This document shows, one piece after another, positions 1-64,000 of a stretch of 64,000 nucleotides of DNA. How positions within the stretch are numbered: the stretch's first letter is position 1; each line of letters opens with the position of its first letter. The notes below the pieces were generated by a model, which made no database searches, had not been told where the DNA came from, and saw only the letters and a program-made list of their open reading frames with translations. Position numbers and translations under genes: made by a program. Source of the DNA: Sorex araneus (lineage: Eukaryota > Chordata > Mammalia > Eulipotyphla > Soricidae); assembly GCF_027595985.1 (NCBI RefSeq), contig NC_073307.1, positions 119,812,678 to 119,876,677 on the forward strand, written 5' to 3'.

Positions 1-66
1 AATTGAACCCGGGTCGGCCGCGTGCAAGGCAAAGGTCCTACCCGCTGTGCTATCGCTCCAGCCCCC
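1..66 (-). repeat. SOR-type SINE, cut by the window edge
   Basis: Ends in CTATCGCTCCAGCCCCC, the inverted 5' end of the tRNA-derived shrew SINE. It is the same insertion as 56421-56595, followed by the same flank (right target-site duplicate at 67-79). Confidence 0.85.
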
Positions 67-1290
67 AGGTGAGAACTATTAACACACGCCAAGGATGCTC
101 TAGGAATCCACACTGCCATGTCACTTGGACTCACTGGCCAGAGATAGAAACAGATCTCAGGAGCTGTCCTCAGTACTTTGAGGATTTGCCGGCCCTTGGC
201 ATGGGAAAGTAAGATAGTCAGCTGCTTGAACTTGAGAATTTTGGGCAGGTCAGGCCTCTTCCCCCACTAGAAGCTGGGAAACTGAGGCTCAGAGCAGCCT
301 GGGGGTTTTTTTTGGGCGATTTTGTTTAGGAAAGATTCAAGATAAAACATAGTTAGGAATAAGTTAGCTATACAGAGGTTCAAAGTAGAAGAGAACAAAT
401 ACTGGGTAAGTACTAAACATGAGCTCATAAGAAGCAATTTGACTTAAATCAACTCCTTTGTATCTTCATTATTTCATAAATTCTGTGTGTCAATCCCATG
501 ACACCAAGTCCTATCTCAGTACTTTTGCAATATTCTCATGTAACGTGTAAAGGTCAACTCCTATAAATTATACTTTGTCTTCATGTGTCCAGGACAAGAA
601 ACTTCTGCTTCCTGATGGCCGAGAATTGTTCCACTCCACCAGAAAGGGACAAGTAATACTGTAGTTGAGACATGGGTGGCGGCACTGTGACCGTTCCGAA
701 TTGGATTCCAGAGTACTCACTTCAGCAGTGAACTTCCAATTATTGCTGAACCACAGCAGGTAGGGAGTTTGCCTTGCACTCGGCTGACATGAAAGATTAA
801 TTGCTCAGTCCCTCTGGGAGAGCCCTTCAAGCTGCTAAGAGCATCCCGCCCACAGGGCAGAGCCTGGCAAGCTACGTGTGGTGCATTCGATATGCCAAAA
901 ACAATAACAACAAGTTTTGTAATGGAGATATTACTGGTGCCTGCTCGAGGAAATCGATGAACAGGAGGACAGTGATACAATGTTACAACTCATCTTTGGT
1001 TGAGAAATACCAGCAGTCCCAGAGAGAGTCAGATGGCAGAGGGTTACTTAAAGTGTACTCCCCAAAGGAGGTAGGCTGGTCCTGCCCTTGAACAAACACA
1101 TGCAGCAGGTTCAGGCGCAGGGCTCATGATCTCCCAAAATACATTGACGACTGCTGAATCTTCTTCTACTCAGGCCTGCCTGAGACCAGAGAAACTGATC
1201 ACATTTCTCAAGCATGCTTTGTATCAAGGCTCTGAAGTCGCAAAGGAAAGAAACAGGCACATTTACTTCTCATTTTCACATTTACAAAAA
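67..1290. other. Unit start, non-coding; older SINE at 745-985
   Basis: No exon seen. The stretch matches 56596-57830 almost base for base, and bases 315 onward also match 23955 onward (unit C). Bases 745-985 hold a second, longer SINE type (GCAGAGCCTGGCAAGCTAC, then TGGAGATATTACTGGTGCC) on the plus strand. Confidence 0.7.
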
Positions 1291-1610
1291 CCTTAACATA
1301 TGGGGATGGAAGATAGCTCTAAGGGCAGGAGTGCTTGTCCATCAAGTTTGACCCCCAGTACCACAGAAGGCCAGGCAAGGCTGGGCTTAGTCCTGGTGGC
1401 CTCACACCACTGCTTGGCAGGCCCTCCAGCACAAAGAAAACCAAACAAACTAAAATCCTATGAGGAATTGAAAAAGCTACTGATTCTGTGCATTTAAAAA
1501 ATGCAATCAATGGCCAGATAATACAAAGGTCAGGGCCTTGGCCTTGCACAATACCATCCCGGGTTCTATTCCAAGCCCCCTATATGCTTCCCCCTAACCT
1601 GCCAGGAATG
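1290..1610 (+). repeat. Old SINE remnants
   Basis: Two weak plus-strand SINE-like stretches (GGAAGATAGCTCTAAGGGC; then GCCTTGCACAATACC and GGGTTCTATTCCAAGCCCC). The second is split by the L1 insertion at 1617-1970 and resumes after it. Confidence 0.5.
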
Positions 1611-1616
1611 ACTCTT

Positions 1617-1970
1617 TTTTAAAAAAAATTTTTAGTGAATCACTGTGATGTACAGTTAGTAGGTTATGAACTTTTGTGTCTGCATTTCACTCATACAGTG
1701 ATCGTTTACCATCCCTGCACTAGTGCTCATTCTCCTCCACCAATGATCCCAGTATCCCTCTCACCATCCCTACCCAAACATCCACCACCCCAACCTATCT
1801 CTTTGGAAGCGTATTCCCTTTTGTTCTCACTCTTTTTTGGGTGTTGTAGTTTGCAGTAGAGGTATTGAGTGGTCTTCATATTCAGTCAATAATCTACTTT
1901 CAGCTCGCATCTTGGAATCTGAATGGGTCCTCCCAACATCCTCTACTTGGTGTTCTCTTCTCTATCTAAG
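1617..1970 (-). mobile_element. L1 3' end insertion with target-site duplication
   Basis: Starts with a T/A run and continues with the shrew L1 3' UTR in antisense (GTGAATCACTGTGATG, pyrimidine-rich CTCCACCAATGATCCCAG). It is flanked by an 18-bp duplicate CTGCCAGGAATGACTCTT at 1599-1616 and 1971-1988 with one mismatch. The copy in E lies at about 58148-58498. Confidence 0.8.
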
Positions 1971-2040
1971 CTGCCCGGAATGACTCTTGAGCACAGGGCC
2001 GGGAGTAAGTCCTGAGAAAAGCCAGGTGTTGCTGAAAAAC

Positions 2041-2143
<103 letters not shown>

Positions 2144-2159
2144 AGGGAGGCTACGGGCT

Positions 2160-4040
2160 ATAATTATAATATATCAAGTAAAGCGTTCACCCCGCATGCA
2201 GCCAACCTGAGTTTGATCCCATACCACATGGTCCTAAAACACTGACAGGGGTCATTGCTGAGTAAAGATCTAGGAGTAACCGCTGGGTATCAACTGGTGT
2301 GGTACCAAAGAGAAACAAACAAAAAATATTATCAATAGAGTGAAAGGTACCCTATAGGAAAGGAATTCTGTCCTACAGGAGAAAATATTTGCAGATCATA
2401 TTTGATAAAGGGTTTGTATCCAGGATATATAAGGAACTCATCTGACCAAAAAAAATAAGGGTCAAACAGATGGTACATTGGGTGGGAAGCTTGCCTTGTA
2501 TGTGGCTGGCCAGGGTTGAATCCCTAGAATCCCATATCAGTAGAACTGTGATTCAAGGGGGCTATTTGGAGGAGATAACTAAAAATTATTGCTTAATGGG
2601 TATGAAGCTCCAGTTTGTTGAAGAGACATAAAGGAATTAAAAGTTTCAGGGACTGGAGTGATAGTCCAGTGAGTATGGCTGGTTTGATTTACGGCATCTG
2701 ATATAGTCCCTGAGCACCACCAGGAGTAATTCCTGAGTGCAGAGCCAGGAGTAGCCCCTTAGCATTGCCGGGTGTGACCAAAATAGGGAAAGAAAAGTTT
2801 AGTTCTGCAAGATGTAAAGATTTGAAACTGGCTGTGTAATTTTAATCTTGTGAATATACTTTACATTACTTAACAAGTGGGTAAGACGGTGATTTTGGTA
2901 TCAGTATTTTACCACCGTAAAATACTAAAAGTCGGACTGAGATAATGAGCTATTTGGTAGTAAGAACAGCCTTCTGCATTTTCTGTCCACCCCAGGACTG
3001 CTCTGGGCTACTATCAGATTATTGCTTGGAGGACTGTGTAGCTATAATTCGAGGTGGTGAGCACTCCCAGAAGTGCTCAGGAGCTATTTCTGAATCTGTA
3101 TTGGCAAGCTGAACCCAGGAGTGCTTGGGGGATCAAAGTGAGATCTGCAGTACACAAGGCAAGCACCTTACCCTGTGCTGTCTCTCTCATTCTCCCAGTA
3201 ACAGTCTTAAAGACACAAGTCATATCAGGTTTTGGTATAGCTAAACAATGTTTTGGTCATGACTGAACAAAGTATACGATCCTCTTCCTTTTCCTTTTTC
3301 CTTTTATCAGTGCTCAGGGGAGCATATGGAATGCCGGGGATTCAACCCTGGTTGGCTGCGTGCAAGCCAAGAGCCCTACCCACTGAACTATAGCTCCTGC
3401 CCCTTAGTCTCTTCCTAATCCCTTTGATTGACAGCCTTGCCACCTCTAAATCTGTGAGGTGCTACATTCTCCAGCACTCCCTAGAGGGCACAATAAGCCA
3501 CCAGAGACAAGTTTCACCTCTGCCTTTATCTCAGCAATCCTCAGGATATCACAGGTTCTGGTAAACTCTCTGAGAGCTCATGGGTCAGACTGCCCTCCCG
3601 CAGCAGTGAACAGGCCTGATCCGTGCCCATGTGGTCTTAGCCAATAGTAGTGCCACGTGACCCAAGCATTTTAGGTAATCCTAAGAGGAAGTGATGCCAA
3701 AGGCCAGATTCTCTAGTCAACAGATAGGACTTTTGACTTGCACGTGAAGTTCAATCCCTGGCATCCGTATGGTCCCCCAGCTCCCACCAGGATTGATTTC
3801 TGAGCACAAAGCCAGGAGTAACCCTTGAGCTCCAGCAGGTGTGACTCCAAAGCACAACTAAACAAAAAGAAAAGGATTATTCCTTCGCCCATTATTCTCT
3901 CATTCACAGTCACTGTGAACCTTTCACGAGATCCTAAGGATGAGATAAGCATCCGAGGGGCTTTTAAAAAGCCTCTCCAGGGACGGAAAGACACTGAAAC
4001 CCACCTACGGATGACTCGTATTGAACAGGTCTTTAGCTCA
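2160..4040. repeat. SINE-dense intergenic stretch, unit A
   Basis: At least five degraded shrew SINEs: plus strand about 2180-2310, 2465-2565, 2650-2800 and 3715-3870 (clearest, with TGAGTGCAGAGCCAGGAGTA in the third), minus strand about 2985-3190 and 3300-3410. No exon seen between them. Homologues: B 10905-12590, C 24320-25970, E 58715-60600. Confidence 0.65.
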
Positions 4041-4345
4041 GTTTAATCAGCATTTTTCCTGGGAAGGGACACACTCGGTCGCGCGCTGGGCAAAGGCAGC
4101 GGGAAGCGCGCGCGGCTCCCGGCCCCGTTCCAGCCTGGGCAAATGTGCAAAAGCAGCGTGGGGGTTGGGCGGGGCGGGTGCACCTGGGTGAGTCCTCTGA
4201 GCAAGAGGAAGAGCCAGTGCTTGCTGTGCACCCTGTCCCCTATACAGTCCCCCAGCGCCCGGCCTCCTCCTGCCACAGCGCCCCCTGCCGTCCGCGGGCC
4301 GTGCGGCTTTAGCAGCGCGCTATGTCTACTATGGGACTTGACCCT
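4040..4345. other. CpG-rich block with G4 motif, unit A
   Basis: A sharp G+C and CpG island about 300 bp long (GTCGCGCGCTGGGC, GCGCGCGCGGCTC) in AT-rich surroundings, 0.7 kb below the SAA 3' end. It carries GGGGGTTGGGCGGGGCGGG (about 4160-4178), a canonical G-quadruplex motif. A copy exists in every unit. Function unknown; it could be a decayed retroelement 5' region or a regulatory island. Confidence 0.6.
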
Positions 4346-4374
4346 TGGTCCCAGGTCTGGGGAACTATTGTTTT

Positions 4375-4665
4375 GTTTTGGTTTGGTTTTTTTTCAGGAT
4401 ATTTTCTTACTTTATTGATTTTTTGAATAAGTATTTTAAATTGTGTTTTCAGAGACTTGTTCCCAGTAATTGTTCCCATTCCATATTTCAACACCAATCC
4501 CTCCACCATGACACCTTCCCACCACCATTAATTTGGATTTTCCCCCCACCACCACTGAAGCCTGCCCCCTAGCAGATGCTAAATTACTTATTTTGCATTG
4601 CTTAGAATGAAGAGTATGAGATGTTGCTCCTGGATTCTAAAATTGTTTGGGGTTGGTTTCATCTC
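4375..4665 (-). repeat. L1-like 3' fragment, unit A
   Basis: T-rich start, then TTGTTCCCATTCCATATTTC and a C/A-rich CACCACCATTAAT-type stretch typical of antisense shrew L1 3' ends. Copies at 12920-13205, 26385-26665, 43255-43545 and 60940-61225. Confidence 0.55.
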
Positions 4666-4719
4666 TGTGGCCTGCTGCTCTATTCCAAGATTCATTTGTT
4701 TAAGTGGGGACTAGAATCA

Positions 4720-4870
4720 TAGTACAGCTGGTAAGGCACTTGTGTTACACACTGCCGACCCATATTCCATTCCTTAAACTCTTTATGGTCCCTTGATACC
4801 AGTCAGGAGTGGTTACTGAGCACTAAGCAAGGAGTAAGGCCTGAGCACAGCCGGATGCCCCAACACCCAC
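4720..4870 (+). repeat. SINE below the SAA copy A 3' end
   Basis: Degraded plus-strand SINE (CATAGTACAGCTGGTAAGGC, then GAGTGGTTACTGAGCACTAAG). Conserved at 13250-13375, 26705-26860, 44335-44480 and 61262-61420. Confidence 0.6.
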
Positions 4871-5170
4871 ATGTTCCTTTTTCGATTTGGTATTAGGACT
4901 TTCTGGGACGCTTATGGATGATCCTTATAGTACAGAATAGGCTCATGTACTCAGGAAATGTCCCCTACTATTTCATACCCAGACACCACCAACAACTTGG
5001 ATTTCACAAACGTTTATTAAACACTTGCTGCTCTCTTTATCAAGTATCAAGTACTAAAGTACTAGAGATTTAGTATTCAATATAGATTCTATATTTGAAT
5101 TTAGGTCAGCAGCTGTCCTGCCCTGCTGAGGCAGACAGCCAGGTCTCCTGAGAGCAGGTGAGGATGAAAC

Positions 5171-5330
5171 TCAGTACTTGCTAGGCAGGCCTTCAGGCTG
5201 GAAGACATCGGGGTCTTTGCCACTCCTGCCCAATTAATTGGCAAATTGGTTATCCAAGGAATCTGCAGTCCATGGCCACTGATCCATGCTTCAAAAAGTC
5301 TGTGATTCTCAGATAATTCTCTCTGAATCA
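5171..5330 (-). pseudogene. SAA: SAA copy A exon 4, frameshifted
   Basis: Recognised by GRSGKDP and the PSKY-stop end in the ancestral frame. Reading from the acceptor gives about seven codons (SDSERII) and a TGA. Confidence 0.82.
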
Positions 5331-5674
5331 CTAGGAGTGAAGGAGAAAACTATAAACCATGGGCAGAAGAGCAATAGTCCCACCTTCGCATCTCTCTCCC
5401 TTTCCAAGGGAGCCAAGAAGAGAGAAGCTGTAAGATTGGCCCTGCAGGGGCATAGCCCAGCTCTGCCCACACTGACCACTGTGTGCTGGGAGAACAGCCC
5501 TGAGCTGTGGGTGGGACTCACCCTCCCCCTGGCCTTATTCTGACTCTCTCAGGCACTCCCATCTCACCTTGGGCACAGAGGAGAGTGGCAGAGGGGAAGA
5601 CCACTCCCTCCACGACTCCCTGATGACCACAGTCAGAATTTTCTGGCCCCTCTCACCCAACCCTGAACCCTTAC

Positions 5675-5825
5675 CTGATCCTCTAGGCCGGCCACAATCT
5701 GGCACCGCCCCTTGGCCCATCATCATAGTTCCCTCGCAGAAAGATTAATTTGCCAAAATTTTTGTAACTGTCCTCTTGCATGTTGTCTCTGTCGTGTCTG
5801 TAGACTCTCCACATCTCTCTGACGC
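5675..5825 (-). pseudogene. SAA: SAA copy A exon 3 with in-frame TAG
   Basis: Canonical AG acceptor and GTAAGG donor. The hallmark tryptophan is kept (REMWRVYR) and four codons are added after it. The terminal WPA-stop replaces WAAKVI. Confidence 0.82.
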
Positions 5826-6154
5826 CTGGGATGAAAGAAAGTGATGAGACCCAGACAATCACGATGTGGGGAATTACATTTAAAATGCTCCTGCCCAGAT
5901 TTCAAGAACTTGGGACAAAGCTCCTGGAAAGCATATGGGCTTTGAAATGAAGTCCCTTTCCCCTCCCTCTGGTTACCATTGAGAGACTCAGTACAAGACT
6001 GATTCTCTGTGTTCCCCTCTGACCCCTGTTGCTGCTTTGGCGAAGGCTGTGTGTGGGGTATACACCCCAACCCTTGAACTATCTCCCATCTCCCCTTGGA
6101 CTATGCTCTCTTAGCTCTTTGTGCCTCAGTTTCTCTGTTAAGAGATGGCTACAT

Positions 6155-6317
6155 CGGGGCTGGAGCAATAGCACAGCGGGTAGGGTGTTTGCCTTGTATG
6201 TGGCCGACCTGGCTTCGTTTCCCAACATCCCATATGGTCCCCTGAGCACTGCCAGGAGTAATTCCTGAGTGCAGAGCCAGGAGTAACCCCTGTGCATTGC
6301 CCAGAGTGATCCAAAAT

Positions 6318-6360
<43 letters not shown>
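6155..6360 (+). repeat. SOR-type SINE with (AG)n tail, intron 2 of copy A
   Basis: GGGGCTGGAGCAATAGCACA head, GGTTCG-like box B (GGCTTCGTTTCC), tail AGAGCCAGGAGTAACCCC, then an (AG)n run at 6320-6359. Orthologous copies: B 14642-14830, C 28194-28380, D 45786-45965, E 62691-62880. Confidence 0.85.
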
Positions 6361-6362
<2 letters not shown>

Positions 6363-6820
6363 TGCCTACTTCAAAGATCAAAGGATTAGAACATGAAAAT
6401 AAAAATGAGCTTTTTTAGCACTTGAAAACTACTAAATGGCTCATTTGCATTTGAAAACTATAAAATGACTTCGCCTTATTAAAAATTCCATTATTTTGAC
6501 TGTACTTCTTAAGCTGGGGCCAGAGACATAGGAGAGGCACTTGCCACGAACGTAGCTGCCCTGGTTTGATCAGCAGTACACACATTCCCCCCAAGATTCA
6601 CTAGGACTGATAGAGCTATGAGGAAACCTGAGCACAGTCAGCTGTGGCCCAACCCCATCACCAAGAACTTTGAGTAACAGCTAAGAGATTGGAAACCCAA
6701 CTCCCAGGTTTGACAAAGTCACTTCAGAGAGCATCAAAATGCTTAGCTCGAACGTCCATTAAGGGGCAGTAGGTCCTTCTTTGTGTTGTTGTTGCTATTA
6801 TTATTATTTTATTTTTATAT

Positions 6821-6989
6821 TTTTTTGCTTTTTGGGTCACACCTGGCAAGGCACAGGGGTTACTCCTGGTTCTGCACTCAGGAATTACTCCTGGTGTTGC
6901 TCAGGGAAGCAATGGGATGCTGGAAATTGATCCCGGGTGGGCCACGTGCAAGGCAAAGGCCCTACTGGCTGTGCTATTACTCTAGCCCC
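6821..6989 (-). repeat. SOR-type SINE, intron 2 of copy A
   Basis: Minus-strand SINE from TTTTTTGCTTTTTGGGTCAC to CTCTAGCCCC. Also in C (28841-29010) but absent at the matching points of B (about 15280), D and E, so A and C share this allele. Confidence 0.85.
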
Positions 6990-7014
6990 ATTGTTTGGGA
7001 ACCTCTCAGCAATA

Positions 7015-7250
7015 GCTAGAGGGTAGGGCATTTGCCTTTCACGGGGCCAACCTGGGTTCAATTCCTCCACCCCTCTCAGAGAGCCCCGCAAGCTACCGAG
7101 AGCCTCTCGCCCACAGACCAGAGCCTGGCAAGCTACCCTTGGTGTATTTGATGTGACAAAAATAGCAACAAGTCTCACAATGGAGATGTTACTGGTGCCC
7201 GCTCGAGCAAATCGATGAGCAACAGGATGACAGTGACAGTGATTTAAGGA
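7015..7250 (+). repeat. Long-type SINE, intron 2 of copy A
   Basis: GGGTAGGGCATTTGCCTTTC head, then GCAAGCTACCGAGAGCC and TGGAGATGTTACTGGTGCCC. Copies: B 15300-15530, C 29035-29265, E 63340-63575, and D split by an insertion. Confidence 0.8.
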
Positions 7251-7387
7251 ACAAGCACCTCTGAATTCCAACTCTCATCCTCAATCCTGTTAAAATCTGG
7301 GGTCCCAACTTTATGTGCCCTGGGGTCTACAGGTATCCACAGAAGAGGGAAAAAAACTGGTAAAATGCTGTGATAAAATCCTTACTC

Positions 7388-7590
7388 AGGGCTGGAATGA
7401 TAGTTCTGTGGGGAGGGCACTCGCCTTGTATGTGGCAAACCCTGGTTAGGTTTCCAGTATCCCATATGGGCTCCTCTCCCGCACCCATGTCCCCGCACCA
7501 ACAGGATTAATTTCTGAGTGCAGAGCTAGGAGTAACCCCTGATAATCGCTGCGTGTAAACTTCCCGGCCCCAGCCAAAAACAAAAAAATC
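7388..7590 (+). repeat. SINE next to exon 2, copy A
   Basis: GGGCTGGAATGATAGTTCTG head, TGAGTGCAGAGCTAGGAGTA tail and an A-rich end, about 100 nt from the exon 2 donor. Conserved at 15680-15870, 29408-29610, 47438-47635 and 63717-63925, so it is older than the array. Confidence 0.8.
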
Positions 7591-7693
7591 AAAACTCCCT
7601 GTATATCGAGGGAGGTACCGTGTCCTCTGCTAGGGTAACTGCAGGGGACAGCCTGATTACAGACCCTGACCCCAAATATCCCTGGGGCCTTAC

Positions 7694-7784
7694 CTTCACC
7701 AAAATCCCTCATGAGTGAGAACCAACTTTGGCTGCTGACGCAGAGAAACAAAGAGCAGAAAATGATGGCCGTGGACAGTTTCAT
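7694..7784 (-). pseudogene. SAA: SAA copy A exon 2 (signal peptide exon)
   Basis: A 91-nt exon from ATG to donor GTAAGG, open throughout, with the conserved SAA signal peptide and the SSQSWFS start of the mature chain. It belongs to a pseudogene, broken downstream. Confidence 0.85.
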
Positions 7785-8502
7785 CTTGCTGCAGGTACAC
7801 AAGCCACAATGAGGCAATTCAGGCTGTTGCTCTGTAAGATTGACCCAGGCTCACAATCTGCAAAGAACTTCTACTTACATGCGTAGATTGGCATATAGAT
7901 AGATAATAGATGTGGAGAGATACATTCTGATCCTCTAAGACACATTTAAAATATCAGCTCTGAGATCTACTGCGCAGCAGGTTTTCCTGGATCCATGGGA
8001 GGATCCTACCTCTGAAATAGCCCCTGAGTTTAAAACTCCACCAATATTTGTGGTGTGTCTCCTCCAGCCACCACTGACTTCCCATCGCAGGCACAAACAA
8101 CATAAATTCTAATGAATTGGAGACTGAAAAGTATTCATGGGACTCGGGAGTTAACTCAAAGGGCTGGAGCACCTGCTTTGCTCCCACAGGTGCTCCAGCA
8201 TTTTGAACTTATGCTGGGTGAGGGGGGAGGGTTGTCTAGGCACTGTCACTGTGACCCTGGTGATCAAACACAATTTCTGAGCAGAATCACAGAGCACTGG
8301 GAGTGGTCCCCAAAATACTGAATAGTGCTGGGAGGTCCAGCAACAACAATGCCAAAATGAGTAGCACATCTGAGGAGACCCAATGGTCAGAACAGTTCAG
8401 TCAGGAAGGATCAGCCCATGAACGCTGATGTAGAAGAGGATTGACCCCAGCCCTGTCTATAGAAGGAAACTTGGAATGTTCTAGAAACTCACCTTTGGCT
8501 GT

Positions 8503-9075
8503 CTCACTCAGCAAGAAATGACAATGGCGTGCCTTGTAGATCATATAAGGTAACCTCAGTCCCGTGAAGCTAATACATCGAGATACCATTAAAACTTGCT
8601 CTCCTAGGAAGTGGAATCTTGATCCTTTTGATATATTGCAGCACCAAGATGCTGCTGAAGATTTAGAGCTGGTGTCACTAACCCTCAACCCAACAGGACC
8701 ACTTCCAGGTACCAGCACCATCTTCTGTTAATAAAAAATGTGGAGAAGAGGCAAGTGCTGCTCATTCATTTTTTTAAAGCACGGGGATAGATGTGGGAGA
8801 TGACCCACTAATACGTATCCTAAGATCTGGGTAGTCTTCTGGATAAAACAAGTTTGGACAGGTTGAGAGGTTGTGGCTGTAAACCAAGCAGGAAGGACAT
8901 AACCTGCTAGGACATAACAGGGTGTCTTCAGAACAAAGTTCTTCAATTTGTATAATTGCATTCAAACTCAAAAGTGAACAGAATTTTGGTGGAAAGGGGT
9001 CATCAGTGAGCACATTACATCTACCGCGTACAACTACCTCTATTTTTCATTTGACTAATAAAGGTGTTTAATGTT
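8503..9075 (-). other. Inverted block replacing the promoter of SAA copy A
   Basis: Reverse complement of the stretch at 32340-32780 in unit C; for example GGCGTGCCTTGTAGATCA here against TGATCTACAAGGCACGCC there. C lacks about 160 bp found here (8570-8730). Content unassigned: no exon, no known repeat; TAATAAAAAATG at about 8730 and CTAATAAAGG at 9055 could be poly(A) signals. The block ends abruptly inside exon 1 of copy A. Confidence 0.75.
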
Positions 9076-9087
9076 CAAAAAAATGTG

Positions 9088-9405
9088 TGGCTGGAGCGAA
9101 AGCACAGCAGGTATTGTGTTGGCCGGGCACGCAGTAAACCCAGGTTTGATTCCCAGGATCTCACACTGTCCCCCAAGCACCACCAGGAGTAATTCCTGAG
9201 TGCATTGCCAGGTGTGACCCAAAAAGAAAAAACAAACAAACAAACAAACAAAAAGGGTCTGGAGAGATAGCACGTTGGGTAGGGCATTTACCTTGCAGGT
9301 GGCCCACCTGCGTTCATTTCCAGCATTCCATATGGTCTCCTGAGCACCACCAGGGGTAATTCCTGAGTGCAGAGCCAAGAGTGACCCCTGGGCTTGAGCA
9401 TAAGA
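9088..9405 (+). repeat. Two tandem SOR-type SINEs
   Basis: 9088-9226 (GTGGCTGGAGCGAAAGCACA head, GTGTGACCCAAAAAG tail, then (CAAA)n) and 9256-9405 (GTCTGGAGAGATAGCACG head). They are the inverted counterparts of the minus-strand pair at 31980-32335 in C, confirming the inversion reaches at least 9405. Confidence 0.8.
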
Positions 9406-10735
9406 GAGCCAACTATACTTCCTTTTGTTGGAGGGGGTAGGGTGAGAGAAAAACACTTAGCAGTATTGAGGGTTTATTCCTGGCTTTGTCCTCAGGGATA
9501 CTTTTGCTGGCAGGGGGCTCTTAGGGATCACATGGGTATATGGTTCGAACCCAGATAAGCTATGTGCATGGCAAATGCCCAACTCGCTGTACTATCTGCT
9601 TCCTCAATAATAGTTCCTTAGGCTGACACCCTCCTGTTTTCACGAGATGTGGTGGTTGATCTTTCTGAATTTTATGGACAAGGCACTACACAAAATTCTG
9701 TCTCTAATTCTGTTTCATTGTTAAGCTACACAGAGATTTCTCTCTCTCAACTCCATTTTCTGCCATCTTGGCCCCACTTCCTTTATGATTTCACTTTCTT
9801 TCTTTGTTTTTGGCCCAACCAGCACACTGCTCAGGGGTTACTTTTTACTGTGCACTCAGTTCAGGTTGATACCTTTGACTCTACTGATTTGGGCAATTAT
9901 TGGTGCTCTTCTGTTAGAGAAGCAAGATCAGAGATTATTTTAAAGGGAGACAGGGGGCTGGAGAGATGGGACAGCAGGTTGGACAGTTGCCTTGCCTGAG
10001 ACCAACCCCAGCTCATTTCCCAGCAACCCCTATAGTCTCCTGTGCATCACCAGGAGTAATTCCTGAGTGCACAGCCAGCGTGAGCCCTGAGCACCGCCAG
10101 GTGTGAACAAAAAGAAAAAAAAAATAAAAAGGCAATGAGAATGGAGCAGAAAGTGAGACGAGGCTGAGGAGAGGGGTAGGCATATAGGACCAAATAGGAA
10201 CAGAAGAGTAGTTGGGAAGCACCAGAGGGAGTGGAGGATGAAGAGCTAGCAGTCTCCTTTAGGCACGAGACACGTGCAGACACGACCAACTCTTATCCCT
10301 AGTTGGATGCCTCAAGAGCACAGTATGATATGATTAGTATTGCAGTTTTGCCCCCTCTAGTAAACTTTTTGACATGCATTATGGGCTGTCACTCTACACA
10401 AGCAATTCACTTATATAATCCACACCCATCAGCCTTCCACTGAAGGGCTACATAAAATCCCACATCACATGATGCAATCCCCTAATCCTCCTCAACATTA
10501 GAGTATAAAAATTAGTGCTTGAGCACAATACAGCCAACTACACTCCTTTTTTTTGTAGTGTGTAGGGTGGGAGGGACATACCTACAGGTGTTGAGGGTTT
10601 ATTCCTGACTCGGTCCTCAGGGTTCCACTTGCTGGCGGGGGTTGCTTTGGAATCACATGGGTACAGGGCTCTAACCCAGATCAGTTTTGTGCAAGGCAAA
10701 TGCACAACTCGCTGTACTATTGGGTTCACCATTTC
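9406..10735. other. Rearranged intergenic segment, unit A
   Basis: 9410-9860 matches 20985-21440 of unit B. 9865-10735 then matches 20331-21190, so about 225 bp (GAGCACAATACAGCCAACTA onward) is present twice. It breaks off at 10735 and joins sequence matching about 24110, so A has no orphan promoter. SINEs: minus 9480-9610, plus 9955-10110, minus 10605-10730. Confidence 0.7.
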
Positions 10736-12590
10736 AATTTATGTCAGTCCCATGACACCCCATGACACTAGGAGTTTTGCAACATTCTCATGTAACCTTT
10801 AAAGATCAACTCCTGTAAATTATATTTTGTCTTCATGTGCAAAGGACGAGAAACTTCTGCTTCCTGAATGGGTGAGATTTTCTCCACTCCACTCGAGAGG
10901 GGCAAGATATGGTACCTGAGCATCACCAAGAGAAATTTCTGAGTGCAGAGCCAGGAGTAGCTCATGAGCATTGCCTGGTATGACCCAAAAAGGGAAAAAA
11001 AAGTTTTAGCTCTGCAAGATGTAAAGATTTGAAACTGGCTGTGTAATTTTAATCATGTGAATATACTTTACAATACTTAACAAGTGGGTAAGACGGTTGA
11101 TTTTGGTATCAGTATTCTACCACAGTAAAAAAAAAAAAAAGAAGAAGAAGAAGTATGACTGAGAGAACTAGCTATCGGGTACCAATAACAGTCTTTTGTT
11201 TTTTCTGGCCACCCCAGGACTGCTCAGGGCTACTATCAGATTACATCTTGGAGGACTGTGTAGTGCTAGAGATTGAACCCAGGCCTCCTGCACACTAGCA
11301 TGTGTTCTAGCCTGCTGAGCTATCTCTGGGCCTGGTACCAAGGACGTTCTTTTTTGGATATTTTATCTTGGTCTCACCCAGTGTTGCTCTGGGTCTATAC
11401 TGAGCTTGGTACATGTGGATCACTCATACCAGTGCTCTGGGGGGAAGGTGGGGCGAGAGCCATGAGGTTCCAGGACTACAAACTGGACCCACATACAGAG
11501 CATGCACTCATTCTACAGAGCTGTCTCTGGTCCCTAATAAGTTTTTTTTTTTTTTTAGGGCAGGGGTGGCGAGCACACCCAGAAGTGCTCAGAAGCTATT
11601 TCTGATCCTGTACTAGGTAGCTGCACATTCCAGGAATCCAGGAATGCTTGGGGGTCAAACTGAGATCTGCCATACATAAGGCAGCACCTTACCCTCTGCT
11701 GTCTTTCTCATTCTCCCTGTAACAGTCTCATATCAGATTTTGTATCAGTACACAATGTTTTGGTCATGACTGAACAAAATATGTGAGCCTCTTCTTTTTT
11801 CTTGTTTTAGATTTTGGGCTGACTCCTGGCTCTGTAACCAGGAATCACTCCTGCAAGTGCTCAGGGGACCATATGGAATGCTGGGGATTGAACCCGGGTT
11901 GGCTGCATGCAATCCAAGAGCCCTACCCACTGAACTATAGCTCCTGCCCCCTTAGTCTCATCCTAAATCCTTTGATTGACAGCCTTGCCACCTCTAAATC
12001 TGTGAGGTTCTACATTCCCAAGCATAGAGGGCACTTTAAGTGCCTGACAGACAAGCATCACCTCTGCCTTTTCTCAGCAATCCTCAGGATATCACAGGTT
12101 CTGGTAAACTCTCTGAGAGCTCATGGGTCAGACTGCCCTCCTGTAGCAGTGAACAGGCCTGATCCGGACCCACTGTCTTAGCCAACAGTAGTGCCACGTG
12201 ACCCAAGCATTTTAGGTACTTCTAGGAGGAAGAGATGCCAATGGTCAGATTCTAGTCAACAGATAGGACATTTGACTTGCACGTGGGGTTCGATCCCTGG
12301 CATCCATATAGTCCCCCAACTCCCACCAGGATTGATTCCTGTGCGCAAAGCCAGGAGTAACCCTCGAACACCACCAAGTGTGGCTCTAAAGCAAAACTAA
12401 ACAAAAAGAAAAGGATTATTCCTTCGCCCATTATTCTATCATTCACATTCAGTCATTGTGAACCTTTCACGATCTCCTGTCTAAGGATGAGATAAGCATC
12501 GGAGGGGCTTTTAAAAAGACTCTCCAGGGACGGGAAAATACTGAAACCCAGCTACCGATGACTCGTATTGAACAGGTCTTTAGCTCCGTT
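10736..12590. repeat. SINE-dense intergenic stretch, unit B
   Basis: Same order as 2650-4040 in A, closest to unit C. Minus-strand SINEs about 11190-11330, 11350-11530, 11560-11710 and 11815-11945; plus-strand 10905-10990 and 12270-12395. No exon seen. Confidence 0.65.
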
Positions 12591-13210
12591 TAATCAGCAT
12601 TTTTCCCGAGAAGGGACACACTCGGTCCCGCGCTGGGGAAAGGCAGCGGGAAGCGCGCGCGGCTCCAGGCCCCGTTCCAGCCAGGGCAAATGTGCAAAAG
12701 CAGCGTGGAGGTTAGGCGGGGCGGGTGCACCTGGGTGAGTCCCCTGAGCACTTGGAAGAGCCAGTGCTTGCTGTGCACCCTGTCCCCTATGCAGTCCCCC
12801 AAGCCTTGTCCTCCTCCCGCCACAGCGCCCCCTGCCGTCCGCGGGCCCTGTGGCTTTAGCAGCGCGCGGTGTCTACTATGGGACTCGCCCCTAGGGCCCA
12901 TGTCCGGGGAACTGGTTTTGTTTTTTTTTTTTTTTTTGAGAATATTTCCTCCCTTTATTAATTTTTTGAATAAACATTTAAAATTTTATTTTAAGAGACT
13001 TGTTCCCAGTAATTGTTCCCATTCCATATTTCAACACCAATCCCACCACCATGACACCTTCCAACCACCATTATTTTGGATTTTCCCACCACCACCACCC
13101 AAGCCTGCCCCTAGCAGATGCTAAATTACTTATTTTGCGTTGCTCAGAATGAAGAGTATGAGATGTTGCTTCTGGAATTCTAAAATTGTTTGGGGTTGGA
13201 GGCATCTCTG
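12590..13210. other. CpG-rich block and L1-like fragment, unit B
   Basis: 12598-12905 is the CpG-rich block; the G4 run is weakened here (GGAGGTTAGGCGGGGCGGG). 12920-13205 is the antisense L1-like 3' fragment after a T run. Confidence 0.6.
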
Positions 13211-13504
13211 TAGCCTGCTACTCTATTTTAAGGTTCATTTGTTTACGTAGGGACTGGAGTCATAGTACAGCTGGTAAGGCACTTGTGTTACACACTGCCG
13301 ACCCTGATTCCATTCCTAAAACTCGATGGTCCCCTGAGACCAGTGAGGAGTGATTCCTGAGCACTAAGCAGTCCCCACATGTTCCTTTTTAATTAGGTAT
13401 TTGAATTTTCTGGGATGCTTATGGATCATCCATATAGTACAGAATAGGCTCATGTACTCAGAAAATGTCCTCTAGTATTTTATACCCAGACACCAACAAC
13501 TAAT

Positions 13505-16500
13505 TGGATCTCACAAACGTTTATTGAACACTAATTGCTCTTTTTATCAAGTATCAAGTACTAGAGATTTAGTATTCAATGTAGATTCAGTATTTGAATT
13601 TAGGTCAGCAGCTGTCCTGCCCCGCTGAGGCACACAGCCGGGTCTCCTGAGAGCAGGTGAGGATGAAACTCAGTACTTGCTAGGCAGGCCTTCAGGCCGG
13701 AAGTCATTGGGGTCTTTGCCACTCCTGCCCCATTCATTGGCAAATTGGTTATCCAAGGAATCTTGCAGTCCATGGCCACTGGTCCATGCTTCAAAAAGTC
13801 TCTGATTTTCAGATAAATCTTTCTGAATCACTGGAACAGAAAAAGATAAACCAGGGGCAGAAGAGCAAAAGTCCCACCCTCACATCTCTCTCCCTTCCAA
13901 AGGGAGCCAAGAAGAGAGAAGCTGTAGGATTGGCCCTGCCGGGGCATAGCCCAGCTCTGCCCACTCTGACCCCTGTGTGCTGGGAGAACAGCCCTGAGCT
14001 GTGGGTGGGACTCACCCTCCCCCTGGCCTTATTCTGACTCTCTCAGGCACTCCCGTCTCACCTTGGGCACAGAGGAGAGTGGCAGAGGGGAAGACCACTC
14101 CCTCCACTGACTCCCTGCTGACGACAGTCAGAATTTTCTGGCCCCTCTCACCCAACCCTGAACCCTTACCTGATCCTCTAGGCCGGCCACAATCTGGCAC
14201 CGCCCCTTGGCCCATCATTATAGTTCCACCTCGGAATGGTTGATTTGCCTAAATTTCTGTAATTGTTCTTTTGCCTCTCTCTGTAGGCTCTCTGCATGTC
14301 TCTGACCGCTGGAAGGAAAACAAAGTGATGAGACCCAGACAATCACGATGTGGAGAAATACATTTAAAATGCTCCTGCCCAGATTTCAAGAGCTTGGGAC
14401 AAAGCTCCTGGAAAGCAGATGGGCTTTGAAATGAAGGTCCCTTTCCCCTCCCTCTGGTTACCATTGAGAGACTCAGTACAAGACTGATTCTCTGTGTTCC
14501 CCTCTGACCCCTGTTGCTGCTTTGACGATGGCTGTGTGTGGAGTATAGACCCAACACTTGGACTATCTCCCATCTCCCCTTGGTCTATGCTCTCTTAGCT
14601 CTTTGTGCCTCAGTTTCTCTGTTAAGAGATGTCTGCATCAGGGATGGAGCAATAGCACATCGGATAGGGCATTTGCCTTGCACGCGGCTGAAACAGGTTC
14701 GTTTCCCAACATCCCATATGGTCCCCTGAGCACAACCAGAAGTAATTCCTGAGGGCAGAGCCAGGAGTAACTCCTGTGCATCGCACAGTGTGACCAAAAA
14801 GGCAAAAAAAAAAGAGAGAGAAAAGAGAGAGTGAGAGAGAGAAAGAAAAATGCCTACCTCAAAGGATTAGAACATGAAAATAAAAATGAGCTTTTTTGCA
14901 ATTGAAAACTACAAAATGGCTCATTTACATTTGAAAACTATAAAATGGCCTCACCTTATTAAAAATTACATTAGTTTGACTGTACTACTGAGGCTGTGGC
15001 AAGAGAGGTAGGAGACACACTTGCCCTGCACGCAGCTGACCTGCTTTGATCAGCACTACAACAGAGATTCCCCCCAAGGTTCACTAGGACTGACACCTGA
15101 GCATAGAGCCAGGAGGAAGCCCTGAGCACAGTCAGCTGTGGCCCCACGCCATCACCCAAAAGTTTGAGTAAGAGCTAAGGAATTGGAAACCCAACTCCCA
15201 GCTTTGACAAAGTCACTTCAGAGAGCATCAAAATGCTTAGCTCGAAAGCCCATTAGGGGGCAGTAGGTCCTTACTTGTATTATTGAAGGAACCTCAGCAA
15301 GAGCACAGAGGGTAGGGCATTTGCCTTGCAAGTGGCCAACCTGGATTCAATTCCTCCACCCCTCGCAGAGAGCCCGGCAAGCTACCAACAGTATCTCGCC
15401 CACAGGGCAGAGCCTGGCAGGCTACCCTTGGCGTATTTGATGTGCCAAAAGTAGTAACAAGTCTCACAATGGAGATGTTACTGGTGCACGCTCGAGCATA
15501 TCGATGAGCAACAAAATGGTGGTGACAGTGATATAAGGAACAAGCACCTCTGAATTCCAACTCTCATCCTCAATCCTGTTAGAAACTGGGATCCCAACTT
15601 TATGTGCCCTGGGGCCTACAGGTATCCAGATAAGAGGGAAAAAAAAAACTGGTAAAATGCTGGGATAAAATCCTTACTCAGGGCTGAAGTGATAGTACTG
15701 TGGGGAGGGTGCTCGCCTTGTATGTGGTCAACCTGGTTACGTTTCCAGTATCCCATATTCAACCCACTCGCCCCCGAACCACAAGGATTAATTTCTGAGT
15801 GCAGAGCCAGGAGTATCCCCTGATAATCGCTGCATGTAAACTCCCCGGCGCCAGCCAAAAAAAAAAAGGAATAAAAAAAAAATCGGAACTCCTTGTCTAT
15901 CCAGGGAGGTACACTGTCCTCTGCTATGGTAATTAGAGGGGACAGCCTGGTTACACACCCAGACCCCCAATATCCCTGGGGCCTTACCTTGACCAGCGTT
16001 TGAGAACAAAGTGTTGCTGCTGACGCAGAGAAACAAAGAGCAGAAAATGATGGCCATGAACAGTTTCATCTTGCTGCAGGTACACAGGCAACAATGAGGC
16101 AATTCAGGCTGTTGCTCTGTAAGATTGACCCAGGCTCACATTCTGCAAAGAACTTCCACTTACATGTGTAGATTGGCATGTACAGAGATAATAGATGTGG
16201 AGAGATACGTCCTGATCATCTAAGACACATTTAGAATATTTAATCTCCGTTTCAACTTGTTTCTTCAGAATCCTAGTGCTTTTCTAGGATTTACAAGAGG
16301 CTTGATACTCACAGCAATTACACTGGGCTTTCAGTGTAAACCGTTGTCCATTCCTAGCACCCCTCCACAGCTCTGAGATCTAACTGCGTAGCAGGTTTTC
16401 CTGGATCCATGGGAGGATCCTACCTCTGAAATAGCCCCTGAGTTTAAAACTCCACCAATATTTGTGGTGTGTCTCCTCTAGCCACCACTGACTGACCATC

Positions 16501-16962
16501 GCAGGCACAAACAACATAATTTCTAATGATTTTCGAGACTGAAATGTATTCGGGGGGGCTGGGGAGTTACCTCAAAGGGCTGGGGCACCTGCTTTGCTCC
16601 CGCAGGTGCTCCAGCATTTTGAACTTGGGCTGGGTGGGACGGGGGCGGTTTCTAGGCACTGTCAGAGTGACCCTGGTGACTGGAGCACAATTTCTGAGCA
16701 GAGTCACAGAGCACTGGGAGCGGTCCCCAGAAGCCTGAATGGTGCAGGGAGGTCCAGCAACAACAATGCCAAAACGAGTAGCCCATCTGAGGAGACCCAA
16801 TGGTCAGAACAGTTCAGTCAGGAAGGATGCAGCCCAAGAACGCTGCTATAGAAGAGGATTGCCCCCACCCCCACCTACAGAGGGAAACTTGGAATGTTCT
16901 AGAACCTCACCTTTGGCTGTCTCTTCCTGCTGAGTGTCCTGGTGCGGCCCAGCAGTCTGCGC
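13505..16962 (-). pseudogene. SAA: SAA copy B: pseudogene with intact promoter
   Basis: Exon 1 (about 16911-16962), exon 2 (15988-16069), exon 3 (14170-14308) and exon 4 (13670-13830) are all present with GT/AG sites. Exon 2 is 82 nt, a clean 9-nt loss that shortens the start of the mature chain (SSNTLFSNAGQ). Exon 3 is 139 nt but has lost the hallmark W (DMQRAYRE) and ends in the TAG also seen in A and C. Exon 4 is 161 nt, two short, and stops at TGA after SDSERFI, though [14 protein letters not shown] and the stop survive in the old frame. Poly(A) signal 13520-13525. Likely transcribed but not coding a full SAA. Confidence 0.87.
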
Positions 16963-16987
16963 TATCTGCTGGGGAAGGTGTCTCTGC

Positions 16988-17096
16988 TATATATACAGAC
17001 ACTTGTTCACACAGCACATGGGAAGAGAGGGTTGAGGCAAAACAGTGCGTTTGGGGAAATCCCAGTGTCCAGAGTACACATTCCGGGATTGCACAA
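16988..17096 (-). promoter_or_regulatory. SAA: SAA copy B promoter (C/EBP, NF-kB, TATA)
   Basis: Minus-strand C/EBP site TTGTGCAAT (17088-17096), kB site GGGATTTCCCC (17053-17063) and TATATATA (16988-16995). All three are unchanged against copy D although the gene below is broken, so an acute-phase transcript remains possible. Confidence 0.78.
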
Positions 17097-17109
17097 ATTG
17101 GCAGATGTC

Positions 17110-18052
17110 CCCTGTGTGCAAAATGAGGGTCTGCTGCCAATTTCTGGAGTTCTTCTAAATCTGCTCGAGTCTTTCTGGAAATGTCGGTGAAGGTCATGGC
17201 TGGGAGCGTTTGCAGGTAGGTGGTTGGGCAGCATGGTTTGACAGGGCTCTGTAAGCAAGGAGCTGGTGTGCAAAGGAGACCTGCTCTCATTAGGGGAGAT
17301 CTCATTAAGGACTGAAGTCAGTGGACCCCACAAGTGGCTCATTTGGAGTGGGGAGGAGAAAGACAGTCACTTTCTCCCGATCTGCCTCTGCCACCCGGGA
17401 CCCAGGGTTACTGTGTTCTTGTCTCACTCACAGAAAGGAATTTTAGGAGTAGACAAGCAGTGAAGTAAAACAGATTATAGATTATATTTGGAGGATTTTA
17501 AAGGTGTGGAGGGAAAGAGAAAGAAGGAGCGAGAGCGAGAGAAATAGAGAGAGAGCTGCATTCAAGAGAGAACGCGGGCTTCTCCAAGGGAGGAGAGCCA
17601 TGGGTTCTGTTCGGGTTTGTTTTGTTGGAACTCATTGGGCCTCCTGCCTCAGGGTAAAGGTCATCCCTCACACATTTCTGAAAATCTAGACTCCAATTCT
17701 TCTGCTAAGTATACCTCTTTTGAGCCTGAGCAATAGTAGAGCGGGTGGTGCACTTGGTTTGCACACAACTGACCTGAGTTCCACCCCTGGGTTGAAATAA
17801 TGAGTTCTTTCCTCTTATTGTTGTCCCGGAGATCTCTTAAGCTCTGTTCCTTTTGAAGGGATGTTGGGTTTGGCCACACCTGGAGGTGCTCAGGCCTCAC
17901 TCCTGGCTCTGTGCTCAGGAATCACTCCTGGTGGCGATCAGAGGACCCTGTGAGATGCTGGGGATCTAACTGGAGTCAGCACAAACAAGGATCGAGTCTT
18001 AATCCCTGGAATCTCTACAGCCCATCTCTCCATTGAAAATCTATTTTTACTT
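17110..18052. other. Upstream flank of SAA copy B
   Basis: Unique-looking DNA conserved in C (30700-31620) and D (48855-49800). It holds a purine tract GAGAAATAGAGAGAGAG (about 17538; an (AG)n repeat in C and D) and a degraded minus-strand SINE at about 17720-17985. The conservation beyond the core promoter may include further response elements; no specific site is claimed. Confidence 0.5.
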
Positions 18053-18063
18053 TCACGCATATG

Positions 18064-18094
<31 letters not shown>

Positions 18095-18250
18095 GTCACA
18101 CCTGGCAATGCACAGGGGTTACTCCTGGCTCTGCACTCAGGAACCACCCCTGGCTGTGCTCAGGGGACCATATGGGATGCTGGGATTTGAACCCGGGTCG
18201 GCCGCGTGCAAGGCAAACGCCCTACCCGCTGTGCTATCTCTCCAGCCCCC
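18064..18250 (-). mobile_element. Young SOR-type SINE, unit B only
   Basis: Near-consensus copy with a long T run (inverted poly-A) and GCTATCTCTCCAGCCCCC end, flanked by perfect 11-bp duplicates TCACGCATATG (18053-18063 and 18251-18261). C (31631) and D (49811) have the empty site. Confidence 0.92.
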
Positions 18251-18419
18251 TCACGCATATGTATTGATGCTATTGTTTACCTTCTCCTGGAGGTCACTGA
18301 TTTGAGCTTTGGCTCCTTCCATCTGTCCTTGAGTCTCTTGCACCTGTATCTTTTTAAAGGTCAGTTACTGTCTATTTCCTCTCTGCTGAATGACTGCTCT
18401 CCTGTTCCTTGGGAGGGTG

Positions 18420-18905
18420 TTTAGTCCACACTCAGTGGTGCTCCTGGGTGACTCTATACTCTGTGCTCAGCACTTGCTCCTGGACATGTTCAAGAGAAGC
18501 AGGTAGTGTCAGGGACCAACCAGGCTCAGCTGTATGCAAGACAGCCCTCGACTCCTCTTCTATCCCCAAACTTCTCATTTTTTTTATCTTTTAGGGTCAC
18601 ACCCGGTGACGCCCAGGGGTTACTCTTGGCTCTGCACTCAGGAATCACCCCCTGCGGTGCTCAGGAGACCATATGGGATGCTGGAAATGAACCCAGGTGG
18701 GCCACCTGCAACATAAATGCCCGACCCACTGTGCCATCTCTCCAGACCCTTGCTTTTTTTTTCTTTTTGGATCACACCTGGCGATGCATTCAGGAATTAT
18801 TCCGGGTGGTGCTTGGGGGACCATGTGGGATGCTTGGAATCGAACCTGGGTTGGCTGTGTGCATAGCCAACACCGTACCTACTGTGCTTTTGCTCCAGCC
18901 CCACA
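18420..18905 (-). repeat. Three minus-strand SINEs, unit B
   Basis: A worn copy at 18420-18550 and clearer ones at 18590-18749 and 18757-18902 (CTCCAGCCCC end). The same trio occurs in C (31810-32335) and D (50000-50495). Confidence 0.78.
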
Positions 18906-19047
18906 TTTGTTTTTGAAGATTAAATGCCTTTATTAGTCAAATGAAAAATGGAGGTTATTGTACGTGGTAGATGTAATGTGCTCACTGATGACCCTTGGGC
19001 AGTTTTAAGAGTTCAAAATGGCTGAGGACCGCCCAGGGCCAGATAAA

Positions 19048-19073
19048 TGCCTATTAACATCACCATCACCACC

Positions 19074-19104
<31 letters not shown>

Positions 19105-19110
19105 CCACCA
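19048..19110 (+). repeat. (CAC)n/(CAT)n microsatellite
   Basis: ATCACCATCACC then repeats of ACC and ATC. Homologous tracts at 35862-35920 (longer, ATC-rich) and 51787-51830. Confidence 0.9.
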
Positions 19111-19194
19111 TTTTGTTTCTGGTTCTACATTGGCATTTGTCATGGACCTCAAGTTCAAATTAGCCGAGCAGTGAACAGGGGTCCGATTTTATTT

Positions 19195-20330
19195 TTTATT
19201 TAGATTTTTAAAATTTTTACTGGTGAATCAACATGAGGAACAGTTACAAACTTAAGAACTTTCATGTTTGCATTTTGTTTACATCCCTCCACCAGTGCCC
19301 ATTCTCCTCCACCAATGTTCCCAGTATCCCTTCCACCACCCCCACCCCGACCCCACCAGCCAACCCAGCCTCTGCAGCAGGGCATTCCCTTTTGTTCTCT
19401 CTCCTGTTGGATGTAGTAGTTTGCAATAGAGGTATGGAATGGCCATCATATTCAGTCTATAGCCTACTTTTGGCACACAGCTTTCAACCTGAGCGGATCC
19501 TCCTAACATTCTCTACTAAGTGTTCCCTTCTCTATCTCAGCTGCCTTTTTCCCCAGCATGTGAGGCCAGTTTCCAAGCGGTGGGGCAAATCTTCTGGTTC
19601 TTACTCTACTACTCTCGGGTGTTAGACTCCCATTCTACTACTTTATATTCCACATATGAGTGCGATCTTTCTATGTCTGTCTCTCTCTTTTTGACTCAAT
19701 TCACTTAAATGATAATATCCATGATGTCCACTTATATGCAAATTCCATAACTTCATCTTTTCTAACAGCAGCATAGTATTCCATTGTGTAGATATACCAA
19801 AGTTTTTTAACCAGTCATCTCTTTTGGGCACTCTGTTTTTTTCTAGATTTTGGCTATCATAAACAGTGCTGCAATGAACATACAAATGCAGATATCATTT
19901 CTACTATACCCGTTTGCTTCTTCTCGATAGACTCGTATAGCAAAGTTGCAGGCTATAAAATCAATACCCAGGGGCTCGAGTGATAGCTCAGTGGGTAGAG
20001 CATTTTCCTTGCACTCAGCCAACCCGGGTTCAAATCCCAGCATCTCATACGGTCCCCTGAGCACCACCAGGGGTGATTCCTGAGTGCATGAGCCAGAAGT
20101 GACCCCTGTGCATTGCTGGGTGTGACCCAAAAAGCAAAAATAAATAAATAAATAAAATCTATACCCAAAAGTCCATGGCTTTCCTATATGCAAATAATGA
20201 GAGAGAAGAAGTGACATGATAAAAAGCAATCCCATTCACAATTGGACATCAAAATATCAAGTATCTGGGAGTCATCTTAACTAAGGAGGTAAAGGACTTG
20301 TATGGGAAAGAGCTCCTATTTGTAAGATCA
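19195..20330 (-). mobile_element. 5'-inverted (twin-primed) L1, unit B
   Basis: 19195-19925 is antisense L1: 3' UTR, then the ORF2 C-terminal coding region (reverse strand MFIAALFMIAKI motif). From about 19928 the sequence flips to sense ORF2 (VAGYKIN, then PFTIG, KYLGV-like and LTKEVKDLYGKE), the RT-domain stretch of mammalian L1. This head-to-head join is the signature of twin priming. A younger SINE sits inside at 19971-20153. Confidence 0.85.
19971..20153 (+). mobile_element. Young SOR-type SINE inside the L1, unit B only
   Basis: GGGGCTCGAGTGATAGCTCA head, AAAAAGCAAAAATAAATA tail, flanked by AAAATCAATACCCA (19957-19970) and AAAATCTATACCCA (20154-20167). Units C (36770) and D (53285) have the empty site. 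Confidence 0.92.
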
Positions 20331-21600
20331 GGTTGATACCTCTGACTCTACTGATTATTGGCAATGTCGATGCTCTTTTGTTGGAGAAGCAAGATCAGAG
20401 ATGATTTTAAAGGGAGACAGGTGGCTGGAGAGATGGGACAGCAGGTGGGAAACTTGACTTTCCTGAGGCCAACCCAGCTCGATCCCCGCAACCCCTATAG
20501 TCTCCTGTGCATCACCAGGAGTAATTTCTGAGTGCGGAGTCAGGGTGAGCCCTGAGAACCACCAGGTGTGAACAACAAAACAATGAGAATAAAAAGGCAA
20601 TGAGAATGGAGTATAATAGTGAGAGAAGGTTGAGGAGAGGGGTATGCATATTGGACCCAATAGAAATAGAACCGTAGTTGGGAAGCACCAGAGGGAGTGG
20701 AGGATGAAGAACTAGCAGTGTACTTCAGGCAGGAGACACATGCAGACAGGACCAACTCTTTTCCCTAGTTTGCAGCCTTAAAAGCACATTATGATATGGT
20801 TAGTATTGCAGTTTTGCCCCCTCTAACAATCTTTTCTACATGCATTATGGGCTTTCGCAGTACACAAGAAATTCATTTGTATAATCCATACCCATCAGCC
20901 ATCCACTGAAGGGCTCTATAAAATCCCACGTCATGTGATGCAATCCCCTAATCCGCCTTAACATTAGAATATAAAAATTACTGCTTGAGCATAATAGAGC
21001 CAACTACAGTTCATTTTGTTGGAGGGGCTTGGGTGAGAGAAACACACTTAGCAGTATTGAGGGTTTTTTCCTGGCTTTGTCCTCAGACATTCTTTTGCTG
21101 GCAGGAGGTTCTTAGGGATCACATGGGTACAGGGTTCGAACCCAGATCAGCTTTGTGCATGGAAAATGCCCAACTTGCTGTACTATCGGGTTCCTCAAAA
21201 ATAGTTCCTCAGGCTGACTCCCTCCTGTTATCACGAGATGTGGTGGTTGATCTTTCTGAATTTTATGGACAAGGCGCTACACAAAATTCTGTCTCTAATT
21301 CTGTACCATAGTTCAGCTACCCAGAGAGTTCTCTCCCTCAACTCCCGTTCCTGCCATCTTGGCCCCACTTACTCCTAGATTCATTTTGTTTGCTTGTTAT
21401 TGGCCCACCCAGCAGTGCTCAGGGGTTACTTTGTACTCTGCACTCAGGAATTACTCCTGGCAGTGCTTGGGGGACCATATAGAATGCAGGGTCGACCTGA
21501 GTCGGCCATCTGCAGAGCAAACATCTTCCCTGCCAGACTATCTCTCTGGGCCTTGGATTTCATTTCTGACACCTGCCAGATATACCAGTAGGGATCATCC
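20331..21600. other. Intergenic stretch before the orphan promoter, unit B
   Basis: Conserved with C (36950-38165) and D (53460-54690). SINEs: plus 20420-20580, minus 21050-21195, minus 21405-21560. Between them lies non-repetitive DNA (CAGTTTTGCCCCCTC, GAATATAAAAATTACTGC) with no exon recognised. Confidence 0.6.
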
Positions 21601-21815
21601 TGCAAAAGTAGACCTCAAGCCTTCGAGATAGAGTCCTTGTCCTCCAAACTCCACAGTCCAGCAGCCTAGATGCCCAAATCCAGATACTTCAATATGCACC
21701 ATGACCACGGGTGCCCTCTCAGCCAGGCTGCCCCTCACAGCACAGCTGGACTCCTGGCCCAGGTCACAGGCAAACAGCAAACAGCCCTGTGTGCTCAGGT
21801 TTACACAACCAGGAC

Positions 21816-22030
21816 CATAACCTGAGGATGAAGAAACCACTGATGTCTGGGAAGTTTTCCTGTGCAATTTTCCAGAATTGTGGTTTGCAGGGACTTTCCT
21901 GGGCTCCACACCTGCTTTTTCTTCTCCCCCAAGACGCCTGTAGGAGGGAGCACTTGTAGAGCAGTAGATCTCCTGAGCCAGAGGGACCAGCATCTCCACT
22001 GGAAAGGAGGGAGGGGCTGCTCCCAAAAGT
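21816..22030 (+). promoter_or_regulatory. Orphan plus-strand SAA promoter, unit B
   Basis: It contains GATGAAGAAACCACTG, a C/EBP-like TGTGCAATTTT and a perfect kB site GGGACTTTCC (21890-21899), then a pyrimidine-rich stretch. These match, in order, my memory of the human SAA1/SAA2 promoters. Where those carry a TATA box this has CACTTGTAGAGCAG, so TATA is lost. No SAA exon 2, 3 or 4 follows on the plus strand. It faces away from copy B about 5 kb to the left. Confidence 0.68.
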
Positions 22031-23950
22031 GATCGATGTAACTCAGCTTACTCAGTTCCCTCTTTCTGAATTAGATTGCAGTTTCCTTAAAACAAAACAA
22101 AACAAATTTTCTCCTCTGGGCCTAACAGATAGCACAGGGGTTAAGGTGCTTGCCTTGCAGACACCAACTCCAGTTCCGTGTCCAGCACCATATCGTCCCC
22201 CTGAGCACTGCCAGGAGCAATCCCCAAGACCCTCTCAGTGTGGCATCACGAACCACCCCTAGGACCCGTGAACCCTTGAGTACTCTCAAGGGCTGGAGCT
22301 TCTGCCTTAGACTGTGTGGTAAGATGTGCCAGGTGAGTGAAGAGCTTTATAGCAGAGAGAAAAACCACAAGATTCACATCACTATGGTCTTTGTTGTTTT
22401 CTTTAGGCTACAGCTAATGTTGGTCAGATTTGTTCCCTCTGGTTCTGCACTCAGGGATCCTACCTGGCAGTGCTCAGGGGACTCTAGAGGATGCCAGGAA
22501 TGGAACTCATATTGGTTGCTCACAAAGCAAGTGCCCTCCCTGTTGTACTATATTACGCTTACCCCTCACGAAGGTTTCTTTGTTTTTTGGTTTTTGCCTT
22601 TATGGATCACACCTGGTGATACTCTGGGGTTGTTCTACTCTGCACTCCGGAATTACTCTTGGTGGTGCTCAGGGGACTGTATAGGATTCCAGTTCCCTCT
22701 TGCATCGTTGGGCCTGAGAGGGCCAAAGTGGGGATTTAGGGTCACTTCCATGCAGATAAGCACCCAGGCCCCTGAGCCGGAAGTTGGGGTGGGAGAGAGA
22801 GACTGCTCAGAAGAGTCCGTGGACTTCCAGCCTCCTCAACTCTGTTAGCAACTGAACGCCCACCCTCCTCAGGATGACACTGTCCCTGTCTGTGTAACAT
22901 ATTCATTGTATGTTCCTCAATGCTCACTCCATTCTCTCTGATGAACATGAAAACTTCTCCTGACTACTTTCTATCCATATTCACTCTTCCTACTTCACAA
23001 GAAAAAAAAATTTTTTTTGGTGGTGGTGGTGGGGGTGGGTAGAACACTTGGCAGTTTTACTTCAGATTTTACATTTATTGTTAATAGAACCCACCATGTA
23101 AATATATAAAAATTGAACAAATAGCGATCTAGTGCACGGTTGCTCTGTAGCACTGTCATCCTGTTCTGTTGTTCATGGATTTGCTCGAGCGAGCAACAGT
23201 AACGTCTCCATTGTGAGACTTGTTACGAGTTTTGGCATATCAAATACATCATGGGCTCTTGCCAGGCTTTGCCATGCAAGCGGGATACTCTTGGTAGATT
23301 GCTGGGCTCTCTGAGAGGGACGGAGGAATTGAACCCAGTCACCCTGTGCAAGGCAAACGCCCTACTCTCTGTGCTATCTCTCAAGTTCAACATTCTAGTG
23401 CATAAATGTAAATACATGTACTATTAACAATTTTATATTTATTGTCAATGTAACATGCAATGTAAATGTACAGGATCTGAACAAAAAATCTACTACATAG
23501 CTCTTTGGTTTTATTTATTTTTTAGCCAAAGCTCCTGGGGGTGTTCAGGGGACCACATGGGATTCCGGTGATCAAATCCAGACCTGCTGTGTGCAATTGC
23601 CCTACCTGCCCTATCACTTCAGTCCCTCATTCCAGTACAAGGTTTAAGTCAGTCACGAATTTTCAGCCCCAGGTCCTATTGTGTGGAAAACTGCAGACCG
23701 TTGGTAATCTGCCCATTACCTAGATTCTAACTTCAGAGACTCTGATGCAGACGGGTGCCAGTGCACAGGTATAAGAAGCTTAAAGAACATTAGTTTAATT
23801 AATACAAGCACTGTGACAATCTTTATTAGAATTCAGCTTTCCTTTATTATAGATTTTTAAAATAATATTTAAAAAGTGCATGATTCCCGGGGCTGGAGCA
23901 ATAGCACAGCGGGTAGGGCGTTTAAAAAAACGAAAAAAGTACATGATTCC
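22030..23950. other. Downstream of orphan promoter, unit B; no SAA exons
   Basis: SINEs: plus 22115-22245, minus 22420-22550, minus 22600-22690 (truncated), minus long type 23133-23390, minus 23520-23630. 22690-22815 matches 41240-41360 in C, so about 2 kb present in C is missing here. 23890-23930 is a SINE head cut at GGGTAGGGCGTTT and joined to the next unit. The next unit's landmark TTTGGGCGATTTTGTTTAGG begins at 23950. Confidence 0.65.
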
Positions 23951-25970
23951 TTTGGGCGATTTTGTTTAGGAAAGGTTAGAGATAAAACATTGTTAGGAAT
24001 AAGTTAGCTGTACAGAGGCTCAAATTAGAAGAGAACAAATACTGAGAAAATACTAAACACACGCTCATAAGAAGCAATTTGACTTAAATCATCATATTTG
24101 TATATTCACCATTTCACTTATTCTGTGTGTCAGTCCCATGACACCCCATGACACTAGGAATTTTGCAACATTCTCATGTAACCTATAAAGATCAACTCCT
24201 GTAAATTGTATTTTGTCTTCATGTGCCCAGGACAAGAAACTTCTGCTTCCTGAATGGGTGAGAATTTCTCCACTCCACTGGAAAGGGGCAAGATATGGTA
24301 CCTGAGCACCATATCTTAGTATGGTAATTCCTGAGTGCAGAGCCAGAAGTAGCCCATGAGCATTGCCTGGTATGACCCAAAGAGGAAAAAAATAATTTTT
24401 AGTTCTACAAGATGTAAAGATTTGAAACTGGCTGTGTAATTTTAATCATGTGTATATACTTTACAATACTTAATAAGTGGGTAAGACGGTTGATTTTGGT
24501 ATCAGTATTTGACCACAGTAAAATAAAAAAAAAAAGTATGACTGAGAGAATTAGGTATCTGGTACCAATAACGGTCTTTTGTTTTTTTCTGGCCAACCTA
24601 GGACTGCTCAAGGCTACTATCAGATTACATCTTGGAGGACTGTGTAGTGCTAGAGATCGAACCCAGGCCTCCTGCATACTAGCATGTGGTCTAACCTGCT
24701 GAGCTATCTCTGGCCCTGGTACCAAGGACATTTGTTTTTGGATATTTTATCTTGGTCTCACCCAGTGTTGCTCTGGGTCTATACCGAGCTTGGTACATGT
24801 GGATCACTCATACCAGTGCTCTGGGGAGGGGGGGAGGCGGGGTGAGAGCCATGAGGTTCCAGGAATACAAACTGGACCCACATACAGAGCATGCACTCAT
24901 TCTACAGAGCTGTCTCTGGTCCCCGATAACTTTTTTTTTTAGGGAAGGGGTGGCGAGGACACCCAGAAGTGCTCAGGAGCTACTTCTGATCCTGTACTTG
25001 GTAGCTGCACCCAGGAATGTTTGGGAGGTCAAACTGTGATCTGCCATACATAAGGCAGCACCTTACCCTCTGCTGTTTCTCTCATTCTCCCAGTAACAGT
25101 CTTAAACAGTCAAGTCATATTAGATTTTGTATCACTACGCAATGTTTTGGTCATGACTGAACAAAATATGTGAGCCTCTTCCTTTTTCTTGTTTTTGATT
25201 TTGGGCTGACTCCTGGCTCTGTAACTAGGAATCACTGCTGGCAGTGCTCAGGGGAACATATGGAATGCCGGGGATTGAATCCGGGCTGGCTGCATGCAAG
25301 TAAAGAGCCCTACCCACTGAACTATAGCTCCTGCCCCCTTAGTCTCTTCCTAAACCCTTCGATTGACAGCCTTGCCACCTCTAAATCTGTGAGTTCTACA
25401 TTCCCAAGCACTCCGTAGGGAGCAGTATAAGCGCATGACAGACAAGCATCACCTCTGCCTTTTCTCAGCAATCCTCAGGATATCACAGATTCTGTTAAGC
25501 TCTCTGAGAGCCCATGGGTCAGACTGCCCTCCTGAGGCGGGGAACAGACCTAATCCCGGCCCAGGGTCTTAGCCAACAGTAGTGCCAGGTGATCCGAGCA
25601 TTTTAGGTAATCCTAAGAGGAAGAGAAGCCAAAGGCCATATTCTAGTCAACAGATAGGACGTTTGATTTGCGCCTGGGGCTCATTCCTGGCATCCATATG
25701 GTTCTCCAGCTCCCACAAGGAATGATTTCTGTGTGCAAAGACAGGAGTAAGATTCGAGCTCCACCAGGTGTGTCTCAAAAGCAAAACTAAACAAAAAGAA
25801 AAGGATTATTCCATCGCCCATTATTCTATCATTCACATTCCGTCATTGTGAACCTTTCACGATCTCCGGTCTAAGGATGAGATCTGAGGGGCTTTTAAAA
25901 AGCCTCTCCAGGGACGCGAAGATACTGAAACCCAGCTACCGATGACTCCTATGGAACAGGTCTTTAGCTC
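23950..25970. repeat. SINE-dense intergenic stretch, start of unit C
   Basis: 23950-24110 repeats 310-470 of A. Minus-strand SINEs about 24590-24715, 24745-24920, 24945-25070 and 25210-25340; plus-strand 24300-24385 and 25650-25780. No exon seen. Confidence 0.65.
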
Positions 25971-26665
25971 AGTTTAATCAGCATTTTTCCTGGGAAGGGA
26001 CACACTGGGTCGCGCGCTGGGCAAAGGCAGCGGGAAGCGCGCGCGGCTCCAGGCCCCGTTCCAGCCTGGGCAAATGTGCAAAAGCAGCGTGGGGGTTGGG
26101 CGGGGCGGGTGCACCTGGGTGAGTCCGCTGAGCATTTGGAAGAGCCAGTGCTTGCTGTGCACCCTGTCCCCTATGCAGTCCCCCAGGCCTCGTCCTCCTC
26201 CTGCCACAGCGCCCCCTGCCGCCCGCGGGCCCTGTGGCTTTAGCCCCGCACTGTGTCTACTATGGGATTCGCCCCTAGGGCCGATGTCCCGGGAACTGTT
26301 TTTTTTTGGGGGGGGGGAGAATTTAGTAATTAATTGATTTTATTATTAATTAATAATTTATTAATTAATTTGTTCATTTTATTTATTAATTTTTTTGTTT
26401 TATCCCTTTATTAATTTTTGAATACATTTTTAAAATTTTGTTTTCAGAGACTTGTTCCCAGTAATTGTTTCCATTCAATACTTCAACACCAATCCCACCA
26501 CCATGACACCTTCCCACCACCATTATTTTGAATTTTCTCCCCACCACGACCCAAGCCTGCCCCTTAGCAGATGCTAAATTACTTATTTTGCATTGCTCAG
26601 AATGGAGATATGAGATGTTGCTCCTGGAATTCTAAAATAGTTTGGGGTTGGAGGCATCTCTGTGG
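25970..26665. other. CpG-rich block, AT-rich insert and L1-like fragment, unit C
   Basis: 25980-26290 CpG-rich block with GGGGGTTGGGCGGGGCGGG (about 26092). 26320-26385 is an unusual TTAATTAATTAA-rich stretch. 26385-26665 is the antisense L1-like 3' fragment. Confidence 0.6.
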
Positions 26666-26989
26666 CCTGCTGCTCTAGTCCAAGATTCCTTTGTTGACGT
26701 GGGGACTGGAGTCATAGGAAGCTGGTAAGCACTTGTGTTACACACTGCCGACCCACATTGCGTTCCTAAAACTCTCTATGGTCCCTTGAGACTAGTCAGG
26801 AGTGATTCCTGAGCACTAAGCAAGGAGTAAGACCTGAGAACAGCTGGATGCCCCAGTCCCAACATATTCCTTTTTCAATTTGCTTAAGAACTTTCTCTAT
26901 GCTTATGGATGATCCCTATAGTACAGAATAGGTTCATGTACTCAGGAAATGTCCCCTACTATTTTATACCCAGACAACACCAACAAATT

Positions 26990-29900
26990 GGATTTCACAC
27001 CCGTTTATTAAACATTTCTTGCTCTTTTTTATCAAGTATCAAGAACTAGAGATTTAGTATTCAATATAGATTCAATATTTGAACTTGGGTCAGCAGCTGT
27101 CCTGCCCCACTGAGGCTCACAGCCGGGTCTCCTGAGAGCAGGTGTGGATGAAACTCAATACTTTTCAGGCAGGCCATAAGGCCGGAAGGCATTGGGGTTG
27201 TTGCCAATCCGGCCCCGTTCTTTGGGAAATGGGTCAAAGATGGTATCTTCTTGTCCGGGGCTACTGTCTCCAAACATCAAAAATTTCGTGATTCTTGGAT
27301 AATTCTCTCTGGTGACACTGGAACAGAGTGAAGGAGAAAAAGATAAACCACAGGCAGAAGAGCAATAGTCCCACCTTCGCATCTCTCTCCCTTTCCAAGG
27401 AGCAAAGAAGAGAGAAGCTGTAGGATTGGCCCTGCAGGGGCATAGACCAGCTCTGCCCACACTGACCCCTGTGTACTGGAAGAACAGCCCTGAGCTGTGG
27501 GTGGGACTCCCCCTCCCCACTGGCCTTATTCTCACTCTCTCAGGCACTCCCATCTCCTTGGGCACAGAGGAGAGTGGCAGAGGGGAAGACCACTCCCTCC
27601 ACGACTCCCTGCTGAACACAGTCAGAATTTTCTGGCCCTTCTCACCCACTCCTGAATCCTTACCTGATCCTCTAGGCCGGCCACAATCTGGCACCGCCCC
27701 TTGGCCCATCATCATACTTCCCTAGCAGATAGATTAATCTGCCACCGCCCCTTGGCCCATCATCATAGTTCCCTCACGGAAAGATGAATTTGCCAAAATT
27801 TCTGTCATTCTCCTCTTGCATGTTGTCTCTGTAGTCTCTGTAGGCTCTCCAACTGTCTCTGAGCCCTGGAATGAAAGTGATGAAACGCAGACGATCCCGA
27901 TGTGGGGAAATACATTTAAAATGCTCCTGCCCAGATTTCAAGAGCTTGGGACAAAGCTCCTGGAAGCAGATGGGCTTTGAAATGAAGGTCTGTTTCCCCT
28001 TCCTCTGGTTACCATTGAGAGACTCAGTACAAGACTGATTCTGTGTATTCCCCTCTGACCCCTGTTGCTGCTTGGACGATGGCTGTGTGTGGGGTATACA
28101 CCCCAAGCCTTGAACTATCTCCCATCTCCCCTTAGACTATGTTCTCTTAGATCTTTGTGCCTCAGTTTCTCTGTTAAGAGATGACTAAATCAAGGCTGGA
28201 GCAATAGCACAGCAGGTAGGGTGTTTGCCTTGTATGTGGCCGAACTGGGTTCGTTTCCCAGCATCATATATGATCCCCCAAGCACTGCCAGGAGTAATTC
28301 CTGACTACAGAGCCAGAAGTCACCCCTGTGCATCGCCCAGCGTGATCCAAAATGCAAAAAAAAAAAAAAAAAAAAAAGAGGGGGGGGTTGCCTACTTCAA
28401 AGGATCAAAGGATTAGAACATGAAAATAAAAATGAGCTTTTTTTGCACTTGAAAACTACTAAATGGCTCATTTGCATTTGAAAACTATAAAATGACTTCG
28501 CCTTATTAAAAATTCCATTATTTTGACTGTACTTCTTAAGCTGGGGCCAGAGACATAGGAGAGGCACTTGCCACGAACGTAGCTGCCCTGGTTTGATCAG
28601 CAGTACACAGATTCCCCCCAAGATTCACTAGGACTGATAGAGCTCTGAGGAAACCTGAGCACAGTCAGCTGTGGCCCAACCCCATCACCAAGAACTTTGA
28701 GTAACTGCTAAGGGATTGGAAACCCAACTCCCAGGTTTGACAAAGTCACTTCAGAGAGCATCAAAATGCTTAGCTCGAACGTCCATTAGGGGGCAATAGG
28801 TCCTTCTTTATATTATTATTATCATTATTTTATTTTTATATTTTTTTGCTTTTTGGGTCACACCTGGCAAGGCACAGGGGTTTCTCCTGGTTCTGCACTC
28901 AGGAATTACTCCTGGTGTTGCTCAGGGAACCAATGGGATGCTGGAAATTGATCCCGGGTGGGCCACGAGCAAAGCAAACGCCCCACAGGCTGTGCTATTA
29001 CTCCAGCCCCATTCTTTGGCAACCTCTCAGCAATAGCTAGAGGGTAGGGCATTTGCCTTTCACGGGGCCAACCTGGGTTCAATTCCTCCACTCCTCTCAG
29101 AGAGCCCGGCAAGCTACCAAGAGCCTCTCGCCCACAGAGCAGAGCCTGGCAAGCTACCCTTGGTGTATTTGATGTGACAAAAATAGTAACAGGTCTCACA
29201 ATGGAGATGTTACTGGTGCCTGCTCGAGCAAATCGATGGGCAACAGGATGACAGTGACAGTGATTTAAGGAACAAGCACCTCTGAATTCCAACTCTCATC
29301 CTCAATCCTGTTAAAACCTGGGCAACCAACTTTATGTGCCCTGGGGTCTACAGGTATGCACAGAAGAGGGAAAAAACTGGTAAAATGCTGCGATAAAATC
29401 CTTACTCAGGGCTAGAATGATAGTTCTGTGGGGAGGGCACTCCCCTTACATGTGGCAAACCCTGGTTAGGTTTCCAGTATCCCATATGGGCTCTTCCCCC
29501 ACACCCCGCCATCCCCGCATCACCAGGATTAATTTCTGAGTGCAGAGCTAGGAGTAACCTATGAATATCGCTGGGTGTAAAAGCTACTAACCCCACCAAA
29601 AAAGAATCAGAACTCCTTGTCTATCCACAGAGGGACCGTGTCCTCTGCTAGGGTAACTGCAGAGGACAGCCTGGTTACAGACACGGACCCCCCATATCCC
29701 TGGAGCCTTACCTTCACGAAAATCATCCATAAATGAGAACCAACTTTGGCTGCTGACGCAGAGAATCATAGAGCAGAAAATGATGGCCGTGGACAGTTTC
29801 ATCTTGCTGCAGGTACACAAGCAACAATGAGGCAATTCAGGCTCTTGCAATGTAAGATTGACCCAGGCTCGCATTCTGCAAAGAACTTCTACTTACATGC

Positions 29901-30565
29901 GTAGATTGGCATGTAGATAGATAATAGATGTGGAGAGATACATTCTGATCTTCTAAGACACATTTAAAATATCAGCTCTGAGATCTACTGCGTAGCAGGT
30001 TTTCCTGGATCCATGGGAGGATCCTACCTCTGAAATAGCCCCTGAGTTTAAAACTCCACCAATATTTGTGGTGTGTCTCCTCCAGCCACCACTGACTTCG
30101 CATCGCAGGCACAGACAACATAAATTCTAATGATTTGCGAGACTGAAAAGTATTCATGGGGCTGGGAGTTAACTCAAAGGGCTGGGGCACCTGCTTTGCT
30201 CCCACAGGTGCTCCAGCATTTTGAACTTATGCTGTGTGAGGGGGGAGGGTTGTCAAGGCACTGTCAGAGTGACACTGGTGACTCAAACACAATTTCTGAG
30301 CAGAATCACAGAGCACTGGGAGCGGTCCCCAGAAGCCTGAATGGTGCAGGGAGGCCCAGCAACAACAATGCCAAAACGAGTAGCACATCTGAGGAGACCC
30401 AATGGTCAGAAAGTTCAGTCAGGAAGGATGCAGCCCAAGAACGCTGATATAGAAGAGGATTGACCCCAGCCCCGACTACAGAAGGAAACTTGGAATGTTC
30501 TAGAACCTCACCTTTGGCTGTCTCTTCCTGCTAAGTGTCCTGGTGCAGCCCAGCAGTCTGCGCTA
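26990..30565 (-). pseudogene. SAA: SAA copy C: pseudogene with intact promoter and open exon 4
   Basis: Exon 1 ends at 30512. Exon 2 (29712-29802, 91 nt) is intact: MKLSTAIIFCSMILCVSSQS then WFSFMDDFRE. Exon 3 (27664-27865) is 202 nt, 63 more than normal: 12 nt shared with A plus a 51-nt tandem duplication of its GNYDDGPRGG part. It contains an in-frame TGA (after KFIFP) and the TAG shared with A and B. Exon 4 (27155-27317, 163 nt) is fully open and ends PEKY-stop, but the usual [12 protein letters not shown] reads GRIGNNPNAFRP. Poly(A) signal 27004-27009. The open exon 4 with a dead exon 3 suggests late inactivation or conversion of exon 4. Confidence 0.87.
27664..27865 (-). pseudogene. SAA: SAA copy C exon 3 with internal 51-bp duplication
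   Basis: The plus-strand block CCGCCCCTTGGCCCATCATC occurs twice, at about 27694 and 27745. The duplication keeps frame, but TGA and TAG codons interrupt it. Confidence 0.85.
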
Positions 30566-30588
30566 TCTGCTGGGGAAGGTGTCTCTGC

Positions 30589-30698
30589 TATATATACAGA
30601 CACTTGTTCACAGAGCACATGGGAAGAGAGGGTTGAGGCAAAACAGTGCGTTTGGGGAAATCCCTTGTGTGCAGAGCACACATTCCCTGATTGCACAA
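30589..30698 (-). promoter_or_regulatory. SAA: SAA copy C promoter (C/EBP, NF-kB, TATA)
   Basis: Minus-strand TTGTGCAAT (30690-30698), GGGATTTCCCC (30654-30664) and TATATATA (30589-30596), with the same spacing as in B and D. Confidence 0.78.
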
Positions 30699-30699
30699 A

Positions 30700-31975
30700 T
30701 TGGTAGATGTCCCGTGTGTGCAATATGGAGTTCCCCTGCCAATTTCTGGAGTTCTTGTAAATCTGCTCGAGCCTTTCTGGAAAGGTCTGTGAAGGTCATG
30801 GCTGAGAGCTTTTGCAGGTAGGTGGTTGGGCAGCGTGGTTGTGGTTGACAGGGCTCTGTTAGCAAGGAACTGGTGTGCAAAGGAGACCTGCTCTCACCAG
30901 GGGAGACCTTGCCAAGTACTGAAGTCAGTGGACCCAGGAGTGGCTCATATGGAGTGGGGAGGAGAAAGACTGGCACTTTCTCCTGATCTGCCTCTGCCAC
31001 CCGGGACCCAAGGTTACTTGGGACTTTTGCACTTGCAGAAAGAAATTTCAGGAGTAGACAATCAGTGAAGTAAAACAGATTATATCTGGAGGTTTTTGAA
31101 GGTGTTGAGGGAAAAAGAGAGAGAGAGAGAGAGAGAGAGCTGCATTCAAGAGAGAATGTTGGCTTCTCCAATGGAGGAGAGGAATGGGTTCTGTTGGGGT
31201 TTGTGTTGTTGGAACTCCTTGGGCCTCCTGGCTCAGTGTAAAGATCATCCCTCACACATTTCAGAAAATCTAGACTCCAATTTTTCAACTAAGAATTCTT
31301 CTCTCGAGCCTCAGCAATAGGATAGCGGGTGGTGCTCTTGGTTTGCACACAACTGACCTGAGTTCAATCTCTGGGGTGAAACAATGATGAGTTCTTTCCA
31401 CTTATTGTTGTCCCATAGATCTCTTAAGCTCTGTACCTTTTGAAGGAGAGTTGGGTTTGGTCATACCTGGAGCTGCTCAGGCCTCACTCCTGGCTCTGTG
31501 CTCAGGAATCACTCCTGGTGGTGATCAGAGTACACTGTGAGATGCTGGGGATCTAACTGGAGTCAGCACAAACAAGGATCGAGTCTTAATCCCTGGAATC
31601 TCTACAGCCCATCTCTCCATTGAAAGTCTATTTTTATTTTCGCTCATATGTATTGATGCTCTTGTTTTCCTTCTCCTGGAGGTCACAGATCTGAGCTTTG
31701 GCTCCTTCCTTTATGTCCTTGAGTCTCTTGCACTGGTATCTTTTTAAATGTCAGCCACTGTAGATTTCCTCTCTGCTGAATGACTGCTCTCCTATTTTTT
31801 GGGGGTGGGGCTGTTTAGTGTACACTCAGTGGTGCTCATGGGCAACAAGTTCTGTGCTCAGAACTTGCTCCTGGAGGTGCTCAGGAGAAGCAGATAGTGC
31901 CAGGGACCAAACCAGGCTCAGCTGCATGCAAGACAACCCTCGACTCCTCTACCATCCCGAACCTTCTAATACTTT
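30700..31975. other. Upstream flank of SAA copy C
   Basis: Homologous to 17110-18590 of B, without the B-specific SINE. (AG)n at 31110-31139. A degraded minus-strand SINE at about 31440-31570. No exon. Confidence 0.55.
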
Positions 31976-31979
31976 TTAT

Positions 31980-32335
31980 CTTTTAGGGTCACACCCGATG
32001 ATGCCCAGGGGTCACTCTAGGCTCTGCACTCAGGAATTACTCCTGGAGGTGCTCAGGAGACTATATGGGATGCTGGAAATGAACCCAGGTGGGCCACCTG
32101 CAAAGTAAATGCCCTACCCACTGTGCTATCTCTTCAGACCCTTGCCTTTGTTTTTTGGGTTTTCTTTTCTTTCTTTCTTTTTTTGTTTTTGCTTTTTGGA
32201 TCACACCTGGCAATGCACTCAGGAATTATTCTGGGTGGTGCTTGGGGGACCTTGTGGGATGCTGGGAATCGAACCTGGGTTGGCTGTGTGCATGGCCAAC
32301 ACCGTACCCACTGTGCTTTAGCTCCAGCACCACAT
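31980..32335 (-). repeat. Pair of minus-strand SOR-type SINEs, unit C
   Basis: 31980-32142 (CATCTCTTCAGACCC-type end) and 32150-32335 (GGATCACACCTGGCAATGC, then GCTTTAGCTCCAGCACC). Confidence 0.8.
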
Positions 32336-32339
32336 TTTT

Positions 32340-32780
32340 TAGAAGAATAAATGCCTTTATTAGTCAAATGAAAAATGGAGGTCGTTGTAAGCGGTAGATG
32401 TAATGTGCTTACTGATGACCCCTTTCACCAACATCCTGCTCACTTCTGAGTTTCAATGCAATTATACAAATCGAAGAACTTTGTTCTGAGAAACACCCTG
32501 CTATGTCCTAGGAGGTTATGTCCTTCCTGCTTGGTTTACAGCCACAACCTCTCAACCTGTCCGAACCTGTTTTATCCAGAAGACACCCAGATCTTGAGAT
32601 CCTTATTAGTGGGTCAGCTCCCCCATCTCACCCCTTGCTTTCAAAACATGAATAAGAAGCACTTGCCTCTTCTGGCACATTTTTTCATTCACAGACGCTG
32701 TGAATTAGCTTCACGGGATTGAGATTACCCCACCTGATCTACAAGGCACGCCTTTTTCCTTTCTTGCTGTGTGAGATGTT
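32340..32780 (+). other. Unassigned block, inverted counterpart of 8503-9075
   Basis: Begins AATAAATGCCTTTATTAGTC; its first about 75 bp are also in B (18915-18990). No long frame, no recognised repeat. It lies at normal orientation between the SINE pair and the downstream block, so this is the ancestral placement and A the inverted one. Confidence 0.6.
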
Positions 32781-34365
32781 TCCAGACATAATAAACCAGG
32801 ACGATTTGAGACACTTGGCACAGAATATCCCAGGACATTGAATACATTGGAGTGCATCCATGCACACATGTATTTAAGTCCCCAAACAAAACAATCCTTG
32901 AATGGCATTTTGATAGAACTGTCCAATGTGTACAGGGTACAGATGACAATGTATAGGCTGGATACCCAGAGGTGGCAGCTGTCGAAATGTCAGCCTTTCC
33001 AGAGTACAACCACCATACTCCTAATTGTATCACACATGCAATTCTTTATGTCAGTTCATATTGTAGGACAAAGGATAGGAGATGCACAGCTGAGGAGTTG
33101 GGGGCCGTATGTTGGATATGCAGTCAGCCCGAACACTTGGCCTATGGGGTGCTGTGGATTGAACCCAGATTGGCTGTGTGCAGGGTTCAGTGCCTTAGCC
33201 ACTGTACTATCACTCTGGTCCTGCTTTGCTAAAGAAATGTCTGAGACCCCCATTAAGTCTCAGCTTTCCCAAGCAGGATGTTTCTTGTTTGGCTGCACAC
33301 TGGCAGCTTTTGTAACCTTATCTTTAGCTTGATTTACCCAGGACAGGATCCAAATCTTACACAGCAGGGGAAGGCTAGTAACCAGGTTCTAGAATTTTCA
33401 GACCCTGTGTTTTGGGAACCTTTGAAATCAGCTCTAGAGTATTCACTGCATCTCCAATATGCAAAGGGGGATGCAAATTCTTCTCAATTTCCAGCTAGCC
33501 CCCATTTGCAGGATAGCTTTAGGGATTCTGCTGTGGTAAGCTTTGTGACCAGATGTCCTATTTGGTTGTAGTGTGTGTGTGACAGGAAGGGCCACTGTCA
33601 AACAAGTAGCCTCTGCCACTGCTCCACCCAAAAAAAAGCTGTTTCTAGGTAAGCAGGGCACTGTGACTCCCTGTTCCCTCCAAGCCTCTCACAGTTGAGA
33701 GGAAAACAGTCCACTGAAGGGGAGTGAATGGTTTCATAAGGGCGTTTGAAATCATTGTCACTGGGCAAAGCTTGTATGATGCTCCGCACACATGCACTAT
33801 GGGGGATTCCATCATATTCCCTCTATCCCTTGATTGTTTTTGTCAGTGGAGAGTGTGGGACCCTTCTCTCCTGGCCTCCTCATGCAACCATTTGCATAGG
33901 AACTTCAAGATTGTTGTGGGAGGGGAAAATGTCCGGGCTGAATCTGCTGGACCAGGGCCCCAATGAGCTCTAGTGCTCCTTCAGGTGAGGGTTAGTTATT
34001 TTTGTGATTCTCTCTCCTTACTCAGTCATTATCAGTGGGCTTTGTGAGTTGACCCCTGGTACCAGTACTCACGTTTCCATGTTCTCATCGTCCTCTGGGC
34101 CCCCCTCAATTATGAATCCTGATATAGCTTCGCTGTCTCACACCACGTGATATAGTCAATTATCAAATGCAACTATGGTGTAAGGAGACTTCATGGGGTG
34201 TTCTCCGTGATGACTTTTCTTATGCAGGATCACGTCGGGGTCATCTGTGTGGTTGGCTGCCCTCCGCTCCGGGCCGTCCAGTGAGTGCCGCCGAAACCCC
34301 ATGGGCCACCCAGGTCTGCTGTGCCCTAGCAGGCAGCAGGACTGAAAAGCTCCAGCTCCACCTTT
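32780..34365. other. Unit C stretch partly missing from B and D
   Basis: No exon recognised. A minus-strand SINE at about 33060-33225 (GATTGAACCCAGATTGGCTG). 33903-34365 (TGTCCGGGCTGAATCTGC onward) is kept in D at 50975-51430 but absent from B, while 32785-33900 is seen only here. The stretch 33240-33900 is low in repeats. Confidence 0.55.
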
Positions 34366-34367
34366 TT

Positions 34368-35513
34368 TTACAATTTATTTATTTATTTTTTTATTGAATC
34401 ACCATGTGGAAAGTTACAAAGTTCTCAGGCTTAAGTCTGAGTTATACAATATTCAAACACCCATCCCTTCACTAGTGCCCATCTTCAGCACCAAAAACCC
34501 CAGTATACCTTCCGCCCCTTCCCCCCCACCCCCTACTGTATAACTGATGAAATTCACTTCATTTTCTCTTTACCTTGATTACATTCCATATTTCAGCACC
34601 AAACCCACTATTGTTGTTGGAGTTTCCCCCCAAGAAAGACAGCTGTACTACCAAGGAAGCATCTGATAATTAGTTTTCCATTGCTTAGAATGGAGAGATA
34701 TGTAGTCCCACTGCTCAAGTACATAAGTCTTTTTTTTCCTTTTTTCTTTTCCTTTTATTTTCTCACCCCTCTTCCCTCGCCTCATAGTATGGTGGATGCC
34801 ACGCTGCATTTCTCCCCGAAAATGGGAAACAACTAGGAAAGAGGGATATTCCTCTTCTCAGCTGGCGTGGGGCTATGTCTTAGTTCACAGTCTAGAGAAA
34901 TGGCTGCTACTTTGATGACCTTCAATATTTCAACAAAAAACTCACTGTTATTGTTTGGAGTTTCCCCCCAAAGTCAGACCTGCTAAAAAGGAACCGTTTC
35001 ATATTGCTGAAAATTAAGAGATGTTAATTGTTTTGGATTTCTGTATAAAGTCCAGGGAGAGTTCTGCCAGAAATTGCATAGCCCAGCTCACAGTCCCAGT
35101 GCATTGCTATAAGAAGCTGCTCTGGGTGCCAAAATGGGTTAGAAGACCTCTGGGACCGAAGTCTTTAGGAGCAGAGGGTCCGTTTCACTCTCAGCCACTC
35201 CGGATTTATCTGGGCTGAGGGTGTGCCAGTAACACCCACTTTCCATAATTGCATATTAGCCCCAAACTGCAAGAACTGTATACCTCTGGGTTAGGAGTCT
35301 TAGAAGGTGGCTCTCGCCACGTGGATATTGCTGCCGCCGCCATTTTCTGTGCAGAAAAACAGGGTGGAGAGGAAAAAATACATCCCCGGGCAGCGCGGAA
35401 TTGTAGCCCAGCTCACAGTCCCAGTGCATTGCTGGAAGAAGCTGTTCTGGATTCCAAAATGGGTTAGAAGACCTCTGGAATCAAAGTCTTTAGGAGCAGA
35501 GGGTCCTTTTTTT
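34368..35513 (-). mobile_element. Composite L1 insertion, unit C only
   Basis: 34368-34700 is an antisense L1 3' end (TTTTTTATTGAATCACCATG, CACCCATCCCTTCACTAGTG); 34910-35030 a second similar piece. 35079-35513 holds two about 105-bp direct copies (CCCAGCTCACAGTCCCAGTG at 35089 and 35408) spaced about 320 bp, with GCCGCCGCCATTTTC between, which on the minus strand reads as a YY1-like AAAATGGCGGC as in L1 5' UTRs. D has the empty site at about 51432. Confidence 0.5.
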
Positions 35514-35621
35514 TTAACCAAACTATTTTGAACTTGTTTTATTCTTCCTCTGATATTACTGAACCGAACAGAAAGAGAATTCTTGTTTTCAAATCTTCCT
35601 CGGGCAGTTTTTTCTATGTTT

Positions 35622-35794
35622 GTTTTTGGGTCACACCCAGCAATGCAAAGGGGATACTTACTCCTGGCTCAGCACTTTAGAATTACTCCTGGTGGTGTAC
35701 GGGGAGGACCATATGGGATACTGGGAAACAAACCCAGGTCTGCCACCCACACGCAAGGCAAATGCCCTACCCACTGTGTTATCACTCCAGCCAC
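35622..35794 (-). repeat. SOR-type SINE, unit C
   Basis: TTTTTGGGTCACACCCAGCA start, GTTATCACTCCAGCC end. Orthologous copy in D at 51541-51722; B has lost it in a deletion. Confidence 0.82.
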
Positions 35795-35883
35795 TCCTCG
35801 GGCAGTTTTAACGGTTTGAAATAGCTGAGGAGCTTCCAGGCCATATAAATGCCGATTATCATCACCATCACCACCACCAATAC

Positions 35884-35915
<32 letters not shown>

Positions 35916-35999
35916 CCACTATTTTGTTCCTGGTGCTACATTGGCATTTGTCATGGATCTCAAGTTCGAAGCAGCCCAGTAATGAACAAGGGCTCCTTT

Positions 36000-36960
36000 T
36001 TTTATTATTTTTTTAAATTCTTATTGGTGAATCACCTTGAGGAACAGTTACAAACTTAAGAACTCTAATGTTTGCATTTCCTTTACATTCCTCCACCAGG
36101 CCCAGTCTCTTACACCAATGTTCCCAGTATCCTTCCCACCAACCCCACCCCAACCCCACCAGCCCACCCAGCCTCTGCAGCAGGGTATTCCCTTTTGTTC
36201 TCTCTCCTGTTGGATGTTGTAGTTTGCAATAGAGGGTATTGAATGGCCATCATATTCCGTCTATAGCCTACTTTCCGCACACAGCTTTCAACCCGAGTGG
36301 ATCCTCCCAACATTCTGTACTAGGTGTTCTCTTCTCTATCTCAGCTGCCTTTTCCCCCAGCATGTGAAGCCAGTTTGCAAGCTGTGGGGAAAATCTCCTG
36401 GTTCTTATCTCTACAACTCTTGGGTGTTAGACTCCCATTCTGCAACTTTCTATTCCACATAGGAGTGCGATCTTTCTATGTCTGTCTCTCTCTTTTTGAC
36501 TCATTTCAGTTAACATGATAATATCCATGTTGTTTACTTATATGCAAATTTCATGACTTCATCTTTTCGAACAGCTGCGTAGTAAGTATTCCATTGTGTA
36601 GATATACCAAAGTTGTTTTAACCAGTCATCTCTTTTGGCACTCCTTTTTTTTTTTTTTAGATTTTGGCTATTGTAAACAGTGCTGCAATGAACATACAAA
36701 TGCAGATGTCATTTCTAGTATAGCCATCTGCCTCTTCGCGATAGACTCGTATACCAAAGTTGCAGGCTATAAAATCAATACCCAAAAGGCCATGGGTTTC
36801 CTATATGCAAATAATGAGAGAGAAGAAAGCAACGTGATAAAAGCAATACCATTCACAATTGGACCTCAAGATATCAAGGACCTCGGAATCAGCTTAACTA
36901 AGGAGGTAAAGGAATTGTATGGGAAAGAGCTCCCATTTGTAAGGTCATGTTGTTACCTCT
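36000..36960 (-). mobile_element. 5'-inverted (twin-primed) L1, unit C
   Basis: 36003-36735 antisense 3' UTR and ORF2 end; 36736-36950 sense ORF2, open and readable: VAGYKINTQKAMGFLYANNE, then IPFTIGPQDIKDLG, LTKEVKELYGKE. Uninterrupted, so the cleanest of the three copies. Confidence 0.87.
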
Positions 36961-36964
36961 GACT

Positions 36965-38165
36965 CTCCTGATTTTTGGCCATTTTCGAACTTCTTTTGTT
37001 GGAGTAGCTAGATCCGAGATGATTTAAAGGGCAGACTCGGCCAGGAGAGATGGGAGAGCAGATGGGAGACTTGCCTTTACTGAGGTCAACCCAGCTCGAT
37101 CCCTGAAACCCCTATAGTCTCCTGTGCATCACCAGGAGTAATTCCTGAGTGCAGAGCCAGGGTGAGGCCTGAGCACCGCCAGGTGTGAACAAAAAGAAAT
37201 AAAAATAAAAAGGCAATGAGAATGGAGCAGAATATGGAGACAAGATGGAGGAGAGGGGTATGCATATTGGACCCAACAGAAATAGAACCATAGTTGGGAA
37301 GCACCAGAGGAAGTGGAGGATAAAGAGCTAGCAGTGTACTTCAGGCACGAGACACGTGCAGACAGGACCAACTCTTATCCCTAGTTTTCCTCCTTAAGAG
37401 CATATTATGATATGGTTAGTATTGCAGTTTTGCCCCCTCTTACAAACTTTTCTACATGCATTATGGGCTGTCGTACTACACAAGCAATTCACTTATATAA
37501 TCCACACCCATCAGCCATCCAGTGAAGGGCTACATAAAACCCCCATCATGTGATGCAATTTCCTGATCCACCTTAATATTAGAGTATAAAAATTACTGCT
37601 TGAGCATAATAGAGCCAACTATACTTCCTTGTGTTGGAGGGGGTAGGGTGAGAGGGACACACTTAGCAGTATTGAGGGTTCATTCCTGGCTTAGTCCTCA
37701 GGGATCCTTTTGCTGGCAGGGGGCTCTTAGGGATCACATGGGTATATGGTTCAAACCCAGATAAGCTATGTGCATGGCAAATGCCCAACTCGATGTACTC
37801 TCTGGTTCCTCAATAATAGTCCCTGTGTCTGACACCCTTTTGTTTTCATGAGATGTGGTGGTTGATCTTTCTGAATTTTATGGACAAGGCGCTACACAAA
37901 ATTCTGTCTCTTTGTTCAGCCACCCAGAGAGTTCTCTCCCTCAACTCCCTTTCCTGCCATCTTGGCCCCACTTCCTTTTTGATTTCACTTTCTTGCTTTG
38001 TTTTTGGCCCACCCAGCAGTGCTCAGGGGTTACTTTGTACTCCTGGTAGTGCTCGGCGCAGTTCATATAGAATGCAGGGTCAAACCTGAGTCGGCCTCCT
38101 GCAAGGCAAACACCTTACTTGCCAGACTGTCTCTCTTGGCCTTGGATTTCATTTCTGACACCTTC
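36965..38165. other. Intergenic stretch before the orphan promoter, unit C
   Basis: Homologous to 20340-21600. SINEs: plus 37040-37195, minus 37670-37810, minus 38010-38140. No exon. Confidence 0.6.
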
Positions 38166-38384
38166 CAGATACACCAGCAGGGATCATCCTGAAAAAACAG
38201 ACTTCAAGCCTTCGAGGTGGAGTCTCTACCCCAACTCCCACTGTCCAGCAGCCTAGATGCCCGAATCCAGGTGCTCCAATATGCACCATGACCTCAGGTG
38301 CCCTCTCAGCCAGGCTGCCCCTGTGAGCACAGCTGGACACCTGGCCTAGGTCACAGTCAAACAGCAAACAGCCCTGTGTGCTCA

Positions 38385-38625
38385 GGTTTACACAACCAGG
38401 ACCATAACCTGAGGATGAAGAAACCACTGATGTCTGAGTAGTTTTCCTGTGCAATTTTCCAGAATTATGGTTTGCAGGGACTTTCCTGGGCTCCACACCT
38501 GCCCTTTCTTCTCTCCCCATGACGCCTGTAGGAAGGAGCACTGGCGGGGCAGTAGATCTCCCGGGCCAGAGGGACCAGCATCTCCACTGGAAAGGAGGGA
38601 GGGGCTGCTCCCAAAAGTGATCTAT
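38385..38625 (+). promoter_or_regulatory. Orphan plus-strand SAA promoter, unit C
   Basis: Same block as at 21.8 kb; kB site GGGACTTTCC at 38477-38486. The TATA position reads CACTGGCGGGGCAG. No coding exon lies downstream before the next unit. Confidence 0.68.
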
Positions 38626-38629
38626 GTAG

Positions 38630-39345
38630 CTCAGCTTACTCAGTTCCCTCTTTCTGAATTAGATTGCAAGTGCCTTCTAAACAAAATTTTCCTCCTCTGG
38701 GCCTAACAGATAGTACAGGGGTTAAGGTGCTTGCCTTGCAGGCACCAACTCCAGTTCCGAGTCCAGGACCACATTTTCCCCCTGAGCACTACCAGGAGGA
38801 ATCCCCAAGACCCTCTCAGTGTGGCATCACGAACCACCCCTAGGACCCGTGGACCCTTGAGTACTCTCAAGGGCTGGAGCTTCTGCCTTAGACTGTGTGG
38901 TAGGATGTGCCAGGTGTATGAAGAGCTTTTTAACAGAGAGAAAAAAACACAAGATTCACATCATTAAGGCCAGTGTTTTTTTCTTTTGGCTAAACCCAGC
39001 GTTGCTCAGATTTGTTCCCTCTGGTTCTGCACTCAGGGATCATACCAGGCAGTGCTCAGGGGACTCTAGGAGATGCCAGGAATGGAACCCATGTTAGTTG
39101 CTCGCAGAGCAAGTGCCCTACCTGTTGTACTATATTATTCTTACCCCTCACGGAGTTTTCTTTGCTTTTGTTTTTTGCTTTTGTGGACCACACCTGGCGA
39201 TACTCTGGGATTATTCCTACTCTGCACTCAGGGTCACTCCTGGTGGTGCTGAGGGGACTGCATGGGATTCCAGAGACAGAAACCAGCATGGATCTCATAC
39301 AAAACAAATTCCCTACACGTTGTACTATGAATTCGCCTCCATTGA
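38630..39345. repeat. SINEs below the orphan promoter, unit C
   Basis: Plus 38697-38830; minus 38985-39145; minus 39165-39335 (worn copies). Homologues: 22115-22690 and 55250-55880. Confidence 0.65.
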
Positions 39346-41380
39346 CCCACAACTGAGTTGTAGAGAAAGCACAACCTTTATTCAAAGCAAGAAATCCTTG
39401 TCCCAGCCAGCTGGGTCCTTCCCACTCCTGCCAATAGAGGACATGAATATGAGTCCAGAACAGTATACGATTCCCCTCAGGACATTGCATGAAGCATGAT
39501 CAGCGGTCCAAAGGCTGTCCATTCTTTTTCTAAAATTCGTTGACACATCTGTCGGGGCTCAGGGCTTACTCCTGGAGGAACTGGGAGACCATAAACAGTG
39601 CCAGGGATGAAACACTGCATGTAATGTCAGCTGCATGCCAGGCAAATACCCTACCGGCTATAACATATCTCTGGCCCTGACCCTTCTTTTTTCCCCTCCC
39701 CCTTCCTTTCTCTTTTTTTCTATTCTTTCCCAATAGCTTTATTCAAAGAGAAATTCCCAATAGGGTTTGCTGACATTGCTTGCAGACAATGGTGTCTAGT
39801 TTCGATTCATTTGTCCTGGGCAGGCTAGTGTGAGTCCTGCCCTTGTAACTGAGTACAGGTGACAACTATTAACACACGATAAGCACGCACTCGCAATCAG
39901 CACTGCCCCTTCTCTTGGACTGACCGGCCAGAGACAGAAACAGTTCTTAGAAGTTGTCCTCAGCACTTTGAGAATTTGCCAGCTCTTGGCATGGGCAAGT
40001 GAGACAGTCAGTTATTTTGAACTTGAGAAGTCCTCAGCCGGTCACGCCTCTTCCCCAACTAGGAGATGGGAAACTGAGGCTCAGAGCAACATGTTTTTAG
40101 CCAGGAACATACAGCCGCCAGCAGTGGGCAGAGCAGACAATGACGCAGATGTGCATGAGGATAAAAGCCTGTCCAGGTGGTTGTCTCGGGTCAGGGGTTC
40201 CTCCTGGATCTACAGGAAAAAAATCAATCCTGATTGGATTGGGAGACTATATGGAATACCGGGATTGAACCCCATGTGCAAGGCAAACACCCTATCTGTT
40301 GACTATCTGGCTCCTGGCTTCTCTTTCTCTTGGGATTACCTCAAATGCCTGGGTTATGTTTTGTTGTTGGTTAATGGAATGGTGTTATTGGAAAAATAGC
40401 TGCATGGAATTTCTCAAAGTGATAGTTAGAGACCAGGGAGAGAGCTCAAAATGCTGGAGGGTCCACCCAGTCTATCTTAGTTACCCCACAACCCCTAAAC
40501 CCTACCAGATATCACCCTGGAAGCTCTCATCTCAGCTGCACACGCAGAGAGCAGAACAACTGATCTGAACCCCACCTCGAGTCTGGGGGCGACTGACCTG
40601 GGTGTGACCTGGGGACTTTCAGCATCTCCCCAGATGATAACAACATGCAGCCAACGCTGAGAATAGGCATCACACCCTCGAGCCTTCCCCATTGTTAGAG
40701 CAGTTTTTCAGGGGCCATTTATGTCCCTACAACTCAGAGGGACTCAGTGAGGTGTCTTCATGGTACAAGAACACATTACCTCAGGGGTTCAGGGAGACTG
40801 TGTGTTTCAGCCTTTCTCACTCCTGCCTTCCGTGGCTCCTCCTCCAACCCCAGGTCCTCGTCTCTGCTTACAGTCACAGCACTGCCAGACTAAGGCTCTT
40901 AGTGTCGTAAGGACCTGAGCGATGTCTGCAGTTTGGCTGGTCGCTGCGGGGTACGCTGCTTCCTCTAGTGGGTAAGAGCAGGGGTGCTCTGAGCATCTCA
41001 GGACAGCCCTGAACAGACTCCTCGGTGGTGCTAACATTGAGAAATATTGACGCTGAGAAACCCTGTCTAGAATGACACCTCCCGTTTCCTGTAAACACAG
41101 GACAGGGGGCTGTCAAAGCTTTGTAGGTTCGCTCCATCTCTTTCTCCCCTGCAGTTTAGGGACTGTCTGGGGTTAGGAAAAGGTAAAACAAGACGGAGGC
41201 TTGTAGTTGGAATGCTGAGCCCACCTCTCCTTGGGAGAAGTTCCCTCTTGCATCGTTGGGCCTGAGAGGGCCAGAGTGGGGCTTTAGGGTCACTTCCATG
41301 CAGGTAAGCACCCAGGCCCCTGCGCGGGCAGTTGGGGTGGGAGAGAGAGACTGCTCAAAATAGCTTTTAATGGTTTACCT
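39345..41380. other. End of unit C; two possible 3' ends, otherwise unassigned
   Basis: AATAAA occurs on the minus strand at about 39379 (CTTTGAATAAAGGTTGTG) and 39743 (CTTTGAATAAAGCTATTG); the same two sites recur in D at about 55928 and 56290. No coding exon could be tied to them. A minus-strand SINE remnant lies at 40190-40320. 40330-41350 has no recognised repeat or exon. Confidence 0.4.
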
Positions 41381-41507
41381 CATGATGATTCAATAAAAAA
41401 ACAAACAAACAAAAAACAACACAACAAAAAAATAAATGAAGGAAAGACTGAAGAAAGGAGTGATTCCTGCGTGCAGAGCCAGAAGTAAGCCCTGAGCACA
41501 GCTAGGG

Positions 41508-41560
41508 GTGTGGCAAGAAAGAAAAAGAAAGAAAGAAAGAAGAAAGAAAGAAAGAAAGAA

Positions 41561-41604
<44 letters not shown>

Positions 41605-41707
41605 GAAGGAAGGAAGGAAGGAAGGAAGGAAGGAAGGAAGGAAGGAAGGAAGGAAGGAAGGAAGGAAGGAAGGAAGAAAGGAAGGAAGGAAGGAAGGAAG
41701 GAAGGAA

Positions 41708-41793
<86 letters not shown>

Positions 41794-41812
41794 AAAGAAA
41801 GAAAGAAAGGGG
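41508..41812 (+). repeat. Long (GAAA)n/(GGAA)n purine tract, unit D
   Basis: About 300 bp of pure purine, AAAG at both ends and about 140 bp of GGAA in the middle, following a SINE tail (GCGTGCAGAGCCAGAAGTAA). Any long frames read through it are artefacts of the repeat. Confidence 0.95.
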
Positions 41813-41819
41813 CAAGAGA

Positions 41820-42400
41820 AGTTAAAATTATAATATATCTAGTAAAGTGATTACCCTGTATGCTGCCAAGCTGAGTTTGATCCCATACCGTATTGTCCTA
41901 AAACACTGACAGGGGTAATTGCTGAGTGAAGATCTAGGAGTAACCCCTGGGTATCAACAGGTGTGGTACCAAAGACAAACCAAAAATATAATCATTAGAG
42001 TGAAGAGGAGTCTATTATAGGAAAGGAATTCAGTCCTATAGAAGAGGAGAAAATATTTGCAGATCATATTTGATAAAGGATTTGTATCCAGGACATATAA
42101 CGAACTCATCTGACCAAAAACAAATAAGGGTCAAAACAGATGGTACATTGGGTGAGGAGCTTGGCTTGTATGTGGCTGGCCAGGGTTGAATCCCTAGAAT
42201 CCCATATCAGTAGAACTGTGGTTCTCAGAGGGCTATTTGGAAGAGATAACTAAAAATTATTGCTGAATGGGTATGAAGCTCCAATTTGTTGGTTGAAGAG
42301 AGATTAAGGAATTAAAAAGTTTCAGAGACTGGAGTGATAGTCCATTAGGTATGGTAGGATTGATTTACGGCATCGGATATGGTCAATGAGCACCAGCAGG
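41820..42400. repeat. Old SINE stretch, start of unit D
   Basis: Homologous to 2155-2730 of A. SINE remnants at about 41835-41965, 42125-42225 and 42325-42400; the last is cut off at GAGCACCAGCAGG. Confidence 0.6.
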
Positions 42401-42846
42401 CCGCCAAGATGTGATACTGGGGGCCGCACGTGTGTGTGGCCTCTCCGCAGCTGCACGAGCGTGACTCCAGACCCAGCTAAACTACTTTCAGCATGGGCAG
42501 TTCTTCGCAGAATGTCTCAGGACTGAGAACTAAGCCGTGGCCCCATGCCCGCCCAAAAGGGGAAAGGTATTTCTCTCTCGCCTCTTCCTTGCAGGCAGTG
42601 AAGGGCGTGGTGACCGCCATATTATGACGACCACAGATGGGGTTTACAAGCTTGCAATGATCCAATATCTGGAAGAAATCTCCCTGGACTTAGTGGCTAA
42701 AGTACAGAAATCCAAAACCGCCTATCTCTTCACAACAGGTCTGACTCTAGTGGGGTACTCCTAACAATAATAGTGAAGTTTGTGTTGAAGTATTGAATGT
42801 AACCAAAGTAAATAGAAAGTAAAGTGAAATTTATCAGTTACAAGGG
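42400..42846. other. Unit D-specific insert of unknown origin
   Basis: About 445 bp that interrupts a SINE and has no counterpart in A, B, C or E. It starts CCGCCAAGATGTGATACTGG and ends in AAATTTATCAGTTACAAG plus a G run. It could be the truncated 3' end of an L1 or LTR element; no coding signature seen. Confidence 0.45.
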
Positions 42847-43250
42847 GGGGGTGCGGGGGTGACCATATGGGATGCTGGGAATCGAACCCGGGTTGGCCGC
42901 GTGCAAGGCAAATGCCCTACCTCCTGTGCTATTGCTCCAGCCCCCTCTTCCCTTTTCTTGTTTTTGATTCGGGGCTGATTCCTGGCTCTGTACCCAGCCT
43001 TGCCACCTCTAAATCTGTGAGGTTCTACATTCCTAAGGACTCCGTAGAAGGCATTATAAGCACATGACAGAGAAGCATCACCTCTGCCTTTCCCCAGCAA
43101 TCCTCAGGACACCACAGGTTCTGGTAAACTCTCTGAGAGAGACACTCGGTCACATGCTGGGCAAAGGCAGCGGGAAGCACCTGAGGCTCCCGGCCCCGTT
43201 CCAGCCGTGTGTCTACTATAGGACCCGCCACTAGGCTCCAAGTCTCGGAA
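42847..43250. repeat. SINE and truncated CpG block, unit D
   Basis: 42850-42944 is a near-consensus minus-strand SINE (ATTGCTCCAGCCCC end). 42945-43130 resumes the unit sequence. 43138-43250 is only about 110 bp of the CpG block, so its G4 core is deleted in D. Confidence 0.65.
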
Positions 43251-43254
43251 CTAC

Positions 43255-44330
43255 TTTTTTTTTCAGGATATTTTCTCCCTTTATTAATTTTTTGAATAAG
43301 TTTTTTAAATGTGCTTTCAGAGACTTGTTTCCAGTAACTGTTCCCATTCCATAATTCAACACCAATCCCACCACAATGACACCTTCCAAACACCATTATT
43401 TTGAATTTTCTCCCCACCACGACCCAAGCCTGACCCCTAGCAGATGCTAAATTACTTATTTTGCATTGCTCAGAATGAAGAGTATGAGATGTTGCTCCTG
43501 GAATTCTAATATTATTTGGGGTTGGAGGCATCTCTGTAGCCTGCTACTCTATTCCAATATTCTTTTGCGAGCCTCTGAATCATGGTCGTTAATGTGCTGA
43601 AATGCCTAATTTTAATTTCTTCTGATATGTATTTATACAAGTCCTTAAAGCCAGGCCGATAAATTAGCTTGTATAGCTGAGCTTGAGGTGGTTTGTGGGC
43701 CCGACTCCCTCGTACCTAAATTTGGACGTTTCATTTCTCGGTAAACTTGGTCCCAAGTTGTGAGGGTTGGGCCAAAGGCCTAGTGGCAATTTTGTGGTGT
43801 CAGGAAGCCTGAAGGCACCATCAGGCTACTGATGTCCTTGCCCTGCAGGTACACCTTGACTTCCTGGTGGCACCATACACCAGTTTAAAGAAAATTTTTT
43901 TTTTCCAATTGAATCTCGATAACTGTTACAAAGCTTTCATGATTGAGTTTCAGTCATACAGTGTTCAAACACCCATCCCTCCACCAGTGTACATTTCCCA
44001 TCCCAATGTCCCCAGGACCTGCCAGGACCTCTGCCCACCACCAAGCCCCTCACCTTTCTATGGTAGACACTTTTATTCTTACTCTGTCTCTAGCTACTTT
44101 GGGGCATTATGGTTTGCAATACAGATACTGAGAGGCCATCATGATTGGTTCTTAGTCTACATATCAGCACACACGTCACATCCTCGGCACCCTGCTTGTT
44201 TACAAGCTCTTAAAAAATGTATCTTTACTGAGCTCGCTTCGATCCTCTCTTTATATGACAATGGAAGATTATTTTCTATAACAAAAATAGAAATGTTAAT
44301 TCTCTTTATTTACCCATGGTTATTTAGAAA
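43255..44330 (-). mobile_element. L1-like fragments flanking an unassigned 300 bp, unit D
   Basis: 43255-43545: the antisense fragment present in all units. 43885-44330: a second antisense L1 3' end (TGATTGAGTTTCAGTCATAC, CCCATCCCTCCACCAGTG), found only in D. The stretch 43560-43880 between (GGGCCCGACTCCCTCGTACC) is also D-only, probably an internal part of the same element, not identified. Confidence 0.5.
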
Positions 44331-44632
44331 CTGGGGTCATAGCACAGCCGATAAATCACTTGTGTTACACAGTACAGCCCAGATTCTATTCCCCGAACTC
44401 TATAATGGTCCCTTGAGAGTAGTCAGGAGTGATTCCTGAGCACTAAGCAAGGAGTAGGGCCTGAGCACAGTCGGATACCCCAATCCACGCATATTCCTTT
44501 TGTAATTTGGTTATTAGAAGTTTCTGGGATTCTTACAGATCATCCGTATAGTACAAAATAGCTCATGTACTCAGGGAATGTCCCCTACTATTTTGTACCC
44601 AGACACCAACAACAACTTGGATTTCACAAACG

Positions 44633-44638
44633 TTTATT
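44633..44638 (-). terminator. Poly(A) signal of SAA copy D
   Basis: AATAAA on the minus strand, about 145 nt below the stop codon at 44783-44785. The sequence between aligns with the 3' UTR of the other copies, whose signals are at 5013 (A), 13520 (B), 27004 (C) and 61564 (E). Cleavage is expected about 15-25 nt further left. Confidence 0.75.
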
Positions 44639-44782
44639 AAACGATTGCTGCTCTCTTTATCAAGTGTCAAGTACGAGAGATTTAGTATTTAATTTAGATT
44701 CAATATTTGAAATTGGGTCGGCAGCTGCCTTGCCCCGCTGAGGCTCACAGTCGGGTCTCCAGAGTGCAGGTGAGGATGAAAC

Positions 44783-47827
<3,045 letters not shown>

Positions 47828-48665
47828 CTTGCTGCAGGTACACAAGCAACAATGAGGCAATTCAGGCTCTTGCAATGTAAGATTGACCCAGGCTCACATT
47901 CTGCAAAGAACTTCCACTTACATGCATAGATTGGCATGTAGATAGATAATAGATGTGGAGAGATATGTCCTGATCATCTAAGATACATTTAGAATATTTA
48001 TTCTTTGTTTCTACTTGTTTCTTCAGAATCCTAGCACTTTTCTAGGATTTACTAGAGGCTTGATACTCACAGTAATTACACTGGGCTTTCAGTGTAAACC
48101 GTTGTCCATTCCTAGCATCCCTCCTCAGCTCTGAGATCTACTGCCTCGCAGGTTTTCCTGGATCCATGGGAGGATCCTACCTCTGAAATAGCCCCTGAGT
48201 TTAAAACTCCACCAATATTTGTGGTGTGTCTCCTCTAGCCACCACTGGCTGCCCATCGAAGGCACAAACTACATAATTTCTAATGATTTTCGAGACTGAA
48301 AAGTATTCATGGGGCTGGGAGTTAACTCAAAGGGCTGGAGCACCTGCTTTGCTTCCACAGGTGCCCCAATATTTTGAACTTGGGCTGGCTGGGACGGGGG
48401 CGGCTTCTAGGCACTGTCAGAGTGACCCTGGTGATTCGAGCACCATTTCTGAGCAGAGTCATAGAGCACTGGGAGCGGTCCCCAGAAGCCTGAATAGTGC
48501 TGGGAGGCCCAGCAACAACAATGCCAAAATGAGAAGCACATCTGAGGAGACCCAATGGTCAGAAAGTTCAGTCAGGAAGGATGCAGCCCAAGAACGCTGT
48601 TGAGGAAGAGGATTGCCCCCCACCCCCACCTACAGAAGGAAACTTGGAATGTTCTAGAACCTCAC

Positions 48666-48716
48666 CTTTGGCTGCCTCTTCCTGCTGAGTCTCCTGGTGC
48701 GGCCCAGCAGTCTGCG
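48666..48716 (-). other. SAA: SAA copy D exon 1 (non-coding 5' UTR)
   Basis: The 3' edge is set by a consensus donor (minus strand AAAG|GTGAGG, base 48666 last in exon). The 5' edge is inferred at about 27-30 nt below the TATA box at 48743-48750. Intron 1 to the exon 2 acceptor (exon starts 47831, CAAG before ATG) is about 835 nt. The same exon exists in B (last base 16911) and C (last base 30512). Confidence 0.7.
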
Positions 48717-48742
48717 CTATCTGCTGGGGAAGGTGTCTCTGC

Positions 48743-48852
48743 TATATATACAGACACTTGTTCCCAGAGCACATGGGAAGAGAGGGTTGAGGCAAAACAG
48801 TGCGTTTGGGGAAATCCCTTGTGTGCAGAGCACACATTCCCTGATTGCACAA
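48743..48852 (-). promoter_or_regulatory. SAA: Acute-phase promoter of SAA copy D (C/EBP, NF-kB, TATA)
   Basis: On the minus strand, in order towards the gene: TTGTGCAAT, a strong C/EBP site (48844-48852); GGGATTTCCCC, a perfect NF-kB site (48808-48818); and TATATATA (48743-48750). The order and close spacing match the well-studied SAA promoters, where C/EBP-beta and NF-kB act together under IL-1 and IL-6. The kB site lies about 95 bp above the inferred start. Confidence 0.82.
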
Positions 48853-48854
48853 AT

Positions 48855-50000
48855 TGGGAGATGTCCCCGGTGTGCAAGATGGAGTTCCGCTGCCAATTTC
48901 TGGAATTCTTGTAAATCTGCTCGAGCCTTTCTGGAAAGGTCTGTGAAGGTCATGGCTGGGAGCGTTTGCAGGTAGGTGGCTGGGCAGCATGGTTTGACAG
49001 CCTCTGTAAGCAAGGAACTGGTGGACAAAGTAGACCAGCTCTCACCAGGAGAGACCTCGCCAAGGACTGAAGTCATTGGACCCCTCGAGGTGCTCATTTG
49101 GAGTGCGGAGGTGTAGGACGGTCACTTTCTACTGATCTGCATTTGCCACCCAGGACCCAGCTTTACTGGGTTCTTATCTCACTGGCAGAAAAGAATTTCC
49201 GGGGTAGACAAGCAGTGAAGTAAAATAGATTATATTTGGAGGTTTTTGAAGGTGTGGAAGGAAAGATTGAGAGAGAGAGTGAGAGAGAGAGAGAGATAGA
49301 GGGAGAGAGAAAGAGAAAGAGAGAGAGATGCATTCAAGAGAGAACACAGGCTTCTCCAAGGGCAGAGAGCCATGTGTTCTGTTTGGGTTTGTTTTGTTGG
49401 AACTCCTTGGGCCTCCTGGCTCAGTGTAAAGATCATCCCTCACACATTGGGGAAAATATAGACTACAATTTTTCCGCTAAGAATTCTATTTCAAGCCTGA
49501 GCAATAAGATAGCGGGTGGTGCACTTGGTTTGCACACAACTGACCTGAGTTCCACCCCTGGGGTGAAACAATGATGAGTTCTTTCCACTTATTGTTGTCC
49601 CATAGATCTCTTAAGCTCTGTACCTTTTGAAGGAGAGTTGGGTTTGGTCATACCTGGAGGTGCTCAGGCCTCACTCCTGGCTCTGTGCTCAGGAATCACT
49701 CCTGATGGCGATCAGAGGACCCTGTGAGATGCTGGGGATCTAACTGGAGTCAGCACAAACAAGGATCGAGTCTTAATCCCTGGAATCTCTACAGCCCATC
49801 TCTCCATTGCAAGTCTATTTTTATTTTCACTCATATGTATTGATGCTATTGTTTACCCTCTCCTGGAGGTCACAGATCTGAGCTTTGGTTCCTTCCTTTA
49901 TGTCCTTGAGTCTCTTGTACCTTTATCTTTTTAAAAGTCAGCTACTGTTGATTTCCTCTCTGCTGAATGACTGCTATCCTTTTGCTTGGGAGGGTGTTTA
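48855..50000. other. Upstream flank of SAA copy D
   Basis: Homologous to 17110-18420 and 30700-31810. (GA)n tract at 49266-49329. A degraded minus-strand SINE at about 49640-49745. No exon. Confidence 0.55.
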
Positions 50001-50495
50001 GTCTACACTTAATGGTGCTCATGGGATACTCTCAAATCTATGCTCACCGCTTGCTTCTAAGGTGCTCAAGAGAAGCAGGTAGTGCCAGGGACCAAACCAT
50101 GCTCAGCTGCATGAAGACAATCCTCAACTCCTCTACTATCCCGAACCTTTTAATTTTTTTTTTATCTTTTAGGGTCACACCCGATGATGCCCAGGGGTCA
50201 CTCTTGGCTCTGCACTCAGGAATTTACCCTGGCAGTGCGCAGGAGACCATATGGGATGCTGGAAATGAACCCAGGTGGGCCACCTGCAAAGTAAATGCCC
50301 TACCCACTGTGCCATCTCTCCAGACTCTAGTTTTTGTTTTCTGGGTTTTTTTGCCTTTTCGGTTACATTGTTGATGTACTCAAGAATTTGTTATGGTGGT
50401 GCTTGGGGGGCCATGTGGGATGCTGGGAATCAAACCAGGGTTGGCTGCACGCATGGTCAACACCCTACTCGCTGTGCTTTCGCTCCTGCTCCACT
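50000..50495 (-). repeat. Three minus-strand SINEs, unit D
   Basis: 50000-50130 (worn), 50165-50325 and 50330-50495, matching the trio in B and C. Confidence 0.75.
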
Positions 50496-50525
50496 TTTTT
50501 TTTTAACATTAAATACCTTTATTAG

Positions 50526-50692
50526 GGGCCGGAGCGATAACACAGCAGGTAGGGCGTTTGCCTTGCACGCGGCCGACCCAGGTTCGATCCCCAGAATCCC
50601 ATATGGTCCCCCAGGCACCGCCAGGAGTAATTCCTGAGTGCAAAGCCAGGAGTAACCCCTGACCATCGCTGGGTGTGACCCCAAAAGCAAAA

Positions 50693-50729
<37 letters not shown>
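50526..50729 (+). mobile_element. Young SOR-type SINE with (AAAT)n tail, unit D only
   Basis: Near-consensus: GGGGCCGGAGCGATAACACA head, GGTTCGATCCCC box B, AGGAGTAACCCC tail, then (AAAT)n. Perfect 15-bp duplicates AAATACCTTTATTAG at 50511-50525 and 50730-50744. Confidence 0.92.
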
Positions 50730-50731
<2 letters not shown>

Positions 50732-50762
50732 ATACCTTTATTAGTTAAATTAAAAATAGAGG

Positions 50763-50968
50763 TCTCCAGGATGTTGGAGGGCAGTCATTTTGGTCTTGTA
50801 GTTGGTGAAGAATAGGCGAGCGTTGCGAATATTTTTTCCAGCTTCTGCCACATCGGCCAACACTGCTATTCTTCTCTCTTTGAGGTCTTCTTTTATCACA
50901 TCTCTGCACAGTTTTTTGAACTCGACCTCAGCTTGTGGTTGCTTGAGGCTTGTGCCAAACCACATTGA
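50763..50968 (-). mobile_element. RTE-type non-LTR retrotransposon fragment, nematode-like
   Basis: An open 69-codon stretch on the minus strand reads FKKLCRDVIKEDLKERRIAV, LADVAEAGKNIRNARLFFTN, YKTKMTAL. This basic, helical segment resembles the linker between endonuclease and reverse transcriptase in RTE elements, specifically the nematode form. A horizontally acquired nematode RTE (RTE1_Sar) has been reported in the common shrew; this is probably a piece of it. Assigned from memory of the family, not by a search. It sits where C has 32385-33900. Confidence 0.55.
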
Positions 50969-50974
50969 CAAATG

Positions 50975-51540
50975 AAGATTATTGTGGGAGAGGAAATGTC
51001 TGGGCTGAATCTGCCGGACCAGGGCCCCAATGAGCTCGAGTGCTCCTTCAGGGGAGGGTTAGTTATTTTTGTGATTCTCTCTCTCCTTACTCAGTCATTA
51101 GCAGTGGGCTTTGTGAGTTGATCCCTGGTATTTGTACTCACTTTTTCATGTTCTCATCATCCTCTGGGTCCCCTCAATTATGAACCCTGATATAGCTTCG
51201 CTGTCTCATTCCGCGAGACATTGCCAATTATCGAATGCACCTATGGTGTAAGGAGATTTCATGGGTGTTCTCCGTGTTGACTTTTCTTATGCAGGATCAC
51301 GTCGGGGTCATCTGTGTGGTTGGCTGCCCTCCACTCCGGGCCATCCACTGGCCGCTGGCCCCGAGAGCCGTGGGCTGCCCAGGCCGGCTGTGCCCTGGCA
51401 GGCAGCGGGACTGAAAAGCTCCAGCCCCACCTTTTTATTTTTTTTAATCAAACTATTTTTGAACTTGTTTTATTCTTCCTCTGATATTATTGAACCGAAC
51501 ACTAAGAGAACTCTTGTTTTCAAATCTTCTTCAGACAGTG
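50975..51540. other. Non-repetitive segment shared with unit C
   Basis: Matches 33903-34365 of C (AGGATCACGTCGGGGTCATC in both), then 35513-35610 after the point where C has its L1. No exon recognised. Confidence 0.55.
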
Positions 51541-51722
51541 TTTTTTTTCTTTTTGGGTCACACGGGGCAATGCAAAGGGGTTACTGACTCCTGGCTTATG
51601 AACTGAGGAATTACTCTTGGCGGTGTACGGGAAGGACCATATGGGATGCTGGGAAACAAACCCAGGTCTGCCACCCACATGCAAGGCAAATGCTCTACCC
51701 GCTGTGCTATCACTCCGGCCCC
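51541..51722 (-). repeat. SOR-type SINE, unit D
   Basis: TTTTTTTTCTTTTTGGGTCA start, GCTATCACTCCGGCCCC end. Orthologue of 35622-35794. Confidence 0.85.
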
Positions 51723-51905
51723 TACTCAGCAATTTTAACAGTTCAAAATAGCTGAGGAATTTCCAGGGCCAGATAAATGCCGATTATCATCACCATCACC
51801 GCCACCAACGCCATCATCATCACTGCCACATTTTGTTCCTGGTGCTACATTAGGATTTGTCATGGACCTCATTTCAAATTAGCCCAGCAATGAACAAGGG
51901 CTCCT

Positions 51906-51909
51906 ATTT

Positions 51910-51943
<34 letters not shown>

Positions 51944-51945
51944 AT
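51906..51945. repeat. (AT)n microsatellite
   Basis: TATATATATATATACATATA pattern directly at the T-rich 3' end of the L1 at 51950. Confidence 0.9.
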
Positions 51946-51949
51946 TTTT

Positions 51950-53460
51950 TTTAGATTTTTTAAGAATTGTATTATTGAATCACCATGAGGGATATTTAAA
52001 ACTTATGAGCTTTCATGTTTGCATTTCGTTTACATCCCTGGACCAGTGCCCATTCTCCTCCACCAATGTTCCCATTATCCCTCCCACCACCCCCAACCCA
52101 GCCCCACCAAGCCACCCTACCTCTGAGGCAGCGCATTCCCTTTTCTTCTCACTCCTGTTGGATGATGTAGTTTGCAATAGAGGTATCTAATGGCCATAAT
52201 GTTTGGTCTATAGTCTACTTTCAGCACACAGCTTTCAATCTGAGTGGATCCTCCCAACATTCTCTACTAAGTGTTCCTTTCTCTATCTCAGCTGCCTTTT
52301 CTCCCAGCATGTGAGGCCAGTTTCCAAGCTGTAGGGCAAACCTTATGGTTCTTATCTCTACTACTCTTGGGTATTAGTCTCGAATTCTGCTACTTTATAT
52401 TCCACAAATGAGTGCAATTTTCTTTTTTTTTATTAAAAAAGCATTTATTATCACTCTCAGAAAAGTGAAAATCAAAACAACAATGAGGTATCACCTCATA
52501 CTAGCAAGAATGGTCTATATTTTTTTTTATAATTTATTTATTTTTAATTAGAGAATCACCGTGAGGGTACAGTTACAGATTTATACACTTTTGTGCTTAT
52601 ACTTCCCTCATACAAAGTTCGGGAACCCATCCCTTCACCAGTGCCCATTCTCCACCACCCGTAAACCCAGCGTCCCTCCCACCCTCCCCAATCCCATCTT
52701 CCCCCCACCCCACCCTGCCACTGTGGCAGGGCATTCCCTTCTGTTCTCTCTCTCTAATTAGCTGTTGTGGTTTGCAATAAAGGTGTTGAGTGGCCGCTGT
52801 GCTCAGTCTCTATCCTTCATTCAGACCGCAACTCCCTTCCCCCACATGGCCTTCGACTACAATGTAGTTGGTGATCGCTTCTCTGAGTTGCCCTTTCCCC
52901 GGAACGTGAGGCCAGCCTCGAAGCCATGGGGTCAACCTCCTGGTACTTATTTCTACAGTTCTTGGGTATTAGTCTCCCAATGAGTGCAATTTTCTATGTC
53001 TGTCTCTCTCTTTCTGACTCATTTCACTGAACATGATCATTCCATATTGATCCACTTTTATGCAAATTTTGTGATTTCATCTTTTCTAACAGCTGCATAG
53101 TATTCCATTGTGTAGATATACCAAGGTTTTTTTGAACCAGTCAACTCTTGTGGGGCACTCCGGTTTTTTCCAGATTTTGGCTATTGTAAACAGTGCTGCA
53201 ATGAACATACAAATGCAGATGTCATTTCTAATATAGCCATTTGCCTCTTTGCAATAGACTCGTATAGCAAAGTTGCAGGCCATAAAATCAATACCCAAAA
53301 GGCCATGACTTTGCTATACAGAAATAATAAGAGAGAAGAGTGACATGAAAAAAGCAATCCCATTCACAATTGGACCTCAAAATATCAAGTACCTCAGAAT
53401 CAGCTTAACTAAGGAGGTAAAGGACTTGTATGGGAAAGGGCTCCTATTTGTAAGGTCAAG
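51950..53460 (-). mobile_element. Twin-primed L1 of unit D, split by a nested L1
   Basis: Antisense 3' part 51950-52423 and 52996-53250 (reverse strand MFIAALFTIAKIWKKPECP, the ORF2 C-terminus), then sense ORF2 from about 53255 to 53460, as in B and C. Interrupted by the element at 52424-52979. Confidence 0.85.
52424..52979 (-). mobile_element. Nested L1 insertion with 16-bp target duplication, unit D only
   Basis: Perfect duplicates ATGAGTGCAATTTTCT at 52408-52423 and 52980-52995. Inside, 52440-52508 is sense ORF2 (GTGAAAATCAAAACAACAAT, the KIKTTMRYHL region) and 52515-52979 antisense 3' end, so this element too looks 5'-inverted. B and C have the empty site. Confidence 0.85.
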
Positions 53461-54690
53461 GTGTTACCTCTGACACTACTGACTTTGGGAAATTATCGAT
53501 GCTCTTTTGTTGGAGAAGCAAGATCAGAGATGATTTTAAAGGCAGACAGGAGCTGGAGAGATGGGACGGCAGGTGGGACACTTGCCTTGCCTGAGGCCAA
53601 CCTAGCTCGATCCCTGGCAACCCCTATAGTCTCCTGTGCATCACCAGGAGTAATTCCTGAGTGCAGAGCTAGGGTGAGCCCTGAGCACTGCTAGGCGTGA
53701 ACTAAAAGAAATAAACATAAAAAGGCAAAGAGAATGGAGAGGAATAGTGAGACAAGGTTGAGGAGAGGGGTATGCATATTGGACCCCATAGAAATAGAAC
53801 CATAATTGGGAAATACCCGAGGGAATGAAGGATGAAGATCTAGCAGTGTCCTTTAGGCACGAGACACATGCAGACAGGACCAACTCTTATGCCTAGTTTG
53901 CCGCCTCAAGAGCACAGTATGATATGATTAATATTGCAGCTCTGCCTCCTCTAACAAACTTTTCTACATGCATTATGGGCTGTCACAATACACAAGCAAT
54001 TCACTTAGATAATCCACACCCGTCAGGCGTCCACTGAAGTGCTACATAAAATCCCACATCATGTGATGCAATCTCCAAATTTATGTTAACATAAGAGTAT
54101 AAAAATTAGAGCTTGAGCACAATAGAGCCAACTACAATTCCTTTTGTTGGAATGGGTAGGGTGAGAGGGACACATTTAGCGGGATTGAGGGTTTATTTCT
54201 GCCTCTGTCCTCAGGAATCCTTTTGCTGGCAGGGGGTGTTCAGGAGTCACATGGTTACAGGGTTCAAACCCAGATAGCTTTGTGCATGGAAAATGCCAAA
54301 CTCGCTGTACTATCGGGTTCCTCAATAATAGTTGCTTAGGCTGATGCTCTCCTGATTTTTCCAGACGTGGTGGTTAATCTTTCTGAATTTTATGGACAAG
54401 GCGCTACACAAAATTCTGTCTCTAATTCTGTTTCATTGTTCAGCTACCCAGAGAGTTCTCTCCCTCAACTCCCTTTCCTGCCATCTTGGCCCCACTTCCT
54501 CTTAGATTTCACTTTGTTTGTTTTTGGCCCACCCAGTAGTGCACATGGATTACTTTTTACTCTGCATTCAGGACTTACTCCTGGCAGTGCTCAGGGTATC
54601 ATATAGAATGCTGGGTATCGAACCTGAGTTGGCCACCTGCAGGCAAACACCTCCCTGTCAGACTATGTCTATGGCACTTGGATTTCATTT
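53461..54690. other. Intergenic stretch before the orphan promoter, unit D
   Basis: Homologous to 20340-21600. SINEs: plus 53550-53705, minus 54180-54320, minus 54525-54670. No exon. Confidence 0.6.
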
Positions 54691-54924
54691 CTGACAACTG
54701 CCAGATACACCAGCAGGGATCATCCTGAAAAAAACAGACTTCAAGCCTTCGAGATGGGGTCCCTGTCCTCCCAAACCCCACAGTCCAGCAGCCTAGATGC
54801 CCGAATCCAGGTGCTCCAATATGCACCATGACCTCAGGTGCCCTCTCAGCCAGGCTGCCCCTCACAGCACAGCTGGACTCCTGGCCCAGGTCACAGGCAA
54901 ACAGCAAACAGCCCTGTGTGCTCA

Positions 54925-55165
54925 GGTTTACACAACCAGGACCATAACCTGAGGATGAAGAAACCACTGATGTCTGAGTAGTTTTCCTGTGCAATTTTCC
55001 AGAATTATGGTTTGCAGGGACTTTCCGGGGCTCCACACCTGCCCTTTCTTCTCTCCCCATGACGCCTGTAGGAAGGAGCACTGGCGGGGCAGTAGATCTC
55101 CCGGGCCAGAGGGACCAGCAGCTCCACTGGAAATGAGGGAGGGGCTGCTCCCGAAAGTGATCGAC
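54925..55165 (+). promoter_or_regulatory. Orphan plus-strand SAA promoter, unit D
   Basis: Third copy; kB site GGGACTTTCC at 55017-55026, again without TATA (CACTGGCGGGGCAG). It is the partner, head to head, of the intact copy D about 6 kb away. Confidence 0.68.
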
Positions 55166-55179
55166 ATAACTCAGCTTAC

Positions 55180-56420
55180 TCAGTTCCCTCTTTCTGAATT
55201 AGATTGCAGTTTCCTTAAAATGAAACAGAACAAAATTTTCCTCCTCTGGGCCTAACAGATAGCACAGGGGTTAAGGTGCTTGCCTTGCAAACTCAAACTG
55301 CAGTTCCGTGACCAACACCACATTGCTCCCCTGAGCACTGCCAGGAACAATCCCCAAGACCCTCTCAGTGTGGCATCACGAACCACCCCTAGGACCCGTG
55401 GACCCTTGAGTACTCTCAAGGACTGGAGCTTCTGCCTTAGACTGTGTGGTAAGATGTGCCAGGTGTATGAAGAGCTTTATAGCAGAGAGAAAATCCACAA
55501 GATTCACATCACTAAGGTCAGCTTTTTTTTTCTTTTGGCTACACCCAGCGTTGCTCAGATTTGTTTCCTCTGGTTCTGCACTCAGGGATCATACCTGGCA
55601 GTGCTCAGGGGATTCTATGGGATGCCAGGAATGGACCACAGGTTGGTTGCGTGCAAAGCAAGGGCTCTACCTTCTGTACTATATTATTCTTACTCCTCAC
55701 GGAGGTTCCTTTCTTTCCTTTTGTTCCTTTTAGGATCACACCTGGTGATACTCTGGGTTTATTCCTACTCTGCACTCAGCAATCACTCCTAGTGGTGCTC
55801 CGGGGACCATATGGGATTCCAGGGACTGAAACCAGCTTGGACCTCATACAAAACTAATGCCCAACACATTATACTATGAATTCGCCTCCAGTGACCCCAA
55901 CTGAGTTCTTAGAGATAACACAACCTTTATTCTAAGCCAGAAATCCTTGTCCCAGCCAGCTGGGGTCATCCAACTCCTGCCTATAGCGAACATGAATATG
56001 AGTCCGGAACAGTATACAGTTCCCCTCAGGACATTGCATGAAGCATGATCATCTGTCCAAAGGCTGTCCAGTCCTTTTTAAAATTCTTTGACACATCTGT
56101 CAGGGCTCAGGGCTTACTCCTGGAGGAACTTAGAGACCATAAAAGTTGCCAGGGATCAAACACTGCAGGAGAGGTCAGCTGCATGCAAGACAAACGCCCT
56201 ACTCACTGTAATATATCTCTGGCCCTGACCCTTCTTTCTTTTCCTCTTCCCCCTTCATTTCTCTTTTTTTTATTCTTTCCCAATAGGTTTATTCAAAGAG
56301 AGCTTCTGAATAGGGTTTGCTGGCACTGCTTTCAGACAATGGTGTCTAGTTACAGGTTAATATGTTCAGGTTGTTCTAGTGTGAATCCTGCCCTTGTAAC
56401 TGAGTACAGGTGAGAACTAT
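55180..56420. other. Downstream of orphan promoter, unit D
   Basis: SINEs: plus 55245-55380, minus 55545-55690, minus 55730-55870, minus 56095-56225. Minus-strand AATAAA at about 55928 and 56290 as in unit C. No SAA exon. Confidence 0.55.
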
Positions 56421-56595
56421 TTTTTTTTTTGCTTTTTGGGTCACACCCGGCAATGCACAGGGGTTACTCCTGGCTCTGCACTCAGGAACCACCCCTGGCA
56501 GTGCTCAGGGGACCATATGGGATGCTGGGAATTGAACCCGGGTCGGCCGCGTGCAAGGCAAAGGTCCTACCCGCTGTGCTATCGCTCCAGCCCCC
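56421..56595 (-). mobile_element. Young SOR-type SINE at the D/E boundary
   Basis: T run, GCTTTTTGGGTCACACCCGG to CTATCGCTCCAGCCCCC; perfect 13-bp duplicates AGGTGAGAACTAT at 56408-56420 and 56596-56608. Unit C (39850) has the empty site; window position 1 lies inside the other copy of the same insertion. Confidence 0.93.
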
Positions 56596-58569
56596 AGGTG
56601 AGAACTATTAACACACGCCAAGGATGCTCTAGGAATCCACACTGCCATGTCACTTGGACTCACTGGCCAGAGATAGAAACAGATCTCAGGAGCTGTCCTC
56701 AGTACTTTGAGGATTTGCCAGCCCTTGGCATGGGAAAGTAAGATAGTCAGCTGCTTGAACTTGAGAATTTTGGGCAGGTCAGGCCTCTTCCCCCACTAGA
56801 AGCTGGGAAACTGAGGCTCAGAGCAGCCTGGGGGTTTTTTTTGGGCGATTTTGTTTAGGAAAGATTCAAGATAAAACATAGTTAGGAATAAGTTAGCTAT
56901 ACAGAGGTTCAAAGTAGAAGAGAACAAATACTGGGTAAGTACTAAACATGAGCTCATAAGAAGCAATTTGACTTAAATCAACTCCTTTGTATCTTCATTA
57001 TTTCATAAATTCTGTGTGTCAATCCCATGACACCAAGTCCTATCTCAGTACTTTTGCAATATTCTCATGTAACGTGTAAAGGTCAACTCCTATAAATTAT
57101 ACTTTGTCTTCATGTGTCCAGGACAAGAAACTTCTGCTTCCTGATGGCCGAGAATTGTTCCACTCCACCAGAAAGGGACAAGTAATACTGTAGTTGAGAC
57201 ATGGGTGGCGGCACTGTGACCGTTCAGAATTGGATTCCAGAGTACTCTCTTCAGCAGTGAATGTCCAATCATTACTGTACCACAGCAGGTAGGGAGTTTG
57301 CCTTGCACTCGGCTGACATGAAAGATTAATTGCTCAGTCCCTCTGGGAGAGCCCTTCAAGCTGCTAAGAGCATCCCGCCCACAGGGCAGAGCCTGGCAAG
57401 CTACGTGTGGTGCATTCGATATGCCAAAAACAATAACAACAAGTTTTGTAATGGAGATATTACTGGTGCCTGCTCGAGGAAATCGATGAACAACAGGAGG
57501 ACAGTGATACAATGTTACAACTCATCTTTGGTTGAGAAATACGGGCAGTCCCAGAGAGAGTCAGATGGCAGAGGGTTACTTAAAGTGTACTCCCCAAAGG
57601 AGGTAGGCTGGTCCTGCACTTGAACAAACACATTCAGCAGGTTCAGGCGCTTGGTTCATGATCTCCCAACATACAATGTGGATTGCTGAATCTTCTTCCA
57701 CCCAGGCCTGCTGAGACCAGAGAAACTGATCACAATTCTCAAGCATGCTTTGTACCAAGGCTCTGAAATCGCAAAGGAAAGAAACAGGCACATTTACTTC
57801 TCATTTTCACGTTTCCAAAAACCTTAACATACGGGGATGGAAGATAGCTCTAAGGGCAGGAGTGCTTGTCCATCAGTTTGACCCCCAGTACCACAGAAGG
57901 CCAGGCAAGGCTGGGCTTAGTCCTGGTGGCCTCACACCACTACTTGGCAGGCCCTCCTGCACAAAGAAAACCAAACAAACTAAAAGCCTATGAGGAATTG
58001 AAAAAGCTACTGATTCTGTGCGTTTAAAAAATGCAATCAATGGCAAGATATTACAAAGGTCAGGGCCCTGGCCTTGCACAATACCACCCCGGGTTCTATT
58101 CCAAGCCCCCTATATGCTTCCCCCTAACCTGCCAGGAATGACTCTTTTTTAAAAAAAAATTTTTAGTGAATCACTGTGATGTACAGTTACTAGGTTATGA
58201 ACTTTTGTGTCTGCATTTCACTCATACAGTGATCTTTTACCATCCCTGCACTAGTGCTCATTCTCCTCCACCAATGATCCCAGTATCCCTCTCACCATCC
58301 CTACCCAAACATCCACCACCCCAACCTATCTCTTTGGAAGCGTATTCCCTTTTGTTCTCACTCTTTTTTGGGTGTTGTAGTTTGCAGTAGAGGTATTCAG
58401 TTGTCTTCATATTCAGTCAATAATCTACTTTCAGCTCGATCTTGGAATCTGAATGGGTCCTCCCAACATCCTCTACTTAGTGTTCCTTCTCTATCTAAGC
58501 TGCCCGGAATGACTCTTGAGCACAGGGCCGGGAGGAAGTCCTGAGAAAAGCCAGGTGTTGCTGAAAAAC

Positions 58570-58655
<86 letters not shown>

Positions 58656-60465
58656 GAAGGAAGGAAGGAAGGAAGGAAGGAAGGAAGGAAGGAAGAAGGG
58701 AGGCTATGGGCTATAATTATAATATATCAAGTAAAGCGTTCACCCCGCATGCAGCCAACCTGAGTTTGATCCCATACCACATGGTCCTAAAACACTGACA
58801 GGGGTCATTGCTGAGTAAAGATCTAGGAGTAACCGCTGGGTATCAACTGGTGTGGTACCAAAGAGAAACAAACAAAAAATATTATCAATAGAGTGAAAAG
58901 GTACCCTATAGGAAAGGAATTCTGTCCTACAGGAGAAAATATTTGCAGATCATATTTGATAAAGGGTTTGTATCCAGGATATATAACGAACTCATCTGAC
59001 CAAAAACAAATAAGGGTCAACCAGATGGTACATTGGGTGGGGAGTTTGCCTTGTATGTGGCTGGCCAGGGTTGAATCCCTAGAATCCCATATCAGTAGAA
59101 CTGTGGTTCTCAGAGGGCTATTTGGAGGAGATAACTAAAAATTATTGCTGAATGGGTATGAAGCTCCAGTTTGTTGAAGAGACATAAAGGAATTAAAAGT
59201 TTCAGGGACTGGAGTGATAGTCCAGTGAGTATGGCTGGTTTGATTTACGGCATCTGATATAGTCCCTGAGCACCACCAGGAGTAATTCCTGAGTGCAGAG
59301 CCAGGAGTAGCCCTTAGCATTGCCGGGTGTGACCAAAATAGGGAAAGAAAAGTTTAGTTCTGCAAGATGTAAAGATTTGAAACTGGCTGTGTAATTTTAA
59401 TCTTGTGAATATACTTTACAATACTTAACAAGTGGGTAAGACGGTGATTTTGGTATCAGTATTTTACCACCGTAAAATACTAAAAGTCGGACTGAGATAA
59501 TGAGCTATTTGGTAGTAAGAACAGCCTTCTGCATTTTCTGTCCACCCCAGGACTGCTCTGGGCTACTATCAGATTATTGCTTGGAGGACTGTGTAGCTAT
59601 AATTCGAGGTTGTGAGCACTCCCAGAAGTGCTCAGGAGCTATTTCTGAATCTGTATTGGCAAGCTGCACCCAGAAATGCTTGGGGGATCAAAGTGAGATC
59701 TGCAGTACACAAGGCAAGCACCTTACCCTGTGCTGTCTCTCTCATTCTCCCAGTAACAGTCTTAAAGACACAAGTCATATCAGGTTTTGGTATAACTAAA
59801 CAATGTTTTGGTCATGACTGAACAAAGTATACGATCCTCTTCCTTTTCCTTTTTCCTTTTATCAGTGCTCAGGGGAGCATATGGAATGCCGGGGATTCAA
59901 CCCTGGTTGGCTGCGTGCAAGCCAAGAGCCCTACCCACTGAACTATAGCTCCTGCCCCTTAGTCTCTTCCTAATCCCTTTGATTGACAGCCTTGCCACCT
60001 CTAAATCTGTGAGGTGCTACATTCTCCAGCACTCCTTAGAGGGCACAATAAGCCACCAGAGACAAGTTTCACCTCTGCCTTTATCTCAGCAATCCTCAGG
60101 ATATCACAGGTTCTGGTAAACTCTCTGAGAGCTCATGGGTCAGACTGCCCTCCCGCAGCAGTGAACAGGCCTGATCCGTGCCCATGTGGTCTTAGCCAAC
60201 AGTAGTGCCACGTGACCCAAGCATTTTAGGTAATCAATCCTAAGAGGAAGTGATGCCAAAGGCCAGATTCTCTAGTCAACAGATAGGACTTTTGACTTGC
60301 ACGTGAAGTTCAATCCCTGGCATCCGTATGGTCCCCCAGCTCCCACCAGGATTGATTTCTGAGCACAAAGCCAGGAGTAACCCTTGAGCTCCAGCAGGTG
60401 TGACTCCAAAGCAAAACTAAACAAAAAGAAAAGGATTATTCCTTCGCCCATTATTCTCTCATTCA
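56530..60465. repeat. Near-identical copy of window bases 1 to about 3890
   Basis: Offset 56529 at the start. Differences are few: scattered single bases, a 3-bp indel near 57490, microsatellite length and composition, a 4-bp indel near 60235. It contains the same SINEs, the L1 with target duplication and the purine tract as unit A. After about 60465 the similarity to A drops and E follows B. Confidence 0.88.
58570..58695 (+). repeat. (GAAA)n/(GGAA)n tract, unit E
   Basis: AAAG units followed by about 40 bp of GGAA; the A allele at 2041 is pure AAAG, so this locus has already drifted. Confidence 0.95.
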
Positions 60466-60599
60466 CATTCAGTCATTGTGAACCTTTCACAAGCTCCTAA
60501 GGATGAGATAAGCATCGGAGGGGCTTTTAAAAAGCCTCTCCAGGATCGGGAAAATACTGAAACCCAGCTACCGATGACTCCTATGGAACAGGTCTTTAG

Positions 60600-61225
60600 C
60601 TCCGTTTAATCAGCATTTTTCCCGAGAAGGGACACACTCCGTCCCGCGCTGGGGAAAGGCAGCGGGAAGCTCGCGAAGCTCCCGGCCCCGCTCCAGCCAG
60701 GGCAAATGTGCAAAAGCAGCCTGGGGGTTGGGCGGGGCGGGTGCACCTGGGTGAGTCCGCTGAGCAAGAGGAAGAGCCAGTGCTTGCTGTGCACCCTGTC
60801 CCCTATGCAGTCCCCCAGGCCTCGTCCTCCTCCCGCCACAGCGCCCCCTGCCGCCCGCGGGCCCTGTGGCTTTAGCAGCGCGCTGTGTCTACTATGGGAC
60901 TCGCCCCTAGGGCCCATGTCCGGGGAACTGTTTTTTTTTTTTTTTTAGAATATTTCCTCCCTTTATTAATTTTTTTGAATAAACATTTTAAATTTTATTT
61001 TAAGAGACTTGTTCCCAGTAATTGTTCCCATTCCATATTTCAACACCAATCCCACCACCATGACACCTTCCAACAACCATTATTTTGGATTTTCCCACCA
61101 CCACCACCCAAGCCTGCCCCCTAGCAGATGCTAAATTACTTATTTTGCATTGCTCAGAATGAAGAGTATGAGATGTTGCTTCTGGAATTCTAAAATTGTT
61201 TGGGGTTGGAGGCATCTCTGCGGCC
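60600..61225. other. CpG-rich block and L1-like fragment, unit E
   Basis: 60612-60925 CpG-rich block with GGGGGTTGGGCGGGGCGGG (about 60722); 60940-61225 antisense L1-like fragment. The first part follows B (CCCGAGAAGGGACACACTC), while AAGAGGAAGAGCCAGTGC follows A. Confidence 0.6.
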
Positions 61226-62690
61226 TGCTGCTTTATTCCAAGATTCATTTGTTGACGTGGTGACTGGAGTCATAGTGCAGCTGGTAAGGCACTTGTGTTA
61301 CACACTGCCGACCCTGATTCCATTTCTAAAACTCTCTATGGTCCCCTGAGACCAGTGAGGAGTGATTCCTGAGCACTAAGCAAGGAGGATGGCCTGAGCA
61401 GAGCCGGATGCCCCAATCCCCACATGTTCATTTTAATTAGGTATTAGAATTTTCTGGGATGCTTATGGATCATCCATATAGTACAGAATAGGCTCATGTA
61501 CTCAGGAAATGTCCTCTAGTATTTTATACCCAGACACCAACAACTAATTGGATTTCACAAACGTTTATTGAACACTAGTTGCTCTTTTTATCAAGTATCA
61601 AGTACTAGAGATTTAGTATTCAATGTAGATTCAGTATTTGAATTTAGGTCAGCAGCTGTCCTGCCCCGCTGAGGCACACAGCCGGGTCTCCTGAGAGCAG
61701 GTGAGGATGAAACTCAGTACTTGCTAGGCAGGCCTTCAGGCCGGAAGTCATTGGGGTCTTTGTCACTCCTGCCCCATTCATTGGCAAATTGGTTATCCAA
61801 GGAATCTTGCAGTCCATGGCCACTGGTCCATGCTTCAAAAAGTCTCTGATTTTCAGATAAGTCTTTCTGAATCACTGGAACAAAAAAAAGATAAACCAGG
61901 GGCAGAAGAGCAATAGTCCCACCCTCACATCTCTCTCCCTTTCCAGGGAGCCAAGAAGAGAGAAGCTGTAGGATTGGCCCTGCCGGGGCATAGCCCAGCT
62001 CTGCCCACTCTGACCTCTGTGTGCTGGGAGAACAGCCCTGAGCTGTGGGTGGGACTCGCCCTCCCCACTGGCCTTATTCTGACTCTCTCAGGCACTGCCA
62101 TCTCACCTTGGGCACAGAGGAGAGTGGCAGAGGGGAAGACCACTCCCTCCACCGACACCCTGCTGACCACAGTCAGAATTTTCTGGTATTCTCACCCAAC
62201 CCTGAACCCTTACCTGATCACTTTGGCCGGCCACAATCGGCCACTGCCCCTTGGCCCATCATTATAGTTCGACCGCGGAATGGTTAATTTGCCTAAATTT
62301 CTGTAATTGTTCTTTTGCCTCTCTCTGTAGGCTCTCTGCATGTCTCTGACCGCTGGAAGGAAAACAAAGTGATGAGACCCAGACAATCACGATGTGGAGA
62401 AATACATTTAAAATGCTCCTGCCCAGATTTCAAGAGCTTGGGACAAAGCTCCTGGAAAGCAGATGAGCTTTGAAATGAAGGTCCCTTTCCCCTCCCTCTG
62501 GTTACCATTGAGAGACTCAGTACAAGACTGATTCTCTGTGTTCCCCTCTGACCCCTGTTGCTGCTTTGATGATGGCTGTGTGTTGAGTATAGACCCAACA
62601 CTTGGACTATCACCCATCTCCCCTTGGACGATGTTCTCTTAGCTCTTTGTGCCTCTGTTTCTCTGTTAAGAGATGTCTGCATCGGGGATG

Positions 62691-62885
62691 GAGCAATAGC
62701 ACATCAGATAGGGCATTTGCCTTGCACGCGGCTGAAACAGGTTCGTTTCCCAACATCCCATATGGTCCCCTGAGCACAACCAGAAGTAATTCCTGGGGGC
62801 AGAGCCAGGAGTAACTCCTGTGCGTCGCCCAGTGTAACGGAAAAAGCAAAAAAAAAAAAAAAAAAAAGAGTGAGAGAGAGAAAGA
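62691..62885 (+). repeat. SOR-type SINE, intron 2 of copy E
   Basis: GATGGAGCAATAGCACATCA head, AGAGCCAGGAGTAACTCC tail, A run, then a GAGAG tract. Orthologue of 14642-14830. Confidence 0.8.
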
Positions 62886-63339
62886 AAAATGCCTACCTCA
62901 AAGGATTAGAACATGAAAATAAAAATGAGCTTTTTTGCAGTTGAAAACTACAAAGTGGCTCATTTACATTTGAAAACTATAAAATGGCCTCACCTTATTA
63001 AAAATTCCATTAGTTTGACTGTACTACTGAGGCTGTGGCAAGAGAGGTAGGAGACGCACTTGCCCTGCACGCAGCTGACCTGCTTTGATCAGCACTACAA
63101 CAGAGATTCCCCCCAAGGTTCACTAGGACTGACACCTGAGCATAGAGCCAGGAGGAAGCCCTGAGCACAGTCAGCTGTGGCCCCACCCCATCACCAAAAA
63201 CTTTGAGTAAGAGCTAAGGAATTGGAAACCCAACTCCCAGGTTTGACAGTCACTTCAGAGAGCATCAAAATGCTTAGCTCGAAAGCCCATTAGGGGGCAG
63301 TAGGTCCTTACTTGTATTATTGAAGGAACCTCTCAGCAA

Positions 63340-63575
63340 GAGCACAGAGGGTAGGGCATTTGCCTTGCAAGTGGCCAACCTGGATTCAATTCCTCCACCC
63401 CTCGCAGAGAGCCCGGCAAGCTACCAACAGTATCTCGCCCACAGGGCAGAGCCTGGCAGGCTACCCTTGGCGTATTTGATGTGCCAAAAGTAGTAACAAG
63501 TCTCACAATGGAGATGTGACTGGTGCACGCTCGAGCATATCAATGAGCAACAAAATGGTAGTGACAGTGATATAA
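63340..63575 (+). repeat. Long-type SINE, intron 2 of copy E
   Basis: GGGTAGGGCATTTGCCTTGC head, GCAGAGCCTGGCAGGCTACC middle, GTGCACGCTCGAGCATATC end; matches 15300-15530 of B. Confidence 0.8.
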
Positions 63576-64000
63576 GGAACAAGCACTTCTGAATTCCAAC
63601 TCTCATCCTCAATCCTGTTAGAAGCTGGGAGCCCAACTTTATGTGCCCTGGGGCCTACAGGTATCCAGATAAGAGGGAAAAATAACTGGTAAAATGCTGG
63701 GATAAAATCCTTACTCAGGGCTGAAGTGATAGTACTGTGAGGAGGGTGCTCTCCTTGTATGTGGTCAACCTGGTTAGGTTTCCAGTATCCCATATTCGAC
63801 CCACTCGCCCCCGAACCACCAGGATTAATTTCTGAGTGCAGAGCCAGGAGTATCCCCTGATAATCACTGCATGTAAACTCCCCGGCCCCAGCCAAAAAAA
63901 AAAAAAAGCAAAAAAAAAAAATCGGAACTCCTTGTCTATCCAGGGAGGTACGGTGTCCTCTGCTATGGTAATTAGAGGGGACAGCCTGGTTACACACCCA

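Follow-up and report, generated by a model that had tools for sequence, protein, structure and literature searches.

Plus-strand C/EBP-kB blocks beside the minus-strand SAA genes of Sorex araneus: candidate distal enhancers copied with their genes

The SAA cluster of Sorex araneus holds a family of duplicated blocks in which a perfect kB site follows a C/EBP-like octamer (intact in all but one of the copies) on the plus strand, spaced among SAA genes that all lie on the minus strand. We tentatively read these blocks as distal C/EBP/NF-kB acute-phase enhancers that would have been co-duplicated with the SAA genes. This is the most likely account, given a motif grammar shared with the genuine SAA promoters, placement beside promoter-bearing genes, and a partial signal of constraint.

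The window, a stretch of 64,000 nucleotides (C6:119812678-119876677), was analysed together with neighboring DNA as one 264-kb stretch, R, in which the coordinate equals the window position plus 80000. The genome searched amounts to 2.4 Gb in 65 contigs, and genome-wide counts of block copies are lower bounds.

The blocks and their copies

Three blocks are found in the window, all on the plus strand and at the positions given by the first-pass annotation. Each has the 16-mer GATGAAGAAACCACTG (exact at 21827, 38414 and 54954), the C/EBP-like octamer TGTGCAAT and, 29 bases after the start of the octamer, the perfect kB site GGGACTTTCC, whose occurrences at 21890, 38477 and 55017 are its only exact matches in the window. 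By core we mean -200 to +150 relative to the kB site. The core of copy D (21690..22039, with the octamer at 21861..21868 and the kB site at 21890..21899) lies upstream of a type V SAA copy; that of copy B2 (38277..38626; octamer 38448..38455, kB site 38477..38486) lies upstream of a type III copy; and that of copy A3 (54817..55166; octamer 54988..54995, kB site 55017..55026) lies upstream of a type I gene with exons 2-4 open. These three are one duplicated sequence and hence constitute one find, not three.

A query with a 301-bp core gave at least 11 matches in the genome, all on the plus strand and all inside the SAA cluster. The kB site is perfect in all 11 blocks and has no counterpart on the minus strand of R; the octamer is kept in 10 of the 11, while the 16-mer is exact in seven copies and altered in four. 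In a profile of the 11 copies, the flanks are non-homologous past about -350 and +800. An exact 16-mer on contig C3 was set aside as a stray match, the 301-bp core having no match there. A repeated unit of a separate kind, without an SAA promoter, accounts for the kB-like sites around R 50750, 169303 and 216909.

The blocks also appear to contain clustered candidate sites for liver and inflammation factors, as judged by consensus matches to their motifs (FOXA-like and others). In copy A3, two adjoining FOXA-like TRTTTRY consensus matches occupy 54897..54910 on the minus strand. Among the three copies scanned (A3, D and E), FOXA-like matches occur at equal offsets, and they are retained in copy E; A3 and D have two FOXA-like sites plus an HNF4-like half site at -129 to -107 from the kB site.

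SAA genes, promoters and placement

About 15 SAA genes or gene fragments make up the cluster. Searching with DNA profiles of exons 2, 3 and 4 (E<1e-3, 264 kb) gave 14, 17 and 15 minus-strand matches, respectively, two exon-3 copies each being split in two, and none on the plus strand, which agrees with the earlier claim that no plus-strand SAA exons follow the blocks. In a genome-wide search with the Pfam SAA model, in which only the best candidates were scored, 26 of 26 lay on the minus strand of the SAA cluster, 13 of them above the cut-off. Exons 2-4 are open in five copies, those with exon 2 at R 27614, 71296, 127827, 185359 and 227472, and stops occur in several of the remaining ones.

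Five of the gene copies fall wholly or partly within the window, all on the minus strand: a type V copy at 13673..16069 (exons 2-4); a type III copy at 27158..29802, with a stop in exon 3 as read; a type I copy at 44786..47827, with exons 2-4 open; a second type V copy at 61717..64000, of which exons 3-4 are in the window and exon 2 is past its end; and a type IV copy at 5174..7784. The type IV copy has a stop in exon 4, matches the promoter query over just 28 bp, and has no detectable block between it and the next gene upstream.

With the type I promoter as the query (R 72120-72620), 11 minus-strand regions were found, including the query itself, at 89-100% identity over 409-507 aligned bases. 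In these genuine promoters, a C/EBP octamer is followed by a kB site and, 68 bases past the kB start, by a TATA pattern. Those in the window, all on the minus strand, are the type V promoter at 16988..17095 (octamer 17088-17095, kB 17054-17063, TATA from 16995), the type III promoter at 30589..30697 (octamer 30690-30697, kB 30655-30664, TATA from 30596) and the type I promoter at 48743..48851 (octamer 48844-48851, kB 48809-48818, TATA from 48750). Another promoter copy, at R 160875, likewise has the TATA match and the octamer-kB composite.

The first-pass annotation had placed the blocks 5-8 kb from the minus-strand gene, and this holds: from promoter kB to block kB, the distances are 4.8 kb (17063 to 21890), 7.8 kb (30664 to 38477) and 6.2 kb (48818 to 55017), within a range of about 5-11 kb across the cluster. 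A block is found upstream, before the next gene, in 10 of 11 promoter-bearing gene copies vs. one of four promoterless ones (p 0.03, calculated from the coordinates of duplicated units that are not independent of each other). At copy B1, where no promoter was found, the block lies some 0.8 kb upstream of exon 2, reversed relative to the gene. Blocks also remain beside gene copies that have stops as read (B2, C1, C2 and C3).

A composite shared by blocks and promoters

What do the blocks have in common with the promoters? Both contain TGTGCAAT, a spacer of 21-25 bases and a kB site, with the octamer preceding the kB site in the blocks as it does in the cluster's own SAA promoters. The distance from octamer start to kB is 29 bases in the blocks and 32-33 in the promoters. 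The pattern TGTGCAAT-N15-35-kB occurs at 21 places in the 264 kb, comprising all 11 promoters on the minus strand and 10 of the 11 blocks on the plus strand. A looser C/EBP pattern, which skips the blocks by their first base, gave one plus-strand and 11 minus-strand matches, with a mean of 1.98 in shuffled sequence. Across the genome, 10 exact matches were found to the composite with GGGACTTTCC, every one a block (reversed-pattern control, 1), and another 10 to that with GGGATTTCCC, every one an SAA promoter (reversed-pattern control, 0).

In 60 dinucleotide shuffles of R, the composite appeared on average 0.07 times, and never more than once. Since the blocks are one duplicated family, the composite counts as one independent event, with a chance near 0.07, or below that once the closely matching spacing is also taken into account.

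Divergence, conversion and passenger DNA

The shared composite need not have a function. The blocks might be passenger DNA, in which a chance C/EBP-kB pair was duplicated with the SAA unit, homogenized by conversion and never put to use. We consider this less likely than an enhancer. In its favor, shuffling gives an expectation of about 0.07 composites per 264 kb. Against it, the composite fits the order and nearly the spacing of the SAA promoters, and its exact forms were found only here in 2.4 Gb.

The divergence data speak to both sides. The core is a stretch of low divergence in most copies. A3, D and B2 differ from each other by 2-6% between -200 and +200, by 7-15% across ten 100-base windows upstream, and by 10%, 5%, 7%, 10%, 15% and 16% in the consecutive 100-base windows that span +200 to +800. 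The low stretch holds the motif in all three pairs, with 0% divergence at -100 to -50, which counts against a passenger. Among 10 copies, 33 of 325 non-CpG gap-free columns are variable in the core, and in the downstream part 128 of 594 are (Fisher p 1e-5); this count excludes copy E, whose downstream part has been replaced after about +160. The corresponding tree lengths are 0.204 for the core and 0.290 for the downstream part. The downstream comparison region contains interspersed repeat sequence. The promoters of four gene types have a low-divergence stretch comparable to that of the blocks.

Copy E (R 233286), on the other hand, is in keeping with passenger DNA. Its core has diverged by 10-12% from A, B and D and by 15-16% from C, about equal to the 12-18% of its upstream flank, with no clear slowdown, and its octamer has two changes even though exons 2-4 of its gene copy are open. 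When the core was ranked, within each unit pair, against other 350-base windows, it fell within the lowest 5% in four of 13 pairs, at a rank fraction of 0.05-0.14 in three and at 0.41 or more in six (the 14th pair, E-C3, has no core data and was left out). Divergence is equally low, at 2-4% with copy C2 included, from +350 to +450, which overlaps interspersed-repeat sequence; divergence in part of intron 1 is 1%, and there are further windows as low as the core near R 125500 and 129700. Conversion between copies is visible in the mosaic make-up of copy C2 and in core and downstream trees that differ in topology; low divergence thus need not mean selection. The kB site itself has no variable columns out of 10, with 5 of 21 variable in the spacer and 13 of 50 just downstream, but since about a fifth of the core columns vary, its invariance alone is not significant.

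The suggestion in the first-pass annotation that the blocks persist as inflammation-responsive enhancers survives: the composite, the FOXA-like sites and the low-divergence core favor it, while copy E, conversion and the other low stretches weigh against it.

Are the blocks decayed promoters?

The blocks had originally been described as orphan, oppositely oriented SAA promoters, and as possible relics of a head-to-head gene pair. According to such a scenario, each unit stems from a head-to-head SAA pair that has lost its plus-strand gene, and of the promoter decay has left the factor sites, either silent or retained as an enhancer. The identical motif order and the near-equal spacing in blocks and genuine promoters speak for this. 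Nevertheless, the name of promoter is not supported for the blocks: alignment to the genuine promoters reveals no homology, no TATA pattern occurs within 120 bases from the kB start in any of the 11 blocks (it is present at 11 of 11 promoters), and no exons were detected behind them. We judge a relic origin improbable.

Searches with blastn gave no homology between blocks and genuine SAA promoters. With nhmmer, promoter profiles recovered no block among 85, 77 and 73 matches, and block profiles recovered no promoter among 63 and 56 (self matches counted in each case). The Smith-Waterman score of the consensus block against the promoter was equalled by 132 of 500 shuffles; for the individual copies E, A3 and D, the score was reached by 218, 81 and 44 of 500, respectively, and for the reversed block by 221 of 500. 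Extension anchored on the kB site was more favorable to a common origin in some of the four pairs, being equalled by at most one of 40 shuffles in two pairs on the left (1 and 1) and three on the right (0, 0 and 1), but the other anchored pairs were at the null (13 and 7 of 40 on the left, 39 of 40 on the right). Likewise, over 20 block-promoter pairs, p was 0.01-0.35 for the spacer and 0.04-0.25 for the 60 bases downstream, but 0.69-0.98 for the 60 bases upstream. Taken at the level of sequence comparison, homology between block and promoter is not demonstrable, and there would seem to be faint hints of it at most.

A human SAA1 forward primer of 24 bases (PMC2765618) shares TGCAGGGACTTTCC with the block; in local alignment it scores 13-14 with three blocks, against 9-10 with three of the cluster's promoters. 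We infer that this primer lies in the SAA1 promoter, which that paper does not state. The likeness would favor a relic; however, a TGCA extension of the 10-base site is weak evidence.

The idea of a head-to-head pair is also without positive support from the gene side. There is no plus-strand exon relic, and an ungapped search of the window revealed no inverted copy of the gene body, only 17 inverted pairs of at least 150 nt, the longest of 262 nt. A candidate relic of a plus-strand exon at R 103149 (tblastn E 0.86 and 0.086) lies inside an interspersed repeat and was rejected because the same repeat also occurs on the minus strand between SAA exons. The relic reading is nonetheless retained, since complete decay of a promoter would leave just such a picture. 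A more specific version, in which the promoter of the lost head-to-head gene became an enhancer and multiplied to 11 copies along with the cluster, is more doubtful still; if true, an array of promoter-derived enhancers would be boosting an array of SAA genes.

That an inducible non-coding or enhancer RNA starts at the block on the plus strand is very improbable: active kB-C/EBP enhancers commonly produce short RNAs, but nothing specific in the sequence points to one here, and the pattern scan found no TATA in the 120 bases after the kB start in any of the 11 blocks.

How a distal enhancer would work

If the blocks are distal inflammation-responsive enhancers, each copied along with the SAA gene below it, then the FOXA-like sites (roughly -120 to -107 relative to kB) would presumably open the block in liver cells. 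IL-6/IL-1 signals would bring C/EBP and NF-kB to the octamer-kB composite, and the block would contact the minus-strand SAA promoter, which has the same composite plus a TATA, over a distance of about 5-11 kb. The factor binding, the promoter contact, the enhancer activity and the choice of target gene are all predictions from the arrangement of sites and genes. As for orientation, "opposite" is an apt description of the direction of the non-palindromic factor sites and of nothing else, and enhancers need no particular direction.

Should this be the case, the cluster would offer a single enhancer in 11 natural versions, next to intact and broken copies of one acute-phase gene, in which one could ask whether duplicated enhancers act additively and how the motif grammar of a promoter recurs at a distance. 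Otherwise, the blocks are ordinary duplicated regulatory or passenger DNA.

Comparison with known SAA regulatory systems

Literature searches on SAA distal enhancers, on SAA in shrews and on the block sequences gave no description of the block among the papers listed. Three known systems resemble it in part. Human and mouse have head-to-head SAA gene pairs, and the block is like these in presenting a plus-strand promoter-like element that faces a minus-strand SAA gene, but differs in that neither a plus-strand gene nor an exon relic was detected. Acute-phase SAA promoters combine C/EBP with NF-kB, according to a review (PMC6117975). The block is like them in having C/EBP and then kB, in the order of the cluster's own promoters and with a gap in the range of 21-25 bases; unlike them, it has no TATA pattern, detectable exon or significant alignment, and lies about 5-11 kb off, facing the opposite way. 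The same review cites an upstream enhancer of bovine SAA3 at -2571 to -2338. This enhancer differs from the block in distance and gene class, but, comparing the two by description, it appears to be like the block in being a positive element located kilobases upstream of an SAA gene.

Atypical copies and signs of conversion between units

The window forms part of a tandem cluster (NC_073307.1:119732678-119996677) in which about 15 SAA copies, belonging to several types, lie on the minus strand; five of them have open exons 2-4. In the type III copy to the left of the window (positions 61156-62000 of the 264-kb stretch; NC_073307.1:119793833-119794677), no promoter match was found, and exon 2 has B1, a copy of the plus-strand block (a C/EBP-like octamer followed by a perfect kB site), only about 0.8 kb upstream, versus about 8.7 kb between block and exon 2 in the sister type III copy within the window. 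Upstream of the type IV SAA copy, which is promoterless, lies a truncated unit (window 9392-10718) that lacks the block itself and retains sequence, doubled in part, that is found upstream of the block in other units.

Within intron 1, about 600-700 bases past the kB site of the type I promoter, four gene types diverge by about 1% (window 48118-48218), no more than in the promoter, where divergence is equally low. To the right of the window, block copy C2 (kB site at NC_073307.1:119904527) combines C-type and D-type sequence, a mosaic that points to gene conversion between units.
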